Part shown: positions 1 through 64,000 of the stretch, piece by piece
Position numbering within the stretch: the first letter of the stretch is position 1
How the letters are laid out: the number at the start of each line of letters is the position of its first letter
DNA from: Nonlabens xiamenensis
GTDB lineage: Bacteria > Bacteroidota > Bacteroidia > Flavobacteriales > Flavobacteriaceae
DNA: 64,000 bases
Reading direction: 5' to 3'
Assembly: GCF_003865345.1 (NCBI RefSeq)
Contig: NZ_RMVE01000002.1
Coordinates: forward strand, 682,001 to 746,000
Position numbers and translations under genes: made by a program
The notes under the pieces: generated by a model
Told to the model about the DNA's origin: nothing
What the model saw: the letters and a program-made list of their open reading frames with translations, nothing else
Database searches by the model: none

Positions 1-1010
1 ACTTCAATGTACTCAAATTCAATCAAGACCATGAGTATGGCAAACTGAGCGGCCGTAAGCTGGAGGACATGATTGCGAATACCCGCGAACTCACCGCACA
101 AAGTGAAAAAGAGAATCCGCAGGACTTTGCCTTGTGGAAAAAAGCCAGCCCAGAGCATATCATGAGATGGCCCAGTCCGTGGGGCGATGGATTTCCCGGA
201 TGGCACCTGGAATGTACGGTAATGAGCTCCAAGTATCTGGGAGAAACATTTGACATCCATGGTGGTGGGATGGACCTGAAATTCCCGCACCACGAATGCG
301 AAATCGCACAAGGAGAAGCTGCCCATGGACACTCTCCAGTTAATTACTGGATGCATGCCAATATGTTGACGCTCAACGGTCAAAAAATGTCCAAATCCAC
401 TGGAAACAGCATCTTACCTCAAGAGCTTTTTACCGGAGAAAATGATTTCATGGAAAAGGCTTTTGCCCCAAGCGTCGTCAGATTTTTTATGATGCAAGCA
501 CATTACGGCTCTATACTTGACTTTAGTAATGAGGCCATACTTGCGGCTGAAAAAGGCTTTAACCGCCTGACCGAAGCCATCAAAATCATGGATCAATTAT
601 CGCCCGTTGATCGATCCAGCGTGGACATTGCTTCTTGGAAATCCAGTTGCTATGCTGCGATGAACGATGATTTTAATACGCCTATTTTGATTGCCGAATT
701 GTTCAATGCGGTCAAATATATACATGCCATCAAGGAGGGGACCGAGCAAATTTCAACCCAGGACCTCAAGGAATTTAAAACTTGTATGCAGGCTTTTTAT
801 ACTGATGTTCTAGGTTTAAAAAACGATCAGGATGCCACCACACAAGACGGAAAGCCTCTGGATGGAGCCATGAAATTGATTATTGAACTCAGGGCGCAAG
901 CTAGGGCCAATAAGGACTGGGCTACTAGTGATAAAATAAGGGACGAATTGGCTGCAGCAGGCATCCAGCTCAAAGATGGGGCCGAAGGAACCAGCTACAG
1001 CTTGGAATAA
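1..1010 (+). CDS. cysS: Cysteinyl-tRNA synthetase, 3' part (start lies before the window)
   Basis: The reading frame is open from the left edge of the window, so only the C-terminal two thirds or so is present. The enzyme charges tRNA-Cys in the cytoplasm. Visible family marks are the catalytic-domain stretch [15 protein letters not shown], the metal-binding segment [10 protein letters not shown], and the class I KMSKS signature in [12 protein letters not shown]. The C-terminal helical tRNA-binding part is complete and ends in TAA at 1008-1010. The HIGH motif must lie upstream of the window. The first in-frame ATG at 69 is internal and not the true start. yidD follows after 5 bases, so the two are probably cotranscribed. 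Confidence 0.96.
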
Positions 1011-1015
1011 TACTT

Positions 1016-1237
1016 ATGAAAAAAAAATTGGCAACTCCTTTTTTGGGATTGATCAGGCTGTATCAACAGCTGATCTCTCCCTGGACGCCTGCGAGTTGTC
1101 GGTACCAACCCACCTGTTCCCAATACAGCAAAGAGGCTTTGGAAAAATATGGACTCTGGAAAGGCGGTAAACTCGCGCTGAAAAGGATATTGAGTTGTCA
1201 TCCTTGGGGAGGAAAGGGATATGATCCCGTGCCTTAA
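1016..1237 (+). CDS. yidD: YidD, membrane protein insertion efficiency factor
   Basis: A 73-residue protein with the hallmark YidD pattern: an N-terminal amphipathic stretch ([12 protein letters not shown]), the cysteine motif [15 protein letters not shown], and the C-terminal [13 protein letters not shown]. The family is thought to assist YidC-mediated insertion of inner-membrane proteins at the cytoplasmic face of the membrane. It begins 6 bases after the cysS stop, which suggests one transcript. Length is normal for the family (about 70-85 residues). Confidence 0.95.
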
Positions 1238-1276
1238 ATGTTGGATGCATAATGTACCTTAGCAAAAAAAACAACG

Positions 1277-2752
1277 GTGTCTTCATCCCAAATTTTGTTA
1301 ACCATTGCTGCCTACTTTGCTGTGTTGGTGGCTATTTCATTTGTCGTAGGTCGCAAAGGTGATAGCGCTACCTTCTTTAGAGGAAATCGATCCTCTCCCT
1401 GGTTTGTGGTCGCATTCGGTATGATTGGAGCTTCCTTGAGCGGAGTGACCTTCATCTCGGTTCCAGGAGCGGTAGAGGAAGGCGCAATGAATTATTTTCA
1501 GGTGGTACTGGGATATGTGCTGGGGTATCTTGTAATCGGCACCGTACTCTTGCCATTATATTACCGTAAAAACCTGACCTCTATATATTCCTATCTGGAA
1601 GAACGCTACGGCTCGGCCGCACAAATTACGGGTTCCAGCTTTTTTATTTTGTCCAGGATAGTCGGTGCAAGTTTTCGATTATATCTGGTAGCGGGAGTAT
1701 TACAAACTTTTGTCTTTGAACAAATGGGGGTAGAATTTTGGCAGACGGTCACATTTACCGTATTGTTGATCTGGCTGTACACCTTTAAGTCTGGTATCAA
1801 AACAATTGTTTGGACGGATACCCTTCAAACTCTTTTTATGCTATTGGCCGTGGGTGTAGCCATATACTACGTAGCCCAAAGCATGGACCTCAACGGATTT
1901 GGTGAGCTCACTGATTTTATTGCGGAAAGTCAATATTCTCAAATCTTCTTTTTTGACGATTGGAAAAGCGGGCAATATTTTTTCAAGCAGTTTTTATCTG
2001 GCGCGTTTATCGCCATTGTGATGACTGGTCTGGATCAGGATATGATGCAGAAAAACCTGACTTGTCGAAGTCTGGGTGACGCACAGAAAAACATGTTTTG
2101 GTTCACCATTGTTTTGACGATTGTCAATTTGGTGTTTCTAGGACTAGGGGTATTATTAACCGCTTTCGCGAAAGCGGAACAAATTACTGCCAACAAGGAT
2201 CAATTGTTTCCCGCAATCGCCCTGGACCAAAATCTGGGTATTGGTTTAGGACTGTGTTTTATATTAGGACTGGTGGCTGCGGCCTATTCCAGTGCAGACA
2301 GTGCGTTGACCTCTCTGACCACTTCTTTCTCTGTCGATTTGTTGGACCTTGAAAAAAAATATAATCAGCAACAGCAACAAAGGATTCGCAAATGGGTTCA
2401 TGTAGGCTTTTCTCTTGTACTGATTGGTGTGATCGTGGGTTTTGAATATTTGATCAAGGATGACAGTGTGATCAACAAATTGTTTCAGTTTGCTGGATAC
2501 ACCTATGGTCCATTACTAGGGTTATTTGGTTTTGGAATATTGACCAAGAGAAGACTTCATCATTGGGCAACCCCCATCATTGCGATATGTTCGCCATTTT
2601 TAGCCTACGGAATTAGCGTCTGGGCCATGGCTGCCTATGAATTTGAATTTGGCTTTTTTATACTGTTGGTCAACGGTGCCTTATGCTTTTTGGGACTGTT
2701 TATAGCGTCCCTGTTTCAGCCACATTCTAATACTGACGTGTCCCCAGCATAA
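1277..2752 (+). CDS. Sodium:solute symporter (SSS family)
   Basis: A 491-residue polytopic inner-membrane protein that starts at a GTG; no in-frame ATG is available upstream. About 13 hydrophobic segments and the SSS pattern (GRKGDSATFFRGNRSSPW near residue 25, GASLSGVTFISVPG near residue 57, YSSADSALTSLTTSFSVD near residue 340) place it in the Na+-coupled solute carrier family. The substrate cannot be read from sequence. No inner-membrane importer is seen inside the alginate locus that starts 1.8 kb downstream, so uronate import is possible but unproven. It carries one copy of the dispersed palindrome (TAFAKAEQ). Its 3' end overlaps the convergent CoA-binding gene by 26 bases. Confidence 0.9.
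   Translation: MSSSQILLTIAAYFAVLVAISFVVGRKGDSATFFRGNRSSPWFVVAFGMIGASLSGVTFISVPGAVEEGAMNYFQVVLGYVLGYLVIGTVLLPLYYRKNLTSIYSYLEERYGSAAQITGSSFFILSRIVGASFRLYLVAGVLQTFVFEQMGVEFWQTVTFTVLLIWLYTFKSGIKTIVWTDTLQTLFMLLAVGVAIYYVAQSMDLNGFGELTDFIAESQYSQIFFFDDWKSGQYFFKQFLSGAFIAIVMTGLDQDMMQKNLTCRSLGDAQKNMFWFTIVLTIVNLVFLGLGVLLTAFAKAEQITANKDQLFPAIALDQNLGIGLGLCFILGLVAAAYSSADSALTSLTTSFSVDLLDLEKKYNQQQQQRIRKWVHVGFSLVLIGVIVGFEYLIKDDSVINKLFQFAGYTYGPLLGLFGFGILTKRRLHHWATPIIAICSPFLAYGISVWAMAAYEFEFGFFILLVNGALCFLGLFIASLFQPHSNTDVSPA
2160..2177. repeat. Dispersed palindrome, copy 1 (18 bp)
   Basis: Perfect palindrome CCGCTTTCGCGAAAGCGG inside the sodium:solute symporter gene, where it is read as AFAKA. The outer pair C-G extends the common 16-bp form. 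Confidence 0.95.
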
Positions 2753-3089
2753 CCAGTGTACAAGCTACTTCAGGAAAGATACCATTCTCTTTCAACAGCT
2801 GTTGGAATTCAGGATTTTCCGTTCCCGGATTAAAGATCACGCGCTCTGGCCTCAGATTGAGGATATAATCATAATAAGAAACTTGTCTTTTGGGGTTTAA
2901 ATACAGCGTCACCGTATTGATATCAGTAAAAGGAACCATCTCTGTATGGATTTTTACGTCATCAACCACCCCTTCCCGCAGACCTATAGCTACAGTTTCT
3001 ATGTTGTTTTTGCGCAATCTATGAATGGCTATATTGGAATATCGCTCCACCTTAAGTGAGGCTCCCAATACCAAAGTTTTTTTGGACAT
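2727..3089 (-). CDS. CoA-binding domain protein (YccU-like)
   Basis: A small Rossmann-fold protein of the CoA_binding family. It shows KKTLVLGASLKVERYSNIAI at the N-terminus, a nucleotide-binding glycine turn and YCCU-type order, followed by NPKRQVSYYDYILNLRPERVIFNPGTENPEF. The family resembles the CoA-binding domain of succinyl-CoA synthetase; the biochemical role of the stand-alone form is not settled. I chose the ATG at 3089 (MSKKTLVLGAS); an in-frame ATG three codons earlier (3098) is also possible. The 3' end overlaps that of the symporter gene by 26 bases, tail to tail. Confidence 0.85.
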   Translation of the reverse strand: MSKKTLVLGASLKVERYSNIAIHRLRKNNIETVAIGLREGVVDDVKIHTEMVPFTDINTVTLYLNPKRQVSYYDYILNLRPERVIFNPGTENPEFQQLLKENGIFPEVACTLVMLGTRQY

Positions 3090-3136
3090 TTTTATCATTT
3101 AAGCTGTAACAATATACAAAATGTATCGTCTTTTAA

Positions 3137-3170
3137 TTGAAGGAAGTGATAAAGCCTTCTGATTTATTTG
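3137..3170 (+). promoter_or_regulatory. Candidate promoter upstream of a possible orphan small RNA
   Basis: TTG at 3137-3139 followed after 23 bases by TTTATTTG at 3163-3170, one mismatch from the Bacteroidota -7 pattern TAnnTTTG. It points toward the hairpin at 3256-3283 rather than directly toward a coding region. Confidence 0.3.
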
Positions 3171-3176
3171 GTAATT

Positions 3177-3284
3177 GAATTTTATGAAAAAGAAAATTCA
3201 AAGGTTAATAATCGTATAGTTCATAATTAATGGTTAGTGTTATTATACGATTTAGAAATCCCGGGCTTGCAGGCCCGGGATTTT
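3177..3284 (+). ncRNA. Possible small RNA in the gap before the DMT transporter
   Basis: The 259-base gap between the two flanking genes holds no credible reading frame. It shows a candidate promoter (3137-3170), a 9-bp inverted repeat AATCGTATA/TATACGATT (3210-3218 with 3244-3252), and immediately after it a GC-rich terminator hairpin. No upstream plus-strand gene ends here, so the terminator needs a transcript of its own. This is inference; I do not recognise a known RNA family. Confidence 0.3.
3256..3284 (+). terminator. Strong hairpin followed by a T-rich run
   Basis: Perfect 11-bp stem AAATCCCGGGC (3256-3266) with GCCCGGGATTT (3273-3283), a 6-base loop, then TTGTTTGT. Shape and T-run fit a factor-independent terminator on the plus strand. 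It lies 74 bases before the next plus-strand start. Confidence 0.7.
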
Positions 3285-3357
3285 GTTTGTAGCAAATTAG
3301 GTACTCTCCTCTTCTTTGCAAATTTTGGTTGATCTTTGATGCCAAATTAACTTCCGG

Positions 3358-4206
3358 ATGAACCTGCTGCGAAGAGCTATTTTATTTATGATATTGAGCA
3401 CCATGGCTTTTGCCGTGATGAACACCCAAGCCAAACACCTCTCTGAACAAGGCTTTAGTGCCTACCAATTGCTCTTTTTCAGATCACTGGGTACCTTGAT
3501 GATTACTATGCCTTATTTGGTTTGGAAACGCATGTCTATTTGGGGGAATAAAAGAGGTTTATTGGTGTTGAGAGGAGTAGCGGGAGCTGCCTCACTATTG
3601 TTATATTTTGCCTCGTTGTCTCATCTTCCTGTAGGTACGGCTGTGGTCCTGCGTTACCTCTCTCCTATTTTTGCAGCTTTCATTGCCGTGGTATGGCTGA
3701 AAGAATCGGTACGCCCCATTCAATGGTTGTTTTTTCTGTTGGCTTTTGCAGGCGTGCTGCTCATTAAAGGAGTAGGCGGAGACATGAGTTGGCTGGGGCT
3801 CGGACTGATTCTTTCCTCTGCTATAATCTTGGGGTTGGTATTTGTGAGTATTGCCAAGATTGGAACTTCCGATCATCCCATGGTTATCATCAATTACTTT
3901 ATGGCTATGGGAACCATTTTGGGAGGTTTGCTCAGTATTTATTTCTGGAAAAACCCCATCGGTACGCAGTGGTGGTGGTTGATCGGTCTGGGATGGATAG
4001 GCTTTATAGGCCAGTTATTTATGACCAAAGCTTTCCAGATGGCAGCAACGCACCAAGTCGCCCCCTTAAAATACCTGGAAGTTCTTTTTACCGTAATGAT
4101 GGGTATCGTTTGGTTTGGCGAATTTTACAGCCTGTGGGCTTTACTAGGTATGGTAATGGTACTGACGGGATTACTATTAAATATGTTTTTTAAATCCGCT
4201 AAATAG
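3358..4206 (+). CDS. EamA/DMT family transporter
   Basis: A 282-residue inner-membrane protein with about ten hydrophobic helices in two related halves, the arrangement of EamA (drug/metabolite transporter) proteins. The repeat signature is visible as a PVGTAVVLRYLSPIFAAFIAVVWL-like region near residue 90 and again as a VAPLKYLEVLFTVMMGIVWFGE-like region near residue 235 (each pairs a conserved P/Y region with a charged E ending). Such proteins usually export amino acids, metabolites or toxic compounds; the substrate is unknown here. It stands alone, transcribed toward the alginate locus but separated from it by about 440 bases. Confidence 0.88.
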   Translation: MNLLRRAILFMILSTMAFAVMNTQAKHLSEQGFSAYQLLFFRSLGTLMITMPYLVWKRMSIWGNKRGLLVLRGVAGAASLLLYFASLSHLPVGTAVVLRYLSPIFAAFIAVVWLKESVRPIQWLFFLLAFAGVLLIKGVGGDMSWLGLGLILSSAIILGLVFVSIAKIGTSDHPMVIINYFMAMGTILGGLLSIYFWKNPIGTQWWWLIGLGWIGFIGQLFMTKAFQMAATHQVAPLKYLEVLFTVMMGIVWFGEFYSLWALLGMVMVLTGLLLNMFFKSAK

Positions 4207-4552
4207 TCTAAGTCTTTTTTTAGCCCAAATGCACGGGACGCACATTTGCAAGGCTTGCCCCTCATGGGCTAAAAGTTTCAGCTCATGTTGTATTTGACAG
4301 CAACTCTCGTCTATTTCAGAATCATTCTAATAGAAATATCGGTGAGCCACATTCGTAAGATTTTCTTCTCTTCAAGCTATTCTTTCACCACCTACTTTCA
4401 ACGGCTGTATATCCTGTACAACCAGTTTCCTTTTCCCATGAAAACCAAATCAAAAATCCCATTTTAAACCACCTCCCTCTTTTGTAAAACGGATCAAAGT
4501 ATTAACAAAACGATTCTATTTTTTTCATTTTCGAAAAAATAAATAAGAAAAT
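4207..4552. other. Gap between the DMT transporter and the alginate operon
   Basis: I see no credible gene here. A 10-bp inverted repeat TTTTAGCCCA (4218-4227) with TGGGCTAAAA (4265-4274) encloses about 37 bases with a smaller internal repeat; there is no T-run after it on either strand, so it is not an obvious terminator. The rest is AT-rich and leads into the alginate promoter. Confidence 0.6.
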
Positions 4553-4582
4553 TTGCCAAAAACCTAAAATCCGCTTATTTTG
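4553..4582 (+). promoter_or_regulatory. Candidate promoter of the PL17-kdgF-SDR operon
   Basis: TTG (4553-4555), 19-base spacer, TTATTTTG (4575-4582), one mismatch from TAnnTTTG. The operator-like element at 4579-4607 begins inside the -7 box and covers the likely start of transcription, which suits repression. Confidence 0.55.
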
Positions 4583-4607
4583 GGTGACCAAACTGGTCAA
4601 CCAATTT
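4579..4607 (+). promoter_or_regulatory. UxuR/ExuR-like operator, site A
   Basis: A 29-base element whose core AAACTGGTCAACCAATTT (4590-4607) matches 15 of 18 positions of the E. coli UxuR/ExuR consensus AAATTGGTATACCAATTT. The whole 29-base block matches 24 of 29 positions of the element in front of gntR (23736-23764, opposite strand). The TGGT-N2-ACCA heart is typical of FCD-type GntR regulators of hexuronate genes, so the GntR protein at 22999-23718 is the likely binder. Confidence 0.65.
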
Positions 4608-4643
4608 TTTGCTTTATCCGATCGACACCACTCCTTTTTGCCC

Positions 4644-6869
4644 ATGAAAAAACTATTGCTCGTATTATTGCTTTGCTGCTGCGTCTCCTGTCAAAAAAAA
4701 TCAAATGATGAAGTCAAAAAGGACTCGACATCTTCAGAGAATGATGCATCGCCCCAACTCTTGTTAACCAAGAGCGGCATTGAAGCTTTTAGACAATCAG
4801 ATGCAGCACTCTTGAACAATTCTACCAATGAATTAAAGCGTCAAGTGAACCGTATCCTTAAGGACGCTATAAATATTCCCTTACCCAAAGACGCTGGTGG
4901 AGGATACACTCATGAACAGCATAAAAAGAATTACGCTTCATTATATCAGCTGGCTATCTCCCACAGATTAACTGCTGACAGTACTACATTGGCTTATATC
5001 AAAAAGATGTTGAAAGGCTATGCTGATCTTTATCCGCAGTTACCCCTTCACCCTAAAGCCAAGGAAAATCATCCCCCAGGAAAATTGTACTGGCAAGGTC
5101 TTAACGAGGCGGTTAGTCTCTTTTATATCATACAGGCTTATGACCTGAGCAGGGAGTTTATGACGCCAGAAGAACGCAAGCATGTAGAGGATAACCTACT
5201 TCGGCCCATGGCCGATTTTCTGAGCGTGGACAGCTACGACATATTTAATAAAATCCATAACCACGGGACTTGGTCAGTGGCTGCCGTTGGCATGACCGGT
5301 ATGGTTTTAAAAGATGACGACATGGTTGAGCGGGCCATAAGAGGATCCAATAAAGACGCCAAGACTGGATTCCTGGCCCAATTGGACCAATTATTTTCTG
5401 CAGATGGTTTCTATGCTGAAGGTCCGTACTACCATCGTTATGCGATTTTACCGTTTATCGCTTTCGCGAAAGCGATCCAACAAAACCGCCCAGAGGAACA
5501 AATATTTAGCTACCGTGACAGCATCCTCCAAAAGGCGGTCAAAACCTTGCTACAATTGACCGACGAGCAAGGAAGGTTTTACCCCATCAACGACGCGATT
5601 AAAAGTAAAACCTGGGATTCCCCCGAAGTTTTATTTGCCACAAATATTGCCTATGCAGCTTATGAAGACCCAACTCTGTTACCAGTGATCAAACATATGG
5701 GAAAGGTTTCCTTTACCGATGCTGGTGCACAGGCCGCTGCAAACATTAATTCAGAAACGCCCATCGTCTATGACCGACCCAGCCAAGTCATCAGGGATGG
5801 CGTTGAAGGTAATAAAGGAGGAATTGCCCTCTTAAGAAGTCCGCAATTTGGAAGCGGACAACTACAGGCCGTATTCAAATTTTCTACCCAGGGCATGGGT
5901 CATGGGCATTTTGATCGATTAAGTCTTTCCGTATATGACCATGGGGAGGAGATCATCCCAGACTACGGCGCAGCCCGTTTCTTGAACATAGAGGCTAAAC
6001 GTGGCGGCAGATACTTACCAGAAAATAAATCCTATGCCAGACACAGTATTGCCCATTCTACGGTTGTCCTCAATGAACGATCTCACTACAACGCCCAAGT
6101 TGAAAACTCTGAAGACCATGCTTCCATTTTAGTAGATGCCCAAGTTCAATCGGATAGATGGCAAAGCGTGACCGCAATAGACAGTACCGCCTACGATGGT
6201 AGTGATTTAAAACGCAGCTTGGTCATGATCAACGATAGCAGCATCACCCATAGACCTTTTATTATTGATTTTTTTGAAGTTACCGCTGAGGAAAAAACGA
6301 GCATGGATCTTAACTATCCTTTCGAGGGGGATATTATTCACACTGGATTTGACTACACCAGGCCTTTAGAAAAAGAAATTTTGGGCGTGCAAGATGGGTA
6401 TCAACATTTGGAAGTGCTGGCAAAAGGCCAGCCCAAGGACGGGACAAATTTCATTAAGTTTACTTTCTTACAAGCCGGGAGGTTCTATACGATTAGCAGT
6501 TTGACAGATCAGAACACCGAAATACGTCTCACCCAAACTGGCGCCCTGGACCCAGAATTTAACCTGAATAGTCAACGCCATTTACTGCTTCGACAAACCG
6601 ACAAGGTCCATCACAATTTTGTAACGATTATTGAACCACACGGTTTTTTTGACCCGATCAATGAAACAGTTGGCCAACCAGAACCTACAATCCGTGGATT
6701 GAGTTACGAACGTCAAGGCAACGTTGACATTGTTAGTTTTGAGGCTGATGGAAAAACCTATCTTTATGTAAAAGTTAGAGAAAATGATCGCCTAAAAAAT
6801 CACCGTATTAACTATAACAAAAAAACATACACTTGGGAAGGACCTAAGTATTTAATCAAGATACCATGA
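4644..6869 (+). CDS. PL17 oligoalginate lyase (heparinase II/III-type), lipoprotein
   Basis: A 741-residue lyase predicted to cut alginate oligomers exolytically to unsaturated monouronate. It starts at the ATG at 4644, which gives a clean lipoprotein signal MKKLLLVLLLCCCVSC; the longer frame from GTG 4584 would overlap the operator. An N-terminal alpha/alpha barrel carries KIHNHGTW (Asn206, His207) and EGPYYHRY (Tyr262/263), and the C-terminal heparinase II/III domain carries GHGHFD (His420/422). These match the catalytic Asn/His/Tyr/His set known from PL17 enzymes. It leads the operon and overlaps kdgF by 4 bases. A palindrome copy encodes AFAKA near residue 273, right after the Tyr motif. 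Confidence 0.92.
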   Translation: MKKLLLVLLLCCCVSCQKKSNDEVKKDSTSSENDASPQLLLTKSGIEAFRQSDAALLNNSTNELKRQVNRILKDAINIPLPKDAGGGYTHEQHKKNYASLYQLAISHRLTADSTTLAYIKKMLKGYADLYPQLPLHPKAKENHPPGKLYWQGLNEAVSLFYIIQAYDLSREFMTPEERKHVEDNLLRPMADFLSVDSYDIFNKIHNHGTWSVAAVGMTGMVLKDDDMVERAIRGSNKDAKTGFLAQLDQLFSADGFYAEGPYYHRYAILPFIAFAKAIQQNRPEEQIFSYRDSILQKAVKTLLQLTDEQGRFYPINDAIKSKTWDSPEVLFATNIAYAAYEDPTLLPVIKHMGKVSFTDAGAQAAANINSETPIVYDRPSQVIRDGVEGNKGGIALLRSPQFGSGQLQAVFKFSTQGMGHGHFDRLSLSVYDHGEEIIPDYGAARFLNIEAKRGGRYLPENKSYARHSIAHSTVVLNERSHYNAQVENSEDHASILVDAQVQSDRWQSVTAIDSTAYDGSDLKRSLVMINDSSITHRPFIIDFFEVTAEEKTSMDLNYPFEGDIIHTGFDYTRPLEKEILGVQDGYQHLEVLAKGQPKDGTNFIKFTFLQAGRFYTISSLTDQNTEIRLTQTGALDPEFNLNSQRHLLLRQTDKVHHNFVTIIEPHGFFDPINETVGQPEPTIRGLSYERQGNVDIVSFEADGKTYLYVKVRENDRLKNHRINYNKKTYTWEGPKYLIKIP
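5457..5476. repeat. Dispersed palindrome, copy 2 (20 bp)
   Basis: Perfect palindrome ATCGCTTTCGCGAAAGCGAT in the PL17 gene, read as AFAKA. The two outer pairs (A-T, T-A) differ from copy 1 yet remain complementary. Confidence 0.95.
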
Positions 6870-7234
6870 AAAATCAAAAAATCATTACTCCTTCATTTTT
6901 TAAAGACAAAGATCACCCTTGGGAGACTGTTGGAGAGGGAATCTCTCGGCAGTTTGTAGGTTATGACACGCAAATCATGATGGTCAAAGTGAAATTTGAA
7001 AAAGGAGCACAAGGTTATGTACATGACCACTTTCATTCACAGGCTACCTATGTGGCCTCTGGAAAATTTAAAGTAAGTATCGACGGACAAGAAAAAATAT
7101 TGGAAGCTGGTGATGGCTTTTACATACCGCCCAATCTTCCGCATGGAGCTATATGCGAGGAAGCGGGTATGCTGATCGATGTTTTCTCTCCGATCAGGGA
7201 AGACTTTTTAGACATCAAAGTGAATAAAAAATAA
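6866..7234 (+). CDS. kdgF: KdgF-type cupin, unsaturated uronate linearising protein
   Basis: A 122-residue single-domain cupin with HDHFHSQATYVASGKFKVSI (metal-binding histidines in the first cupin motif) and the second motif GDGFYIPPNLPHGA. KdgF proteins speed up conversion of 4,5-unsaturated monouronates from pectin or alginate to the linear ketone DEH/DKI. The start codon overlaps the PL17 stop by 4 bases, so translation is coupled, and the DEH reductase follows after 8 bases. The position between lyase and reductase matches the order of the pathway. Confidence 0.9.
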   Translation: MKNQKIITPSFFKDKDHPWETVGEGISRQFVGYDTQIMMVKVKFEKGAQGYVHDHFHSQATYVASGKFKVSIDGQEKILEAGDGFYIPPNLPHGAICEEAGMLIDVFSPIREDFLDIKVNKK

Positions 7235-7242
7235 AACACATC

Positions 7243-8004
7243 ATGAAAAATAAAGGAAGAGTAGCCATAGTTACAGGAGCAACAGGCGGGATTGGATTTG
7301 AAACTGCTAAGCGCTTGGGCACGGAAGGATTTATTGTTGTTCTGAATGGTCGTAATGATGAGGAGGGAGCAAAACGTGTCCAGGAGCTTAAGGAACTGGG
7401 AATTGATTGTGCTTACGCTGGATTTGATGTCACGGACGAATCACTTGTAACTCAGCATATTGAACGCATAGGTAAGCAATATGGTCGTATTGACGTGCTG
7501 GTCAATAATGCCGGCGGATTAGTAGGCAGATCCAGATTTGAGGAAATGACTACTGAATTTTATAAATCCGTTATGGCTTTAAATCTAGATTCGGTCTTTT
7601 TCACCTCCCGGGCGGCCATCCCATTTTTGAAAAAAGGAACCCATCCAACGATTATAAACTACACCTCCAATGCAGGTTGGACTGCTGGAGGTCCTGGAGC
7701 CGGAATCTATGGAACTTCTAAAGCCGCTGTTCATGCAATGACCAGAGCACTGGCCAAAGATCTGGCCGAATATGGCATCAGAGTCAATGCTGTTTCTCCA
7801 GGAACCATAGATACCAATTTTCATGCTCAGATTAAATCCACTAAACCCGAGGTTTTTGCGTCTTGGGCCAACAATATCTTGTTGGGCAGGTTAGGTAAAC
7901 CAGAAGATGTAAGCGGTGTAATTGCTTTCCTCGCCAGTGAGGATGCCTCTTTTATTACTGCAGAAACCATCCAGATAGGCGGTGGACAAGCTTTGGGTAT
8001 CTAA
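7243..8004 (+). CDS. SDR-family DEH reductase (DEH to KDG)
   Basis: A 253-residue short-chain dehydrogenase. The cofactor motif TGATGGIG is at residues 11-18, NNAG near 88-91, and the catalytic triad is Ser142, Tyr156 and Lys160 (YGTSK). Context strongly suggests 4-deoxy-L-erythro-5-hexoseulose uronate (DEH) reductase, which makes 2-keto-3-deoxygluconate with NAD(P)H; the family alone would not prove this. It is third in the operon after PL17 and kdgF. The next pathway steps, kdgK and kdgA, lie at the far end of the locus (23.9-25.5 kb). A 14-bp stem terminator follows. Confidence 0.85.
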   Translation: MKNKGRVAIVTGATGGIGFETAKRLGTEGFIVVLNGRNDEEGAKRVQELKELGIDCAYAGFDVTDESLVTQHIERIGKQYGRIDVLVNNAGGLVGRSRFEEMTTEFYKSVMALNLDSVFFTSRAAIPFLKKGTHPTIINYTSNAGWTAGGPGAGIYGTSKAAVHAMTRALAKDLAEYGIRVNAVSPGTIDTNFHAQIKSTKPEVFASWANNILLGRLGKPEDVSGVIAFLASEDASFITAETIQIGGGQALGI

Positions 8005-8022
8005 TCAAAACAACTTTAAAAA

Positions 8023-8075
8023 AAGAGGCCGTCCAAAAAGAAACTTCATACTGTGTATGGACTTTTTGGACGGCC
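8023..8075. terminator. Bidirectional hairpin between convergent genes, also a repeated element
   Basis: Perfect 14-bp stem GGCCGTCCAAAAAG (8027-8040) with CTTTTTGGACGGCC (8062-8075), with a further short CATAC/GTATG pairing in the loop. It lies between the convergent DEH reductase and uxaC genes and can terminate both. Its left arm with flanks is identical over 25 bases to 50922-50946, so it is also a member of a repeated family. Confidence 0.75.
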
Positions 8076-8103
8076 ACTTTTAGTTTTTGGTATCAACTAA
8101 ATC

Positions 8104-9507
8104 TCAGTCGAAATTAAAGTAAGCCTTGGCATTGTGGTAACAGATATCACCCACTATTTTACCCAGCCATTGTTCATCTGCTGGTAGCTCTCCTTTTTCT
8201 ACATCTGCACCTATCAGGTTACAAAGTATCCTTCTAAAATATTCGTGACGTGGAAAGCTCAAAAAGCTGCGTGAATCAGTGAGCATCCCAACAAAAGTAC
8301 TCAGCACACCCAAGCTGGATAAAGCATTTAACTGTTTCTCCATCCCATCCTTTTGGTCCAAAAACCACCAGGCTGCTCCATATTGCACCTTTCCTTTGAT
8401 GGTTCCATCATTAAAATTACCCACCATGGTGGCGATCATTTCATTATCTGCTGGATTCAAATTGTAAATAATGGTTTTTGTCAATTGGTCTGTGGAATCC
8501 AGGGCATTGAGGAAATTACTGATCGCTCTGGCGTGAGAAAAATCACCCATGGAGTCAAATCCAGTATCTGGCCCCAAGCGTTGTAGGAGGCGCTTATTGT
8601 TGTTTCTGATAGCACCCAAATGAAACTGCTGGGTCCATCCTTTTTGGTGATACATACGACTCAATTCAAGGCTCACGACTCCGATAAAATATTTAGCTTC
8701 ATCGGCAGTGAGGTGTTTCCCAGAACGAATGGTCGTGAATAGGGCTCCTGCGGTCAAGTCATTACGTTGTTCATAATAGAGTTGTTCCAACCCATAATCG
8801 GCCAAACGGCAGCCTTGATCATGAAAATAATCTACCCGATCCTGAAGGGCCTTGAGCAAATCTGCATACGTATGAATGTCAAAACCTACACAATTACCTA
8901 GTGTCTCCAAATAGGCGTTGAAGGCCAATGGATCATCTACCCCAAAGGCTTTATCGGGTCTGAAGGTAGGTCGTACCTCAGGATTTAAACCCTGCTTTTT
9001 GATGGATTGGTGGTCACCCAGATCATCGGTAGGGTCGTCAGTTGTACAAAGAATCTCTACTTGTTGCTGTTGAAGCAGTCCAACGGTAGCATGTGAATTC
9101 TGCTGCAACTGTTCGTTGATTTGCCCGTATACTGTCTTGGCGTTTTCGGCAGTCAATAATTGATCAATACCAAAATACCGTAACAATTCCAAGTGCGTCC
9201 AATGGTATAAGGGATTGCGCAATGTATAAGGCACAGCACCAGCCCATTGCTCAAATTTTTCTTGATCGGTGGCATTACCCGTGATATATTTTTCATCGAT
9301 TCCTAGAGCTCGCATGGCTCGCCATTTGTAGTGATCTCCTGCCAGCCAAACCTGGGAAATATTATCAAAAGAGCGATTGGTCGCAATATCTTGAGGTGAC
9401 AGGTGATTATGGTAATCAATGATCGGGAGACTTTTGGCTACATCGTGATACAATCGTCTTCCAAATTCATTCTGCAATAAAAAATCATCAGTGATAAAAG
9501 TCTTCAT
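8104..9507 (-). CDS. uxaC: Glucuronate/hexuronate isomerase
   Basis: A 467-residue protein of the UxaC family (amidohydrolase-like TIM barrel), the usual length. The N-terminal DYHNHLSP metal-binding motif and the conserved WRAMRALGI and GMLTDSRSFLSFPRHEYFRR blocks are present. UxaC interconverts D-glucuronate with D-fructuronate and D-galacturonate with D-tagaturonate in the cytoplasm. It is the last gene of the minus-strand alginate block, 112 bases after the PL7 gene. Alginate breakdown by lyases does not need UxaC, so it hints at saturated uronates or a second uronic polymer. The partner genes uxaA/uxaB or uxuA/uxuB are not in the window. Confidence 0.92.
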   Translation of the reverse strand: MKTFITDDFLLQNEFGRRLYHDVAKSLPIIDYHNHLSPQDIATNRSFDNISQVWLAGDHYKWRAMRALGIDEKYITGNATDQEKFEQWAGAVPYTLRNPLYHWTHLELLRYFGIDQLLTAENAKTVYGQINEQLQQNSHATVGLLQQQQVEILCTTDDPTDDLGDHQSIKKQGLNPEVRPTFRPDKAFGVDDPLAFNAYLETLGNCVGFDIHTYADLLKALQDRVDYFHDQGCRLADYGLEQLYYEQRNDLTAGALFTTIRSGKHLTADEAKYFIGVVSLELSRMYHQKGWTQQFHLGAIRNNNKRLLQRLGPDTGFDSMGDFSHARAISNFLNALDSTDQLTKTIIYNLNPADNEMIATMVGNFNDGTIKGKVQYGAAWWFLDQKDGMEKQLNALSSLGVLSTFVGMLTDSRSFLSFPRHEYFRRILCNLIGADVEKGELPADEQWLGKIVGDICYHNAKAYFNFD

Positions 9508-9619
9508 TCAATCAGTATTCTCGGTTTAGATGAAGCAAAGATGGTATGAATTCCGCTGATCAGCAATTTTGGACGTGTAGGAATAGACACCTGAGATCTA
9601 TATCAGGTATAGGATTGTA

Positions 9620-10540
9620 CTAATGGGTCACTTCCAACGCATACAGCTTTACCGTTGCGGCCGAACGCTCATCCGTACTTTGCATATAGACCCCAGCTTT
9701 AAAGTAGCTGTCGAATTTCCATTTGGCCAAACTTACATCCTGGAATACATGCGTATTGCCATTGACCTCAACATCTAACCTGCCAGCACTGGCTTTAATT
9801 TCAAGATCAAAAGGTTCATAGCCTACATAACCAAAATTATGGGAAATATCAGTCCAGATCGTATTGCTTCGACTATAAAGATCATCTCCAGTTGTATTCT
9901 CATCCCGTAATGTTTTTTTATAGGCATAAAGATATCCATCACGCCACTGCATCTTCAACAGAGGTGGCGCAGAATCAGAGCTAAGACCAAGCCTAGACAT
10001 CTCTGCAGGTGGTACAATTCCATGAATCTGTGCGATAATGAATCTATCCTTGTTTAAACTTCCTGTACCGTAGTTATCTGTAGCGTGAACTACTTTCATA
10101 CGCAGGCGCATCTCACCACCCGAGGCTAGATTCCAATTATCCCTAGAATTAGAGGTGTTGATCAGTTCTCGTAGCTCAGTACGTGGGTAAGGGCTATTGG
10201 TCGTTGTAGCACCTGCCCCTGAATAAGTAACATGGAAAAGTATGCCGTCAGCATCAGAATCATCATACATCCAGCCTTGCAGTGGTTCTAGCGAGCGATA
10301 ACCTCCATCTTTGAGTTGGCTTGGAAAATACTCGTCCGGTTTGCTATCGTTGTTGGTATCTACCGGTAGGGTCACCTTCCAGTTGGTAAAATTGATCTGA
10401 CCCAGGTCATCCGATGGATCTCCCTCATTAGGATCCACCAGCTGGATACGTTCTACTTCTTCGGCTTCATCTTCTTGACAAGATCCCAGAGAAAAAAAGA
10501 TCAACGACAGACTTACAAGAAAAAACAAATAATTTTTCAT
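9620..10540 (-). CDS. PL7 alginate lyase, lipoprotein
   Basis: A secreted endolytic alginate lyase of about 306 residues with a beta jelly-roll fold. The signal MKNYLFFLVSLSLIFFSLGSC ends in a lipobox Cys, so surface or periplasmic anchoring is expected; I chose the ATG at 10540 (10543 and 10570 are also in frame). The three PL7 motifs are present: RTELRE (near residue 120), QIH (near 171-173) and YFKAGVY close to the C-terminus. In this family QIH is linked to cleavage of guluronate-containing blocks, whereas QVH favours poly-mannuronate. An acidic, serine/aspartate-rich linker joins the lipid anchor to the domain. Confidence 0.92.
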   Translation of the reverse strand: MKNYLFFLVSLSLIFFSLGSCQEDEAEEVERIQLVDPNEGDPSDDLGQINFTNWKVTLPVDTNNDSKPDEYFPSQLKDGGYRSLEPLQGWMYDDSDADGILFHVTYSGAGATTTNSPYPRTELRELINTSNSRDNWNLASGGEMRLRMKVVHATDNYGTGSLNKDRFIIAQIHGIVPPAEMSRLGLSSDSAPPLLKMQWRDGYLYAYKKTLRDENTTGDDLYSRSNTIWTDISHNFGYVGYEPFDLEIKASAGRLDVEVNGNTHVFQDVSLAKWKFDSYFKAGVYMQSTDERSAATVKLYALEVTH

Positions 10541-10585
10541 CATATAAATATAGACAATAGCGCAAAGCAAATCATTATCAAAAGG

Positions 10586-11869
10586 TTAATACCCAGAAAC
10601 TTTGATGTAGTTAAACAGCCACTTTTTTCCTTCTGCCTTGACCTCTGGGTACATCCAGTGCGCAGCATCATAAGCTACTGTGACATCTTTGGGTGATGAT
10701 ATGGCATTCAACAAGGCGGCTATAGAACTTGCCGGACAAACATTGTCATTGAAACCGTAGGCATAAAAACCTGGAGCCTTGAGACGTCTACCAAAATTCA
10801 CTACATCATAATATCTGGTAACCTTCATTTTCTCTCCAGAAAAATCAAAATCAGGCTCATAAATCCTGGGCCATCCTCCGGCACGCCCATTTTTGAATCC
10901 CTCCAGATCTGACAACGCCGGATAATAGGCAGCGATAGCATCCACTCTATCGTCTAGCGCAGCGGTCACGATAGTCAGAGCTCCTCCCTGCGAGCCTCCA
11001 GTAACGGCTAAATGCTCTCCATCAAATTTATCTACCGTATGGATGAAATCGATCGCACGTACACAAGCGGTGTACACTCTTTTGTAATAGTAGGCATCCC
11101 GATCGTCCATGCGATTCCAGTAATATTTATACAGCGCCCCCTTTTTCAAATCTTTATAAATCGAACTGTCGTATAAATTGACAGGAATCCCGTGTATGCC
11201 TATTTGCAGGGAAATGACCTCATCTTCTACATCGGTGCCATGATAGGGTCGCACTCCTGCTCCAGGCACATGCAAAACGGCTGGGAATTTACCTTCCTTG
11301 CGTGGCACCATGAGAATGCCATAGATATGCGAATTGCCCGTATGATCAAATCTAATGTGATAGGCCAGATTGCTGGGGGTATCCTTCTTTGGCAATCTTG
11401 TATACAGCGGATTTAACTCAATCTTCCTCGCATCCTTGAGCGCTTTCTTCCAGAATTGATCAAAATCGGCTGGCTCCTGCGTAAAGCTGCGGATCTCATC
11501 CACTGCTACCCCAGCCGTAGCCGTATTTTTATAGCTTTTACCATCTTCTTCATAGCTAACCTGCAAACGTATAAATCCAGGGTGATCCAGGGCTATACCT
11601 TCAATTTTACCTGTACCGTTTTTAAGTGTGGTGGAAGATGTTATTTCTGGTTGCATCTGTTCAGGGCCAATTTGGTATTTAATTCGAGCATTAGGCACTG
11701 TTTTTCCATATTTGTAGACTGTCACATCAAAATCGGCTCGCTCTCCTACTTCATATTGATAGTCGGTGCTATGAGGAGCTACCATGATACGTATAAGATC
11801 AGCCTTTTGGGATTGCGCTTTGATTCCAAAGGCAAAAAACAAACATATACAGGTGATTATTATCTTCAT
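10586..11869 (-). CDS. Secreted acetyl esterase-like alpha/beta hydrolase (AXE1/cephalosporin-C deacetylase type)
   Basis: A 427-residue protein with signal peptide MKIIITCICLFFAFGIKAQ. It has an N-terminal beta-sandwich-like domain of about 120 residues, then an AXE1-type alpha/beta hydrolase with HVPGAGVRPYHG, the nucleophile motif GGSQGG, and a late Asp/His pair (YGFNDNVCPAS and DAAHWMYPE). The start at 11869 sits one base after the upstream lyase stop; the longer frame would overlap that gene. AXE1 enzymes remove acetyl groups from sugars. Algal alginate is not acetylated, so a bacterial (acetylated) alginate or another acetylated polyuronate may be a substrate. Specificity is inferred only. 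Confidence 0.8.
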   Translation of the reverse strand: MKIIITCICLFFAFGIKAQSQKADLIRIMVAPHSTDYQYEVGERADFDVTVYKYGKTVPNARIKYQIGPEQMQPEITSSTTLKNGTGKIEGIALDHPGFIRLQVSYEEDGKSYKNTATAGVAVDEIRSFTQEPADFDQFWKKALKDARKIELNPLYTRLPKKDTPSNLAYHIRFDHTGNSHIYGILMVPRKEGKFPAVLHVPGAGVRPYHGTDVEDEVISLQIGIHGIPVNLYDSSIYKDLKKGALYKYYWNRMDDRDAYYYKRVYTACVRAIDFIHTVDKFDGEHLAVTGGSQGGALTIVTAALDDRVDAIAAYYPALSDLEGFKNGRAGGWPRIYEPDFDFSGEKMKVTRYYDVVNFGRRLKAPGFYAYGFNDNVCPASSIAALLNAISSPKDVTVAYDAAHWMYPEVKAEGKKWLFNYIKVSGY

Positions 11870-11870
11870 A

Positions 11871-12683
11871 TTAGCGTAATTCGATGATTTTAAAATCGGC
11901 AAACTTTACTTGTTCATCCCTTAACTGATGGGCATGTTTAAGACCGCGATAAATGCCCCATTTGGGACGTAGAAATCTAGCTTCATCTTTCCACATACGC
12001 AAATCTTGTTGATAAGTCAGTAATTTTCGGTTGTCCCGCTTTCGCGAAAGCGTCACTTCCAGCCTCCCGTCTTCACCAAATAAGATCTTTTCTTCCACAT
12101 GAATCCACTCCCCCAGAAAGTCGGCCATATCCTGTCGCACGAGGGTTTGTTGTTGATCAGCACTAGCATACCGCAACTCAAAACTTTGGCGATCAGATTT
12201 ATCCCGGAGCGTAAAAGTGAGGTTGGGCATATTTTCCTGAGGGCCGCCAACTGCCTTGATTTGATGGATATGAGTAAACGCTGCACTGGCTTGAAAATCA
12301 CGGTCCAGTTTAAAGTCCCAGGAATAGTGATGGGTTTCACCTGCTGTTCCCAGAGTTGATGCTGGAGAAGGTCCGTAGGTTTTTATTTCAGTGCGTTGTT
12401 TGTCAAAACGCTTGCACCGATCTGAATCCTTTTCTACATGTGCATGAAAAACAAATACGTCCTTATCTAATTCCGAATCGTACACTTGGGTGATATGTGC
12501 ACCAAAGGAAGGATGACTGCAGTCACTTACCTCTACTACATTGTGACCCGGAGCAAGTATTTCATTGATCAAGTCGTAAGTATTTACGGATGCATCGGCT
12601 TCCAGATAAGTAACAACGCCAACGGCTCTATCCTGTTGAAATAATAAGGATAGAGCCGTGATGGGAAGCAGTATGTACTTCAT
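11871..12683 (-). CDS. Beta jelly-roll polysaccharide lyase-like protein (PL7/PL14/PL20-like clan)
   Basis: A 270-residue exported protein (MKYILLPITALSLLFQQ-type signal). Family-like motifs in order are DKQRTEIKTYGPSP (a basic/acid strand like R-x-E-x-R of PL7), HIHQIK (compare QIH of PL7), and KWGIYRGL near the C-terminus. This order fits the alginate/glucuronan lyase jelly-roll clan, but I cannot fix the family; glucuronan-type (PL20-like) is possible. It is followed after one base by the esterase gene. A palindrome copy lies in it in the rare phase, giving LSRKR. Two Cys residues (CSHPSF and RCKRF regions) could form a disulfide. Confidence 0.65.
   Translation of the reverse strand: MKYILLPITALSLLFQQDRAVGVVTYLEADASVNTYDLINEILAPGHNVVEVSDCSHPSFGAHITQVYDSELDKDVFVFHAHVEKDSDRCKRFDKQRTEIKTYGPSPASTLGTAGETHHYSWDFKLDRDFQASAAFTHIHQIKAVGGPQENMPNLTFTLRDKSDRQSFELRYASADQQQTLVRQDMADFLGEWIHVEEKILFGEDGRLEVTLSRKRDNRKLLTYQQDLRMWKDEARFLRPKWGIYRGLKHAHQLRDEQVKFADFKIIELR
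12037..12052. repeat. Dispersed palindrome, copy 3 (16 bp)
   Basis: Perfect palindrome CGCTTTCGCGAAAGCG in the jelly-roll lyase gene. It is the only copy read in the third phase (LSRKR). Confidence 0.95.
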
Positions 12684-12685
12684 GG

Positions 12686-14224
12686 TTATTTCACCAATAA
12701 TTTAAGCGTTGCTGCTGCTTTTTCGGCGGTAACGCGCAAGAAATAGGCTCCAGAATTTAATGGAGAAATATCCACTCGATCCTGGTACTGATTGACTTCT
12801 AGTACTTTTTGACCAGTGATATTGAATATTTCCAACGCCTCCCATTGTCCATCTTCTAACTCCAAGCTAATGGCATTGCTGGCTGGATTAGGGTAAAGTC
12901 TTACTTCTCCAAGAGAAAAGCTTCCTGTACTCAAAGTGTTGCGTAATCCAGGAGTACCAAACTGACCGGCGGTACCGAAGGCTGCAGTGGCTACATTCCA
13001 GGCGCTGGATAAATCGTTGGCAATATAGTCCGTCGTATTGGATTCAATAGACGCTCCACCAGGGGCACCCATGGCTGGAAACCCTATTGGGGCAGTTCCA
13101 TAACCATAATCATAAGCTACACGATCAATTTCAACACCTGTATCGGATACAAGAATGGGTCCATCTGTTTCATTATCCGTGGTGTCTGAATCATCAAATG
13201 AAGATTCATTGTTCATCCGTAGAAAACCATTGGCTGTACTACTGGTATTGGGGTCTTGGGAAACAAAACCGTATCCATAAGCCACATTAGTAATGCCTCC
13301 ATTCAAATTGGGGTCATCAGAAGCTGCCAAAACAGCGTAACCTCCTGCAGGTACCACGACAGAGGTATTGATCAAGTGGGATTTAGAAGCTCCCGAACTG
13401 ATATCACCAATCACCCAATTCTGCAAATCAATGGGGTTAGAGGTCGTATTCAAAACTTCAAACCACTCGCGTTCTGCTTCAGTTCCGTCAGGGTCGATCA
13501 TCAATTCCGTAATGACGATATCACCAGGTCCTGCCACAGGCATTCCTCCACCAGCAAAATTAGCTGTTCCAGGTGTTCCCACAGCCCCATCGCTACCGTA
13601 CGTAGCGGTGCTTTGTAGCCAGTTGGCAGACAAGTCATTAGACGCCGCGTCTAGGGTATTAGCATCCAATTGGTAGCTCGTAAAAGTAGGCGCTCCCATT
13701 GCAGGCCAATCATTTAATCCTGCGTATCCAAAACCATAAAGGATTTGGTCGATCACCGTACCACTGGCGGTCTCTAGGCGTATCCCATCATCGTTGGTTG
13801 AACCATTGGCATAGGTGCTTTCGTTATTCCAAGTAGGATAGCTAGTCCCTGATCCTGGTGTTGGTGGGCCTCCTACAGGGCTATTGTAGCTATATTCATA
13901 GATGATATTGTTGGCCGCTACGGTCATTCCTCCATTTAAAGCAGTATCATCGTTAGATACCAGTGTAGCATAAGAGTTGGCAGGAACGATCACCGGTGTC
14001 GCAGAGGTGATAACGTGGGCCCTGCTGCTGCTGGACTCATCAAAAATTGTCCAACCATTCATATCTATATTAGCATTGGTGGTGTTATACACCTCAAACC
14101 ATTCGCGTTCGCGTTCATTTCCATCTGGATCAATCATGATTTCAGAAATGATAATGTCACCTGGATTTTGCGCCATTGCAAAGCATGCGGTAATCAATGA
14201 CATGAGAAGTAATTTTGTTTTCAT
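12686..14224 (-). CDS. Secreted protein with two lamin-tail domains and a T9SS sorting domain
   Basis: A 512-residue protein. The start at 14224 gives the signal MKTKLLLMSLITACFAMAQ; the longer frame adds 14 residues with no signal character. Two lamin-tail (LTD) domains begin with near-identical blocks (GDIIISEIMIDPDGNERERE and GDIVITELMIDPDGTEAERE), each followed by WFEV and N-T-T strands. The C-terminus (VRLYPNPASNAISLEL ... GAYFLRV ... LLVK) is a type A T9SS sorting domain, so the protein should be exported by the gliding/secretion system. LTD domains are often found on secreted enzymes, but no catalytic domain is seen here. A role in binding polymer, surface or DNA is only a guess. It lies inside the alginate block. 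Confidence 0.85.
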   Translation of the reverse strand: MKTKLLLMSLITACFAMAQNPGDIIISEIMIDPDGNEREREWFEVYNTTNANIDMNGWTIFDESSSSRAHVITSATPVIVPANSYATLVSNDDTALNGGMTVAANNIIYEYSYNSPVGGPPTPGSGTSYPTWNNESTYANGSTNDDGIRLETASGTVIDQILYGFGYAGLNDWPAMGAPTFTSYQLDANTLDAASNDLSANWLQSTATYGSDGAVGTPGTANFAGGGMPVAGPGDIVITELMIDPDGTEAEREWFEVLNTTSNPIDLQNWVIGDISSGASKSHLINTSVVVPAGGYAVLAASDDPNLNGGITNVAYGYGFVSQDPNTSSTANGFLRMNNESSFDDSDTTDNETDGPILVSDTGVEIDRVAYDYGYGTAPIGFPAMGAPGGASIESNTTDYIANDLSSAWNVATAAFGTAGQFGTPGLRNTLSTGSFSLGEVRLYPNPASNAISLELEDGQWEALEIFNITGQKVLEVNQYQDRVDISPLNSGAYFLRVTAEKAAATLKLLVK

Positions 14225-14261
14225 AAGTAATTGTTTTGCTCGATTATTGCTTGAATTGTAA

Positions 14262-14320
14262 ACCAATGGGTAGGTATAGAGCTATTGAATTTTAATCTTC
14301 AGCTATAGCTACCCATTGGT
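14262..14320 (-). promoter_or_regulatory. Intercistronic hairpin inside the sus operon
   Basis: Perfect 12-bp stem ACCAATGGGTAG (14262-14273) with CTACCCATTGGT (14309-14320), with further partial pairing inside. It lies between the IPT lipoprotein gene and the lamin-tail gene on the same strand. No good T-run follows on the minus strand, so partial termination or mRNA stabilisation is more likely than full termination. Confidence 0.55.
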
Positions 14321-14331
14321 AGTTGTATTAA

Positions 14332-15768
14332 TTAACCCGCTGGGCTAAACTCGTCTGTAACATCCCTGGCACCAAACTCGGTCAATACGCGATCTGTAAC
14401 GATCAGCCAGTCCCAGTTGAAATGTTCTGGCAAAGTGGATGTGCTGCTACCCGTAGTTAGCCTCATCTCAAATTTGGTTCCTATGCTAGTCAGATTGGGA
14501 ATAAAGTTTTTCAGTCGTACGGCGATTAATTCCCAATTGTTTCCGGTATTGGTAGTAGAATTTTGCCATCTTCTGCGATTCGGGTTTGAAGTTCCTCCCA
14601 GATACAATACAAACACAGGCTCTGTACCTTCTGAATTCATCCAAAAATGCAATACCGGATTATCATTGAATTGTGTAGAGTCCAAGATATTCATCCATGA
14701 CATGTTACTGGTATTATCTTGGACTTTAGTTCTACCAATCGTAGAACCAGTGGCCGTATTCATTTCCAATGAATAATAGGAATTCCCAGGAAATGGAGGT
14801 TGGTTACCGCCAGTGACAATTTCGTGCGTAGCACCTGGATCTTTAGTGAGGTCCAGAGTCATTACACTCTCATTTAAAGCATCAAATTCATAATACTGCT
14901 CATATTGACCATTGATGTATGGTATTCCTGTTTGAGAAAGGGTTCCTCCTCCTTGGAAGTCAAAGTTCACATCAACATAACCAGTAGCTATACCTGAAGG
15001 GACATTAAACCTAACCTCAGTTGGGGTTTGGGAGTTAATGCTGATTGCAGTACCATTCACATCTCCTGAAGTAATCAAGTTCATGTCCTGACCGGTTACG
15101 ATAACTTCGTTGTCTCGGGACATCACAGCAGGAAAACCTTCTAGTGTTGGTTGTGGTAAAATGATTTCAAAGCCATTAGCTATAGTAGCGGTAGCTGGTC
15201 CTGCACTGGTAAGATAGGCGATCTCTACATCCACAAAACCAACATTGTTCGGAATACGAACGACCAAGGCTTGGTCTTCCTGAAATTCAATAACACCTTC
15301 GGTACCTCCAAAGGAAACAGAAGTCACAGAACCAAGGTCAGTACCTGTAACATTGATCAGCGCATTTACATCGCCAGAAGCTGGCAAAGCTGCCGTAACT
15401 GCAGGTACTGGATAGGTTACCGTAAGTGTTTCTGAACTTACAGCCTCCTTACCTTGCTCAGTAACGATCTTTATGACACCAGAACTAGCGTTGTTAGGAA
15501 CCTGAATCTCTAGCAACTCACCAGTGATACGAGAAGTTATGGTGGCTTCCGTATCTCCAATAAAAGCTTGATTAGCAAAATTCAGAAAAGTCCCCTCGAT
15601 GGAAACTGTAGAATTTACCGCAGCGGTTCCAGGAGAAAAACTAGTAATAGTTGGCTGTTTGGATCGGATCTCCTCTACCGTTTGATCGATCTCTGTATCT
15701 GCATCACAGGCTACAAAAACACCTGTAACGATGGTAATTACTACCAATATTTGATATAAATGCTTCAT
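14332..15768 (-). CDS. IPT/TIG-domain surface glycan-binding lipoprotein (SusE/F position)
   Basis: A 478-residue lipoprotein: signal MKHLYQILVVITIVTGVFVAC with lipobox. It is followed by tandem IPT/TIG beta-sandwich repeats (about residues 37-115, 117-200 and 205-285; each begins with a P-x-I/V-x-x-x-x-P-x-x-A/G pattern) and a unique C-terminal domain of about 190 residues rich in aromatic and Asn residues. Proteins of this layout placed after susCD act as surface glycan-binding proteins that hold polysaccharide near the transporter. The binding role is inferred from layout and position. It follows PL6 by 4 bases. Confidence 0.82.
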   Translation of the reverse strand: MKHLYQILVVITIVTGVFVACDADTEIDQTVEEIRSKQPTITSFSPGTAAVNSTVSIEGTFLNFANQAFIGDTEATITSRITGELLEIQVPNNASSGVIKIVTEQGKEAVSSETLTVTYPVPAVTAALPASGDVNALINVTGTDLGSVTSVSFGGTEGVIEFQEDQALVVRIPNNVGFVDVEIAYLTSAGPATATIANGFEIILPQPTLEGFPAVMSRDNEVIVTGQDMNLITSGDVNGTAISINSQTPTEVRFNVPSGIATGYVDVNFDFQGGGTLSQTGIPYINGQYEQYYEFDALNESVMTLDLTKDPGATHEIVTGGNQPPFPGNSYYSLEMNTATGSTIGRTKVQDNTSNMSWMNILDSTQFNDNPVLHFWMNSEGTEPVFVLYLGGTSNPNRRRWQNSTTNTGNNWELIAVRLKNFIPNLTSIGTKFEMRLTTGSSTSTLPEHFNWDWLIVTDRVLTEFGARDVTDEFSPAG

Positions 15769-15772
15769 TGTA

Positions 15773-18181
15773 TTACTTTTTTAATTCTTTTTGAATAATT
15801 CCAATTTCTTGTTGATCGGCTCCTCCTTTAAATAGGTCAGAACCTTCTTTAGCCATAAAAAAATCTGTATCCTCCCATCTGGGATTATAGCGATCGAGAT
15901 TGATTTCTTGCGCATCTCCCGATACTTTTACCCTTCCGCTATTATAAACTACCGTATGCTGAATCTTTTGATTTTCTCCCTTCAGATGGACGATGCTTGT
16001 TGTAGCTCTCGAATTGTCAATTACAGAATTGCGGATCATAGCATTCTGGATGCCTCTCACCTCGATGATTCGACCTTTGGGAGAGTCATCTACCCGATAG
16101 AATACACAATGATCGATCAACAAATTACCGCCCGATGAGCCTGGTTCTTCTCCAGTTCTTAGATAATTGATCGCAAATTCCTCAATATCAGCAAATGAGC
16201 TGTTATAAAGATAAATATATTCTGCATTATATTTTCCTACCCCATCTTTTTGATACGACAGATTCAAACCGCGGTAAGCATTTTTTATTCTAGAGTTTTT
16301 GATAGAAATAGTATCGGCTTTGGTACCTTCATAAGCCTTAAATACTGCACCTCCATCTGTATTGGTAAAATCCAAAATATCGACCTGGTCCAAGAAAAGA
16401 CTATAAGGGACATTTCCAGTTCCATTGGGTGAGGAGATGGCATATTTTACCGCACCGGTTTGGTGACTACCTACCAACGTGAGATTGTCCAAACTCAGGG
16501 ATGGCGCACCTTCCATCCTGAACATGTACTGTGGTGCATTTTCGGCATTCGGACTCACCTTAATTATTGATTTGCCTCTTCCAGCGCCTTTTATGGTCAA
16601 TTCATTGCTCAACTTGTTCCCCTTGGTCAGCAAGTACTCACCCTCCTCCAGCAGGATAGTTGTAGGACCTACGGAATTCTTTATGGCTTTTTCCAAGGTT
16701 TTTTCTCCAGGAGCTATCTTGACTTCCACGGGTTGGATATCCTGATCCATATTGCGTAAGTCTGAAATTTTCAAATAACTTACCCCAGCTTGTGAAGTCA
16801 AAGCCAAGGGTGGCTTTGGGTTTCCTGGTACCACGGCACCTGCTCTAATTTGGGATCTAAAAGTTCCACTGGCGTCCACCCTTACCTTTGGTTTGGTGGT
16901 AACTCCTGCCAGCTTTTCATCATCAGTCCTGGACGGGACCGGGATCCCGTTAGGTTCTTCCATATTGTATTGGACACTGCTGACGCCGTCGTGGTCCTGA
17001 ATAAGCGTTGGATTCACAATATTACCTTCTATGCGTATACCAGAGATATCCCCAACCACTTCTAGGGCCATATTACGCTCAGTACTATAAAATAAGTTAT
17101 TGGCAAATACCGTATTCTCAGGAGCTGCAGTAGCATTGTCCCTGGTGTTAATCGCTAGGGAGACCGGTGAACTATTGACAATGGTATTGTTTTGCATCAC
17201 TCCATCAATGACCTGATCGTATTCATTCAACTCGGCATTAGGAATTCCATTCATGATACACAGCGGCGCTCGATAGCCGTCACCTTTCACACCTATGATG
17301 ATATTGTTTTGAACAATATTCCCTTTATTGATCATACGTATACCACCAGTATTAGGATTGTTATTTCCAATAATCAGGTTACCTTCCACAAGGTTGTAGT
17401 CTCCATGCCTTAGGGTGATGGTCCCCTCGCTTTCCAGGATCAAATTATTTCGTACAATATTGTTGGCCGATTTGATCGATATGATTTCGATTTCTCCATT
17501 ACATTTTTCGAAGAAATTATTTTCCACAATGGTTTTAGAGGATTGTTTGGAATACTGTGAAGTCCCAATCCTAATTGTTTCCCCTCCATTAAATCCCAGT
17601 GGAATGCGTTCACCAAAGTAATTGTGATCGATCTGGTGCTGGTTGTCGACAGATTCCTTTAACCGAACAGCAACCACGGGTCCTTTATTGAGTTTCCCTT
17701 GAAATACGCAGTGATCCAATCTATTCCCTTTTCCGTGCAGGGAGACATAATAACTGGTTAAATCGCGTTGTTGGGGTCCTACATTAATGACTGCACAATT
17801 GGTGACCCTGCTATAGCGTGCAGGTGTATCGGAATCGGCTTCAAATCGTATGACATGGCTGTCTCCTGGATCACCACCATCAAACCAAAGACCGTGGACC
17901 TCCAAATAATCACCCCCCAACCTCAAGGTTGAACTTCCAGTAAGTTTTACTTCTCCAGGTGTTTGTGATCTTAAGACTATGGGCTTTTCAGACGTTCCCA
18001 TCGCCTTGAACTTAATATTTACATCTTTCCATTGTCCATCCTTCATCACGATGGTGTCACCAGGCTGGGATTTTTTGATGGCTTGCTTCAATTCCTGAGC
18101 ATTGTTCACAGGGATATTTTGCGCTTTCGCGAAAGCGAAACACAATACAAACCAGATCACGATGTACAAATATTTTTTCAT
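15773..18181 (-). CDS. PL6 alginate lyase (two-domain, chondroitinase B-like)
   Basis: An 802-residue secreted parallel beta-helix enzyme. The N-terminal helix domain carries the PL6 catalytic pair: Lys237 in EIISIKSANN and Arg258 in TITLRHGDYN. Their spacing of 21 residues equals that known for AlyGC (Lys220/Arg241). The upstream FNGGETIRIG and NGEIEI stretches hold the acidic Ca2+ ligands expected in the family. The second half (about residue 480 onward) is another beta-helix domain, as in full-length AlyGC-type enzymes. It should cut alginate, often at guluronate. The signal peptide ends AFAKA-Q, and this AKA cleavage site is encoded by a palindrome copy. It is followed at 4 bases by the IPT gene. 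Confidence 0.92.
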   Translation of the reverse strand: MKKYLYIVIWFVLCFAFAKAQNIPVNNAQELKQAIKKSQPGDTIVMKDGQWKDVNIKFKAMGTSEKPIVLRSQTPGEVKLTGSSTLRLGGDYLEVHGLWFDGGDPGDSHVIRFEADSDTPARYSRVTNCAVINVGPQQRDLTSYYVSLHGKGNRLDHCVFQGKLNKGPVVAVRLKESVDNQHQIDHNYFGERIPLGFNGGETIRIGTSQYSKQSSKTIVENNFFEKCNGEIEIISIKSANNIVRNNLILESEGTITLRHGDYNLVEGNLIIGNNNPNTGGIRMINKGNIVQNNIIIGVKGDGYRAPLCIMNGIPNAELNEYDQVIDGVMQNNTIVNSSPVSLAINTRDNATAAPENTVFANNLFYSTERNMALEVVGDISGIRIEGNIVNPTLIQDHDGVSSVQYNMEEPNGIPVPSRTDDEKLAGVTTKPKVRVDASGTFRSQIRAGAVVPGNPKPPLALTSQAGVSYLKISDLRNMDQDIQPVEVKIAPGEKTLEKAIKNSVGPTTILLEEGEYLLTKGNKLSNELTIKGAGRGKSIIKVSPNAENAPQYMFRMEGAPSLSLDNLTLVGSHQTGAVKYAISSPNGTGNVPYSLFLDQVDILDFTNTDGGAVFKAYEGTKADTISIKNSRIKNAYRGLNLSYQKDGVGKYNAEYIYLYNSSFADIEEFAINYLRTGEEPGSSGGNLLIDHCVFYRVDDSPKGRIIEVRGIQNAMIRNSVIDNSRATTSIVHLKGENQKIQHTVVYNSGRVKVSGDAQEINLDRYNPRWEDTDFFMAKEGSDLFKGGADQQEIGIIQKELKK
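18122..18137. repeat. Dispersed palindrome, copy 4 (16 bp)
   Basis: Perfect palindrome CGCTTTCGCGAAAGCG at the end of the PL6 signal peptide, read as AFAKA and supplying the A-x-A cleavage site. Confidence 0.95.
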
Positions 18182-18185
18182 GTAA

Positions 18186-19673
18186 TTAGTATCCTACATT
18201 TTGTGCAACAGATGGATTCAAGTCAATCTCATATTGCGGTATAGGCAATAAGGTCTGAAACTCCTGAATGGGCTGTGTGTTAAAAAACGGAGCATCCGGG
18301 TCATTGTACTGAAAATCCGTTCTGAAATGCTCATTCATCACCGCTACAGCGCGTCCCGTGCGCACCAAATCAAACCACCTGTGATTCTCAAAGGCAAACT
18401 CACGGCGACGTTCTTCTTCCAGGGCTAATTTGAATTCAAAAAATGTATCCACATTAGCATCAAGCACATCGGATTGTCCTGCTCTGTTTCTGACATCATT
18501 CAAATAACCTATAGCTTCAGGAGTGGGGCCTGAGTTTTCATTAATAGCTTCGGCAAGCAACAACAATGCATCTGCATAACGGCTGATGATCCAATCGTTA
18601 GGCGCGTCTTCCACGTTGTTAAAATCTCCATTGTACTTACTGATAAATCGCTCTTCGTTCAGGTTTCCACTGTTGTCAATCCATGAAACGGAAAAATTGA
18701 CTCTGGCCCTAGGATCGTTTGAGGCATATATGTCTTCCATCCCCTCGGTAGGCACATTGAATTCTTCTCCTCCACCGAATACAACTGCATTCTCACTCGC
18801 TCGAGGAGAAAAAAGATTGGCAAACGGACTTCCCAATCCTACCAACCCAGATTGATAACGCACGCCAAAGAAAACTTCGTCGTTCATTTCGTTATTGGGA
18901 TCAAACACGTCCTCATAGTTGTCCAACAATCTTCCACCGCTCATATTGACCACATCTCTTAAGATGATTTCGGCTTGGGTTACGGATTGCGGAGTCCCTT
19001 GTGTTAAAAGTGCCTTACCCAATTCCAAACCAGCAGCCCATTTAGTCACCCGGCCTACGTCGTCGCCAGAATAACTATCAGGTAAATTGTCATATCCGAA
19101 CTGTAAATCTTCCAAAATTACCGCATAAGCATCGGCCACACTTTGACGCTCCAGATTTCTGGCTTGCGAAGCATCTATGGTTTCTGTTACCACAAACACA
19201 CCTCCGTAAAGTCGTGTGAGATTAAATAGTGAATGCGCTCTTAGAAATCTAGCTTCACCCTCAAATTGGGCAGCAACCTCTGGATCATCGACCACAGCCA
19301 GATTTTCCAATACATGATTGGCTTGACCAATGGTACGATAAGAAGCTCTCCAGTAGCTGGTGGTGAATTCATTGAGCGGATTTGAAACAAATCTATCCAA
19401 TTGCCTGTAGGGCACATTGGCATTCTGAGAGTTGTCAAAGCTGAGCTGTGTGTTGTCGCTGCGCAGTTCTGTGACGACCCATTCGTCCAATTGTTTTAAG
19501 TGTAATGATTTATAAGCGCCAATCAAGGCCAATTCTACCTCGTCTGTGTTGGAATAAAAGGAATCTGCCCCAATATCAGAGATAGGTTCCAATTCAATCG
19601 CATCCTGACAAGAGACGATGCAATTGATCAACAAAAGGGCGGCAGCTATTTTAATTAATGTTGTCTTCATCAT
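18186..19673 (-). CDS. susD: SusD/RagB family outer-membrane lipoprotein
   Basis: A 495-residue SusD-like protein. The N-terminal MMKTTLIKIAAALLLINCIVSC is a lipoprotein signal; either of the two adjacent Met codons may start. SusD marks include the early DSFYSNTDEVELALIGAYKSL region, an ARFLRAHSLFNLTRLYGG helix near residue 140, and the C-terminal EERRREFAFENHRWFDLVRTG block. SusD forms the lid of the SusC channel and helps capture glycan. The gene lies 8 bases after susC, and the pair is expected to import alginate oligosaccharides. Confidence 0.95.
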   Translation of the reverse strand: MMKTTLIKIAAALLLINCIVSCQDAIELEPISDIGADSFYSNTDEVELALIGAYKSLHLKQLDEWVVTELRSDNTQLSFDNSQNANVPYRQLDRFVSNPLNEFTTSYWRASYRTIGQANHVLENLAVVDDPEVAAQFEGEARFLRAHSLFNLTRLYGGVFVVTETIDASQARNLERQSVADAYAVILEDLQFGYDNLPDSYSGDDVGRVTKWAAGLELGKALLTQGTPQSVTQAEIILRDVVNMSGGRLLDNYEDVFDPNNEMNDEVFFGVRYQSGLVGLGSPFANLFSPRASENAVVFGGGEEFNVPTEGMEDIYASNDPRARVNFSVSWIDNSGNLNEERFISKYNGDFNNVEDAPNDWIISRYADALLLLAEAINENSGPTPEAIGYLNDVRNRAGQSDVLDANVDTFFEFKLALEEERRREFAFENHRWFDLVRTGRAVAVMNEHFRTDFQYNDPDAPFFNTQPIQEFQTLLPIPQYEIDLNPSVAQNVGY

Positions 19674-19681
19674 GTGCTTTT

Positions 19682-22600
19682 TTAAAAGGTGATATCAATT
19701 CCAGCAGCAAATTGTCTGGCAAGAGGATCTGCTCCTCTTTGGTATCCTGAAATAAGTGGCGAACTATATTGACTGGAGGTACGTACCTCCTCTGGGTTGT
19801 TTCCGTAGTAATCGTCTGCAAAGAAGTATAGCAGATTTTGTGCCGAAGCGAAAACCCTGAAAGAATCCAAGCCCAATGCATCTGTTACTTTATCTGTAAA
19901 AGTGTATCCTAAAACCGCTTCTCTCAAGGCTACATAACTGGCATCTTGAATCAAGTGGTCAGTTGCAGTCCACTCTCTTCCTACTCGACCTGTAGGCTGA
20001 GAGGCAGGAATATCCGGATCTACCCATCGATCTTCTAAGAAATCGGTGTGCAATGCTCTGGTCTCGATGTAAAAACCATCGCCGTAGAATACTTCGGCAC
20101 CATGGCTTCCCTGAAACAGGAAGTATAGGTCAAAACCTTTATATCTGAAGGTGTTGGTAATACCCCAAGTAAAATCCGGAAACGGACTTCCCAGTGTAGT
20201 TCGGTCGGCAGTGGTAATCACACCATCACCGTTGATATCTGCTACGCGCAATCCTCCTGGTGAATCATCTGCAGAACTTGGGTTGTTGTCAATTTCATCC
20301 TGGCTTTGCCAGATGCCAATGGTTCTGTAGCCAAAAAATTGTATAGCCTCATCACCTACTCTGGAAATGTATTGATCCTCGCGCTCACCATCATTGATAA
20401 ATTGTTCTTCTCCACCTAATGAAATGAGCTTATTTCGGTTTGCACTTATGTTCCCTGAAAAGACCCAATTGAAATCACCGAAGTCGAAATCTGTGGTTAC
20501 GACAAATTCAATACCACCGTTCTGAATCTTTCCGACGTTATTGATAAAGTTATCGTGACCTGTAGCATAACTTACATTTTGATTCAACAGCAAATCTTGG
20601 GTAATGGAATAATAGTAATCTGCAGTGAAGCGTACTCTCTTATCCAAAATAGCTACGTCGAGTCCGATGTCATAAGAATCTGTTTGCTCCCAACTGATAC
20701 TTCTGTTAGCCAAGGTATTTCCATTTTCAGCCAAACCTGAGATAATGGTACCCGGCCCTTCTCCCAAAGAATAATTGGAAGGGAAAAGCAAGTTGGTAAA
20801 GGAATAGTTATCGATATTGTTGTTACCAACGACTCCGTAACTGGCACGCAATTTTAACTGGTTAACGAATGTAATATTCTCATTGAAGAATTTTTCATTG
20901 TGCACATTCCAGGCTGCACTAGCCGATGGAAAGAATCCGTATTTGTTATTTGGCCCAAATAAAGAACTACCATCCACCCTGGCGGCGGCAGAAATCAAAT
21001 ACTTGTTGTCATAATTATAGTTAACCCGCGCTAACCCAGATAGCAAGCCAATTTCTTCCTTCAGCGTAAAGGTATCGTTGGCATCGATGATAGTAGCTGC
21101 ATTGATGGTATCAATAAAGTCAGTCGGGAAATTAGTTCCCAAAATACTGGAGGTTTTAAGAAAAGTATATTCATAAGTTCCTCCTAGTAGGAAATCAAAA
21201 TCGTGATTACCGGTTTTCCAATCATAATTAAGGGTATGTTCGGTAATTACTCTGTTGCGTACTCCGTTCACATCTTCGGCAAAGGATTGTCCATCACGAC
21301 GTGCCTGTGAAGTACGGAAGCGCTCATCGGTACGCAACCTGAAATATCCGCCGATACGTCCCTGATAATCCAAGTTTTTGGCAATTTTCCAGTCAAACTT
21401 ACCGTCTGCTACAAATCTGTACTCATAACGTACACGATCATCCTCTAATAATTTAGCCAGCGGGTTGTTATTACTGGATCCCCAGATACTAGATTGGGTA
21501 AATGATTGTTCCTGACCGTTTTCGTCGATATAAGTAAAGTCCAGGTTTCTAAAGTGTCTTGCATGCGCATAACTACCTACAGGCTCGCCCGTCAGATCGC
21601 TACTGAATTGGTTATGATAGGGCGCGAAGAAAGCATAGTTCCTGGAAAAATCAGAAAAATCAACGGCCGTACGTTGTTGTCTTGAATAGGATGGTCTGAA
21701 GTTCAGGCCTATTTTCACCTTGTCACTTAAACGAGTGCTGAATCTGGCTTGTAGATTTAGTGCTTTATAATCTGTATTACGCACCAAACCTTCATCATGG
21801 ACAAACTGTCCTGAGAAATAATATTTTGATAAACGACTGCCACCACCAACATCAAACTGATAGTTTTGGATAGTGACGTTCTCGGCCTTTGCCTGATCCA
21901 ACCAAGCTGTTCCGTTACCATCAGGACTGGTTCCTTGAGCTACAATACGTCGGGCCAATTCTAAATTAGAATAACCCAACTGATCTGGGGTACGTCCATC
22001 CCGTGCAGCTTGAGCATTTTCAGCCAATTGACGTTCACGACGGGTGAAATCAGTAAACTCTGTAGTATTCAGCATATCTGGCAGTCTCAACACCGACTTT
22101 ACACCAGCAAAGGATTTGAAGGTAAATTTAGGTTCACCATCACCGTCCTTCGTGGTCACCAAGATAACTCCATTGGCACCCCTGGATCCATAAAGTGCGG
22201 CAGAACTTGCATCCTTCAAGACTTCGATAGATTTAATAGAGCTGGGATTGATAAATTCCAAAGCATCAGCAATGGGAAAACCATCTACAACTACCAGCGG
22301 ACTACTACTAGCAGTAATGGAAGACAGACCGCGAATATTGATTTCGGGGGACTCTCCAACTTCTCCAGAAGTATTTTTAATCTGGACACCGGCCAACTTC
22401 CCTTTTAAAGCATCCGCTACACCAGAATAAGTGAGTTCATCTAGATTTTCATTTTTAAGCTGAGCAACAGAATTGGTCAGATTACTACGCGAGGATTTAC
22501 CATAAGCCACAACGACGACCTCATCCAGCGTCTCTTCATCGACTTCCATCAAAATTTCTAAGTTGGTTTTTTCACCGACGAGAATGTTTTGGGTTTGAAA

Positions 22601-22828
22601 GCCGAGAGATGTTACAACAAGAACATCTTCTGGACCAGCCTGTATGCTGAATTTACCTTGCAGGTCAGTCACCGCGGCCCGATTTGTATTTAGAACCTGT
22701 ATGGTCGCTCCCAACAAAGGTTCCAGGTCTGCTCTGGAAGTCACCGTTCCGGTAATCTCCTTAAGTTCCTGCGCAACGGCTGTTGCAGACAGACAAAACA
22801 GCGCCATGATAAATAGTACTTTTCTCAT
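19682..22828 (-). CDS. susC: SusC/RagA family TonB-dependent outer-membrane transporter
   Basis: A 1048-residue TonB-dependent receptor: cleavable signal MRKVLFIMALFCLSATAVAQ, a carboxypeptidase-regulatory-like domain (about residues 22-105: ITGTVTSRADLEPLLGATIQ), a TonB-box-like DEVVVVAYGKSSRSNLTNSV region, the plug domain (PEINIRGLSSI ... VLKDASSAALYGSRGANGVI, the SusC signature), and a 22-strand barrel ending in ...FAAGIDITF. With SusD it should move alginate oligomers across the outer membrane with energy from TonB. It is the first structural gene of the minus-strand block, 170 bases downstream of gntR. Confidence 0.96.
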   Translation of the reverse strand: MRKVLFIMALFCLSATAVAQELKEITGTVTSRADLEPLLGATIQVLNTNRAAVTDLQGKFSIQAGPEDVLVVTSLGFQTQNILVGEKTNLEILMEVDEETLDEVVVVAYGKSSRSNLTNSVAQLKNENLDELTYSGVADALKGKLAGVQIKNTSGEVGESPEINIRGLSSITASSSPLVVVDGFPIADALEFINPSSIKSIEVLKDASSAALYGSRGANGVILVTTKDGDGEPKFTFKSFAGVKSVLRLPDMLNTTEFTDFTRRERQLAENAQAARDGRTPDQLGYSNLELARRIVAQGTSPDGNGTAWLDQAKAENVTIQNYQFDVGGGSRLSKYYFSGQFVHDEGLVRNTDYKALNLQARFSTRLSDKVKIGLNFRPSYSRQQRTAVDFSDFSRNYAFFAPYHNQFSSDLTGEPVGSYAHARHFRNLDFTYIDENGQEQSFTQSSIWGSSNNNPLAKLLEDDRVRYEYRFVADGKFDWKIAKNLDYQGRIGGYFRLRTDERFRTSQARRDGQSFAEDVNGVRNRVITEHTLNYDWKTGNHDFDFLLGGTYEYTFLKTSSILGTNFPTDFIDTINAATIIDANDTFTLKEEIGLLSGLARVNYNYDNKYLISAAARVDGSSLFGPNNKYGFFPSASAAWNVHNEKFFNENITFVNQLKLRASYGVVGNNNIDNYSFTNLLFPSNYSLGEGPGTIISGLAENGNTLANRSISWEQTDSYDIGLDVAILDKRVRFTADYYYSITQDLLLNQNVSYATGHDNFINNVGKIQNGGIEFVVTTDFDFGDFNWVFSGNISANRNKLISLGGEEQFINDGEREDQYISRVGDEAIQFFGYRTIGIWQSQDEIDNNPSSADDSPGGLRVADINGDGVITTADRTTLGSPFPDFTWGITNTFRYKGFDLYFLFQGSHGAEVFYGDGFYIETRALHTDFLEDRWVDPDIPASQPTGRVGREWTATDHLIQDASYVALREAVLGYTFTDKVTDALGLDSFRVFASAQNLLYFFADDYYGNNPEEVRTSSQYSSPLISGYQRGADPLARQFAAGIDITF

Positions 22829-22998
22829 ATTGTTGATTCACATATTTTGAGAAGTACCCTTTAAAAAACAAGCCTGAATACTGGGAACACATTAAGAGAA
22901 TATGTGCCCATTAATTCTTAATTTCGCTTTTTAAAGAGTAAAACTCTTTTAGTTGATTACTTTTATAAAGGCACGAGTGGCAGCTCGTGTCTTTTCTT
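22829..22998 (-). promoter_or_regulatory. gntR-susC spacer with several inverted repeats
   Basis: No gene. Three inverted repeats lie in 170 bases: CACGAG (22972-22977) with CTCGTG (22984-22989); AAAGAGT-AAA-ACTCTTT (22933-22949); and CACAT (22888-22892) with ATGTG (22902-22906), extended by GGG/CCC across a 2-base bulge. The first could weakly terminate gntR or let part of the transcript pass into susC; the others would sit in the susC leader. I see no UxuR-like site and no clear -7 box here. Confidence 0.45.
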
Positions 22999-23718
22999 TT
23001 ACTTTTTTTCAATATAGTCACGCAACGACGTGAAGTGAATATCCAGCGCCTCTCCGGCAGCTGATTCATCCATCATTCGTATCGCATCCACCATCGCCTG
23101 ATGTTCAGTGATCAATTTTTCCCCTTGGGTTCGGTCACAGATATACTCCTTATTGAAATGACCAATAATATCTGGGACCAATATTTGCATCAAGCCGTAT
23201 AGCACAGTATTACCGCTGGCCTTAACAATGCTGACGTGAAATTTGATATCCTCAATAAGTGAAGGTTCCTTATTTAGGATACGCTCCACAAATTCATCAT
23301 GCGCCCGCTGAATTTCTTTCATGGAAGCCTCGGTCCTTCTGATGGCAGCCAGTCGTACCGCATGGGTTTCCAGAATCACTCTGGTTTCCACCAATGATTT
23401 AAAATCTGGGGTATCCAGATCCAATACATCAGTCATCATGGTATTGATGCTAGGATTACCCAATCCGGTAACTACAGAACCGCTTTGTGGCATGGTTTTA
23501 ATTATACCGTAAAATTCCAATTTTTGGATGGCGGCGCGTATTTGGTTACGGGTCACTCCTAATTTTTCAGACAATTTTCTTTCCGATGGCAACCGGTCAC
23601 CCTCTTCCAACTGGTGCTTTTCTATCAAAGCCTTTATATTGGTCACGACCTCATCTCGGTCGAAATCGTTTTCGTTTTCGACCGTAGGTTTTACAATTTG
23701 TAAGCCGTGTTCCAGCAT
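22999..23718 (-). CDS. GntR/FCD family transcriptional regulator of the alginate locus
   Basis: A 239-residue regulator. A winged helix-turn-helix spans about residues 22-88 (GDRLPSERKLSEKLGVTRNQIRAAIQKL is the GntR signature), and an FCD ligand domain spans about residues 105-235 with the metal-binding Asp/His set (ETRVILE, DIKFHVSIVKASGN, TEHQAMVDAI, HFTSL). FCD members such as UxuR, ExuR and KdgR-like proteins answer to uronates and keto-deoxy sugars. Two matching UxuR-like operators are present, one in its own promoter and one before PL17, so it likely represses both arms and itself. The inducer (KDG or KDPG) is inferred, not shown. Confidence 0.9.
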   Translation of the reverse strand: MLEHGLQIVKPTVENENDFDRDEVVTNIKALIEKHQLEEGDRLPSERKLSEKLGVTRNQIRAAIQKLEFYGIIKTMPQSGSVVTGLGNPSINTMMTDVLDLDTPDFKSLVETRVILETHAVRLAAIRRTEASMKEIQRAHDEFVERILNKEPSLIEDIKFHVSIVKASGNTVLYGLMQILVPDIIGHFNKEYICDRTQGEKLITEHQAMVDAIRMMDESAAGEALDIHFTSLRDYIEKK

Positions 23719-23735
23719 TTTAGTTGATGATTGTT

Positions 23736-23764
23736 AAATTGGTTTACCAAATTGGTTGCCCAAA
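23736..23764 (-). promoter_or_regulatory. UxuR/ExuR-like operator, site B (gntR promoter)
   Basis: The plus strand reads AAATTGGTTTACCAAATT at 23736-23753, matching 16 of 18 positions of the UxuR/ExuR consensus. The full 29-base element agrees with site A (4579-4607) at 24 of 29 positions when read on the minus strand, including the TTTGGG that forms part of the -7 box. Both sites have the same position relative to their promoters. Confidence 0.7.
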
Positions 23765-23791
23765 TTAAATCTAAATGTTAGAGATATGCAA
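23761..23791 (-). promoter_or_regulatory. Candidate promoter of gntR (and perhaps susC onward)
   Basis: On the minus strand, TTG (23791-23789), a 20-base spacer, then TTAATTTG (23768-23761), one mismatch from TAnnTTTG. Operator site B overlaps the -7 box and the likely start point. Confidence 0.55.
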
Positions 23792-23861
23792 ATATTAGTA
23801 GGGTGTAATTCAGAATCTGGACAATTTTCACCCCTATTAACACACATTTGTTAATGAAGAA

Positions 23862-24518
23862 CTATATCTGACAGGCCTTTGCCGTTTGCACCGCTTGTCG
23901 AATGTCCATCGCCAAACCATGAAAATCACCATCAGCGATTTTTTTCTTGTCAAATAATTGGCTGCCCATACCTACACAATTCACACCTGCTTTAAACCAG
24001 GCGCCCATCGATTCTTTGGTAGGCTCAATACCACCCGTGGGCATGATGGCCAGATCGGGCAGGACGGATGCTACCGCTTTCGCGAAAGCGGGCCCCACCA
24101 CATTAGCAGGAAATATTTTAATCATTTGACAACCCGCGTTTTTGGCGGTGATCGCCTCTGAAATGGTCGCGATTCCAGGAATATAGGCCAAATTACAGGT
24201 TGCAGCATAACGAGCCAATTCGTCCACCCAACCGGGTGAAACCATAAATTGTGCACCAGCGGCAACAAATCCAGTCGCGGTATCCACGTCAAATAAAGTG
24301 CCCACCCCTAAACATAGATCTGAATAGTCATGGAAATGTTTAACTGCCCTAGTAAAACTTTCCAAACCATTGTCTCCACGATTCACAAATTCGAAAATGC
24401 GTACACCAGCGTCGTAAGAGGCTTGGATGGTTTGAATAACCACTTCAATATCCGAATGGTAAAACACAGGAACAATCTTATGTTGCTGTGTCAGTTCTAT
24501 AAATTGTTTGGTTTCCAT
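23862..24518 (-). CDS. kdgA: KDPG/KHG aldolase
   Basis: A 218-residue class I aldolase of the Eda/KdgA family. Glu43 in RIFEFVNRGD and the Schiff-base Lys134 in QMIKIFPANVVGP are present, as is the phosphate-binding MPTGGIEPT. It splits 2-keto-3-deoxy-6-phosphogluconate to pyruvate and glyceraldehyde-3-phosphate, the last step of alginate monomer catabolism. The start codon overlaps the kdgK stop by one base (TAATG), so the two are translationally coupled. A palindrome copy encodes AFAKA just after the catalytic strand. Confidence 0.93.
   Translation of the reverse strand: METKQFIELTQQHKIVPVFYHSDIEVVIQTIQASYDAGVRIFEFVNRGDNGLESFTRAVKHFHDYSDLCLGVGTLFDVDTATGFVAAGAQFMVSPGWVDELARYAATCNLAYIPGIATISEAITAKNAGCQMIKIFPANVVGPAFAKAVASVLPDLAIMPTGGIEPTKESMGAWFKAGVNCVGMGSQLFDKKKIADGDFHGLAMDIRQAVQTAKACQI
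24074..24091. repeat. Dispersed palindrome, copy 5 (18 bp)
   Basis: Perfect palindrome CCGCTTTCGCGAAAGCGG in kdgA, read as AFAKA. Confidence 0.95.
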
Positions 24519-25513
24519 TATCTCAACAGTCTTCCTACGTTATTTCCATTGACCAATGCTTCCACCTCTTCTTTGCTACTCAGGTTGACATCCCCAATAG
24601 TACTATGTTTCAATACCGAGGCAGCCACCGCAAATTCGATACTTTCCTGCGGCTCAAGATGAAGCATTCCATAGATCAACCCAGCCATAAAGGCGTCTCC
24701 ACCACCTATACGGTCCACGATGTTCTTCATTTCATAGGTCTGGGATTCATAATATTGACCGTCTTTAAGTAAAACGGCAGTTAGCTCATTTCTGGAAGCC
24801 GACATGGCATTGCGTATGGTTTTGGCAAAAGCCCGGATATGCGGGTATTTTTCCTTCACCTTTTCACAGTTGCGCTGCCAGTCATCATCCTGTATTCCCA
24901 GGCAGTTTTCAAGATCCACACGGCCGCCCACTACCACATCAGTAAGTTCGACCAATCCCGGCATGATATCTTGTGGCTGCTTGCCGTATTGCCAGAGGTT
25001 CCTGCGGTAATTGATATCACCGCTGGTAGTCATGTTTCGTTTTTTAGCTTCTTTAAGCGCTCTCAGGGTCAGATCTGCAGCTTTTTGTGATATGGCCGGA
25101 GAAATCCCACTGTAATGGAACCAATCTCCATCTTTAAAAACTCGATCCCAATCTACTTCTTCCTCATCCAAATGCGCGAAAGTCGTATCAAACCTGTCGT
25201 AAACGATACGAGAGGGTCGTTGCATGGCACCAGATTCCAGGAAATAAATGCCCAGTCGACCTTCTTTGCGTACAAGACCTCTTCCACTTACACCATTGAG
25301 CTTTAGGAATCGGGCCACCCTTTCCCCTAGATCATTGGTGGGAAGGGCTGTGATATGAATGTTCTTTAGTCCAAAATGCGCAAGTGAAACACCTACATTA
25401 GCCTCAGAACCTCCAAAGGTGACGTCAAAGTTCACGGTCTGAAACAATCGCTTGTAATTGGGAACGGTGAGGCGCATCAGCACTTCACCCAGGGTAATAA
25501 CTTTTTGGGCCAT
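24518..25513 (-). CDS. kdgK: 2-keto-3-deoxygluconate kinase (PfkB family)
   Basis: A 331-residue carbohydrate kinase of the PfkB/ribokinase fold. The N-terminal GEVLMRLTVPNYKRL and TFGGSEANVGVSLAHFG blocks bind sugar, and the C-terminal RIGGGDAFMAGLIYG is PfkB signature 2 with the catalytic Asp. It phosphorylates KDG to KDPG. It is the first gene of the kdgK-kdgA pair and is divergent from the downstream plus-strand gene. The product of the SDR at 7243-8004 is its expected substrate. Confidence 0.93.
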   Translation of the reverse strand: MAQKVITLGEVLMRLTVPNYKRLFQTVNFDVTFGGSEANVGVSLAHFGLKNIHITALPTNDLGERVARFLKLNGVSGRGLVRKEGRLGIYFLESGAMQRPSRIVYDRFDTTFAHLDEEEVDWDRVFKDGDWFHYSGISPAISQKAADLTLRALKEAKKRNMTTSGDINYRRNLWQYGKQPQDIMPGLVELTDVVVGGRVDLENCLGIQDDDWQRNCEKVKEKYPHIRAFAKTIRNAMSASRNELTAVLLKDGQYYESQTYEMKNIVDRIGGGDAFMAGLIYGMLHLEPQESIEFAVAASVLKHSTIGDVNLSSKEEVEALVNGNNVGRLLR

Positions 25514-25532
25514 TGATAATTTGTTAGCTACA

Positions 25533-25567
25533 CAAACTTAAAGTATTCCGAGGAAGAAAGTCGACAA
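25533..25567 (-). promoter_or_regulatory. Candidate promoter of kdgK-kdgA
   Basis: On the minus strand TAAGTTTG (25540-25533) matches TAnnTTTG exactly; a TTG lies 24 bases upstream (25567-25565), slightly wide of the usual 17-23. I see no TGGT-N2-ACCA operator near it, so control may differ from the two other alginate promoters. Confidence 0.4.
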
Positions 25568-25687
25568 CCGGACGATTCTTACCCTTTTTGAACTTCTATA
25601 TGACCAGTTTTAGTGAATAATTTTGGACATGATGTTGTAAATACTCCATCGACTGCCCGACTTTAACAATAATCGTATTTTTATGTC

Positions 25688-26524
25688 ATGCAGGATTTCC
25701 TATCGTTTTTTGAAACCATGCCCTTTTGGCAAAAGTTGACATGGGTAGCTGGCCTACTCACCTTGTTCTGGATACTGGAGACTGGGTTCGCTTTCGCGAA
25801 AGCGAAAAACACACCACATTCCAATCGTTCCAAATGGCAACATGCAGGTACCAACCTGGTATTCTTGGTCATGATTTCCTTGATCAATATAGGATTTGGA
25901 AGATTGTTGCTTTGGGTGGATCAACTGACCGACACGCAACATTGGGGTTTATTTTCTATGTATAAAGCCCCCATGTGGCTAGATTTGGTGGTGGCACTGG
26001 TCTTGCTGGATTTAATTTCTCAATATCTGGCGCATGTTATGTTGCACAAATTCCCCTGGTTCTGGCGACTACATATCGTCCACCACAGTGATACCCATGT
26101 GGACGCTACTACGGGTACACGTCAACATCCCATTGAGTTTGCTATGCGGGAAAGCCTCTCGCTGCTAACCATCCTGTTTACAGGTATGCCTATTGCTTTT
26201 TATCTATTTTATCGGATACTAACTATATTCTTTACGTACTGGACCCACGCAGACATACGGCTTCCGAAACGCTTGGACCGCGCTTTGTCCTATATTATAG
26301 TCACACCGGCCATGCACAAATTTCATCACCACCACGAGATGCCATGGACGGACACGAACTTTGGGAATGTACTCTCCATTTGGGACAGAATGTTTGGCAC
26401 ATTTGTCTATGAAAATGCAGATGATGTGGTTTACGGCGTTGATATTATTGACAACGATAGAAATAACGATGTTCTCTACCAGCTCAAAGCTCCATGGAAC
26501 CGGCATATCAAATGGAAAAAATAA
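25688..26524 (+). CDS. Fatty acid hydroxylase/sterol desaturase family membrane protein
   Basis: A 278-residue inner-membrane protein with about four to five hydrophobic segments and the eight-histidine di-iron pattern of the family: HVMLH, then HIVHH, and later HKFHHHH. Such enzymes hydroxylate or desaturate lipids, carotenoids or sterol-like compounds using O2. The bacterial substrate is unknown. It is a single gene, divergent from kdgK and not obviously part of the alginate locus. The palindrome copy in its N-terminal region (ETGFAFAKAKN) follows the first hydrophobic segment. Confidence 0.87.
   Translation: MQDFLSFFETMPFWQKLTWVAGLLTLFWILETGFAFAKAKNTPHSNRSKWQHAGTNLVFLVMISLINIGFGRLLLWVDQLTDTQHWGLFSMYKAPMWLDLVVALVLLDLISQYLAHVMLHKFPWFWRLHIVHHSDTHVDATTGTRQHPIEFAMRESLSLLTILFTGMPIAFYLFYRILTIFFTYWTHADIRLPKRLDRALSYIIVTPAMHKFHHHHEMPWTDTNFGNVLSIWDRMFGTFVYENADDVVYGVDIIDNDRNNDVLYQLKAPWNRHIKWKK
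25787..25806. repeat. Dispersed palindrome, copy 6 (20 bp)
   Basis: Perfect palindrome TTCGCTTTCGCGAAAGCGAA in the fatty acid hydroxylase-family gene, read as AFAKA. The outer pairs T-A, T-A differ from copies 1 and 2 but keep symmetry. Confidence 0.95.
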
Positions 26525-26563
26525 TCAACCCGTATTACGATTTTAATAAGCGTTGGAACTGAT

Positions 26564-27013
26564 CTATTGGGAAAGCTGCTTTTTAACAATACTGCTGATG
26601 GTACGACCATCTGCCTTACCTGCTAATTGGGTATTGGCCATGCCCATGACCTTCCCCATGTCCTTCATGGAAGAGGCTTCGGTGCGCACAATAATTTCTG
26701 CCACCACCGCTTCAATCGCTTCCTCACTCATTTGTTCAGGAAGGAATTGCTCGAGAACCTTGGCCTGAGCCAACTCAGGTTCTGACAGATCTTCCCTGCC
26801 TTGCTCGCTGAAGATTCGCGCAGAGTCCTTGCGCTGCTTAACCAGTTTTTGAACCAATTTGATTTCTTCCTCTTCTGTCAGGGCCTCACCAGAACCAGAG
26901 GTCTTGGCCAGTAAGATTTCGCTTTTGACAGCACGCAAAGCGGCCAGAGCTGTTTGATCTTTTGATTTCATGGCGTCTTTCATGGCGCCCATTATTTGTT
27001 TTTCTAAACTCAT
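26564..27013 (-). CDS. GatB/YqeY domain protein
   Basis: A 149-residue protein of the YqeY family, starting at MSLEKQIMGAMKDAMKSKD (the ATG at 27013; the 8-residue longer frame looks unrelated). It shows the family helices RAVKSEILLAKT, KLVKQRKDSARIFSEQGREDL and LEQFLPEQMSEEAI, related to the tail domain of GatB. The family may help amidotransferase-linked tRNA binding, but the role is unproven. It follows ftsZ on the same strand beyond a strong terminator. Confidence 0.9.
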   Translation of the reverse strand: MSLEKQIMGAMKDAMKSKDQTALAALRAVKSEILLAKTSGSGEALTEEEEIKLVQKLVKQRKDSARIFSEQGREDLSEPELAQAKVLEQFLPEQMSEEAIEAVVAEIIVRTEASSMKDMGKVMGMANTQLAGKADGRTISSIVKKQLSQ

Positions 27014-27130
27014 AAGCTGTTTGTTGACTTGTAGCATGTGTCCACCAGATGATTCTATCTGGTCGATCGATCACCCTTCAAAAATAAACTATTCCGCGAC
27101 CAAGCACAACGAGATGAACAGAGCAATCAT

Positions 27131-27162
27131 AAAAAACCCGGACAGTTTGCACCATCCGGGTT
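27131..27162 (-). terminator. Terminator of the division/cell wall operon
   Basis: Stem AACCCGGA (27135-27142) with TCCGGGTT (27155-27162), a 12-base loop, and six A's on the plus strand (27131-27136) that become a U-run on the minus-strand transcript. It lies about 30 bases past the ftsZ stop codon. Confidence 0.85.
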
Positions 27163-27190
27163 GTTCGCATTTTTTTAGGGGAAAACACGA

Positions 27191-29236
27191 TTAATCTACA
27201 TTATCATGCAGAAAAGAGTTGTTGTTGGGTCGCAATTGTACCTCATCATTCTCATCTGTAGTTAAGGTAGTTCTGGAGCGATCTCCTTCCTTGGGAAGTT
27301 GATCCAACTCAATACCTTGGCGCAAATAGGCCGGTTGTTTTTCTATTTCGCCCAATCGATGGGAGCTTTTGAACTTAAAGTTGTAAGCATGCATTTTGCG
27401 TTTGCGTTCCTCGGCACGTCGCACTAACACCTCGTTAAGCGGCAAATCGGTGACATCCAACTCATTATCGGCTGTATCAGTCTCTGTGGTTGGCGTCGAT
27501 TGTTGAGGATCCTGAGTGACCACTTTAATTTCAGGTTCTGCCACCGCATTTTGATCTTCCATTTTTCTTTGTGTCTGCGGCTTGGCGTTATTTAATTGCT
27601 CTTCGACCTCCATATAATCATCCAGGGAATATTTGGTGACTCCATGTTCATTCACCTCGGTAACAGGGACAACATCAATAGGATCATGCACTTCAATATC
27701 TTCCAGGTTATGCACGATGGTCGACTCTGCCTTGTTTTCCTTTTCATCTGTAGAAGACAAAGGCATGTCAAAATCAAGGAAAAACTGATCCTTCTCCTCT
27801 TCTACTTCGATCCGCGTATGTTTCTCTACTATACTACTACCCTCATGATTGATTTCCTCTGCATCACGGATAACAAAACTGTCGGGATGATGATCGAGTA
27901 CTTCTTCATAAACTACATTCAGGTTACTGATAAATTCAGTTGTAGGAATCAGCGGATTTTCATCCATATCCTTTTTGGGCACCAAAGGTTCTTCCGGTTC
28001 CTCTTCTCCCAATTCATGAACAATCAATAATGGTTGTTCTGGTTCAGTATGCCTGACCTGCACCTGTTCTTTGGCATGAGTTTCATTTTTAATTCCATCC
28101 TCTTCATCTTCTTCCACCTCTCCCAAATCCATAATCAATTTACCTGGAATGACATTACTGGTTTTGTCATCCAAAACGGCAGCATGAGCACGCTGTTCCT
28201 CCTCAAGGGTATGAATGATGCGCTTGGCTTCGGTATTTGAAATTTCATTTTGTTGCTCTGCATCAAATCCTGTTGCAATCACAGTCACAGAAATAGCATC
28301 TCCGAGCGCCTCATCCTCACCCACACCCATAATGATGTTAGCCACACCGCCTGCTTCATTTTGAATGTGCTCGTTGATCTCACCGATTTCATCTATGGTA
28401 ATTTCTTCAGTTCCAGAAACAATCAACAGCAAGACATTCTTTGCTCCTGTAATTTTGTTATCATTCAATAATGGAGAATCCAGCGCCTTTAGAATACCTT
28501 CTTGGGCTCGATTGGATCCAGTAGCTTGTGCACTTCCCATGATAGCGGTTCCACTATTGGCCAAAACGGTTTTGGCATCTCTAAGGTCAATGTTTTGTGT
28601 ATAGTGATTGGTAATCACTTCGGCTATTCCGCGTGAGGCAGTAGCAAGTACCTCGTCAGCTTTGGAGAAACCAGCTTTAAAACCTAAATTTCCATATACA
28701 TCCCGTAGTTTGTTGTTGTTAATGATAATCAGGGAATCAACATTCTTGCGGAATTTTTCAACACCCTTTTGTGCCTGTTCATTACGCACTTTTCCTTCAA
28801 ACTGGAAAGGTGTAGTCACAATTCCCACGGTGAGTATGTCCATTTCACGGGCAATCTGTGCGATAATTGGGGCAGCTCCTGTTCCTGTTCCACCACCCAT
28901 TCCGGCGGTTATAAATACCATTTTTGAATTGGTATCTAACATCGCCTTGACATCTTCCATGCTTTCTTGCGCGGCACGTTCACCTACCTCGGGATTAGCA
29001 CCTGCGCCCAATCCTTCCGTTAGGGAGACTCCCAATTGGATTTTGTTGGGAACTGGGCTATTTTCCAGGGCTTGTGCGTCCGTGTTACAAATGACAAAAT
29101 CTACTCCCTTGATGCCTTGTTGGAACATGTGTTTGATGGCATTACTACCACCTCCACCTACGCCAATGACCTTAATGACGTTGGACTTGTTCTTGGGCAG
29201 GTCAAATGCAATACTATTGATGTCTTCACTACTCAT
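27191..29236 (-). CDS. ftsZ: Cell division GTPase FtsZ with long C-terminal linker
   Basis: A 681-residue tubulin homologue. The GTPase core covers about residues 15-330, with GVGGGGSNAIKHM, the tubulin signature GGGTGTGAAPIIA, and NTDAQAL. Residues from about 340 to 620 form an acidic, Glu/Asp-rich low-complexity linker. A basic, conserved segment (ERKRKMHAYNFKFKS, then YLRQGIELDQLP) and a C-terminal tail follow. FtsZ is about 380 residues in most bacteria; the long tail is usual for Flavobacteriia. It is last in the cluster, 114 bases after ftsA. Confidence 0.97.
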   Translation of the reverse strand: MSSEDINSIAFDLPKNKSNVIKVIGVGGGGSNAIKHMFQQGIKGVDFVICNTDAQALENSPVPNKIQLGVSLTEGLGAGANPEVGERAAQESMEDVKAMLDTNSKMVFITAGMGGGTGTGAAPIIAQIAREMDILTVGIVTTPFQFEGKVRNEQAQKGVEKFRKNVDSLIIINNNKLRDVYGNLGFKAGFSKADEVLATASRGIAEVITNHYTQNIDLRDAKTVLANSGTAIMGSAQATGSNRAQEGILKALDSPLLNDNKITGAKNVLLLIVSGTEEITIDEIGEINEHIQNEAGGVANIIMGVGEDEALGDAISVTVIATGFDAEQQNEISNTEAKRIIHTLEEEQRAHAAVLDDKTSNVIPGKLIMDLGEVEEDEEDGIKNETHAKEQVQVRHTEPEQPLLIVHELGEEEPEEPLVPKKDMDENPLIPTTEFISNLNVVYEEVLDHHPDSFVIRDAEEINHEGSSIVEKHTRIEVEEEKDQFFLDFDMPLSSTDEKENKAESTIVHNLEDIEVHDPIDVVPVTEVNEHGVTKYSLDDYMEVEEQLNNAKPQTQRKMEDQNAVAEPEIKVVTQDPQQSTPTTETDTADNELDVTDLPLNEVLVRRAEERKRKMHAYNFKFKSSHRLGEIEKQPAYLRQGIELDQLPKEGDRSRTTLTTDENDEVQLRPNNNSFLHDNVD

Positions 29237-29350
29237 AATCTTGCTACTTTACGGTTTAAGTATATCCACCTAGTAACCAACTAGGTCGATGTAATTTTAT
29301 TTTTCTTTTTCTTTTATTACTCAATGGCAGTTGATTTACCTGCCAAAATT

Positions 29351-30712
29351 TTATTCTGCTTTATCCAAAAACTCCTTGAATTTGGTCGCCCAGGTATCAA
29401 AAATTCCTTTCCTCTTTTGGGGCTGTGCTACTGAGGGCTGCTCCTGCTCTTCTTCCTGCAATTTTTCTTCTGTGACGGTTGCCTCTGGCGTCCCTTCCTG
29501 TTGTACAAATGCTGTTTTCTTGATTTTCTCCTCAGCTTTACGCGCCTCCTCCTGCGCCTCTAAACCTTTCATCACCAAACCTACAGCGGTGGCAAACAAC
29601 GGGCTCGTACTTTCTATATCTGAATCACCAGCCAAGTGTTCGTTAGGGTAGCCTATTCTACTGGGCATGCCTGTCACATATTCTGCCAATTGCTTGATAT
29701 GTTTTAGCTGGCTTCCCCCACCGGTAAGCACTACTCCGGCAATTAATTGTTTCTTGGGCTCGTCATGACCATAATTCTTGATCTCCACAAAAACTGTTTC
29801 AAGAATCTCAATCACCCGAGCGTGAATGATCTTACTCAGATTCTTCAAGGTAATTTCCTTGGGTTCGCGACCACGTAGTCCTGGGATGGATACAATTTCG
29901 TTTTCTTTATTTTCTCCTGGCCACGCACTACCAAATTTAGTTTTGAGCAATTCTGCCTGTTTTTCAATGATGGAACATCCTTCTTTGATGTCCTGTGTGA
30001 TGATATTTCCACCTTGAGGAATAACTGCTGTATGTCTGATAATTCCGTCTTTAAAAATCGCCAGATCAGTAGTCCCGCCCCCTATATCAATCAAGGCCAC
30101 ACCGGCCTCCTTTTCTTCCTGACTCAAAACCGCATCTGCACTAGCCAAAGGCTCCAGCGTAATTGACTTCAAGTCTAAGTCAGCACTTTTTACACAGCGG
30201 TAGATGTTCCTGATACTAGCTACCTGACCTACCACTACATGGAAGTTGGCCTCTAGACGCCCTCCATACATACCAATCGGCTCCTTGACATCAGATTGAC
30301 CATCAATTTTATATTCTTGTGGTAAAACATGTATAATTTCTTCACCTGGTAGCATCACCAGTTTCAACACCTGGTTACACAATCGCGTAATGTCTTCTTC
30401 ATTGATGACGGTTTCACTGTCACCTCGGGTGATATAATCGCTGTGCTGTAAACTTCTGATATGTTGACCGGCAATTCCTACGGTTACCTCGCTAATCTTC
30501 ATACCACTCACCGATTCGGCCTGGTTCACCGCTTGTTGGATGGATGTAATGGTTTGGGTGATATTATTGACCACTCCTCGATGAACGCCCATGCTTTTGG
30601 ACCTTCCCACTCCAAGGATTTCCAGCTTACCATATTCATTCTTCCGTCCAATCATGGCCACGATTTTCGTGGTTCCGATATCCAACCCTACTGCGTAATC
30701 TTGTACATCCAT
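29351..30712 (-). CDS. ftsA: Cell division actin-like protein FtsA
   Basis: A 453-residue actin-fold ATPase that ties FtsZ to the membrane. Visible are VGLDIGTTKIVAMIG (phosphate 1), the ALIDIGGGTTDLAIF phosphate 2 loop, and VLTGGGSQLKHI (adenosine motif). After a low-complexity Glu/Gln-rich stretch, the C-terminus ends in an amphipathic helix (KRKGIFDTWATKFKEFLDKA), the expected membrane-targeting sequence. It begins 4 bases after ftsQ. Confidence 0.96.
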   Translation of the reverse strand: MDVQDYAVGLDIGTTKIVAMIGRKNEYGKLEILGVGRSKSMGVHRGVVNNITQTITSIQQAVNQAESVSGMKISEVTVGIAGQHIRSLQHSDYITRGDSETVINEEDITRLCNQVLKLVMLPGEEIIHVLPQEYKIDGQSDVKEPIGMYGGRLEANFHVVVGQVASIRNIYRCVKSADLDLKSITLEPLASADAVLSQEEKEAGVALIDIGGGTTDLAIFKDGIIRHTAVIPQGGNIITQDIKEGCSIIEKQAELLKTKFGSAWPGENKENEIVSIPGLRGREPKEITLKNLSKIIHARVIEILETVFVEIKNYGHDEPKKQLIAGVVLTGGGSQLKHIKQLAEYVTGMPSRIGYPNEHLAGDSDIESTSPLFATAVGLVMKGLEAQEEARKAEEKIKKTAFVQQEGTPEATVTEEKLQEEEQEQPSVAQPQKRKGIFDTWATKFKEFLDKAE

Positions 30713-30716
30713 CTGC

Positions 30717-31433
30717 TTACTTTTTAGTTACCACTACCTGGTTTTCAAACCTCAGGTCCACGGTTTTTAATTGGTCCATGCGATCTTCCTTGATCATCTT
30801 TGCCATAAAGGCCTTATAGTTGGTCATTTTATGCGGCAAATTCTCAACTTTACCCAGTTTGACTTTATACTCATGAGCGCGAACTCCCAGGGTTACCTCC
30901 TCACGTGGATCAATATCCAGCTGGGTGAACGTGGATGCCAGCAACTCATCATTTCTGAGAAATTGAACCAACTCAAATATTTGAGGTTGCACGCTTTCGC
31001 GAAAGCCAAACACAAGCGGGACATGAGCACTGTACTCTTCTGAAAGCGGCATAATGCTATTATCCTGATCTAGATAAGCATTGAACTCACCCATCAGTCT
31101 GGCAACCGGCTTTCTTTGCTCCACAACAGCCTCAAGCAGACCATCCAGCGTAACAGAAACCTCTGCCGTTCTGATCATTGCATGCTGTTCCAATTGATAT
31201 TCACTCTCTTTCAAATCTAAATTTTCTACTACGAGGTTCTTTACACTATCCTCATTTTGTATCAACAATTTATTAACGTTCGCTTCAGAAATCAATGGTT
31301 CGCTATAATCTGTAAATCTGATGCTTACCTCTTTAAGCGTTCGCAGGCCATGACGCTTGGACGAAAAGGCATAAATGCCAAAAACCAACACAATGCAAAC
31401 CACCAACAAAATGATGTCTTTAAACTTTTTCAT
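30717..31433 (-). CDS. ftsQ: Cell division protein FtsQ
   Basis: A 238-residue bitopic inner-membrane protein: one N-terminal transmembrane helix (ILLVVCIVLVFGIYAF), a POTRA-like domain (about residues 35-105, with EVSVTLDGLLEAVVEQRKPVARL) and a beta domain. FtsQ belongs to the FtsQLB divisome complex. Sequence similarity in this family is low; position between murC and ftsA confirms the call. Its first 14 bases overlap the end of murC. A palindrome copy encodes FRES near residue 144. Confidence 0.9.
   Translation of the reverse strand: MKKFKDIILLVVCIVLVFGIYAFSSKRHGLRTLKEVSIRFTDYSEPLISEANVNKLLIQNEDSVKNLVVENLDLKESEYQLEQHAMIRTAEVSVTLDGLLEAVVEQRKPVARLMGEFNAYLDQDNSIMPLSEEYSAHVPLVFGFRESVQPQIFELVQFLRNDELLASTFTQLDIDPREEVTLGVRAHEYKVKLGKVENLPHKMTNYKAFMAKMIKEDRMDQLKTVDLRFENQVVVTKK
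30993..31006. repeat. Dispersed palindrome, copy 7 (14-bp core)
   Basis: Core GCTTTCGCGAAAGC in ftsQ, read in the second phase (GFRES). The next outer pair is broken (C/C). Confidence 0.93.
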
Positions 31434-32787
31434 CGGATAAAGATTTGGTCAATTTTTCAATTTCGATTCCTATATCACCCGCCCCCAACATCACCACTAA
31501 TCTATTCCCCATCTCTTCCACAAAGGCCTGTAGATCTTTTTTATCAACTACGGTCACGACTGCCGGCGGATTTTCATTCTGACTGATCATTAAAGACAAT
31601 ACAGCCGAGTCAATGCCCTCAATCGGCAGTTCCCTCGCCGGATAAATATCCAGTAAGCCCACGTTGTTAAATTGGGCCAGGGCCTGAGAAAATTCCTGCA
31701 TAAAATCACGGGTTCTACTGTATAAGTGAGGTTGAAAAATCACGGTAATTTCTTCCTCTGGATACATCTCACTTACGGCCTCATAAACGGCATTGATTTC
31801 TGTGGGATGATGAGCATAATCATCAATCAGTATGAACTCCGGAGTGTTTAATCTGTAAGTAAACCTCCTTGCCACACCGGGAAAAGTTGCAAGGGCCAGT
31901 CGTAAGGATTCTGGATCTGCACCGTACTCCAAAGCCACAGCCATCGCGAGCACGGCATTATTGAGGTTATGCCTACCAGGAAGCATTAACAAACAATTTT
32001 CAATCACACCTTGCGGCGTTTGAAGGTCAAAATGATACGTGCCATTCACTATACTCAAATTAAGCACCCGATATTTACCTCGATCGATGCCTACCTGAAT
32101 ACCATCCATTGGAACCTTTTCGTTGACTAACAATGTTTTTCCCTGCAATAGACCCGCAAAATCACGGAAAGTCTTTTCAAATTCGCTTACATCACCATAA
32201 ATATCCAAGTGATCTGCGTCTATGGCAGTGATACCAGCAATATCTGGATCCAGCTGCATAAAAGAGCGATCAAATTCATCGGCTTCTACAACCATCACAT
32301 CTGTACCTGAATACAAATAATTGGTTTGATAATCTTCCAGGATACCGCCCAAGAAAGCGGTGATCTTGTGACCACTCTGGTTCAACAGGTGCGCTAAAAT
32401 GGAGCTTGTTGTCGTTTTCCCATGCGTACCTGCAATAGCCAAACAGGTCATAGTTTTGGAAATTTGCCCTAACATTTGAGCGCGTTTCAGGATGGATATT
32501 CCGCTTTCGCGAAAGCGTAATAAAATATCCAATTCTTGCGGAATGGCAGGCGTAAAAATCACCTGAGCATTTTCTAGTTGTTTATACGCGTTAGGAATAC
32601 CGTCAAAATCATCTTTATACTGAACCTGAATACCTTCTTCTATCAGGTTTTGAGTGAGGTTGGACTCCACCCGATCATATCCAGCCACCTTTTTACCTTG
32701 TTGGTTTAAATATCTGGCCAGCGCACTCATACCAATACCGCCAATGCCGATAAAATAAAAGTGTGATATGTGCTGCAATTCCTTCAT
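31420..32787 (-). CDS. murC: UDP-N-acetylmuramate-L-alanine ligase
   Basis: A 455-residue Mur ligase adding L-alanine to UDP-MurNAc. The N-terminal [16 protein letters not shown] nucleotide fold, the ATP-binding [18 protein letters not shown]-loop, the [11 protein letters not shown] stretch with the catalytic Glu, and [10 protein letters not shown] are all present. It overlaps murG by 4 bases and ftsQ by 14. A palindrome copy gives RFRES between the first domain and the P-loop. Confidence 0.96.
32502..32517. repeat. Dispersed palindrome, copy 8 (16 bp)
   Basis: Perfect palindrome CGCTTTCGCGAAAGCG in murC, read as RFRES. Confidence 0.95.
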
Positions 32788-33869
32788 GAAAGCAATTCAA
32801 AAATTTCGTTGACAATGTGAGCAGTTGCTTCTGGCAGAGCTTGTTCAGCGATCTGTTTAGACAAAGAATCTTGAAGTTCTTGATCCTCCATCAATCCATT
32901 CCAAACTATGGGAAAATTTTGATCGAGGTCTGATTCGTTGATCATCAGGGCAGCATCCCGAGCGACCATGGCCTGGGCATTTTTGGTTTGGTGATCCTCT
33001 GCCACATGTGGTGACGGAATAAAAATTACCGGTTTACCCACAATACTCAATTCCGAAATAGCTCCTGCTCCTGCTCTGGATATAATGAAATCTGCTGCTG
33101 CATAGGCCAAGTCCATCCTATTTAAGAAAGCATGTACCTGCACTCTGTCTTGCGCTTTATCCCCATAGGTATCAAAACCATAGGAGCCACATTGCCAGAT
33201 GATTTGTACCTTTTGTGTCAGCAGGGACAGCTGATCATGAATAAGCTCATTGATCCGCCTCGCTCCCAAACTACCGCCCACGACCAACAGCGTTTTTAAA
33301 TTTGGATCAAGCGAAAAATGTTGTATTGCCTCCTCACGTAATCCATCAAGTTCAAGCAAGTCTTTACGCACCGGATTCCCAGTCAGCACTATTTTATCAG
33401 CTGGGAAGAAGCGATCGAGACCCTCGCTAGCCACACATATCTTGTCGACCTTTTTACCCAAAAGTTTGTTGGTAACACCTGGGAAAGCATTTTGCTCTTG
33501 TATCAGTGTTGGTATGTTGCGTTTGATCGCCATGTATAGCAGAGGCCCACTTGCATATCCTCCTGTTCCTATGGCTATATCTGGTTTGAATTCACGGATG
33601 ATTTTTTTGGCATCAAATAGGCTTTTCACAACTTTTAATGGGAATGCCAGGTTTTTGGCAGACAAGCTGCGTTGCAGACCACTAATCCATAAACCTTTTA
33701 TCTTATATCCAGCAGCAGGGACTTTTTGCATCTCCATCCGGTCCTTGGCGCCAACAAACAAGATAACGGAATCTGGCCAGCGCTTGCGGCACTCATCAGC
33801 AATTGCAATGGCTGGATAAATATGGCCTCCGGTACCTCCTCCTGATATGATGATTTTATAAGGCTTCAC
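32784..33869 (-). CDS. murG: UDP-GlcNAc:lipid I GlcNAc transferase MurG
   Basis: A 361-residue GT28 glycosyltransferase working at the inner face of the membrane to make lipid II. The glycine-rich loop [16 protein letters not shown], the second glycine loop [15 protein letters not shown] and the [12 protein letters not shown] donor-binding motif are clear. The start overlaps the ftsW end by 14 bases, and the stop overlaps the murC start by 4. Confidence 0.96.
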
Positions 33870-35061
33870 TGAGTACGTCTAAAGGGTTCATATCTTCTGG
33901 GGCCACTTCTTGCTCCATTTCTTTTTGTTTGTCTCGTTGGGCACTTACGCTGAGCACAATTCCTAATGCCATGCAGGTCATAAGTATAGAAGTTCCACCA
34001 CTGCTGATTAATGGTAAAGTCTGTCCGGTTACAGGTATAAGATTGACAGCCACACACATGTTCATCAAGGCCTGAAAAACAATGGGAAAACCGACGCCGA
34101 TTACCAGCAACTTTCCGAAGACAGAATCGGCTTTGGTAGATATCACCACCAACCTAAACAGGAAGAAGAGATAAAGCGAAAGAATCAACAACCCACCTAT
34201 CAAACCAAATTCCTCCAAAACGATGGCAAATATGAAATCCGAGGAAGATTGCGGCAACACATGTTTGGTGGGGCTCTTCCCTGGTCCAACACCAAAAATA
34301 TATCCGTTGGCTATAGCGGTCTTTGCCCGTTCCACCTGATAGGTAGAATCGGAGTCCCCTTCTCCAGAAAAGGTGGTAATTCGGGAAGCCCAGGTATCTA
34401 CTCTATTAGGAAGGACACCTGGAAATGCTTTGGCAGTCAGCACAAAGAGAATCATCGTGAGTGCACCTATGCCCACGATCGCCATAAGGTATTTTTTTGG
34501 ATAACCACCCACAAAACAAGTGAGCAATACCATGGAAAAAATCAACACTGCCGTACTCAGATTAAAAGGCACTACCAGCATCAACACTGCCCCAACAGGT
34601 AGCCATAATGGCAACAAGGACTCTTTAAAAGTTACCCTGCGCTCTTTGATACTAGCCAGGTATTTGGCTACATAAACCATCAACACTACAAATGCTAAAG
34701 TACTGGTCTGAAAATTGATGCCGATCACAGGGACTTTCACCCAGCGGCTCGCACTTGCTCCTCCCATAACAGTCCCCTGGGCAGCAGTGTACACTAATAG
34801 CAGTATAACCACAGGAATCGCGAGCACACTCAAGCCTTTGAAATAGCGATAAGGTATCTTATGAACCGAATACAAAATCACTAGACCAATGACCACATGG
34901 GTAAAATGCTTGATCAAATACGAAGTTGTATTTCCCGTCCCTTTCCCTAAATAAGCCAGGTTGGCACTGGCGCTATAAACAGGTAAAAATGAGAACACGA
35001 TCAATATGATGGCCAGTGCCCATAAAAAGGTATCTCCAGATATGTAGTCCTTGATCTTCAA
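33856..35061 (-). CDS. ftsW: Lipid II polymerase FtsW (SEDS family)
   Basis: A 401-residue polytopic SEDS protein with about ten membrane segments, the peptidoglycan glycosyltransferase of the divisome. Family marks are [28 protein letters not shown]-like motifs (GxGxGxS...LPxxxxDFIF) and [14 protein letters not shown] near the C-terminus. It partners with the PBP at 39119-41098. It follows murD by one base. Confidence 0.95.
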
Positions 35062-35062
35062 T

Positions 35063-36424
35063 TTATAATCCTCTTACTGCGTTTTTAAATTGGCGTCCCC
35101 TGTCTTCATAATTATTAAATAGGTCAAAACTTGCACAAGCAGGACTCAACAATACGTTGTCGCCAGCCTCGGCGAGTTTGTAGGCCACCCTGACCGCATC
35201 TTCCATCGAACTAGTTTCTACCATCTGATCTACACAATTACCAAATGCTTCTACGATCCTGGAATTATCCGTTCCCAGACATACAATGGCTTTGACGTGA
35301 CGATTGACCAGGCTGTAGAGTTGGGTGTAATCATTTCCTTTATCTACACCGCCTACAATCCATACGGTAGGATGCTCCATACTGTCCAAAGCATAATAAG
35401 TGGCATTGACATTGGTGGCTTTAGAATCATTGATGTACTGGACCTTGTTGATTTTCAAAACATTTTCCAGACGATGTTCGACACCTTCAAATGAAGTCAA
35501 GCTTTGTCGAATAGTTTCCTTGCGGATCTTGAGCAATTTTGCAGCGGTTGAAGCTGCCATGGCATTGGCTGTGTTGTGTTTTCCTTTGACAGAAAGTTCT
35601 TGTTGGGGCATGTTAAATATGGTATTATGCGTGTAAATTGTAAGTTGATTGTCTTTTATGAATGCGCCTTGATCGAGCAGTTTTTCCATGGAAAAAGGCA
35701 CCAATTGGGCACGTGTAGGTTGGTTTTTTAGCGCTTTATTAATGGCAGGATCGTCCACATTGTAGATCAGATAATCCTGTTCGTCCTGATTCATCGTAAT
35801 CCTCATTTTACTGGCCACATACTTTTCAAATTTCCCATCATACCGATCCAAATGATCTGGTGTAATATTGAGAATGATCGCAATATGTGGTTTAAAGCTA
35901 TCAATACCGTCCAGCTGGAAACTACTCACCTCCAACAGTCTGTGGCTGGAAGGACCTTCGGCTACCTGCTCGGCAAAACTCTTTCCAATATTTCCTCCAG
36001 TGGTATGATCGAGATCGGCTGTATTTAAAATGTGATCGATCATGCGTGTGACCGTGGTTTTCCCATTGGCTCCAGTAACAGCAATGATGGTTTCATCGGT
36101 AAACCAGGAGGCAAATTCTACTTCTGAAATGATTGGAATACCTCGCTCAAGAATTTCTCTGACCAGTTGTATTGTATCTGGAATTCCTGGGCTTTTGACT
36201 ACCAGATCGGCTGCGAGTATCTGATCCATGCTGTGCTTGGCTGTTTCATAAGGTATAGCGTGGTTTTGTATCGCTTTCGCGAAAGCGGGATCTAACTGCC
36301 CTCCATCACTCAAGAACACCTCATACCCTTGCTGCTTTCCAAGAATAGCCGCTCCAACACCACTGATACCTCCTCCAAGGACCACAAGTTTTTTACCGGT
36401 ATGTTGTTGATCTACCTGCATCAA
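35063..36424 (-). CDS. murD: UDP-MurNAc-L-Ala:D-glutamate ligase
   Basis: A 453-residue Mur ligase adding D-glutamate. Visible are the N-terminal [14 protein letters not shown] fold, the P-loop [24 protein letters not shown] and the C-terminal [22 protein letters not shown] block typical of MurD. The frame starts MMQVDQQ; the second Met is equally possible. It overlaps mraY by 4 bases. A palindrome copy gives AFAKA in the N-terminal domain ([11 protein letters not shown]). Confidence 0.96.
36272..36287. repeat. Dispersed palindrome, copy 9 (16 bp)
   Basis: Perfect palindrome CGCTTTCGCGAAAGCG in murD, read as AFAKA. Confidence 0.95.
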
Positions 36425-37653
36425 CGTACTTTAAGGGTTACAATACTGATAATAGCCAGCAGGATACCGACGATCCAGAAACGGACTACGATCTTGCTTT
36501 CATGAATACCTCGTTTTTGATAATGGTGATGCAATGGTGACATCAGGAAAATTCGTTTTCCCTCACCAGTCTTTCTTTTGGTATACTTGAACCAGCTTAC
36601 CTGCATCATCACCGATAAGTTTTCCATCAGGAATACACCACATAAAATCGGGATCAGTAATTCTTTTCTGGTGGCAATAGCTAAAACAGCTATTATTCCA
36701 CCAATGGTAAGACTACCTGTATCACCCATGAACACCTGCGCAGGGAAGGTGTTATACCAAAGAAATCCAACTAGGGCGCCTGCAAAGGCTGTGATAAAGA
36801 CCACCATTTCACCCGAGTTGGGGATATACATGACATTCAGATAATCAGAAAAGACGATATTACCCGAAATCCAAGCAAACAAAGCCAAGGTAATTACTAC
36901 AATTGCGCTGGTACCAGCAGCCAGACCGTCAATTCCATCAGTGAGATTAGCTCCGTTAGACACAGCAGTAACAATGATGATCACGATAGGAATAAAGATC
37001 AACCAAGCCCAATTTGCCAGACTGGGATCAATCCAATCAATCAGCTTGGCATAATCAAATTCGTTATCCTTGACAAATGGAATCGTCGTCTTAGTGGATT
37101 TTTTGGCCTCCTGGAATTCCAGCGGAGAGTTTTGTGTGAGCAACTCCTGTTCGTAGGTAGGATTGATTACCTCTTCTTTGATAGTGACTCCATCATGAAA
37201 GAACATGATACCGCCAATGATTGCCCCCAGACCCACCTGTCCTATTACCTTAAAAATGCCTTTAAGTCCGCCTTTATCTTTTTTAAAGATCTTGATGTAG
37301 TCATCGGCAAACCCGATCATTCCCATCCATATGGTTGTGATAATCAACATCACTACGTAAATATTATCGACCTGACACAACAGAAAAGCAGGAATTAAAG
37401 TAGCTAGGATAATGATGATTCCACCCATGGTTGGGGTACCTGCCTTTTGTGCTTGCCCCTCAAGTCCCAGATCACGTACCGTCTCTCCAACTTGTTGACG
37501 CTGGAGGTATTTGATGATCCGTTTACCATAAATGGTAGAAAATGCCAAGGACAATACAAATGCGATAGCCGACCTAAATGTGATAAACTGAAACAGGGAG
37601 GCTCCTGGTGTTTGAAATTGTTCTTCTAAATATTTAAAGAGATAATAGAGCAT
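36421..37653 (-). CDS. mraY: Phospho-MurNAc-pentapeptide translocase MraY
   Basis: A 410-residue polytopic membrane enzyme forming lipid I from UDP-MurNAc-pentapeptide and undecaprenyl phosphate. Signatures are [28 protein letters not shown] (the catalytic aspartates), [12 protein letters not shown] and [12 protein letters not shown], plus the [12 protein letters not shown] loop. It is longer than the typical 360 residues because of an insertion around residues 155-200, a common feature in Bacteroidota. Confidence 0.96.
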
Positions 37654-37655
37654 GC

Positions 37656-39122
37656 TTATTTTTTGAATTGGTTGAGAAAATCTGCCACAATTTTGCGGTC
37701 ATCAAAATCATGTCGCTCGCCATTGATCTCCTGATAGGTTTCATGACCCTTGCCCGCTATGAGTATGATATCATTTTTGTTGGCCAATTTTGCCGCCATC
37801 TTAATGGCTTGTCGACGATCAGTAATACTGACTGTTTTTTTAAAATCTTGTGGCTGAACCCCTTTTTCCATATCCGCTATAATAGCATCTGGATCTTCTG
37901 TGCGCGGATTGTCGCTGGTCAGGATCACCTGGTCACTTAAAGAGCCAGCAATAAGAGCCATTTTTGGTCTTTTGGTGGTATCCCGATCACCCCCACAACC
38001 CACCACCGTGATCAGAGTTTCGTTTCTGGTCCGTATGCTATTGATGGTCTCCAGTACATTTTTAAGCGCATCTGGTGTATGGGCGTAATCAACAATAGCC
38101 GTAATTTTTTCTGTAGCCGTCGTAAAATATTGGAATCGACCGGCCACACCTTCCAGTTCCGAAATAGTCTCCAATACCTCCATCTGCTCCAACCCTAACT
38201 CCACAGCTACAGCATAAATGGCTAACACATTATAGGCATTAAAATGACCTACCATTTTTGACCAAACTTCCTGGTCATTGATCTTAAGCAGCAGCCCGCC
38301 GAATTGATTTTCAATGACCTGCGCCCTGTAATCTGTAAAGGATTTAAGGGCATAACCTAGTTTCTTGGCTTTGGTATTTTGAAGCATCACAGGGCCATTC
38401 TTATCATCAAGGTTGGTCAGTGCAAACGCAGTTTTTGGGAGTTGGTCAAAAAAGCGTTTCTTGACATCCCGATACTCGGCAAAGGACTTGTGATAATCTA
38501 GATGATCATGAGATAAGTTGGTAAAAACACCTCCAGCAAAATATAACCCAGTCACCCGTTCCTGTGCGATTCCATGACTGCTTACTTCCATAAAGCAGTA
38601 GTCCACGCCAACTTCTACCATACTGGATAAATGTGCATTGATGGTCAATGGATCTGGCGTAGTATGCCTGGTAGGAACGACCTGTTCATCGATTAAAATT
38701 TCAACGGTAGAAATAAGCCCGGTTTTGTAACCAGACCTTTTGAACAGTTGGTACAAAAGAGAAGTCGTGGTGGTTTTTCCGTTGGTACCAGTGACGCCCA
38801 CAAGCTTAAGTTGAGAGGAAGGATTGCCGTAAAAATTGGAGGCCATAAGCGCAAGTGCGGCATGCGAATTAAGCACCTGAATGTAGGTCACACCTTCTTC
38901 CTGATAATCTGGCATATCTTCCAACACCACAGCGACAGCACCTTGGGTCACCGCTTTTTCCACGTATTCATGTCCGTCGGTAGCAGTTCCCTTTAAGGCT
39001 ACAAAAACATCGTTGGAACCAATTTTTCTAGAATCAAACTGAACCTTTTCAATGACAAGGTCAGTATTGCCGACCACCATTTCCAAGTTTACCTTATATA
39101 ATATGTCTTTGAGATTTGTCAT
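37656..39122 (-). CDS. murE: UDP-MurNAc-tripeptide synthetase MurE (meso-DAP type)
   Basis: A 488-residue Mur ligase. The P-loop [16 protein letters not shown] and [12 protein letters not shown] are present, and the amino acid binding motif is DNPRTEDP. The DNPR form is associated with meso-diaminopimelate rather than lysine, so the peptidoglycan is predicted to be DAP-type. It overlaps the PBP gene by 4 bases and precedes mraY by 2. murF is not in this cluster and must lie elsewhere. Confidence 0.96.
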
Positions 39123-41098
39123 AAAAGTGTAAGCGTAACTTTATCAGTAGATGCGATTCTAGTTCCGGGTTTGAGACTCTGGGAAGCCACTTTGCCCTTC
39201 CCCTTGACCACCACCTTAGCTCCTAAATTTTCTACGATCGCCATGGCATCCATAGCCTCCATTCCTCTCAGATCAGGCAGTTGGTTTGAAGTGGATTGTG
39301 CCTGAGCGAAGTAAGTCTTTTGGGATTCTTGTATTTTTGTAGGGATGCTTTTCGGCAGCTCGACCTCATCAATGATGGGGTTGTTGGCGTAAATTTTTTG
39401 GGCAATCTTTTTAAATACAGGCCCTGCCACGATGTTTCCATAATAGCCCTTGGTGATATTGGGCTTATGGATCACCACGATACAACTGTACTTGGGTTGG
39501 TCTGCCGGAAAATAACCGGCAAAGGATGCAATATAATTTCCTGCGCTTTTCCAGTATTCTGTTTGACAAGTACCGGTCTTTCCTGCCATGGAAAAATTCT
39601 CGCTGTACAGATTATCTGCCGTACCTCGTTTCACCACATTTTCCATCATCACCTTGACCTTGTCGATGGTGGATTGTGAGCAAATAGCAGGATTAATGAT
39701 CTCCCGGTCAAACCTTTCAATCAACTTGTCTTTTGATTTAACTTCACGAATCATGCGTGGCTTGACCATGACGCCGTTGTTGGCCACTGCATTGTAGAAA
39801 GTCAAAGTCTGTAAAGGCGTAAGCTGCACACCATAGCCAAATCCCATCCAAGGTAAAGACAAGCCACTCCAACTGGCATCATCAGGATGTGGAATCATAG
39901 GAATACCTTCTCCTTTTATTGGAAGATCCAGTTTTTTATTGAGATTCATACTGTACAATCGGTCTACATAATCCTCAGGTCTGGATTTGTAGTTATCATG
40001 AATCATTTGGACCAAGGCAGTATTGGAAGAAACCTCAAATGCTTTGGCCACGCTTATCTTGCCATAACCACCGTATTTGGAATCCCGAACATTTCGCCCG
40101 TAATAGGAAATTTTGCCTTTTTTGGTATCAAAGACAGTACTTGTATCAACCACTTTGTCCTCCAAGGCGGCAATCACACTCATCAGTTTAAAAGTTGACC
40201 CAGGTTCATGGGATTCCCAGACGGCATAATTCCGCTTTTCATAATATTTCCCACTTGATCCCCTTCCTAGATTGGACAAAGCCTTTATCTCACCAGTAGC
40301 CACCTCCATAACGACGGCTGTTCCGTGATCGGCCTCAAAATATTCCAATTGCTCGAGCAAGGCATGATGGGCCACATCCTGCATATTGACATCTATTGTG
40401 GTGTAGACATCATACCCATCTTTGGGATCGACTTCGGCGGCGCTGGAAATGGGTTTCCATTGCTTTTTACTGATCTTCTGCTCTAAACGAACCCCATCAC
40501 TGCCTCTCAAGTAGGGAGCAAATGCCCCTTCCAGACCTACTGGAGCGCTACCGTTGCGATCATAGCCAACAATACGCTCTGCCATCTTACCCAGTGGATG
40601 TTCACGTACTACGCGTTTCTCGACAATCAACCCACCTCTATAAGGGCCTTTTTCAAACAACGGAAAGTCTCTAATTCTTTTGTACTCTCCATAATTAAGG
40701 TTTTTGGCGATCAAAAGGTATCTATTGCGATTAGTGCGCGCCTTTTGCAGTTTTTTCAGGTAATAAGATTTGGATTTGTCAAATTCCTGCCCCAAAGCTT
40801 CGGCTAGTGGCGCCACGTTTTCGTTAAAATCTTTCGCGGAAGCGGACAAAGCATCAAAGCGGATATCATATTTACTGATAGAGGTCGCCAGTAATTGACC
40901 GTTGGCATCATAAAGGTTTCCTCTAACGGCCGGGATAGTGTCATTTCTAAAAATGCGCTGTTCTGCGCGGGCGCGATAATCTTCGCCTTCCACAAATTGA
41001 ATGTTGACAATCTGAGCCACGACCAGCAAGGCAATAACGACAAATGCCGCGCTCACCAGATAAGCCTTATTCAGTATGTTTTTATCAGTCGTTGGCAT
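39119..41098 (-). CDS. ftsI: Division transpeptidase (PBP3/FtsI-type) with PASTA domain
   Basis: A 659-residue class B penicillin-binding protein: one N-terminal membrane helix, a dimerisation domain (RGNLYDANGQLLATS), and the transpeptidase with STFK (catalytic Ser, near residue 300), the SSN motif, and KTGT. A C-terminal PASTA domain (LPDLRGMEAMDAMAIVEN to the end) is present. It cross-links septal peptidoglycan with FtsW. It overlaps ftsL by 14 bases and murE by 4. A two-mismatch relative of the dispersed palindrome lies at 40830-40844. Confidence 0.95.
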   Translation of the reverse strand: MPTTDKNILNKAYLVSAAFVVIALLVVAQIVNIQFVEGEDYRARAEQRIFRNDTIPAVRGNLYDANGQLLATSISKYDIRFDALSASAKDFNENVAPLAEALGQEFDKSKSYYLKKLQKARTNRNRYLLIAKNLNYGEYKRIRDFPLFEKGPYRGGLIVEKRVVREHPLGKMAERIVGYDRNGSAPVGLEGAFAPYLRGSDGVRLEQKISKKQWKPISSAAEVDPKDGYDVYTTIDVNMQDVAHHALLEQLEYFEADHGTAVVMEVATGEIKALSNLGRGSSGKYYEKRNYAVWESHEPGSTFKLMSVIAALEDKVVDTSTVFDTKKGKISYYGRNVRDSKYGGYGKISVAKAFEVSSNTALVQMIHDNYKSRPEDYVDRLYSMNLNKKLDLPIKGEGIPMIPHPDDASWSGLSLPWMGFGYGVQLTPLQTLTFYNAVANNGVMVKPRMIREVKSKDKLIERFDREIINPAICSQSTIDKVKVMMENVVKRGTADNLYSENFSMAGKTGTCQTEYWKSAGNYIASFAGYFPADQPKYSCIVVIHKPNITKGYYGNIVAGPVFKKIAQKIYANNPIIDEVELPKSIPTKIQESQKTYFAQAQSTSNQLPDLRGMEAMDAMAIVENLGAKVVVKGKGKVASQSLKPGTRIASTDKVTLTLL

Positions 41099-41414
41099 CT
41101 CGAGATGGGGAAATAATTATTTTTTGAGGTGGGTTTTTGGCAGGAGCGATTCCTTTTTTTTCAATATTTCTGGCTATGGTAGACTCCATTTGTAGAAACA
41201 TGAGTCTGCGTTCCAGGTCAGTGTACTCACTATGAAGTTCAGTGACGCGCTCATTCAGTGCAGCCAGCCGATGTACCTTTTTCTCATAGGTGTGACCGGT
41301 ATAAATCATAACGATAGCCAGACCGGCAGCAAACAGGATGAACCTCCAGTTTTTAAAAGCATCCTCATTGGTCAGAAAGCTACCTTTTAATATGTCATAG
41401 ACTTTGGCCGCCAT
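41085..41414 (-). CDS. ftsL: FtsL-like cell division protein
   Basis: A 109-residue bitopic protein: a short cytoplasmic N-terminus, one membrane helix (FILFAAGLAIVMIYTGHTYE), and a periplasmic coiled coil (residues about 45-85: RLAALNERVTELHSEYTDLERRL). Sequence is poorly conserved in the FtsL family, but topology, length and position between rsmH and the PBP gene support the call. It shares one base with the rsmH stop and overlaps the PBP gene by 14 bases. Confidence 0.85.
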   Translation of the reverse strand: MAAKVYDILKGSFLTNEDAFKNWRFILFAAGLAIVMIYTGHTYEKKVHRLAALNERVTELHSEYTDLERRLMFLQMESTIARNIEKKGIAPAKNPPQKIIISPSRDAND

Positions 41415-42331
41415 TATACATCTTCAATTTTTTCAGCGATACGCAGCTTAGCGCTACGAGCGCGGTTATTCTCTTTAATTTCTTCTTGACTGGGAACAAT
41501 CAATTTGCCCACACGTTTGAAGGGTACGCTGGCCCTACCGAACACATCTTTTTCAGGCTCTCCTTCAAACAAGCCGTTTCTGATATAGCGTTTAACTGGC
41601 CTATCCTCCAGAGAATGGTAAGAAATCACGCTGAGCCGTCCGCCAATTTTCAATAACTGCTTGACTTGCTCCAGAAAACTGTAGAGCACCTCCATTTCCT
41701 TATTGACTTCTATACGTATGGCCTGGAATACTTGTGCCAGCAATTTGTGCTCGATGCGCGAAGGCACTAACGGAGCGCAAACCTCCTTGAGGTCGGCAAC
41801 GGTTTCTATCTTTTTCAATTCCCTTGCGGCGACAATGCGGCGACTGAGTTTAGGAGCCACGCGCAACTCGCCATAGGTTTTGAAAATCCGCGTAAGATCT
41901 TCTTCGGCGTATTGGTTTAATACAACAACAGCATCCAGCTCCTGATCTTGATTCATTCGCATGTCTAATCTGGCGTCAAATCGGGTGGAAAAACCTCGAT
42001 CGGGAATATCAAATTGATGCGAACTCACCCCTAGATCAGCGAGTATACCGTCGACATGGGTCACACCATAGAGACGCAGGAACCGTTTCATATACCCAAA
42101 ATTCTCATTGATCAAAGTGAATCTTTCATCATCAATGGCGTTTCCCAAGGCATCTGTATCCTGATCAAAAGCAAATAGCTTCCCGTCTGGCCCTAGCCTG
42201 GAAAGGATTTCACGAGAATGACCACCACCTCCAAAAGTGACATCCACATAGATGCCTGAAGGATTTACCTCTAGGCCATCTACAGCTTCCTTGAGCAATA
42301 CCGGCTTATGATATGAGGTCTGTTGTGTCAT
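41414..42331 (-). CDS. rsmH: 16S rRNA (cytosine-1402-N4) methyltransferase
   Basis: A 305-residue SAM-dependent methyltransferase (MraW/RsmH). The SAM motif DVTFGGGGHSREIL, the SSHQFDIPDRGFSTRFDARLDMRM block and SYHSLEDRPVKRYIRNG are all present. It modifies C1402 of 16S rRNA. It is the second gene of the cluster and overlaps mraZ by 26 bases. Confidence 0.97.
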   Translation of the reverse strand: MTQQTSYHKPVLLKEAVDGLEVNPSGIYVDVTFGGGGHSREILSRLGPDGKLFAFDQDTDALGNAIDDERFTLINENFGYMKRFLRLYGVTHVDGILADLGVSSHQFDIPDRGFSTRFDARLDMRMNQDQELDAVVVLNQYAEEDLTRIFKTYGELRVAPKLSRRIVAARELKKIETVADLKEVCAPLVPSRIEHKLLAQVFQAIRIEVNKEMEVLYSFLEQVKQLLKIGGRLSVISYHSLEDRPVKRYIRNGLFEGEPEKDVFGRASVPFKRVGKLIVPSQEEIKENNRARSAKLRIAEKIEDV

Positions 42332-42773
42332 TTCCCATTACTTCTTCTGCGAGATCAGCAAAGTCATCCAGTGAATCGTCTATCGCCGACTCATATCTTT
42401 GTTTATCCCAGATTTCTAAAATTCTAACCGAACTGGAGACCGTGATCTCCTTGGTGATTCCTGCAATGGTGATGAGGTCTTTCGGAATAAGCAACCTACC
42501 GTTACTATCCACCTCAACAGTTTTGACTCCAGCGGTAAATCGACGGATAAAATCATTGTGCTTTCTATTGAAACGATTCAATCCATTCAACTTCTCCATC
42601 ATCTTATTCCATTCATCCATAGGATACAGCTCAAGGCAAGGCTGAAATACAGCTCGCTTGATCACAAAGCCATCTTGCATGACTGGTGTCAACTGCTTTT
42701 TAATTGCAGCTGGCATCATGAATCTGCCCTTGGCATCGGCTTTACACTCGTATGTTCCTATAAAATTGACCAC
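42306..42773 (-). CDS. mraZ: Transcriptional regulator MraZ
   Basis: A 155-residue protein with two SpoVT-AbrB-like MraZ repeats: GTYECKADAKGRFMMPAAIKK at the N-terminus and VEVDSNGRLLIPKDL near residue 90. MraZ binds tandem repeats in its own promoter and controls the division/cell wall cluster. A fitting set of three 10-base repeats lies about 50 bases upstream of the start (42821-42849). This is the first gene of the 13-gene cluster. Confidence 0.96.
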   Translation of the reverse strand: MVNFIGTYECKADAKGRFMMPAAIKKQLTPVMQDGFVIKRAVFQPCLELYPMDEWNKMMEKLNGLNRFNRKHNDFIRRFTAGVKTVEVDSNGRLLIPKDLITIAGITKEITVSSSVRILEIWDKQRYESAIDDSLDDFADLAEEVMGNDTTDLIS

Positions 42774-42820
42774 TGAGATAGCTATTTACTAGCTATTAAA
42801 ATCAAAAATAGGAAAATTTA

Positions 42821-42849
42821 TACCACATTTTACCACATTTTACCACTTT
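42821..42849 (-). promoter_or_regulatory. MraZ-box operator repeats
   Basis: Three direct repeats with an exact 10-base period: on the plus strand TACCACATTT, TACCACATTT, TACCACTTTG. On the gene strand each contains GTGG preceded by AAA/AAT, which fits the AAAGTG-type repeats known as MraZ binding sites and the E. coli TGGG repeats with near-identical spacing. Position upstream of mraZ is as expected. Confidence 0.75.
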
Positions 42850-43039
42850 GTTAATAACTGTAGCCTTTTCTCGATAAATATGGCAGTTATCAACAATCCC
42901 CAAAATCGACCGAAGACATTCCCCCATCAGCGTTTATCAAGACAATTCAAATTGCCAAGTATTTAGCTCAGGTGGTGTCAAAAAGTGGGAAGGTGAATGT
43001 TTTGCCGTACGTTATACAAAACATTTCGTTAGAAATGGC
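42850..43039. other. Spacer between the divergent mraZ and hydrolase genes
   Basis: Together with the MraZ boxes and the hydrolase promoter, this makes a 316-base gap without a gene. I see no reading frame and no clear TAnnTTTG box for mraZ; a mraZ promoter should lie here, next to the operator repeats. Confidence 0.5.
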
Positions 43040-43072
43040 TTGTTTTTACTATTGTTAAAACGCCTATATTTG
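43040..43072 (+). promoter_or_regulatory. Promoter of the alpha/beta hydrolase gene
   Basis: TTG (43040-43042), a 22-base spacer, and a perfect TATATTTG (43065-43072); the ATG follows 17 bases later. Confidence 0.6.
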
Positions 43073-43089
43073 CGGCTTAGACTCATTCT

Positions 43090-43854
43090 ATGGCTCAGGA
43101 TCTTATCAAAGACGGGAAGTTTGAATATTATACGGCTGGAGAAGGCACCCCCATTATCATATTACATGGTTTGATGGGCGGACTGAGCAATTTTCAAGGT
43201 GTTATTGACTTTTTCCCTCCTAAAGGATATCAAGTTGTCGTACCCACGCTCCCCTTGTACACAACCTCATTGATCAAAACCAGCGTGGGCACCTTTGCCA
43301 AACATATCAATGAATTTATAGATTATATGGGCTGGGACCAGGTCATTCTATTAGGGAATTCACTGGGTGGACATATCGGGCTCGTTACCACAAAACTTTT
43401 TCCAGAAAGGATCAAGGCGCTGGTGATAACAGGAAGTTCAGGCTTATATGAAAGCGCCATGGGAGAAAGCTATCCCAAAAAGGGGGACTACGACTATATC
43501 AAAAAGAAAAGTGAGGACGTGTTTTACGATCCGGCAGTAGCTACAAAGGAAATTGTAGACGAAGTTTTTGCCACTGTTAATGACCGCAACAAGCTTATCA
43601 AGACCCTGGCTATTGCCAAAAGTGCCATACGACACAATATGGCCAAAGACCTCCCCAACATGGAAACGCCTACTTGTATTATCTGGGGTAGGCAAGATAG
43701 TGTCACCCCACCAGAAGTGGCCGATGAGTTCCATAAAAAATTACCAGATAGCGAATTGTTCTGGATCGATAAATGTGGCCACGCAGCCATGATGGAACAT
43801 CCAGACGAGTTCAATGAGATTCTCTACGCTTGGCTTCAAAAACGAGAGTTCTAG
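43090..43854 (+). CDS. Alpha/beta hydrolase
   Basis: A 254-residue cytoplasmic alpha/beta-hydrolase fold protein. The oxyanion segment ILHGLMGGLSNF, the nucleophile elbow GNSLGGH, a late Asp (WGRQDSVTPPEVADEF) and His (CGHAAMMEHPDEF) complete the triad. Substrate unknown. It has its own promoter and is followed after about 125 bases by engB; the pair is common in Flavobacteriia as far as I know, but that is memory, not shown here. Confidence 0.88.
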   Translation: MAQDLIKDGKFEYYTAGEGTPIIILHGLMGGLSNFQGVIDFFPPKGYQVVVPTLPLYTTSLIKTSVGTFAKHINEFIDYMGWDQVILLGNSLGGHIGLVTTKLFPERIKALVITGSSGLYESAMGESYPKKGDYDYIKKKSEDVFYDPAVATKEIVDEVFATVNDRNKLIKTLAIAKSAIRHNMAKDLPNMETPTCIIWGRQDSVTPPEVADEFHKKLPDSELFWIDKCGHAAMMEHPDEFNEILYAWLQKREF

Positions 43855-43941
43855 GAGCTACAACAAAGTGATTTATTCGATTTTTCCTATGGACTAAATT
43901 ATCCTGATCAGTTGATGTGACAGATGGTTAATGGTGATAGG

Positions 43942-43975
43942 TTGTGGTGGAAGCAAATACTTCTGCTTACCTTTG
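43942..43975 (+). promoter_or_regulatory. engB promoter, apparently for a leaderless transcript
   Basis: TTG (43942-43944), a 23-base spacer, and a perfect TACCTTTG (43968-43975). The chosen ATG at 43980 is only 4 bases after the -7 box, so transcription would start at or very near the start codon. Confidence 0.55.
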
Positions 43976-43979
43976 TTCT

Positions 43980-44582
43980 ATGATAATAAGCAGTGCCGAT
44001 TTCGTCGTATCCAATCAGGATGTTAAAAAATGCCCTAATGGCCAGTTGCCAGAGTACGCTTTTATCGGACGTTCCAACGTTGGGAAATCATCGTTGATCA
44101 ATATGTTGACCAACAGGAAAAGCCTCGCCAAAACTTCTGGCCGACCAGGTAAAACACAATTGATCAATCACTTTCTGATCAATAAGTCTTGGTATCTGGT
44201 TGATCTACCGGGCTATGGGTATGCTAGAGTTTCTAAAACCAGTAAAGCAAAGTTTCAAAAGTTCATTACCAATTACTTTTTACAGCGCAAACAGCTGGTC
44301 TGCGGTTTTGTACTAGTTGATGTACGTCATGAACCTCAACCCATCGACACCGAGTTTATGGAGTGGCTTGGAGCTAACGCCATCCCTTTTGGCATCATTT
44401 TTACAAAGGCAGACAAACTAAAACCCAATGCTTTGGAACGAAATATCGCAGCCTACCAAAAGCATTTGACCGAAGGCGCTTGGGAGGAAATGCCTCCCTA
44501 TTTTATAACAAGCTCTTCTAAAGGAATGGGAAGAGATGAGGTGCTGGAATACATCCATTCCATCAATGAGTCCTTACGCTAA
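43980..44582 (+). CDS. engB: Ribosome biogenesis GTP-binding protein EngB/YsxC
   Basis: A 200-residue TrmE-Era-EngA-EngB-type GTPase. The G1 motif [13 protein letters not shown]2 GRPGKTQ, G3 DLPGYGYA, and G4 TKADK are in order. EngB helps mature the large ribosomal subunit. I start at [10 protein letters not shown] (43980), where the family begins; the 12-residue longer frame from 43944 would run through the promoter. Confidence 0.95.
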
Positions 44583-44631
44583 CATCCATATTCGAGCTGA
44601 TCAATCAACATTGTAGACAATAAGTGATCGA

Positions 44632-44859
44632 TCAACGAGTTGTTTGTCGTCTGATATCCCTTAACAGCCCTTCAATGCCATTGACTTTCATATCATAAAC
44701 GGTTTGCATATATCGTCCCAACTTACCCTTAGGGAAACCTTGCCTGCGAAACCATACATAATATGCCTCAGGCAAGTCGCTCAGGTATTTCCCCTGATGC
44801 TGTCCAAAAGGCATGGTATACCAAGCCAAATCAATAAGTTGCTCGTGTTCTGAAGGCAA
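44632..44859 (-). CDS. DUF3820 family protein
   Basis: A 75-residue protein with the DUF3820 pattern MPFGQHQGKYLSDLPEAYYVWF and RQGFPKGKLGRYMQ. The function is unknown. No ATG gives the full domain: the frame is closed by a stop just upstream, and a TTG at 44859 fits best, since family members have about 15 residues before the MPFG motif. It lies 20 bases after gldC on the same strand. Confidence 0.8.
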   Translation of the reverse strand: MPSEHEQLIDLAWYTMPFGQHQGKYLSDLPEAYYVWFRRQGFPKGKLGRYMQTVYDMKVNGIEGLLRDIRRQTTR

Positions 44860-44879
44860 AGAATAAGAATTTTAATGCG

Positions 44880-45221
44880 CTATTGTTTTTTAAGCTCCAG
44901 TTTTTCAGCAAAATAATCGCAAAAATCCATCATGGTATCCCTCATTTTAGTATCATTGGTAGCCCTGTGATAAGTATCGGCCATGGAAACCAGGGTTTGG
45001 TGAAAAAACACTCTCATCTCATCCACAGGCATGTCCTTTGTCCACAAATCTATTCTAAAGGATTCCTTGTCTACCGCATCCCACATGGAAACCATCATAG
45101 CTTTGGCATCAGCTGCATCAACTCCGCCATCAGGTGCACTCCATCTGATTTTCTCAGGCACTCGATTTTCATCCAGTTCGATTCCAATTTTGATTGTTGA
45201 TCTATGATTTTTATCAGACAT
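44880..45221 (-). CDS. gldC: Gliding motility protein GldC
   Basis: A 113-residue protein matching the GldC family: STIKIGIELDENRVPEKIRWSAPDGG at the N-terminus, DLWTKDMPVDEMRVFFHQTL in the middle, and MDFCDYFAEKL at the end. No signal peptide is seen. GldC is accessory to gliding in Flavobacteriia; its precise function is not clear. The start codon shares a base with the gldB stop, so they are coupled. Confidence 0.92.
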   Translation of the reverse strand: MSDKNHRSTIKIGIELDENRVPEKIRWSAPDGGVDAADAKAMMVSMWDAVDKESFRIDLWTKDMPVDEMRVFFHQTLVSMADTYHRATNDTKMRDTMMDFCDYFAEKLELKKQ

Positions 45222-46198
45222 TACTGTAGCGGTTTATATTTTGATTTATTGAAAAGACTTTCAGCATCGAGACTAATCATGGTTTCAAGATCCACAGGAT
45301 TGTTTTGCATAAAAGATTCCACAATCCGATACCCCATGTATCTACCTACTCCGCCGGGTGTTTGTTGATCTATCTCCAGATAGAATTTGGAAAAAGGAGC
45401 CGGCGCAATGAACCTGGGAATCAATCTTGAGTCCGTGTCATAGAGCATTTCTTTATCGATAAAATAGCGCCACATCTGCGACTCGTTTTCAACAGTGTAG
45501 TCAAATTTTGCTGGAGGGTAATCAAAAATATGATATCCAGCAGCCTCAGGAACAAACAGCGATTGTAGGTAATGAATTTTCCCAAAATAAACCATACTTC
45601 CCAAGAAGGTTCTATCCATTGTGGGTGGCACAAACAACCTAGCGTACTCCATAGCGACGTCTGCCGGCAATTGCTCCCGATTGAGCTGATTGCGCTGGTA
45701 ATTACTGATTCCCTGATAGAGTTCGTGATCTTTCCCCAGATATGTATCGATAGAAATAATGAGTTGATCCTTTGTAGGTATAATTTGCTGTCGATAATTC
45801 ACTTCCGAAATCACGGTATAAATATCAGTGGACTGAAAATCAGGAAAGTAATATTTGACATGCTTCATTACATCCTCGACTTCGCTCTCGATCGCAGTGT
45901 AATCAAATTCAGCGTTCTGAACGGCAGCCTCCAGAATGTTCTGAATCGAATCTTTTCCAGTCATCTTTGCCATCCAAACACTATCTGGCACCCTGGTAGA
46001 TATGAATACTGGATAATCCTTTTTGAGCTGTTCCAAATCTTCGACTTCTGCTTCTGCAAAAATTTTATGAAATGGAATTAATTCTACATCTACTGGAATG
46101 GCAGCTATCTCTGCCTCCACAGAATTGGAAGGTTGACAGGAAAGGATCGCTTTCGCGAAAGCGATACACACCAACAACCTGATCAACTTATCTTTCAT
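45221..46198 (-). CDS. gldB: Gliding motility lipoprotein GldB
   Basis: A 325-residue lipoprotein of the GldB family, required for gliding motility and linked to the T9SS machinery. The signal is MKDKLIRLLVCIAFAKAILSC with lipobox LSC. The palindrome encodes AFAKA inside the hydrophobic core, placing a Lys there, which is unusual for a signal peptide. Family stretches include FISTRVPDSVWMAKMTGKDS, YYFPDFQ and YMGYRIVESFMQNN. It precedes gldC, and nadE is divergent, an order seen in other Flavobacteriia. Confidence 0.93.
   Translation of the reverse strand: MKDKLIRLLVCIAFAKAILSCQPSNSVEAEIAAIPVDVELIPFHKIFAEAEVEDLEQLKKDYPVFISTRVPDSVWMAKMTGKDSIQNILEAAVQNAEFDYTAIESEVEDVMKHVKYYFPDFQSTDIYTVISEVNYRQQIIPTKDQLIISIDTYLGKDHELYQGISNYQRNQLNREQLPADVAMEYARLFVPPTMDRTFLGSMVYFGKIHYLQSLFVPEAAGYHIFDYPPAKFDYTVENESQMWRYFIDKEMLYDTDSRLIPRFIAPAPFSKFYLEIDQQTPGGVGRYMGYRIVESFMQNNPVDLETMISLDAESLFNKSKYKPLQ
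46146..46165. repeat. Dispersed palindrome, copy 10 (20 bp)
   Basis: Perfect palindrome ATCGCTTTCGCGAAAGCGAT inside the gldB signal peptide, read as AFAKA. The full 20 bases are identical to copy 2. Confidence 0.95.
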
Positions 46199-46239
46199 AC
46201 GTCTATAACTCGGCTATTCTTTTATTATTTTTAGGACTG

Positions 46240-46247
46240 CAAAAATA
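46240..46247 (-). promoter_or_regulatory. Candidate -7 box of gldB-gldC
   Basis: TATTTTTG on the minus strand, a perfect TAnnTTTG, 42 bases before the gldB start. No TTG lies at the usual spacing, so the call is tentative. Confidence 0.35.
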
Positions 46248-46252
46248 CAATT

Positions 46253-47041
46253 ATGAAAGTAGAAAAAGTGACCAACCATATTGTTAATTGGCTAAAGGAA
46301 TACGCAGAAGGTGCCAAGGTAGACGGTTTTGTGGTGGGTGTAAGCGGCGGTATTGATAGCGCTGTTACATCAACATTATGCGCTATGACTGGATTAAAAA
46401 CACTTTGTGTGGAAATGCCCATTCACCAACATGCCGACCATGTCAGCCGAGCCCAGGAGCATATTATCCAATTGGGTAAGCGTTTTGGCAATGTACAGGC
46501 AGTGCACAGCGATTTGACTCCCGTGTTTGATACCTTCGTCAGGCAAATGCCCAATATTACTACCGATCCACAAGTGGAACTGACACTGGGAAACACCAGA
46601 GCCAGACTGCGGATGACCACGCTGTACTATCATGCAGGTGTCAACGGTTTATTAGTGGCAGGCACTGGAAATAAAGTTGAGGATTTTGGCGTAGGATTTT
46701 ACACCAAATACGGAGATGGAGGCGTTGACTTAAGCCCAATAGCCGACTTGATGAAAAGCGAGGTCTATGCGGTCGGTCAACACGTGGAAGTGCCTGAAAG
46801 TATCATGCAAGCAGCACCCAGTGATGGACTTTACGGAGCTGAACGTACAGATGAAGACCAAATCGGAGCCAGTTATGACGAACTTGAATGGGCCATGTCA
46901 CAAAATGATCTTGGAAAAAGCGCAGATGACTTTTCAGGGAGGGAAAAAGAGGTCTATAAAATTTTTAAGTCCTTCAACAACAGGAATCAACATAAAATGA
47001 ACCCCATTCCCGTGTGCGAAATTCCTTCAGATTTACGCTAA
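46253..47041 (+). CDS. nadE: NAD synthetase (ammonia-dependent type)
   Basis: A 262-residue NAD synthetase that converts deamido-NAD to NAD with ATP. The P-loop SGGIDSAVTSTLC and the DLSPIADLMKSEVYAVGQ and PSDGLYGAERTDEDQIG blocks are clear. There is no N-terminal glutaminase domain, so it should use ammonia. It is divergent from gldB with a 54-base spacer. Confidence 0.95.
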   Translation: MKVEKVTNHIVNWLKEYAEGAKVDGFVVGVSGGIDSAVTSTLCAMTGLKTLCVEMPIHQHADHVSRAQEHIIQLGKRFGNVQAVHSDLTPVFDTFVRQMPNITTDPQVELTLGNTRARLRMTTLYYHAGVNGLLVAGTGNKVEDFGVGFYTKYGDGGVDLSPIADLMKSEVYAVGQHVEVPESIMQAAPSDGLYGAERTDEDQIGASYDELEWAMSQNDLGKSADDFSGREKEVYKIFKSFNNRNQHKMNPIPVCEIPSDLR

Positions 47042-47089
47042 AATTTTAGGATAACTTTCTGAAATGTAAGGTAATACGTACGTATTTAA

Positions 47090-47121
47090 TTGTAGGAACA
47101 ATTTCTTACAGTTTATATTTG
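47090..47121 (+). promoter_or_regulatory. Promoter of the response regulator gene
   Basis: TTG (47090-47092), a 21-base spacer, and a perfect TATATTTG (47114-47121); the ATG is at 47139. Confidence 0.6.
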
Positions 47122-47138
47122 CTGTAAAGCCTGATCAT

Positions 47139-47762
47139 ATGGACATTTTATTGGCAGATCACCATCCTGTTTTCCGACGTGGCCTTAAATGTATGATGAA
47201 GGACAACCAAGCCTTTGAGTTCAAAGGCAAGGTGGAAGATGGAAAAGATCTGATTTCTGGAATCGCTAAATATCAACCAGATGTCTTGGTTTTGGAGGTA
47301 GATTTACCCAATTCTGATGGCGTTGGATCCCTGCGTAGAATACGACAGGAATTCCCAGACCTCAAAGTTTTGGTGGTAAGCTGTCATCCTGAAGAAATCT
47401 ATGCCGTTAGTTCGGTTAAAGCTGGTGCCAACGGATATATCGCCAAAACACGAACCATCAAAGAAGTTAAAAAAGCCTTGCTAAAAGTTAGCGAGGGCGG
47501 TACATTCCTATCTGAAAACATCAAAGACCAGATGAATGACAATCAGTCTGGGAATATTCTCAAATTTAAAAAATTGTCTACCCGAGAGATCGAAGTACTC
47601 AACCTACTCTCCAGAGGAAAAAGAAATAAGGAGATTGCCCAGCAGTTATCTATCAATGAAAAGACGGTGAGCACTTACAAAACAAGGCTCCTCAAGAAAT
47701 TGAATGTCGATAATATCGCCGATTTGATTCACCAGTCCAGACTGTTGCAACTTTCTTCCTAA
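47139..47762 (+). CDS. NarL/FixJ-type response regulator with a degenerate receiver
   Basis: A 207-residue protein with an N-terminal receiver-like domain (1-120) and a C-terminal LuxR-type HTH (about 140-203: LSTREIEVLNLLSRGKRNKEIAQQLSINEKTVSTYKTRLLKKL). The usual phosphoacceptor Asp is replaced by Glu53 (VLEVDLP where families have V-L-x-D-x-x-M-P), and the acidic pair near the N-terminus is ADHHP instead of ADDHP. Lys103 is kept. It may be active without phosphorylation or respond to another signal. The gene ends one base before the convergent dnaG stop. No histidine kinase is adjacent. Confidence 0.88.
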   Translation: MDILLADHHPVFRRGLKCMMKDNQAFEFKGKVEDGKDLISGIAKYQPDVLVLEVDLPNSDGVGSLRRIRQEFPDLKVLVVSCHPEEIYAVSSVKAGANGYIAKTRTIKEVKKALLKVSEGGTFLSENIKDQMNDNQSGNILKFKKLSTREIEVLNLLSRGKRNKEIAQQLSINEKTVSTYKTRLLKKLNVDNIADLIHQSRLLQLSS

Positions 47763-49778
47763 TTACCTGAACCGGTTCCAACCTTCGGATGGAATGACTG
47801 TCCTGTTTTTCTTGTCAATACGCTTCCGCAAGTTGTTGTAGTCCACTATTTGCCGCAGCGCTTCATTATTGTCAATATGCGGAGGGTTCTTCTCAATAAT
47901 TCTGTTGAGGTTGTTGACCAAATCATAAATCCATAGCTGACGCAAGTGCAGTAAAACCTGAGTGACATACTCTGATACGGTCTGATCCTTCTTTTTGGGA
48001 TAGATTTTATTGCGTTCCCAATCATGTAGATCATATTGCTCATCGGCCATGGTGATATCAGCTATCAAATGAGCATAATCACCCTCAAAGGCTGAAAGAA
48101 TCAGTTGGGTATCAATCTTTTGTTCCAACAATAACACATCAATAATCTTGACGTATAAGGCCTTGAATTCTTGATTAGCAAACTGGATTTCATCAGCTTG
48201 AAGGTCCATATAGATTTTTTCATAGACCCTGTGCTCCTCTCTAACCTTTACGTACTCCAGTTCACCACCATCAGCAGAATCCTGCAGGTGTTCTTCTTCA
48301 AAGTATTCGTCCTTGCTTCCGTAAAGCAGTAGAATGGCAATGATCGTTTTTTCCAGCACTGATCGCCGATCTACCTTTTGCTGTGGCGCAGTATCCTCAA
48401 CCTTGGTGAGACTTTCCTGTACTTGTTCGCGTCGTTGTTTTTTTCGAATCTCTGAGATCTCTGCATTGCGAATCTGTGCCAAGGTAGAAAAAAGAACATC
48501 TTCTCCTATATCTAAAATAGCAGCACTTTCTCGTACATAAATCTCTCTGGAAATATCATCGGGAATTTTGGCGATACTATTGACAATATCCCTGATCATT
48601 CCAGATTTCTTGATCGGATCACCAGCGGCCTCTTCTTTAAGCAAATTGGACTTGAAACGTATAAAATCCGTCGCATTGTTATGAAGAAACTCTTTGATCT
48701 CTGACTCCGTGTGTGATTTGGCATAAGAATCTGGATCCTCTCCATCTGGAAAAGTACAAACCCTTACGTTCATACCTGCTTCAAGAATCAAATCTGTACC
48801 ACGTATGGCTGCTCGCATACCTGCGGCATCTCCATCATAAAGTACCGTGATATTTTTAGTCAATCGCTGGATCAATCTAATTTGCTGCTGGGTAAGTGCT
48901 GTACCCGAACTGGAAACTACATTTTTTATTCCGGCTTGATGAAGTTGGATGACATCAGTATAACCTTCTACTAAATAACATAAATCTTCTTTGGCAATCG
49001 CCTGCTTGGCCTCGTAGATACCATAAAGCACCTTTGATTTGTCGTAAATGTCGCTTTGGGGCGAATTCAGGTATTTGGCTGCTTTTTTTTCATTGTTCAG
49101 GATACGTCCACCAAAACCCAATACTCTTCCCGAGAGACTACGTATGGGGAACATAACTCTGCCCCTGAACCGGTCAAATTTACGTTGTGCTTCATCACCA
49201 CCAGGATTTTCTTTTACTATAGTGAGCCCTGTACGCTCTAGAAATTCGAGCTGATACCCCGCCTGTAGTGCTGTATCTGTAAAAGCGCTCCACTGATCCG
49301 GATGATAGCCCAGTTGAAAGTGCTCAATGGTTTCATCAGTAAATCCTCTTTCTTTATAATAGCTGTAGCCTATAGCGCGACCTTCTTCTGTCTTTAATTG
49401 TGTTTGAAACCAATCCGCGGCAAATTTGCTGACCAGAAACATGGATTCCTTTTCGTCCTGTGCCTGCTTCTGTTCATCAGTTTGCTCAGTTTCTTCTACC
49501 TCAATATTATATTTTTTGGCCAACCATTTGATGGCCTCCGGAAAACTGAAATGCTCGTGCTCCATAATAAAGGTCACCGCATTACCACCTTTACCCGAGC
49601 TGAAGTCTTTCCAGATTTGTTTTACCGGACTGACCATAAAACTAGGGGTACGTTCATCAGTAAAAGGACTGAGTCCCTTGTAATTGGACCCTGATTTCTT
49701 TAATTGCACAAAATCACCGATCACCTCCTCAACTCGGGCAGCATCAAATACGGCATCAACAGTAGTGCGTGAAATCAT
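47763..49778 (-). CDS. dnaG: DNA primase DnaG (zinc ligands missing)
   Basis: A 671-residue primase. The N-terminal zinc-binding-like domain is intact in fold motifs, but all four expected ligands are replaced: Ser37, Thr40, Asp58 and Ser61 stand where E. coli has Cys40, His43, Cys61 and Cys64. The catalytic TOPRIM is present (LVEGYTDVIQLHQAGI and VLYDGDAAGMRAA), and the C-terminal helicase-binding domain is long. It makes RNA primers at the fork. I recall the same ligand loss in other Flavobacteriia, so it is probably a lineage trait. Confidence 0.95.
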   Translation of the reverse strand: MISRTTVDAVFDAARVEEVIGDFVQLKKSGSNYKGLSPFTDERTPSFMVSPVKQIWKDFSSGKGGNAVTFIMEHEHFSFPEAIKWLAKKYNIEVEETEQTDEQKQAQDEKESMFLVSKFAADWFQTQLKTEEGRAIGYSYYKERGFTDETIEHFQLGYHPDQWSAFTDTALQAGYQLEFLERTGLTIVKENPGGDEAQRKFDRFRGRVMFPIRSLSGRVLGFGGRILNNEKKAAKYLNSPQSDIYDKSKVLYGIYEAKQAIAKEDLCYLVEGYTDVIQLHQAGIKNVVSSSGTALTQQQIRLIQRLTKNITVLYDGDAAGMRAAIRGTDLILEAGMNVRVCTFPDGEDPDSYAKSHTESEIKEFLHNNATDFIRFKSNLLKEEAAGDPIKKSGMIRDIVNSIAKIPDDISREIYVRESAAILDIGEDVLFSTLAQIRNAEISEIRKKQRREQVQESLTKVEDTAPQQKVDRRSVLEKTIIAILLLYGSKDEYFEEEHLQDSADGGELEYVKVREEHRVYEKIYMDLQADEIQFANQEFKALYVKIIDVLLLEQKIDTQLILSAFEGDYAHLIADITMADEQYDLHDWERNKIYPKKKDQTVSEYVTQVLLHLRQLWIYDLVNNLNRIIEKNPPHIDNNEALRQIVDYNNLRKRIDKKNRTVIPSEGWNRFR

Positions 49779-50088
49779 GGACGGACAATAATTTTGACGG
49801 CTTCAAAAATAGCAAACTACCAGCGTCTTTCTGGTTTTCCTGCGTCAAGACTGCAAAATATAGTGATTATACCCATGCATAACCAGGCAAATTTCATTTC
49901 GCTACTGACCAGCTCTATTTTTAAAAACAGAAGATATCAGTGCAGTGATTCCGCTTTCGCGAAAGCGGAAAACCCTGCCGGCCTCTATGAAAGTTAACTG
50001 CGTGGTACAATTATTTAAAAAACAGAATGAACGGATCTTCCCTTGCTCATTCATCAAGTATCATCCCAATTGATGACCCTTCACTATG
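49779..50088. other. Gap between dnaG and the outer-membrane protein gene
   Basis: 310 bases without a credible gene. It holds the dnaG promoter region (a perfect minus-strand TATTTTTG at 49811-49804, with no TTG at the right distance) and the longest palindrome copy (49949-49970). The one reading frame across it (49794-49997) has no family features. Confidence 0.6.
49949..49970. repeat. Dispersed palindrome, copy 11 (22 bp, intergenic)
   Basis: The longest copy: the 16-bp CGCTTTCGCGAAAGCG is extended symmetrically by TTC on the left and GAA on the right. It is the only copy outside a gene. Confidence 0.95.
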
Positions 50089-50859
50089 CTACCTCAATCG
50101 AAAACCTATACTTACATACTTCTGTTCAAGTGGTGATCCATCAAGAATATTGTTCAGACCGTATTGAACAAAGAGTTGCACGTCATCATACCCTGCGTAT
50201 GCGCTCAGTCCGTATGTAAAGTTATTGACTTCAAAATCGTTGGTCAGGGTAGATGTTACATCCCGGCCTTCCCGATCAAATTTGATAACTTGGGAGCTGG
50301 TAGTTACATAGCCAAGGTAACCACCCAATCCAACAACAAAGGCTTTATCCTGGTGATATCTTTTCAGGCCATCCTTATAAGTTTGGAGTTTGCGTGATCC
50401 AAATTCAATATATAGGGGTGCCACGAGGCTGGTTTGGACAAATTGGCTGCGATCTGTGTTAATTCCAATGGGTTCCAGATTCGTAATATTATTTTGGGTG
50501 AAATAGCCTTGATTGTCCTTGATATTTAATATGTGGGTGCTGAGACCCAGGCCATAGACAAATCTTACCTTATCATTTTCAGGCTGCAATCTCGTGTGAA
50601 ATTCCAAAGCCACACCAAATATTCCTGATCCAAAAAACTGATAGTCCTCACCTATCCCATTCCCATCCCCCAAGGCCTGTGTAAATCCAGCATCAACTGT
50701 TAATCTGGTACGGGTCCTGATCTTTTCCTTATCTCTTCTGGAAGGATCAAAAATATCAAGAAAATCATAAGGCGCAGTCTCTGGTTCCTCGGCAGTTTCT
50801 TCTTGCGAATAAGCAAGACCAACGGAAAATAGGAACAATAATAGTAAGTACTTTTTCAT
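50089..50859 (-). CDS. Outer-membrane beta-barrel protein (paralog A)
   Basis: A 256-residue protein with signal MKKYLLLLFLFSVGLAYSQ, an acidic N-terminal stretch, and alternating beta-strand pattern ending in ...YVSIGFRLR, typical of outer-membrane barrels (terminal aromatic/charged strand). It resembles the next gene (51080-52180) in its last 170 residues: both have a pattern like DRSQFVQTSLVAPLYIEFG ... RYHQDKAFVVGLGGYLG. Function unknown; it lies downstream of an ECF sigma/anti-sigma pair. Confidence 0.75.
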   Translation of the reverse strand: MKKYLLLLFLFSVGLAYSQEETAEEPETAPYDFLDIFDPSRRDKEKIRTRTRLTVDAGFTQALGDGNGIGEDYQFFGSGIFGVALEFHTRLQPENDKVRFVYGLGLSTHILNIKDNQGYFTQNNITNLEPIGINTDRSQFVQTSLVAPLYIEFGSRKLQTYKDGLKRYHQDKAFVVGLGGYLGYVTTSSQVIKFDREGRDVTSTLTNDFEVNNFTYGLSAYAGYDDVQLFVQYGLNNILDGSPLEQKYVSIGFRLR

Positions 50860-50921
50860 GGGTTTTTAGTTGAGGTTATTCATTAGTGAATTTAATGCAT
50901 TACACTCGATTTTCCTGATAT

Positions 50922-51050
50922 AAAGAGGCCGTCCAAAAAGAAACTTTAAAATGAACTTGTCGAAGTTTTAAATGATGAATTTTCAAATTGTCTTCTAAGA
51001 GCTTCAACTGACAGAATTAATGTTTATGGACTTTTAGGAGAGCCTCTTCA
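50922..51050. repeat. Inverted-repeat element related to the 8023-8075 hairpin
   Basis: The left end AAGAGGCCGTCCAAAAAG (50923-50940) is identical to 8023-8040, with identity continuing to 25 bases (50922-50946). The right end (51033-51050, reverse complement AAGAGGCTCTCCTAAAAG) matches the left at 15 of 18 positions. The 92-base interior shows no gene. It looks like a short transposon-derived element or a decayed insertion sequence end pair. Confidence 0.5.
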
Positions 51051-51079
51051 GGCTAATCAAAAAATGTCTAGGAAGGAAA

Positions 51080-52180
51080 TTATTGGAACCGAATCCCAAA
51101 ACTGACATACTGTGCATCCACAGATCCTGATTGAAAGACATTATTGAGATTCATACGACCGAACAGCGTTGTACTCCCTTTTCCGATATAGGCATCCAGT
51201 CCATACACCAAGACTTCGTTTTCAAAGGCGTCAACAATTGTGTTTTTTATTTCTCTTCCGTTTTCTTCGTACTTTAATTTCAGCCTGGAGCTCATGTTCA
51301 CGCCAACAAATCCCCCGATTCCTGCTTTCCAATGATCGCCTTGTTGGTAACGCACCCTTCCGTCGTCGTACTCCTTTTTGTCCGTCCCACCGAATTCCAA
51401 TTGTAAAGGAACAATCAGCTGATCTTGGCGAAATTTGGCCTTATCGACTGCAAAGCCAATGCTTGTGATTTGCGTATCATCAGTATTAGGAGAGAAGATG
51501 CGTCCACCATTGAGTTCTGCCCCATGTGATTGGTACATCAACCCGTAATTAAACCGCAATTTTTGATTGGTACTCAAAGCGGTTTGGTATTGGATTCCGA
51601 AGGATACATAATTGTTATTTCCATAGCTAAAATCATCAATCCCCAATTGGTCCCCATTCATAAAATTGTAGCCAAAACCTAGACTAAAGCCGGATGTAGT
51701 TTTTATTTCCTTCTGCAATTTTCGTTGATTAGCCTCCAATTCAATATTAAATCCATTGCCCATAGTAACAGTAATGTTGCTGTTGCGCTCACCCTCTTTT
51801 TTTCTAATTTTGGTAAATTCAATCAGTCCGTCAATCATTTCGTTATGGGTTTGAATGCGCTGAGCGTACTCGGCAGCCAGTGCTTTTTTATCTGCATCAG
51901 CCATGGCTGCAGAATAATTGGCATCCTGTTTCAATCTTTCGTTGATCTTTACAATTTTTTCAGCCAAATCAGTGCGTTGATTAGATTCATATAAAGCCTT
52001 TTGGCGTTCCAGCGCCTCAATTTCCTTTATCACAGTTTGCTTCAACTTTTCTTTTTCTGCTACATCCAAGGAATCTTCCTTGTAGGTATAAGGTTTGTTC
52101 TCAGGATCTACCTGGGCGTGGAGGCCGAGACTTGAAAAGAAAGCCAATACAATGGCACTGCATAGTAGTATATTTTTCAT
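51080..52180 (-). CDS. Outer-membrane beta-barrel protein (paralog B) with coiled-coil N-terminus
   Basis: A 366-residue exported protein (signal MKNILLCSAIVLAFFSSLGLHAQ). After the signal, a Glu/Lys/Gln-rich helical region of about 100 residues likely forms a coiled coil, followed by a beta-barrel domain ending in ...YVSFGIRFQ. The barrel half is similar to paralog A (50089-50859). Function is unknown; the pairing with the upstream ECF/anti-sigma genes suggests envelope-stress or surface control. Confidence 0.75.
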   Translation of the reverse strand: MKNILLCSAIVLAFFSSLGLHAQVDPENKPYTYKEDSLDVAEKEKLKQTVIKEIEALERQKALYESNQRTDLAEKIVKINERLKQDANYSAAMADADKKALAAEYAQRIQTHNEMIDGLIEFTKIRKKEGERNSNITVTMGNGFNIELEANQRKLQKEIKTTSGFSLGFGYNFMNGDQLGIDDFSYGNNNYVSFGIQYQTALSTNQKLRFNYGLMYQSHGAELNGGRIFSPNTDDTQITSIGFAVDKAKFRQDQLIVPLQLEFGGTDKKEYDDGRVRYQQGDHWKAGIGGFVGVNMSSRLKLKYEENGREIKNTIVDAFENEVLVYGLDAYIGKGSTTLFGRMNLNNVFQSGSVDAQYVSFGIRFQ

Positions 52181-52256
52181 AGGTATTTATTTTAAGATAT
52201 AGTGATGGCCGTCCGTCCTTCAAACAGCTTCTTTAATTCAGGTTTATAATGTTGGA

Positions 52257-53099
52257 TTATTCTTTTTTACCAATCAGGGCGTAGGCTTCGGCCTTGAGCC
52301 TACCCAACCCATCAAAAATGGCGTTATTGACCTTGTTGCGTTGTTCAGCCTCTATGTCCCATTCGGTTTCCCTCAAAAGCTGATCGGGACTAATGCTGCT
52401 CGCGGTAGCGGCCTCGTCCTTGTACTGACCAAAGGCTTGTTGCAACAGTCGATCAGCTTCCTGCTCTGCGGTTAGCAGAGCTGCAGCTTCAATGGCCGAA
52501 TTCTTGGCAATCATCTCACGATCCCGCTGTGCTTGTAAAAAATCAGCTTCCACTTGTTCAGGATTAAAGTTGGATTTGTTATCCTGACTGATAGGCGTAT
52601 TAGAAATTTCATTAGTAGAGGCGATAGCACTCCCCAATGGCTTCTGTGGCACACCAGAATTGGTCGTCTTATTAACGAGACTTTTTTCAGCTGAAACATG
52701 AGATCCACGCCTATTGTTGGCTACAGATTGTTGATATTGGCTTTCTTGGTCCACGTCCATTCCAGCCATCCCTTCCTGATCTTTTGATCCTACGGGTGCG
52801 GCTATGATTTTCTCCACCTTAAGTGGATTCTGCTCTGAAGCGAGGCTGTCTTGCTCTTGGGTTTCTTCCGAGACCATCATTTCATCTGATGCCTGGGGGC
52901 CATTTATTTCTTGTTGAATAAAAGGAGTCAACAGCAGTGCTACCAAAAGCACTGCAGCGATACCAGACAACCAAAAAATCACAGGTTTGCTATGCGATTT
53001 TTCCTGCTCATCCAATCGATCGGCAAGTCGTTCCCAAGCCTGATCACTTGGCTTGATCTCGCGTTGATCAAAAGAATTTTTTATATTGTTAAGCTTCAT
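52257..53099 (-). CDS. Putative anti-sigma factor, single transmembrane helix
   Basis: A 280-residue protein: a cytoplasmic N-terminus of about 42 residues (IKPSDQAWERLADRLDEQE is typical of the N-terminal part of Bacteroidota sigma-linked proteins), one membrane helix (ILSGIAAVLLVALLLTPF-like, residues about 43-62), and a long, low-complexity periplasmic part. No zinc motif is seen. Its start overlaps the ECF gene stop by 11 bases, which supports a cognate anti-sigma role. The function is inferred from layout. Confidence 0.7.
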   Translation of the reverse strand: MKLNNIKNSFDQREIKPSDQAWERLADRLDEQEKSHSKPVIFWLSGIAAVLLVALLLTPFIQQEINGPQASDEMMVSEETQEQDSLASEQNPLKVEKIIAAPVGSKDQEGMAGMDVDQESQYQQSVANNRRGSHVSAEKSLVNKTTNSGVPQKPLGSAIASTNEISNTPISQDNKSNFNPEQVEADFLQAQRDREMIAKNSAIEAAALLTAEQEADRLLQQAFGQYKDEAATASSISPDQLLRETEWDIEAEQRNKVNNAIFDGLGRLKAEAYALIGKKE

Positions 53100-53655
53100 A
53101 ATGTTGCTCTTTGACTTGTTTAATTTGTCCCTGTAGCATTAATCTCGCCTTACGGAACTGTGTTTTACTCGTGTTCTCGCTGATATTTAACATGCCCGCA
53201 ATTTCACGATGTTTAAATCCATCGACCGCATACATGACAAAAACACTTTTGTATCCATCTGGTAATGCGTCAATACATTCCTGTAACACATCCATGGGTA
53301 CATTATCAGCATCTTCTTCTGACTCCTCTGTGCCTACTTTTTCTTCGTCAACCTCATCTTTATATCGAAATGGATCCTTTTTACGCAAATGATCCAGACA
53401 TTCTCTTACCATGATGCGTCTAACCCAGCCTTCAAAACTACCATTGTGGGAAAAGCTGTCCAACTTTGTAAATACTTTGAAAAAACCATTGAGCATACAT
53501 TCTTCTGCGGTTTCCAGCGGACTCACATACTGACGACATACGCTTAACATTTTAGGCGAATGCTTCTCAAAAAGATGCTTCTGGGCTTTACGATCACCCT
53601 TCATCGCCTTTTGCAAGAGCTTTTTTTCGTTGGTATACAGTTGAATCACCTTCAC
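53089..53655 (-). CDS. ECF-type RNA polymerase sigma factor
   Basis: A 188-residue sigma-70 family factor of the ECF group. Region 2 is residues about 22-95 (LFEKHSPKMLSVCRQYVSPLETAEECMLNGFFKVF and FEGWVRRIMVRECLDHLRKK). An acidic linker comes next, then region 4 at about 125-180 (ALPDGYKSVFVMYAVDGFKHREIAGMLNISENTSKTQFRKARLML). It is the first gene of a minus-strand set with the anti-sigma candidate and two barrel proteins. Confidence 0.92.
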   Translation of the reverse strand: MKVIQLYTNEKKLLQKAMKGDRKAQKHLFEKHSPKMLSVCRQYVSPLETAEECMLNGFFKVFTKLDSFSHNGSFEGWVRRIMVRECLDHLRKKDPFRYKDEVDEEKVGTEESEEDADNVPMDVLQECIDALPDGYKSVFVMYAVDGFKHREIAGMLNISENTSKTQFRKARLMLQGQIKQVKEQHYEA

Positions 53656-53778
53656 AATTTACGTGCTTTCTATTGATAAAGACGAGACCATATTTAAAAG
53701 GTTGTCTGACGGATAGATTTTTTTTTTAAAAAGTCAATAATAAATATCCTACGCAGGGATAAATCGAGCATTTCACAC

Positions 53779-53815
53779 AAAAAAAGCCCCAATCCACCTT
53801 GAAGTGAATTGGGGC
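53779..53815 (-). terminator. Terminator of the fasciclin gene
   Basis: Stem GCCCCAAT (53786-53793) with ATTGGGGC (53808-53815), a partly paired loop, and a run of seven A's on the plus strand giving a U-run on the minus-strand transcript. It lies 22 bases past the fasciclin stop. Confidence 0.85.
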
Positions 53816-53836
53816 AAAATAGGGTTAAGGATTAAT

Positions 53837-54439
53837 TTATCCTTTGGGAAGGATGACCGTATCGATCACATGAACCACTCCATTGCTGGCTTCAATATCC
53901 GTTGCCGTGACTATAGATTTTCGACCTTGCTCGTCAGTTAGAACGACCTCGCCATTTTTCAAGCTGGCATATAAGTTTTGACCTTGTACGGTCTTGGTCA
54001 TGAATCCGCCGCCGTTACGTTTGATTGAATCGATAATATCTGCGGCCGTAACTTTGCCAGCCACTACATGATAAGTGAGTACAGACTGTAACTTTTTCCT
54101 ATTTTTGGGTTTTAGCAAGTCATCCACTACACCATCAGGCAATCTATTAAAGGCTGAATTAGTGGGTGCAAATACAGTAAATGGTCCGTCTCCTTTGAGG
54201 GTTTCAACAAGGTCGGCCGCCTTAACTGCCGCAACCAGCGTACTGAACTTCTTATCTGACAAAGCAATATCAACGATGTCAGGAGTCTCATGATACGACC
54301 ACTGATTGGTCTTCACCACTTGATAATTATGATCAGTACTGGTCGTATTTGTCTGTTTGCTGGAATGACATTGCGCGTGCAATCCCGTAGTCAGGAAACA
54401 AGCGATGGTACTAAGGATAAAAAAATTTGAAAGTTTCAT
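53837..54439 (-). CDS. Secreted fasciclin (FAS1) domain protein
   Basis: A 200-residue exported protein: signal MKLSNFFILSTIACFLTTGLHAQ, then one FAS1 domain from about residue 52 (DIVDIALSDKKFSTLVAAVKAADLVETL, GPFTVFAPTNSAF, LTYHVVAGKV, and the C-terminal SNGVVHVIDTVILP). FAS1 domains act in adhesion. It is divergent from an ECF sigma/RskA-type anti-sigma pair, a module seen in many bacteria, so it may be a target of that sigma factor. Confidence 0.93.
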   Translation of the reverse strand: MKLSNFFILSTIACFLTTGLHAQCHSSKQTNTTSTDHNYQVVKTNQWSYHETPDIVDIALSDKKFSTLVAAVKAADLVETLKGDGPFTVFAPTNSAFNRLPDGVVDDLLKPKNRKKLQSVLTYHVVAGKVTAADIIDSIKRNGGGFMTKTVQGQNLYASLKNGEVVLTDEQGRKSIVTATDIEASNGVVHVIDTVILPKG

Positions 54440-54547
54440 TTTGTAGGTATTAGATTAAAAATTCGTTTATTTGATCGATCACCCAGTGTTACGCCCAGTT
54501 TTGAGCTTTGGATGTTTTGGGTGCGATAAAAATTTGTTAAAACATAA

Positions 54548-55099
54548 ATGTCCTTTACAGACCGGCATATTGAAGCACTTTTTATGGAAGGGGATTCCCG
54601 AGCCATGGGCTTGATCTATGAGCGTTATGCGGGAGTACTTTTTGGTGTGGCGGTCAAATTGACACAGGAAAAAAACTTAGCTCAAGAGGTATTACAACTA
54701 TCCTTGATCAAAATTTGGGAAAAATCAGACACTTTTGATCGCAGCAAATCAAAATTGTTTACCTGGATGTTTCAAATCACCAGAAATACCGCTTTGGATG
54801 AAATCCGCAAAAAACAGCGCTCAAAAGAAATCCAAATCACAGATCGTGACGTATACCTTGATGAAAATGTATATGATAAAGAAACGCTGGAACAGTTACG
54901 ACAGCAATTGGGTCAAATGGACCCAAAACACCGGGAAGTGCTAGATGCAATATTCTTTAAAGGTTTAACCCATAAAGCCGCTTCAAGTCATTTATCCATG
55001 CCGTTGGGTACATTAAAAACCCGTTTACGTAATGCTCTGAAGGAATTACGTCTTATTAATAAAGGATTGTACATGCTATTATTGAGCCTGCTATCATGA
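54548..55099 (+). CDS. ECF sigma factor (SigK-like)
   Basis: A 183-residue ECF factor. Region 2 runs about residues 15-85 (LIYERYAGVLFGVAVKLTQEKNLAQEVLQLSLIKIWE and LFTWMFQITRNTALDEIRKKQ), and region 4 about 115-170 (LDAIFFKGLTHKAASSHLSMPLGTLKTRLRNALKEL). It overlaps the anti-sigma start by 4 bases (ATGA), a mark of coupled translation. It is divergent from the fasciclin gene. Confidence 0.92.
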   Translation: MSFTDRHIEALFMEGDSRAMGLIYERYAGVLFGVAVKLTQEKNLAQEVLQLSLIKIWEKSDTFDRSKSKLFTWMFQITRNTALDEIRKKQRSKEIQITDRDVYLDENVYDKETLEQLRQQLGQMDPKHREVLDAIFFKGLTHKAASSHLSMPLGTLKTRLRNALKELRLINKGLYMLLLSLLS

Positions 55100-55887
55100 C
55101 GGAACAACAAAACATACAGGAATTTTTGGACTCTGGCCTGCTGGAGCAATACGTGATAGGCGCTACTACAGTGGCTGAATCACAGCAGGTAGAACACATG
55201 ATTGCCGACCATGAGGAAATTGATTTTGCGTATCAAAAACTTCAAGAAGAATTATACACCTACAGTCAGCTTCACTCTGTTGAACCCCCAGAAGATGTTA
55301 AAGCGGAGATGACAGCGCGCTACCTCGATCAGAAAGTTCATAAAAGTGCACAAGGCTCTGCCAATCGATGGAACATCGCTGCTATACTGATAGCGTTAAT
55401 CGGTTTAGCCGGCGTATGGTATTCACAAACCCAAGTTCAGGACCTCCAGCAAGAAGTGACCAGTGCCCGTAAAAATAATACGCAACTCAACAATCAAATC
55501 AACGAATTAGAAAACAAACAGACTGAACTGGAAACTTCAATGGCCTTTTTAAGATCTCCACAGACCCAAAAATATGTACTGGAAGGAAATCAACGAGCAA
55601 AAGGACTTCAAGTTATGGCTTTTTATAACCCTACTCAGGAAAAGGCCAGGCTGGAAATCGACAAGCTAGCACAGCTGGATCAAGATCATGATTTTCAATT
55701 ATGGGCAGACGTAGAGGGAGAAATGATATCCCTGGCGGTGATTCAAAATGTGCAGTCAGTTGAATTAGACCCTAAAATTCTCCAACAAGCCGCAAGCCTA
55801 AACATTACTATTGAAAAGGCGGGAGGAAGCGATCACGCTACTGTAGAAAATCTAGTGGCCGCTGTTCCTGTTTTAGTGAGGTCTTGA
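55096..55887 (+). CDS. RskA-type anti-sigma factor
   Basis: A 263-residue bitopic protein: an N-terminal anti-sigma domain (about 1-80, LLEQYVIGATTVAESQQVEHMIADHEEI), a membrane helix (about 93-110, IAAILIALIGLAGVWY), a coiled coil (about 111-155), and the RskA C-terminal domain (residues about 170-263, GLQVMAFYNPTQEKARLEIDKL, DHDFQLWADVEGEMISL). It should hold the preceding sigma factor at the membrane. Its 3' end is 7 bases from the convergent era stop, with no terminator between. Confidence 0.9.
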   Translation: MTEQQNIQEFLDSGLLEQYVIGATTVAESQQVEHMIADHEEIDFAYQKLQEELYTYSQLHSVEPPEDVKAEMTARYLDQKVHKSAQGSANRWNIAAILIALIGLAGVWYSQTQVQDLQQEVTSARKNNTQLNNQINELENKQTELETSMAFLRSPQTQKYVLEGNQRAKGLQVMAFYNPTQEKARLEIDKLAQLDQDHDFQLWADVEGEMISLAVIQNVQSVELDPKILQQAASLNITIEKAGGSDHATVENLVAAVPVLVRS

Positions 55888-55894
55888 TCATTCC

Positions 55895-56785
55895 CTATTT
55901 AGCATCTCCTTTGTAACCAAACCTTCTGAGCTGCCTTTCATTGCTGCGCCAATTCTTATTGACCTTTACAAAGAGTTCGATATGTACCTGTTTCCCAAAA
56001 AACTTTTGGAGATCCTTCCGGGCTTCGGTTCCCACACGTTTGATAGCTTCTCCTTTATGACCTATGATGATTCCTTTTTGGGTCTCCCGTTCTACCATGA
56101 TCACACTACGGATCCGTATGATGTCATCATCTTCAAAAAATTCTTCAGTTTCAATTTCAACTGAGTAGGGAATTTCTTTTTTATAGTGCATCAAGATTTT
56201 TTCCCGTATGCTCTCGTTCACAAAAAACCTTTCGGGCTTGTCGGTTAAAGCATCTTTGGGATAAAAAGCAGGAGATTCAGGAAGTACTTCTATAATACGG
56301 TTCAACAATTCTGGAACTCCAAAGTTTTCCAATGCACTGATGGCAAAAATTTCAGCGTTTGGTAACCGATCTTTCCAGTGCTCCAACGCTTGGGCCAGTA
56401 ATTCTGGATTTCCTTTGTCAATTTTATTGATAAGGACAAAAACTGGTACCTCTGCAAAAGTAAGTCGCTTTTCAAAGGCTTCATTTTTCAATTCCTTTTC
56501 GCCCAATTCGACTATATATAAAATACAATCGGCATCTTCAAAAGCATTCTTGACAAATTCCATCATACTTTCTTGAAGCTTATAAGCTGGTTTGATAATA
56601 CCCGGAGTATCACTTAGAACCAGTTGAAAATCCTCACCATTGACGATGCCCAATATCCGATGCCTGGTAGTTTGGGCTTTGGAGGTTATTATGGACAATC
56701 GCTCCCCTACCAATGCGTTCATTAAAGTGCTCTTTCCCACATTGGGATTACCGACGATATTTACAAATCCTGCTTTATGTGCCAT
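55895..56785 (-). CDS. era: GTPase Era
   Basis: A 296-residue Era GTPase with a C-terminal KH domain. G1 GNPNVGKSTLMN, G2 TSKAQTTRHRILGI, G3 DTPG, G4 NKIDKG, and KH motif GIIIGHKGEAIKRVG are clear. Era binds 16S rRNA and assists small subunit assembly. I start at MAHKAGFVNIVG (56785); the frame stays open for 57 residues upstream, but these have no family match. Confidence 0.95.
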   Translation of the reverse strand: MAHKAGFVNIVGNPNVGKSTLMNALVGERLSIITSKAQTTRHRILGIVNGEDFQLVLSDTPGIIKPAYKLQESMMEFVKNAFEDADCILYIVELGEKELKNEAFEKRLTFAEVPVFVLINKIDKGNPELLAQALEHWKDRLPNAEIFAISALENFGVPELLNRIIEVLPESPAFYPKDALTDKPERFFVNESIREKILMHYKKEIPYSVEIETEEFFEDDDIIRIRSVIMVERETQKGIIIGHKGEAIKRVGTEARKDLQKFFGKQVHIELFVKVNKNWRSNERQLRRFGYKGDAK

Positions 56786-57017
56786 GCTGCAAAGATAGAA
56801 GTTCTTGCGAGGCTTTGATCCCAACCTCAGGATAATCCATGGTGTAGAGTTGACATCTTTGCCTTTAGAACACGCTTGAAACCTATAATATGTTTGTGTC
56901 TTTATTTTTATGTTAAATCGTCGATATGAAGTAAACCGATTGAACAATGGCTTCATTAAAACCGTTAAACCTTGTTAATATACCCTGTAATAATCAGACC
57001 TCTACTTATTTTTAGAT

Positions 57018-57977
57018 ATGATAAAATTTCAACAAACTCAAGAAGTCGCAAATTCGGCTCAAAAAACATCTGAAAATTCTGCAGAAATAAAGGACAGCGG
57101 AGCTTTGATTTGGGAACAGTTGACCTCCTGGTACAATTCGTTTATCAAACATCTACCAAACATAGGTATCGCCATTGTCGTTTTAATCGTAGCCTATTTT
57201 GTATCCAAGTATGTCGATAAAGGTGTCCGCCGATTAATGGGAAACAAGGCCCAGTCCAGCGTCAAACGCCTGGCAGGTAAATTCGTAGCTATCTTAGTGG
57301 TGCTGGGCGGAATCTTTATCGCCATGAGCGTCCTTCAATTGAACGACGCAGTCCAGGGAATCATAGCAGGAGCAGGAATCTCAGGGTTGGTTATAGGATT
57401 GGCATTGCAGGGTTCTTTGTCCAATATCATTAGTGGTATTGTACTATCGTTCCGCAAAGAGGTTAAAGTAGGAGACTGGATTGAAACTACCGATTTTGCT
57501 GGTGAAGTGACCGAAATTCAACTGGACAAATTTATCATCAAGCAAGCCGATAATAATCTGGTGGTCATCCCTAATAAAACCATCATGGATAACCCGATGA
57601 AAAACTGGTCGCTTACACCACGTATGCGCGTTGTTTTGGAATGCGGTGTAGGATACGAAAGTGATCTAGATGCCGTCAAAGAGCTTGCTATCAACACCAT
57701 AAAGGAAAAGTTTCCACCCAAGAACAATGAAGAAATCGAATTCTTTTACACTGAATTTGGAGGAAGCAGTATTAATTTTATGTTGCGTTTTTGGATCGAT
57801 GCCAAAAAGGCCAAACAAAAACACCAGGCTTTAAGTGAATCGGTAATTGCGATCAAGAAAGCCTTTGATGGAGCTGGTGTCAATATTCCTTTCCCCATCC
57901 GTACTTTGGAATTCAACAACAAACTCAGCTTAGAAAAGGTTGCTCAAGAAGAATCCCGTACAGCGTCAGATAATTAA
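57018..57977 (+). CDS. mscS: Small-conductance mechanosensitive channel family protein
   Basis: A 319-residue MscS family channel. An N-terminal helix (SWYNSFIKHLPNIGIAIVVLIVAYFV) and two further helices lead into the pore helix, where GAGISGLVIGLALQGSLSNIISGIVLSF is the MscS signature (Gly/Ala-rich TM3). The cytoplasmic beta domain follows (GDWIETTDFAGEVTEIQL; IPNKTIMDNPMKNWS). It likely releases solutes on osmotic downshock. A terminator follows 20 bases downstream of the stop. Confidence 0.93.
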   Translation: MIKFQQTQEVANSAQKTSENSAEIKDSGALIWEQLTSWYNSFIKHLPNIGIAIVVLIVAYFVSKYVDKGVRRLMGNKAQSSVKRLAGKFVAILVVLGGIFIAMSVLQLNDAVQGIIAGAGISGLVIGLALQGSLSNIISGIVLSFRKEVKVGDWIETTDFAGEVTEIQLDKFIIKQADNNLVVIPNKTIMDNPMKNWSLTPRMRVVLECGVGYESDLDAVKELAINTIKEKFPPKNNEEIEFFYTEFGGSSINFMLRFWIDAKKAKQKHQALSESVIAIKKAFDGAGVNIPFPIRTLEFNNKLSLEKVAQEESRTASDN

Positions 57978-57997
57978 TTGATCTAGAAATATCTAAA

Positions 57998-58030
57998 AAA
58001 TCACCCTGATCACACTGAACAGGGTGATTT
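57998..58030. terminator. Bidirectional terminator between mscS and the SDR gene
   Basis: Perfect 11-bp stem AAATCACCCTG (57998-58008) with CAGGGTGATTT (58020-58030), an 11-base loop, A-run before and T-rich run after. It can serve both convergent genes. Confidence 0.8.
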
Positions 58031-58048
58031 ATTTATGAGGAATAATGG

Positions 58049-58834
58049 CTAGAGACTTTTAGTCCTACCGCCATCCACGGGTAAATTGATACCGTTGATA
58101 TAACCCGCCAGCGGACTCGCCAAAAAAAGTATCGCGTGAGCAATTTCCTCAGGTTCGGCAAATCGTCTGGCTGGAACACTGTTCTTCATCGCCTGGGCGG
58201 CATCTTCTTCAGAATGACCTGATCTGGTCGCTTTACCCGTGACAATTTTATCCAATCGATCCGTCGCTGTAAAGCCGGGCAACACATTATTGACCGTAAT
58301 ACCGTGAGGTCCTAATTCTGTTGCCAGGGTTTTTGACCAGCTGGCCACTGCTCCTCTGATTACGTTGGACACACCCAAAAATTCGATCGGCGCCTTTACA
58401 CTCGTGGAAATCACATTAATGACCCTGCCGTAACCTGAACGCTTCATTCCTTCCAGACAAGCTTTTAATAAAACCTGGTTACATTTTACGTGTTGATCAA
58501 ATCCTTTCTGCAGGGATTCAACCTCAGCCTCTATCAAGTGCCCCGGAGGTGGACCACCAGTATTATTGACCAAAATGTGGATAGGGTTCGCTTTCGCGAA
58601 AGCGGTTACCACAGACTCCACCTCATTTACATCGTTAAAATCAGCTACCAAATAGGTATGATCATGACGGTGACTGCGATCCAGCTCGTTCAGCACTTCC
58701 TGTAATTTATTGGGGTTGCGGGCCAAAAGGATGACCCGGGCTCCAGACGCTGCAAAAGCCAGCGCAGTTGATTTTCCTATACCAGTACTGCTTCCACAGA
58801 CTAGTGCTGTTTTATCTTTCAAATTGATTTCCAT
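58049..58834 (-). CDS. Short-chain dehydrogenase/reductase
   Basis: A 261-residue SDR. The cofactor motif CGSSTGIG is near residue 13, NNTGG near 90, the catalytic Ser in NVISTSV, and the Y/K pair appears changed: the expected YxxxK region reads VSNVIRGAVASWSKTLA, with no Tyr and no Lys at the usual spacing, which is like a small subset of atypical SDRs. The start at 58834 (MEINLKDKTALV) fits the fold; the 18-residue longer frame does not. Substrate unknown. A palindrome copy gives AFAKA near residue 79. Confidence 0.85.
   Translation of the reverse strand: MEINLKDKTALVCGSSTGIGKSTALAFAASGARVILLARNPNKLQEVLNELDRSHRHDHTYLVADFNDVNEVESVVTAFAKANPIHILVNNTGGPPPGHLIEAEVESLQKGFDQHVKCNQVLLKACLEGMKRSGYGRVINVISTSVKAPIEFLGVSNVIRGAVASWSKTLATELGPHGITVNNVLPGFTATDRLDKIVTGKATRSGHSEEDAAQAMKNSVPARRFAEPEEIAHAILFLASPLAGYINGINLPVDGGRTKSL
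58589..58604. repeat. Dispersed palindrome, copy 12 (16 bp)
   Basis: Perfect palindrome CGCTTTCGCGAAAGCG in the SDR gene, read as AFAKA. Confidence 0.95.
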
Positions 58835-58948
58835 ATGACGAAAATAACAAATTCGGTAGTTTAAGCACAACTGGATAACCAAAGTCATGCGGACAATGCC
58901 AGCTGATCAAGACTTGGCTTTTTTTAAGGCTTAACCTCCGATTATAAT

Positions 58949-58956
58949 TACCTTTG
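58949..58956 (+). promoter_or_regulatory. Candidate -7 box of map
   Basis: TACCTTTG, an exact TAnnTTTG, 16 bases before the map ATG; the leader would be about ten bases. No TTG at the usual spacing. Confidence 0.45.
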
Positions 58957-58972
58957 CGCTTTTGCTAAAACT

Positions 58973-59785
58973 ATGATCGTCACTAAAACAAGCGAAGAAC
59001 TGGAAATCATGCGTCGTGCTGCCTTGATGGTAAGCAAAACGCTGGGAATGATTGCTGCCGAAATCAAACCAGGCGTTACTACACTGCAATTGGACACCCT
59101 GGCCGAAGAATATATCAGAGACCACGGAGCCATTCCTGGATTTAAAGGATTGTATGATTGCCCCAGCACCCTGTTGATTTCACCTAATGAAGAAGTGGTC
59201 CATGGTATTCCTAAGGAGGTCGCCATCAAGGAAGGAGACGTACTTTCCATAGATTGTGGTGCCATCGTTGACGGGTTTTACGGTGACCATGCCTACACCT
59301 TTACAGTAGGTGATGTGCCACAGGAAACCCAAGAACTCTTAGATCGTACTAAACAGAGTCTGTATGTAGGAATTGAACAATTTAGAAAGGGCAACCGAGT
59401 AGGTGATGTAGGCTATGCGATACAGCAATATTGTGAGTCATTTGGCTACGGAGTCGTCAGGGAATTGGTAGGCCACGGATTGGGAAGGGTCATGCACGAA
59501 GATCCCCAAATGCCCAATTACGGCAAAAGAGGACGAGGCAAAAAATTTATAGAAGGAATGACCGTTGCCATCGAACCCATGATCAACCTGGGTACAAAAA
59601 GCATCAAACATCATCCAGACGGTTGGACCATTACTACCAGAGACAAAAAACCAAGTGCACATTTTGAGCACAATGTAGCTTTGGTTGACGGAGAGCCCAG
59701 ACTGCTCAGCACCTTTGATTACATCTATGAAGTATTGGGAATCACCAGTGATGAAGAAGATCCTTACCGCTGGAAGGAGCAATAA
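58973..59785 (+). CDS. map: Methionine aminopeptidase, type I
   Basis: A 270-residue enzyme that removes the N-terminal Met from nascent proteins. The five metal ligands are recognisable in order: Asp in VLSIDCGAIVDG, Asp in GFYGDHAYTF, His in LVGHGLGRVMHEDP, Glu in VAIEPMINLG, and Glu/His in AHFEHNVALVDG. It lacks the N-terminal zinc finger extension. The methyltransferase gene follows after 6 bases and is likely cotranscribed. Confidence 0.96.
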   Translation: MIVTKTSEELEIMRRAALMVSKTLGMIAAEIKPGVTTLQLDTLAEEYIRDHGAIPGFKGLYDCPSTLLISPNEEVVHGIPKEVAIKEGDVLSIDCGAIVDGFYGDHAYTFTVGDVPQETQELLDRTKQSLYVGIEQFRKGNRVGDVGYAIQQYCESFGYGVVRELVGHGLGRVMHEDPQMPNYGKRGRGKKFIEGMTVAIEPMINLGTKSIKHHPDGWTITTRDKKPSAHFEHNVALVDGEPRLLSTFDYIYEVLGITSDEEDPYRWKEQ

Positions 59786-59791
59786 ATTAGG

Positions 59792-60562
59792 GTGAAAAAG
59801 CTATTCAAATACATATTGAACCTTATCCCGCGGCCATGGCTGATCCAGTTGAGTTATTTAGTCAGGCCGTTACTGGCATGGTGGTATAAAGGTGATCGCT
59901 ATCAGGATCCGATTGACGGTAAAGAGTTTAAAAGCTTCTTGCCTTATGGCTATGGACAAATGCGTGACAATGTATTGTCGCCCTCCACACTTTCATTGGA
60001 AAGACACCGTTTGCTTTGGTTATATCTGAAGCAGCAAACAGATCTCTTTACCCGCTCCCAGAAATTATTGCACTTTGCACCAGAACAATGTTTTTATCAT
60101 CGCTTTCGCGAAAGCAAAAATATTACTTATACCACGACAGACTTAAATTCTCCGCTAGCCGATGTAAAGGCGGATATTTGCGCGTTGCCCTTTGCTGATA
60201 ATGAGTTTGACTTCATTCTCTGCAACCATGTGCTGGAACATATCCCTGATGACCAAAAAGCGATGGTAGAAATCTACCGCGTACTCAAACCAGGTGGGAC
60301 GGCGATTCTCCAAATTCCGCTGGATGCAGATCGGGAGGAGACATTTGAAGATCCCAGCATCACAGATCCAGTTGAACGCGCCCAGATATTTGGTCAATAT
60401 GATCACGTTAGGGTGTATGGTATGGATTATTTTGACAAGTTGGATCGCGTAGGGTTCCATGTAGACGCGGTTGATTACACCAGTGAATTAGGCGCCAAAT
60501 TGGTAGATCGCTACCGATTAGCACCGGGCGAGCTGATCCCAGTGGTCAAAAAAGTTATTTGA
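59792..60562 (+). CDS. Class I SAM-dependent methyltransferase
   Basis: A 256-residue protein that starts at GTG (59792), 6 bases after map. A hydrophobic, basic N-terminus of about 35 residues comes first, then a Methyltransf_11-like domain: LHFAPEQ, the acidic ADICALPFADNEFDFILCNHVLEHIPD (motif II region), and LKPGGTAILQIP. Substrate unknown; hits of this type often act on lipids, quinones or glycans. A palindrome copy encodes HRFRES next to the SAM-binding start. Confidence 0.88.
   Translation: MKKLFKYILNLIPRPWLIQLSYLVRPLLAWWYKGDRYQDPIDGKEFKSFLPYGYGQMRDNVLSPSTLSLERHRLLWLYLKQQTDLFTRSQKLLHFAPEQCFYHRFRESKNITYTTTDLNSPLADVKADICALPFADNEFDFILCNHVLEHIPDDQKAMVEIYRVLKPGGTAILQIPLDADREETFEDPSITDPVERAQIFGQYDHVRVYGMDYFDKLDRVGFHVDAVDYTSELGAKLVDRYRLAPGELIPVVKKVI
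60102..60115. repeat. Dispersed palindrome, copy 13 (14-bp core)
   Basis: Core GCTTTCGCGAAAGC in the methyltransferase gene, read as RFRES. The next outer pair is broken (C/A). Confidence 0.93.
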
Positions 60563-60586
60563 AGCGTTGGAGGCAAATATGTTTTT

Positions 60587-61615
60587 TCAACGCGTGACAT
60601 AAGATTGAAACCCGGGAGTAGACTCAAATTTTAGCATACCGTTTTCATCCAGGTACATGATCACCACTTCCAATTCAGGAAGGTTTTTTAGCAGTACTCT
60701 TGATTTCTCCAATGGCATGGCCATAAAGGCTGTAGCATATCCATCGGCTAGCGTACAGTTATCAGCAATTACATTGACAGCCAACACATTACTGGGTTCT
60801 GCCAGACCGGTCAGCGGGTTTACGGTATGCACATATTCCTGGCCCGTCTCCGAATCTACCTTGAACTTTCTGTAGTTCCCACTACCGGCCATAGCTTTAT
60901 CAGAAAAAGCTACAACGGTAATGTATCTGCGTTCACCGGGCACCAGTTTTGGATCATCTATCCCAATCGCCCAGGCACCGCCTCGATCCAGGTTTTTACC
61001 CTTGGTAACGACCTCTCCTCCTACTTCCACCAAATAATTTTCTACCCCCAGATTGTCCAACAAACCAGCGATATGGTCAACCAGCGTTCCTTTGGCAATG
61101 GCATTGAATTCCAGGTACATTCCTTTTTTCGAGGACTTTAAATAAAATGAATCAGCAACAGATGAAGCCTGGAGTTCCATCTTATGAAAACCAACGTATT
61201 CCAACAGGCTATCCACTTTTTGTCTAGAAGGAATTTGATCCTGCTCACCTTGCGCTCCAAAACCATAAGCATTGACCAGATTGCCTACAGTAGGATCAAA
61301 ATAACCATCAGTCTTGCGGTATATTTCCTGGGCTTGATCAAATACTTGTTGAAAAGGACGACCTACCAAGACGCTATCCTCACCGGCATTAATGCGATTG
61401 ATCAGCGAATTCTTCTGCCAGGTACTCATCGAGGCATTGAACATATCAATGATACTATCCACCTTAGAATTTAATTCCACTGATTGATCTGCAAATAGCT
61501 TAATGGAGTAAGTTGTTCCAATCGCATTGCCCTGAAAATTTTGGGCCTCAGGAAGGTTTTTGGTTTTTTCCTTGCATCCTAAAAACAACACACAGAACAC
61601 TAATAAATACCTCAT
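60587..61615 (-). CDS. apbE: FAD:protein FMN transferase (ApbE), lipoprotein
   Basis: A 342-residue ApbE protein that attaches FMN covalently to Thr/Ser of target flavoproteins such as NqrB/NqrC. The signal MRYLLVFCVLFLGC ends in a lipobox, so it is membrane-anchored on the periplasmic side. The FAD and Mg2+-binding blocks are present: QGNAIGTTYSIKLF, NAIAKGTLVDHIAGLL, VEVGGEVVTKG, HTVNPLTG and CTLADGYATAFM. It follows the 120-residue protein gene after one base. Confidence 0.93.
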   Translation of the reverse strand: MRYLLVFCVLFLGCKEKTKNLPEAQNFQGNAIGTTYSIKLFADQSVELNSKVDSIIDMFNASMSTWQKNSLINRINAGEDSVLVGRPFQQVFDQAQEIYRKTDGYFDPTVGNLVNAYGFGAQGEQDQIPSRQKVDSLLEYVGFHKMELQASSVADSFYLKSSKKGMYLEFNAIAKGTLVDHIAGLLDNLGVENYLVEVGGEVVTKGKNLDRGGAWAIGIDDPKLVPGERRYITVVAFSDKAMAGSGNYRKFKVDSETGQEYVHTVNPLTGLAEPSNVLAVNVIADNCTLADGYATAFMAMPLEKSRVLLKNLPELEVVIMYLDENGMLKFESTPGFQSYVTR

Positions 61616-61616
61616 A

Positions 61617-61979
61617 TTATTTGATTTCGATCAATCCGGCAAAATTAACCACATAGTCATCCTCATGATGAACTGGCATTTCATAATTTTTTGAATTGGC
61701 CAAACCTACACCAGCATAATAGGTTCGGGCTTTGAACTTGATACCGTGGTCACGAACCTTATTCACCAGGTCTTCATCATAATGTACTGGATTGTCTGGA
61801 TATCGAACCGCACGCACAACTACAAAATGCAGTTTTTTATCCTTCAGGGCTACAAACTGGGGATCCTTTTTGGGTTTGGAATTGATGCTCAAAAACTCAA
61901 ACCCCAACTCTTCCATCTCGCTCCCTACGATATTCATAGCCAGATGATGCAACTCTTGATCCGATAGTGGTGTTAACAT
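61617..61979 (-). CDS. Conserved hypothetical protein upstream of apbE
   Basis: A 120-residue soluble protein, MLTPLSDQELHHLAMNIVG at the N-terminus (ATG at 61979; the longer frame has a non-homologous extension of 43 residues). It has a compact alpha/beta pattern with FEFLSINSKPKKDPQFVALKDKKLHFVVVRAVRYP. Databases often name its relatives after Na+-NQR subunit F, but no ferredoxin cysteines or FAD motif are present, so I reject that name. It is one base from apbE, so the two likely work together. Confidence 0.8.
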   Translation of the reverse strand: MLTPLSDQELHHLAMNIVGSEMEELGFEFLSINSKPKKDPQFVALKDKKLHFVVVRAVRYPDNPVHYDEDLVNKVRDHGIKFKARTYYAGVGLANSKNYEMPVHHEDDYVVNFAGLIEIK

Positions 61980-62099
61980 GGCGCAAAGATAGCAGTATTG
62001 GCTGGGAAAAGACTTATACCTGCGATCCAGGCGGTAAATCCGTTGTTGGAAATACAGTATAGGCCGTGCATTTGTTATCTTTAGACCGAAGGAATTCTT

Positions 62100-64000
62100 A
62101 TGGATCAAAAAATTAATTATCTAATTGCCGGTCTAATTTGCATTTGTTTTTTAGGCTGTGGTGACCAGCACAAACTCATGGATCAAACCAGTGCGGATGA
62201 TCGACCCTTAACCTCTTACGTGAATCCATTTATAGGAACTGGCGGTCATGGCCATACCTATCCAGGTGCGACTTTGCCATTCGGGATGGTCCAATTAAGC
62301 CCTGACACCCGATTAGAAGGTTGGGATGGCTGCAGCGGTTATCACTACAGCGATGAACGTATTTACGGATTTTCCCATACACACCTCAGCGGGACAGGAG
62401 TTATTGATTATGGTGATATTCTATTAATGCCCACTGACAGCGCCTATACCAACAATGGCGCTGATGGAAATCCAGGTTATGCATCTCGTTTTTCACACAA
62501 CAAAGAGTTGGCAAGCCCAGGTTACTATCAAGTTCATTTGGAAGACAGTCAAATCGACGTGCGTCTGACAACCACAGAGCGAGCAGGTATTCACGAATAC
62601 AGATTCCCTTCTAGAGATCATCAATATGTGATACTGGATTTGGCGCATCGGGATGAGTTGACTGATTATGAGATGAATCTGGAGTCATCGACCACAATCA
62701 GCGGTAAGCGGTTTTCAAAAGCCTGGGCTACAGACCAGCGCTTATTTTTTTATATCAAATTGTCTCATCCCATCCGAAACAATGCAGCAGACAGTGCAGA
62801 CCAAGTATACCCATTGCAATTGGATAATCCCCTCAACGAACCTGTTGTTATCAAAGTAGGCATCAGTGCGGTAGACATTGCAGGCGCCAAAAGGAATTTG
62901 GAATCCGAGATAGGAGAACGAAGTTTTGAGCAGATTAAAGCTGCAGCTACAACGACATGGGAAAACCAATTGTCAAAAATCCAGGTAGAAGACTCGTCAA
63001 AGGAGTATAAGATCAATTTTTATACGGCGCTTTACCACAGTATGCTTGCTCCAAACTTATACCAAGACGTGGATGGCAGGTACAGAGGAATGGACATGAA
63101 TATCCACAAGGCAACAGACCATCGCTACTACACCGTATTTTCTATGTGGGACACTTACAGGGCTGCTCATCCTCTATATACAATTATCGAGCGTGAACGC
63201 AGCAATGACTTTATACAGACCATGGTTGATAAGTATGAAGAAGGTGGTATACTACCGATTTGGGATTTGAGTGCTAATTATACGGGCTGCATGATTGGCT
63301 ACCACGGAGTACCAATTATTGCCGATGCCTATCTTAAAGGTATCAGTCAATACGATGAAGAAAAAGCCTTTGAGGCAATGAAGCACAGTGCTTCTCAGGA
63401 TCATCTGGGATTAAGAAGCTATAAACAAATGGGGTACATTCCTGTGGAAATGGAAAGTGAATCAGTTTCCAAGACCCTTGAATACGCCTATGACGACTGG
63501 ACCATCGCACAAATGGCCAAAGCCATGGGCAAGCAAGAGGAATACAAGCAGTACGTCCAACGTGCCCAAAACTATAAAAACCTGTACAATCCATCCACTG
63601 GATTCCTACAGGGTAGATATTGCAACACCTGGTTTGCTCCTTTTCAACCAGAAGAAGTCAACTTTAACTATACGGAGGCTAACGCATGGCAGTACAGTTT
63701 ATACGCGCCTCAAGATATCAATGGACATATAGATTTCATGGGAGGTCCTATGACCTATGAAAACCATCTTGACAATCTGTTTGCTGCTCCCATGCAAACC
63801 TCTGGCCGCCATCAAGCAGATATCACAGGTCTTATCGGCCAGTACGCCCATGGAAATGAGCCCAGTCACCATATGGCCTACCTTTATAATTATGTAGGCA
63901 AACCGCACAAAACCCAAGAAAAAGTCCATCAAATTATGACCAGTCTTTACCAAAATTCACCGGACGGGATTTCAGGAAATGAGGACTGCGGGCAGATGAG
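62100..64000 (+). CDS. GH92 alpha-mannosidase, 5' part (cut by window end)
   Basis: The frame runs open from the ATG at 62100 to the window edge (over 630 residues). The N-terminus is a lipoprotein signal (MDQKINYLIAGLICICFLGC). GH92 hallmarks are VNPFIGTGGHGHTYPGA, PFGMVQLSPDTR, and GFSHTHLSGTG at the N-terminal domain. The catalytic (alpha/alpha)6 domain then has FSMWDTYRAAHPL, GILPIWDLSANYTGCMIGYH, and SKTLEYAYDDW. GH92 enzymes are calcium-dependent exo-alpha-mannosidases of N-glycans and mannans. It is divergent from the apbE pair and not clearly linked to the alginate locus. Confidence 0.94.
   Translation, partial: MDQKINYLIAGLICICFLGCGDQHKLMDQTSADDRPLTSYVNPFIGTGGHGHTYPGATLPFGMVQLSPDTRLEGWDGCSGYHYSDERIYGFSHTHLSGTGVIDYGDILLMPTDSAYTNNGADGNPGYASRFSHNKELASPGYYQVHLEDSQIDVRLTTTERAGIHEYRFPSRDHQYVILDLAHRDELTDYEMNLESSTTISGKRFSKAWATDQRLFFYIKLSHPIRNNAADSADQVYPLQLDNPLNEPVVIKVGISAVDIAGAKRNLESEIGERSFEQIKAAATTTWENQLSKIQVEDSSKEYKINFYTALYHSMLAPNLYQDVDGRYRGMDMNIHKATDHRYYTVFSMWDTYRAAHPLYTIIERERSNDFIQTMVDKYEEGGILPIWDLSANYTGCMIGYHGVPIIADAYLKGISQYDEEKAFEAMKHSASQDHLGLRSYKQMGYIPVEMESESVSKTLEYAYDDWTIAQMAKAMGKQEEYKQYVQRAQNYKNLYNPSTGFLQGRYCNTWFAPFQPEEVNFNYTEANAWQYSLYAPQDINGHIDFMGGPMTYENHLDNLFAAPMQTSGRHQADITGLIGQYAHGNEPSHHMAYLYNYVGKPHKTQEKVHQIMTSLYQNSPDGISGNEDCGQM

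Follow-up and report, generated by a model that had tools for sequence, protein, structure and literature searches.

A highly iterated 14-bp palindrome of Nonlabens and two related genera as a possible DNA uptake sequence

Hundreds of copies of an exact 14-letter palindrome, GCTTTCGCGAAAGC, occur in the genomes of Nonlabens xiamenensis and other Nonlabens, and the evidence strongly supports their maintenance by selection at the DNA level or by an equivalent drive. Judged by its likeness to known systems, the chances are about even that this palindrome forms the unvarying center of an element that a protein binds and that would serve, as DNA uptake sequences do, to mark DNA as self. The first-pass annotation, which noticed the repeat in the window (the whole 64-kb stretch of DNA that was analyzed), had proposed a genome-wide count against expectation and a comparison with relatives. 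The whole 3.68-Mb genome holds 553 copies where about 0.009 are expected, far above chance, and none of the same letters read backwards.

An exact recount confirmed the 13 perfect copies reported for the window; the 13 sites had been correctly recognized, but their starts were placed 0 to 4 bases too low. One hundred dinucleotide shuffles of the window yielded no copy, and a scan allowing one mismatch added none. The lone two-mismatch copy, at 40830, is near the chance level (0.17 matches expected at two mismatches or fewer), and all 13 TTCGCGAA 8-mers of the window lie within copies of the 14-mer. As first described, the coding sites fall in all three codon phases. Eight, in phase 0, encode AFAKA: those in a sodium:solute symporter gene (2162..2175), an alginate lyase/heparinase-like gene (5460..5473), a chondroitinase B-family gene close to the N-terminus (18123..18136), the open reading frames 23862-24518 on the minus strand (24076..24089) and 25688-26524 on the plus strand (25790..25803), murD (36273..36286; named, like ftsQ, from the dcw gene order), gldB close to the N-terminus (46149..46162), and the minus-strand frame 58049-58888 (58590..58603). 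Three, in phase 1, encode RFRES: those in ftsQ (30993..31006, FRES), in murC, a Mur ligase by Pfam (32503..32516), and in the plus-strand frame 59792-60562 (60102..60115). One, in phase 2 of the minus-strand frame 11871-12683 (12038..12051), encodes LSRKR, and one is intergenic and lies upstream of dnaG, the primase gene (49953..49966). All are exact matches.

Abundance of the palindrome is confined, among the sampled genomes, to Nonlabens (Flavobacteriaceae) and two other genera. The other Nonlabens genomes carry 288 to 857 copies each (22/22), and the two further motif-rich genera, found among 397 Flavobacteriaceae examined, have 408 (G234) and 857 (G250); all remaining sampled genomes have 0 to 19. 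Density in the motif-rich genomes is 132 to 251 per Mb (0.13 to 0.25 per kb). Exact copies greatly outnumber those with one mismatch in Nonlabens (12,573 versus 1,869, or 15%, in the 20 more complete of 23 genomes), whereas one-mismatch copies are commoner in G234 (128 versus 408 exact). The share of decayed copies is larger outside the motif-rich genomes: g163, a genus related to Nonlabens, g209, and g225, has few and mostly decayed copies (15 exact versus 37 with one mismatch), and six other genomes have 69 exact versus 35 one-mismatch copies. Islands compared with Nonlabens stretches gave 38:10 versus 183:11 with one-mismatch copies only (P 0.002) and P 6e-6 with two-mismatch copies added, which in Nonlabens are near the chance level. 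The 20-kb dcw stretches of 18 plus 6 motif-less genomes hold no comparable repeat, with one exception, in a search that a low-density motif could escape; the exception is a local repeat in the dcw stretch of Ulvibacter (L068). Neither the 14-mer nor a 16-mer was found in the related literature examined.

Conservation at orthologous sites carries the case for selection on the DNA. The murC site is exact in 21/21 Nonlabens and in G234, with one mismatch in G250; the murD site is exact in 21/21 Nonlabens, and the ftsQ site is found only in the window genome among the 21. Sites retain their codon position between orthologues (21/21 for both murC and murD). Across nine dcw genes of the 21 Nonlabens, a single codon is used throughout at only 42 of 1,747 invariant-residue positions, a count that includes the site codons. 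That the 14-mer is nonetheless exact in 21/21 at murC and murD strongly supports DNA-level selection or an equivalent drive, in line with the original argument that protein need cannot explain the repeat; the sites appear to set the protein sequence where they are located. The copying process offered with that argument was not borne out. Four of the five dcw coding sites (murC, murD, ftsQ, and ftsI) align without gaps among Nonlabens, and flanks differ; the sites thus arise by substitution rather than insertion. The fifth, in ftsZ, lies within a variable linker, and some other genera have single extra residues next to the murC and ftsQ sites. The shared murC site argues for its common ancestry. 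Our dcw tree was rooted at its midpoint, and Nonlabens, g209, and g225 may or may not form one clade.

Spacing of the sites is more regular than random. Gaps below 1.5 kb number 0/99 on the genome's own contig C5 (21.8 expected), 4/60 in G004 (20.6), 4/64 in the stretches of the complete relative G002 (19.9), and 3/80 in one run of G234 (14.5); the short runs of G234 alone, with 9 gaps, are not significant (P 0.14), and this genome has close pairs at 911 bp (L360) and 623 bp (near 3.08 Mb). That 12 of 13 sites lie in genes is true of the window, where 1/13 is non-coding, but it is not general. In the G002 sample of 20 stretches of 20 kb, 34 of 83 sites fall in the intergenic 11% of the DNA, a 5.5-fold enrichment (30 to 34, depending on the shortest open reading frame accepted), and 49 lie inside genes. 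Non-coding DNA likewise holds 13 of 87 sites in 6% of the sequence at 20 dcw loci, and 10 of 20 in 9% in G250 and G234 together. The tests of strand and of origin-to-terminus distribution that had been proposed gave, for the G002 sample, no gene-orientation bias and no terminus gap or terminus limit (83 sites, variance/mean 0.62, one 20-kb stretch every 195 kb, with the origin assumed near parB).

Around the 14-mer core extends a longer element, of roughly 45 to 75 bp, whose T/G-rich left flank and A/C-rich right flank show no complementarity beyond chance. Flank consensus differs between genera: A occupies position -2 in 17/26 cases in G250 (13 sites) versus 33/166 in G002, and G234 has a weak consensus, with 64% C at -1.

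Among the roles suggested in the first-pass annotation, that of an uptake-like sequence fits best, by analogy with the USS of Pasteurellaceae and the DUS of Neisseriaceae, whose hallmarks (PMC1626085, in extract) are matched and favor this reading: exact copies far in excess of one-mismatch copies, regular spacing, a preference for non-coding DNA with many sites in genes, origin by substitution, stability across species, clade limits, and dialects. With the USS (AAGTGCGGT and ACAAGCGGT types) the element also shares a strict core with AT-rich flanks, and 65% of USS are in coding regions (PMC1626085, in extract), as are 49/83 sites in G002. USS differ in being 9 bp long and oriented, at about 1 per kb, with a one-sided flank and a measured uptake preference, whereas the Nonlabens element is a 14-bp palindrome with two-sided flanks, known here from sequence. 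The DUS (GCCGTCTGAA and dialects) are similarly clade-specific, and one-mismatch copies add 21% in Kingella oralis (PMC3630211, in extract) versus 15% in Nonlabens; unlike the element they are oriented, lack a flanking motif, reach about 1 per kb (up to 5,918 copies in 2.4 Mb), and have a known receptor, ComP. Counting against the uptake reading, both systems have short (9- to 10-bp), oriented cores that lack palindromic symmetry and recur about once per kb.

If the element works in this way, a receptor on the surface or in the periplasm, probably homodimeric, would bind it during natural transformation, fragments bearing it would enter and recombine more often, and biased uptake together with selection for uptake could build and repair sites. 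Transformation in Riemerella columbina, which its authors assign to the Flavobacteriaceae, favors DNA of the same species (PMC7965970, in extract), and the transformable Flavobacteriaceae studied are without pilus homologues (PMC8459023, in extract). The latter source also describes two R. anatipestifer competence genes, of which likely counterparts are present as judged by Pfam domain and adjacency alone. DUF5689 occurs in 30/30 genomes, and in 21/21 checked genomes a barrel gene is adjacent to it or close by (a short frame in G065), with or without the motif. This operon was rejected as the determinant of the motif, being equally present in motif-less genera and giving trees (quick ones, with a long-branch warning for the barrel) without a motif-only group. 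No receptor for the element was found, nor any published uptake experiment on Nonlabens in the literature examined. In favor of uptake, two related Nonlabens phages without an annotated integrase carry no copies in 35.7 kb each, where at least 4.7 would be expected at Nonlabens density. Against it stand the sites in some viral contigs bearing phage structural genes (among the matches listed) and, in G234, the weak flanks, commoner one-mismatch copies, and close pairs.

We give slightly less than even credence to a fuller version of the uptake reading, also drawn by analogy, in which this would be the first DNA uptake sequence from the Bacteroidota and the first with palindromic symmetry. It would tag self DNA in Nonlabens and two relatives, would be bound by a receptor that acts as a dimer within the pilus-free Flavobacteriaceae uptake machine, and would be strong enough to change amino acids in essential enzymes, MurC among them; its flanks would form dialects from genus to genus, with a presumed loss in g163. 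To our non-exhaustive knowledge, no uptake sequence has been described before that is palindromic or from the Bacteroidota. As of 2006, such sequences were known in Pasteurellaceae and Neisseriaceae only (PMC1626085, in extract). If the reading is true, an independent palindromic uptake sequence in another phylum would provide a test of how uptake sequences evolve, with the element as a sequence handle toward the receptor of the pilus-free machine. Whether tag or chromosome site, the murC copy is a case of a DNA signal that appears to set protein sequence.

The spacing, conservation, and decay of the sites would also fit an intracellular protein that binds the chromosome, for instance a dimeric nucleoid protein of these genera that binds every 4 to 7 kb and sets loops, domains, or division control. 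The palindrome with its two-sided flanks suggests a dimer, and the even distribution, deep positional conservation, and copy-free phages also accord with such a role, which we consider unlikely but worth serious attention; it would make this the densest such system known to us. Noc-binding sites, parS, SlmA sites, and matS are palindromes of 12 to 16 bp spread on the chromosome in tens of copies with an origin-terminus bias, whereas the Nonlabens element has hundreds of copies, no terminus gap in the G002 stretches, and no Noc paralogue. ParB or Noc is an unlikely reader of the element: 12 of 13 motif-rich genomes encode a single ParB, without a second of Noc type, and the extra ParB of G019 is a 616-amino-acid type found also in genomes with few copies. 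Changed ParB specificity was rejected, as motif-bearing G234 keeps the helix-turn-helix recognition region of motif-less genomes; two compared Nonlabens differ there at two positions. No parS-like sequence lies in the 20 kb around parB of G000, G002, or G234, and one in G234 (L137:19055) is far from parB. Moreover, so strict a consensus is unusual among intracellular binding proteins (PMC1626085, in extract).

Other explanations fare worse. HIP1 of cyanobacteria (GCGATCGC), first named as the closest analogue, is also a highly iterated, GC-rich palindrome, and an orphan methyltransferase recognizing part of the Nonlabens palindrome could in principle build sites through methyl-directed repair or selection. 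HIP1, however, has 8 bp, about 500 to 2,500 copies per Mb, and a tie to GATC and CGATCG methyltransferases (PMC4390886, in extract). None of the three methyltransferase classes searched by Pfam is conserved among 13 motif-rich genomes (6 lack PF00145, 5 lack PF01555, and 9 lack PF02086; G010 lacks all three), and TCGCGA outside the 14-mer is unenriched (95 copies in 855 kb, versus 104 predicted by base composition). In palindromes of the HIP1 class deviations avoid the center and prefer the ends; of 11 one-mismatch copies in the Nonlabens samples, 4 vary at end positions and 7 elsewhere. Neither HIP1 as the closest analogue nor, for the three classes searched, the suggested methylation role is upheld, and we regard a HIP1-like origin as improbable. 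Near-identical copies at genome scale recall a selfish or copied REP/RAYT-like element that inserts itself, which is very improbable for gap-free dcw sites that are old and fixed in position, for 49/83 G002 sites within genes, and for flanks that pair no better than chance. Least probable of all is a role as promoter, terminator of transcription, or RNA hairpin: perfect palindromes are able to fold, but most sites lie in genes, both in G002 and in the window, the 33 intergenic G002 sites with both neighbors favor neither convergent nor divergent gene pairs (++ 12, -- 10, -+ 6, +- 5), and the sequence that follows the palindrome is rich in A and C rather than T, whichever strand is read.

Counting confirmed the 13 exact copies of the palindrome GCTTTCGCGAAAGC that the first-pass annotation had reported in the window; all of them exist, and their codon phases were correct on recheck, but the starts given were 0 to 4 bases too low. 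Among near-matches, the window has a single two-mismatch copy and no one-mismatch copy. The whole genome contains 553 copies, vs about 0.009 expected from base composition, and the 14-mer spelled backwards, a control, is absent from it. All 22 other Nonlabens genomes carry 288 to 857 copies each. Outside the genus, 36 genomes of the same family or order were counted: 35 have none and G033 has 6. At least one match occurs in 80 of 397 Flavobacteriaceae genomes; more than 19 copies were found only in Nonlabens and in two motif-rich genomes of other genera, G234 (408) and G250 (857). In a scan of 395 Bacteroidota genomes, none outside Flavobacteriaceae had more than 1 copy.

The 14-mer is the core of a longer element. 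Among 83 sites in G002, a relative with a complete genome, C occupies position -1 in 93%, T position -4 in 78%, and T position -10 in 75%; C is depleted to about -30 in the left flank, and the right flank is its mirror image. The 34 intergenic sites have the same consensus, approximately ATTYC-core-GRAAT, equally strong or stronger, and the flanks are therefore no by-product of codons. An RNA stem was rejected, as left and right flanks of G002 sites show no covariation beyond chance. The G250 flank is a dialect of the element, with A at -2 in 17/26 half-sites vs 33/166 in G002; the G234 consensus is weak (14 sites).

Orthologous positions were compared across 20-kb loci of the division/cell-wall (dcw) cluster from 20 relatives and the window, 21 in all. 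The exact 14-mer is present in all 21 at the murC and murD sites, in 18 at the ftsZ site, which lies within a variable linker (one further locus has one mismatch), and in 13 at the ftsI site, where G013 has no sequence; the ftsQ site occurs in the window only. At the murC site, RFRES and the exact 14-mer are found in 21/21 Nonlabens and in G234, G250 has HFRES with one mismatch to the 14-mer, and the site is absent from 37/37 other rows, mostly other Flavobacteriaceae plus distant outgroups. The protein sequence there appears to be set by the DNA signal. In nine dcw genes, all sequences share a single codon at just 42 of 1747 invariant-residue positions, a count that includes the site codons. 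Site-bearing and site-less Nonlabens genes align without gaps at the murC, murD, ftsQ, and ftsI positions, so sites arise by substitution; in some other genera one additional residue adjoins the ftsQ or murC site. One Nonlabens murC (G015, L023/L024) is broken into two overlapping frames, either through misassembly or because this essential gene is frameshifted. Window positions 4584 to 22828 encode alginate lyase/heparinase, chondroitinase B, and TonB receptors, which suggest a polysaccharide-use locus adjoining the dcw cluster.

In runs that represent the first places among the matches listed, not whole genomes, gaps below 1.5 kb numbered 0/99 on contig C5 of the window's genome (21.8 expected; CV, 0.57; minimum, 1594 bp), 4/60 in another Nonlabens, G004 (20.6 expected), and 3/80 in the longer G234 run (14.5 expected), with P values of 0.01 for G250 and 0.14 for a short G234 run (9 gaps each). 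The 12 window gaps gave P 0.02. G002 stretches had 4/64 such gaps vs 19.9 expected, the smallest being 109 bp, and further close pairs lie 911 bp apart in L360 and 623 bp apart near 3.08 Mb of G234; close pairs, below expectation yet present, are thus depleted, not excluded. In G002, 34/83 sites are intergenic, a density 5.5 times that of coding DNA; the number drops to 30/83 if shorter ORFs are allowed. A 13.3-kb contig, G016:C2 (L354), has site contexts in mirror image and is apparently an inverted duplication.

PMC1626085 gives these hallmarks of the uptake sequences USS and DUS: a strong consensus, regular spacing without orientation bias, a preference for non-coding DNA, very long-term stability, origin by substitution, and restriction to particular families. 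Every one of these testable here is found in the palindrome element; orientation is a question that does not apply to a palindrome. According to PMC7965970, R. columbina is transformable and favours its own DNA, and its authors' k-mer count gave no clear motif. Because of the shared hallmarks and this preference for own DNA, we favour an uptake-sequence-like element, a reading to which we would give about an even chance. On the distributional tests made, the element behaves like USS/DUS; we do not file it as either, since two usual features differ (USS/DUS have an oriented core and a density near 1 per kb). The main rival, that a chromosome-organising protein binds the element, we consider rather unlikely. 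A Noc-like ParB was sought in the motif-rich genomes and not found, no ParB change in the compared sequences is common to them, and no terminus gap appeared in 20 G002 stretches, which hold 0 to 7 copies each; the sole empty one (L140) is mostly occupied by three ORFs of 1489 to 2120 aa. No conserved methyltransferase was found in motif-rich genomes within the three classes examined. The R. anatipestifer counterpart of a DUF5689 gene is essential for transformation, according to PMC8459023; the gene is present in 30/30 genomes, motif-bearing and motif-free alike, and a barrel gene adjoins or stands near it in 21/21 checked, with and without the motif. The palindrome lies about 120 to 200 bp upstream of this CarboxypepD_reg barrel gene, in a putative competence operon, in 8/9 Nonlabens and G250 (L364, L366, L369-L373, L381, L145).

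Copies are clustered in several other genera; G122, G131, G145, G204, and G259 all contain a pair with a spacing of 933 bp. Stretches from low-count genera have orthologous proteins in common, many 80 to 99% identical, and a Pfam scan of nine proteins from two of them identified heavy-metal resistance genes (RND pump, outer-membrane efflux, multicopper oxidase, P-type ATPase). This gene set, with many proteins at that identity, is common to at least eight Flavobacteriaceae genera (L120-L134; G131, G259, G122, G145, G245, G380, G390, G033) and bears both exact and decayed palindrome copies, which would point to a motif-rich genus as donor. We infer that the clustered copies came by transfer from motif-rich donors. 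Sixteen low-count stretches, chosen by exact copies and hence biased against detecting decay, contain exact, one-mismatch, and two-mismatch copies numbering 38, 10, and 8, compared with 183, 11, and 3 across 855 kb of Nonlabens DNA (P 0.002 for one-mismatch copies alone). Whole-genome counts agree with this greater decay: the exact and one-mismatch totals are 69 and 35 in six low-count genomes (G120, G330, G095, G033, G131, G259) and 15 and 37 in genus g163 (G188, G372), with about 0.4 one-mismatch copies expected by chance in G188, vs 12,573 and 1,869 in 20 Nonlabens genomes (per-genome ratio, 0.08 to 0.26). In a midpoint-rooted tree of concatenated dcw genes, the sister group of g163 is G234+G250, and we therefore take the g163 copies to be remnants of a system since lost. 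A second position in murC carries an exact site in G250 (L313) and, in G188, a sequence three mismatches off (L309), perhaps also a relic.

Two phages that infect a Nonlabens host (listed as Persicivirga), related to each other and both lacking an annotated integrase, have no copies in 35.7 kb each; among the matches listed, 2 or 3 copies occur on some IMG/VR contigs that encode portal, head, tape-measure, or integrase proteins. A separate 29-kb Nonlabens contig, G008:C2 (L356, L357), possibly a plasmid or phage, has 0 copies vs about 7 expected. In an uncultured Ulvibacter (L068:1-22145), a AATTGGGCC-containing repeat occurs several times within 22 kb.
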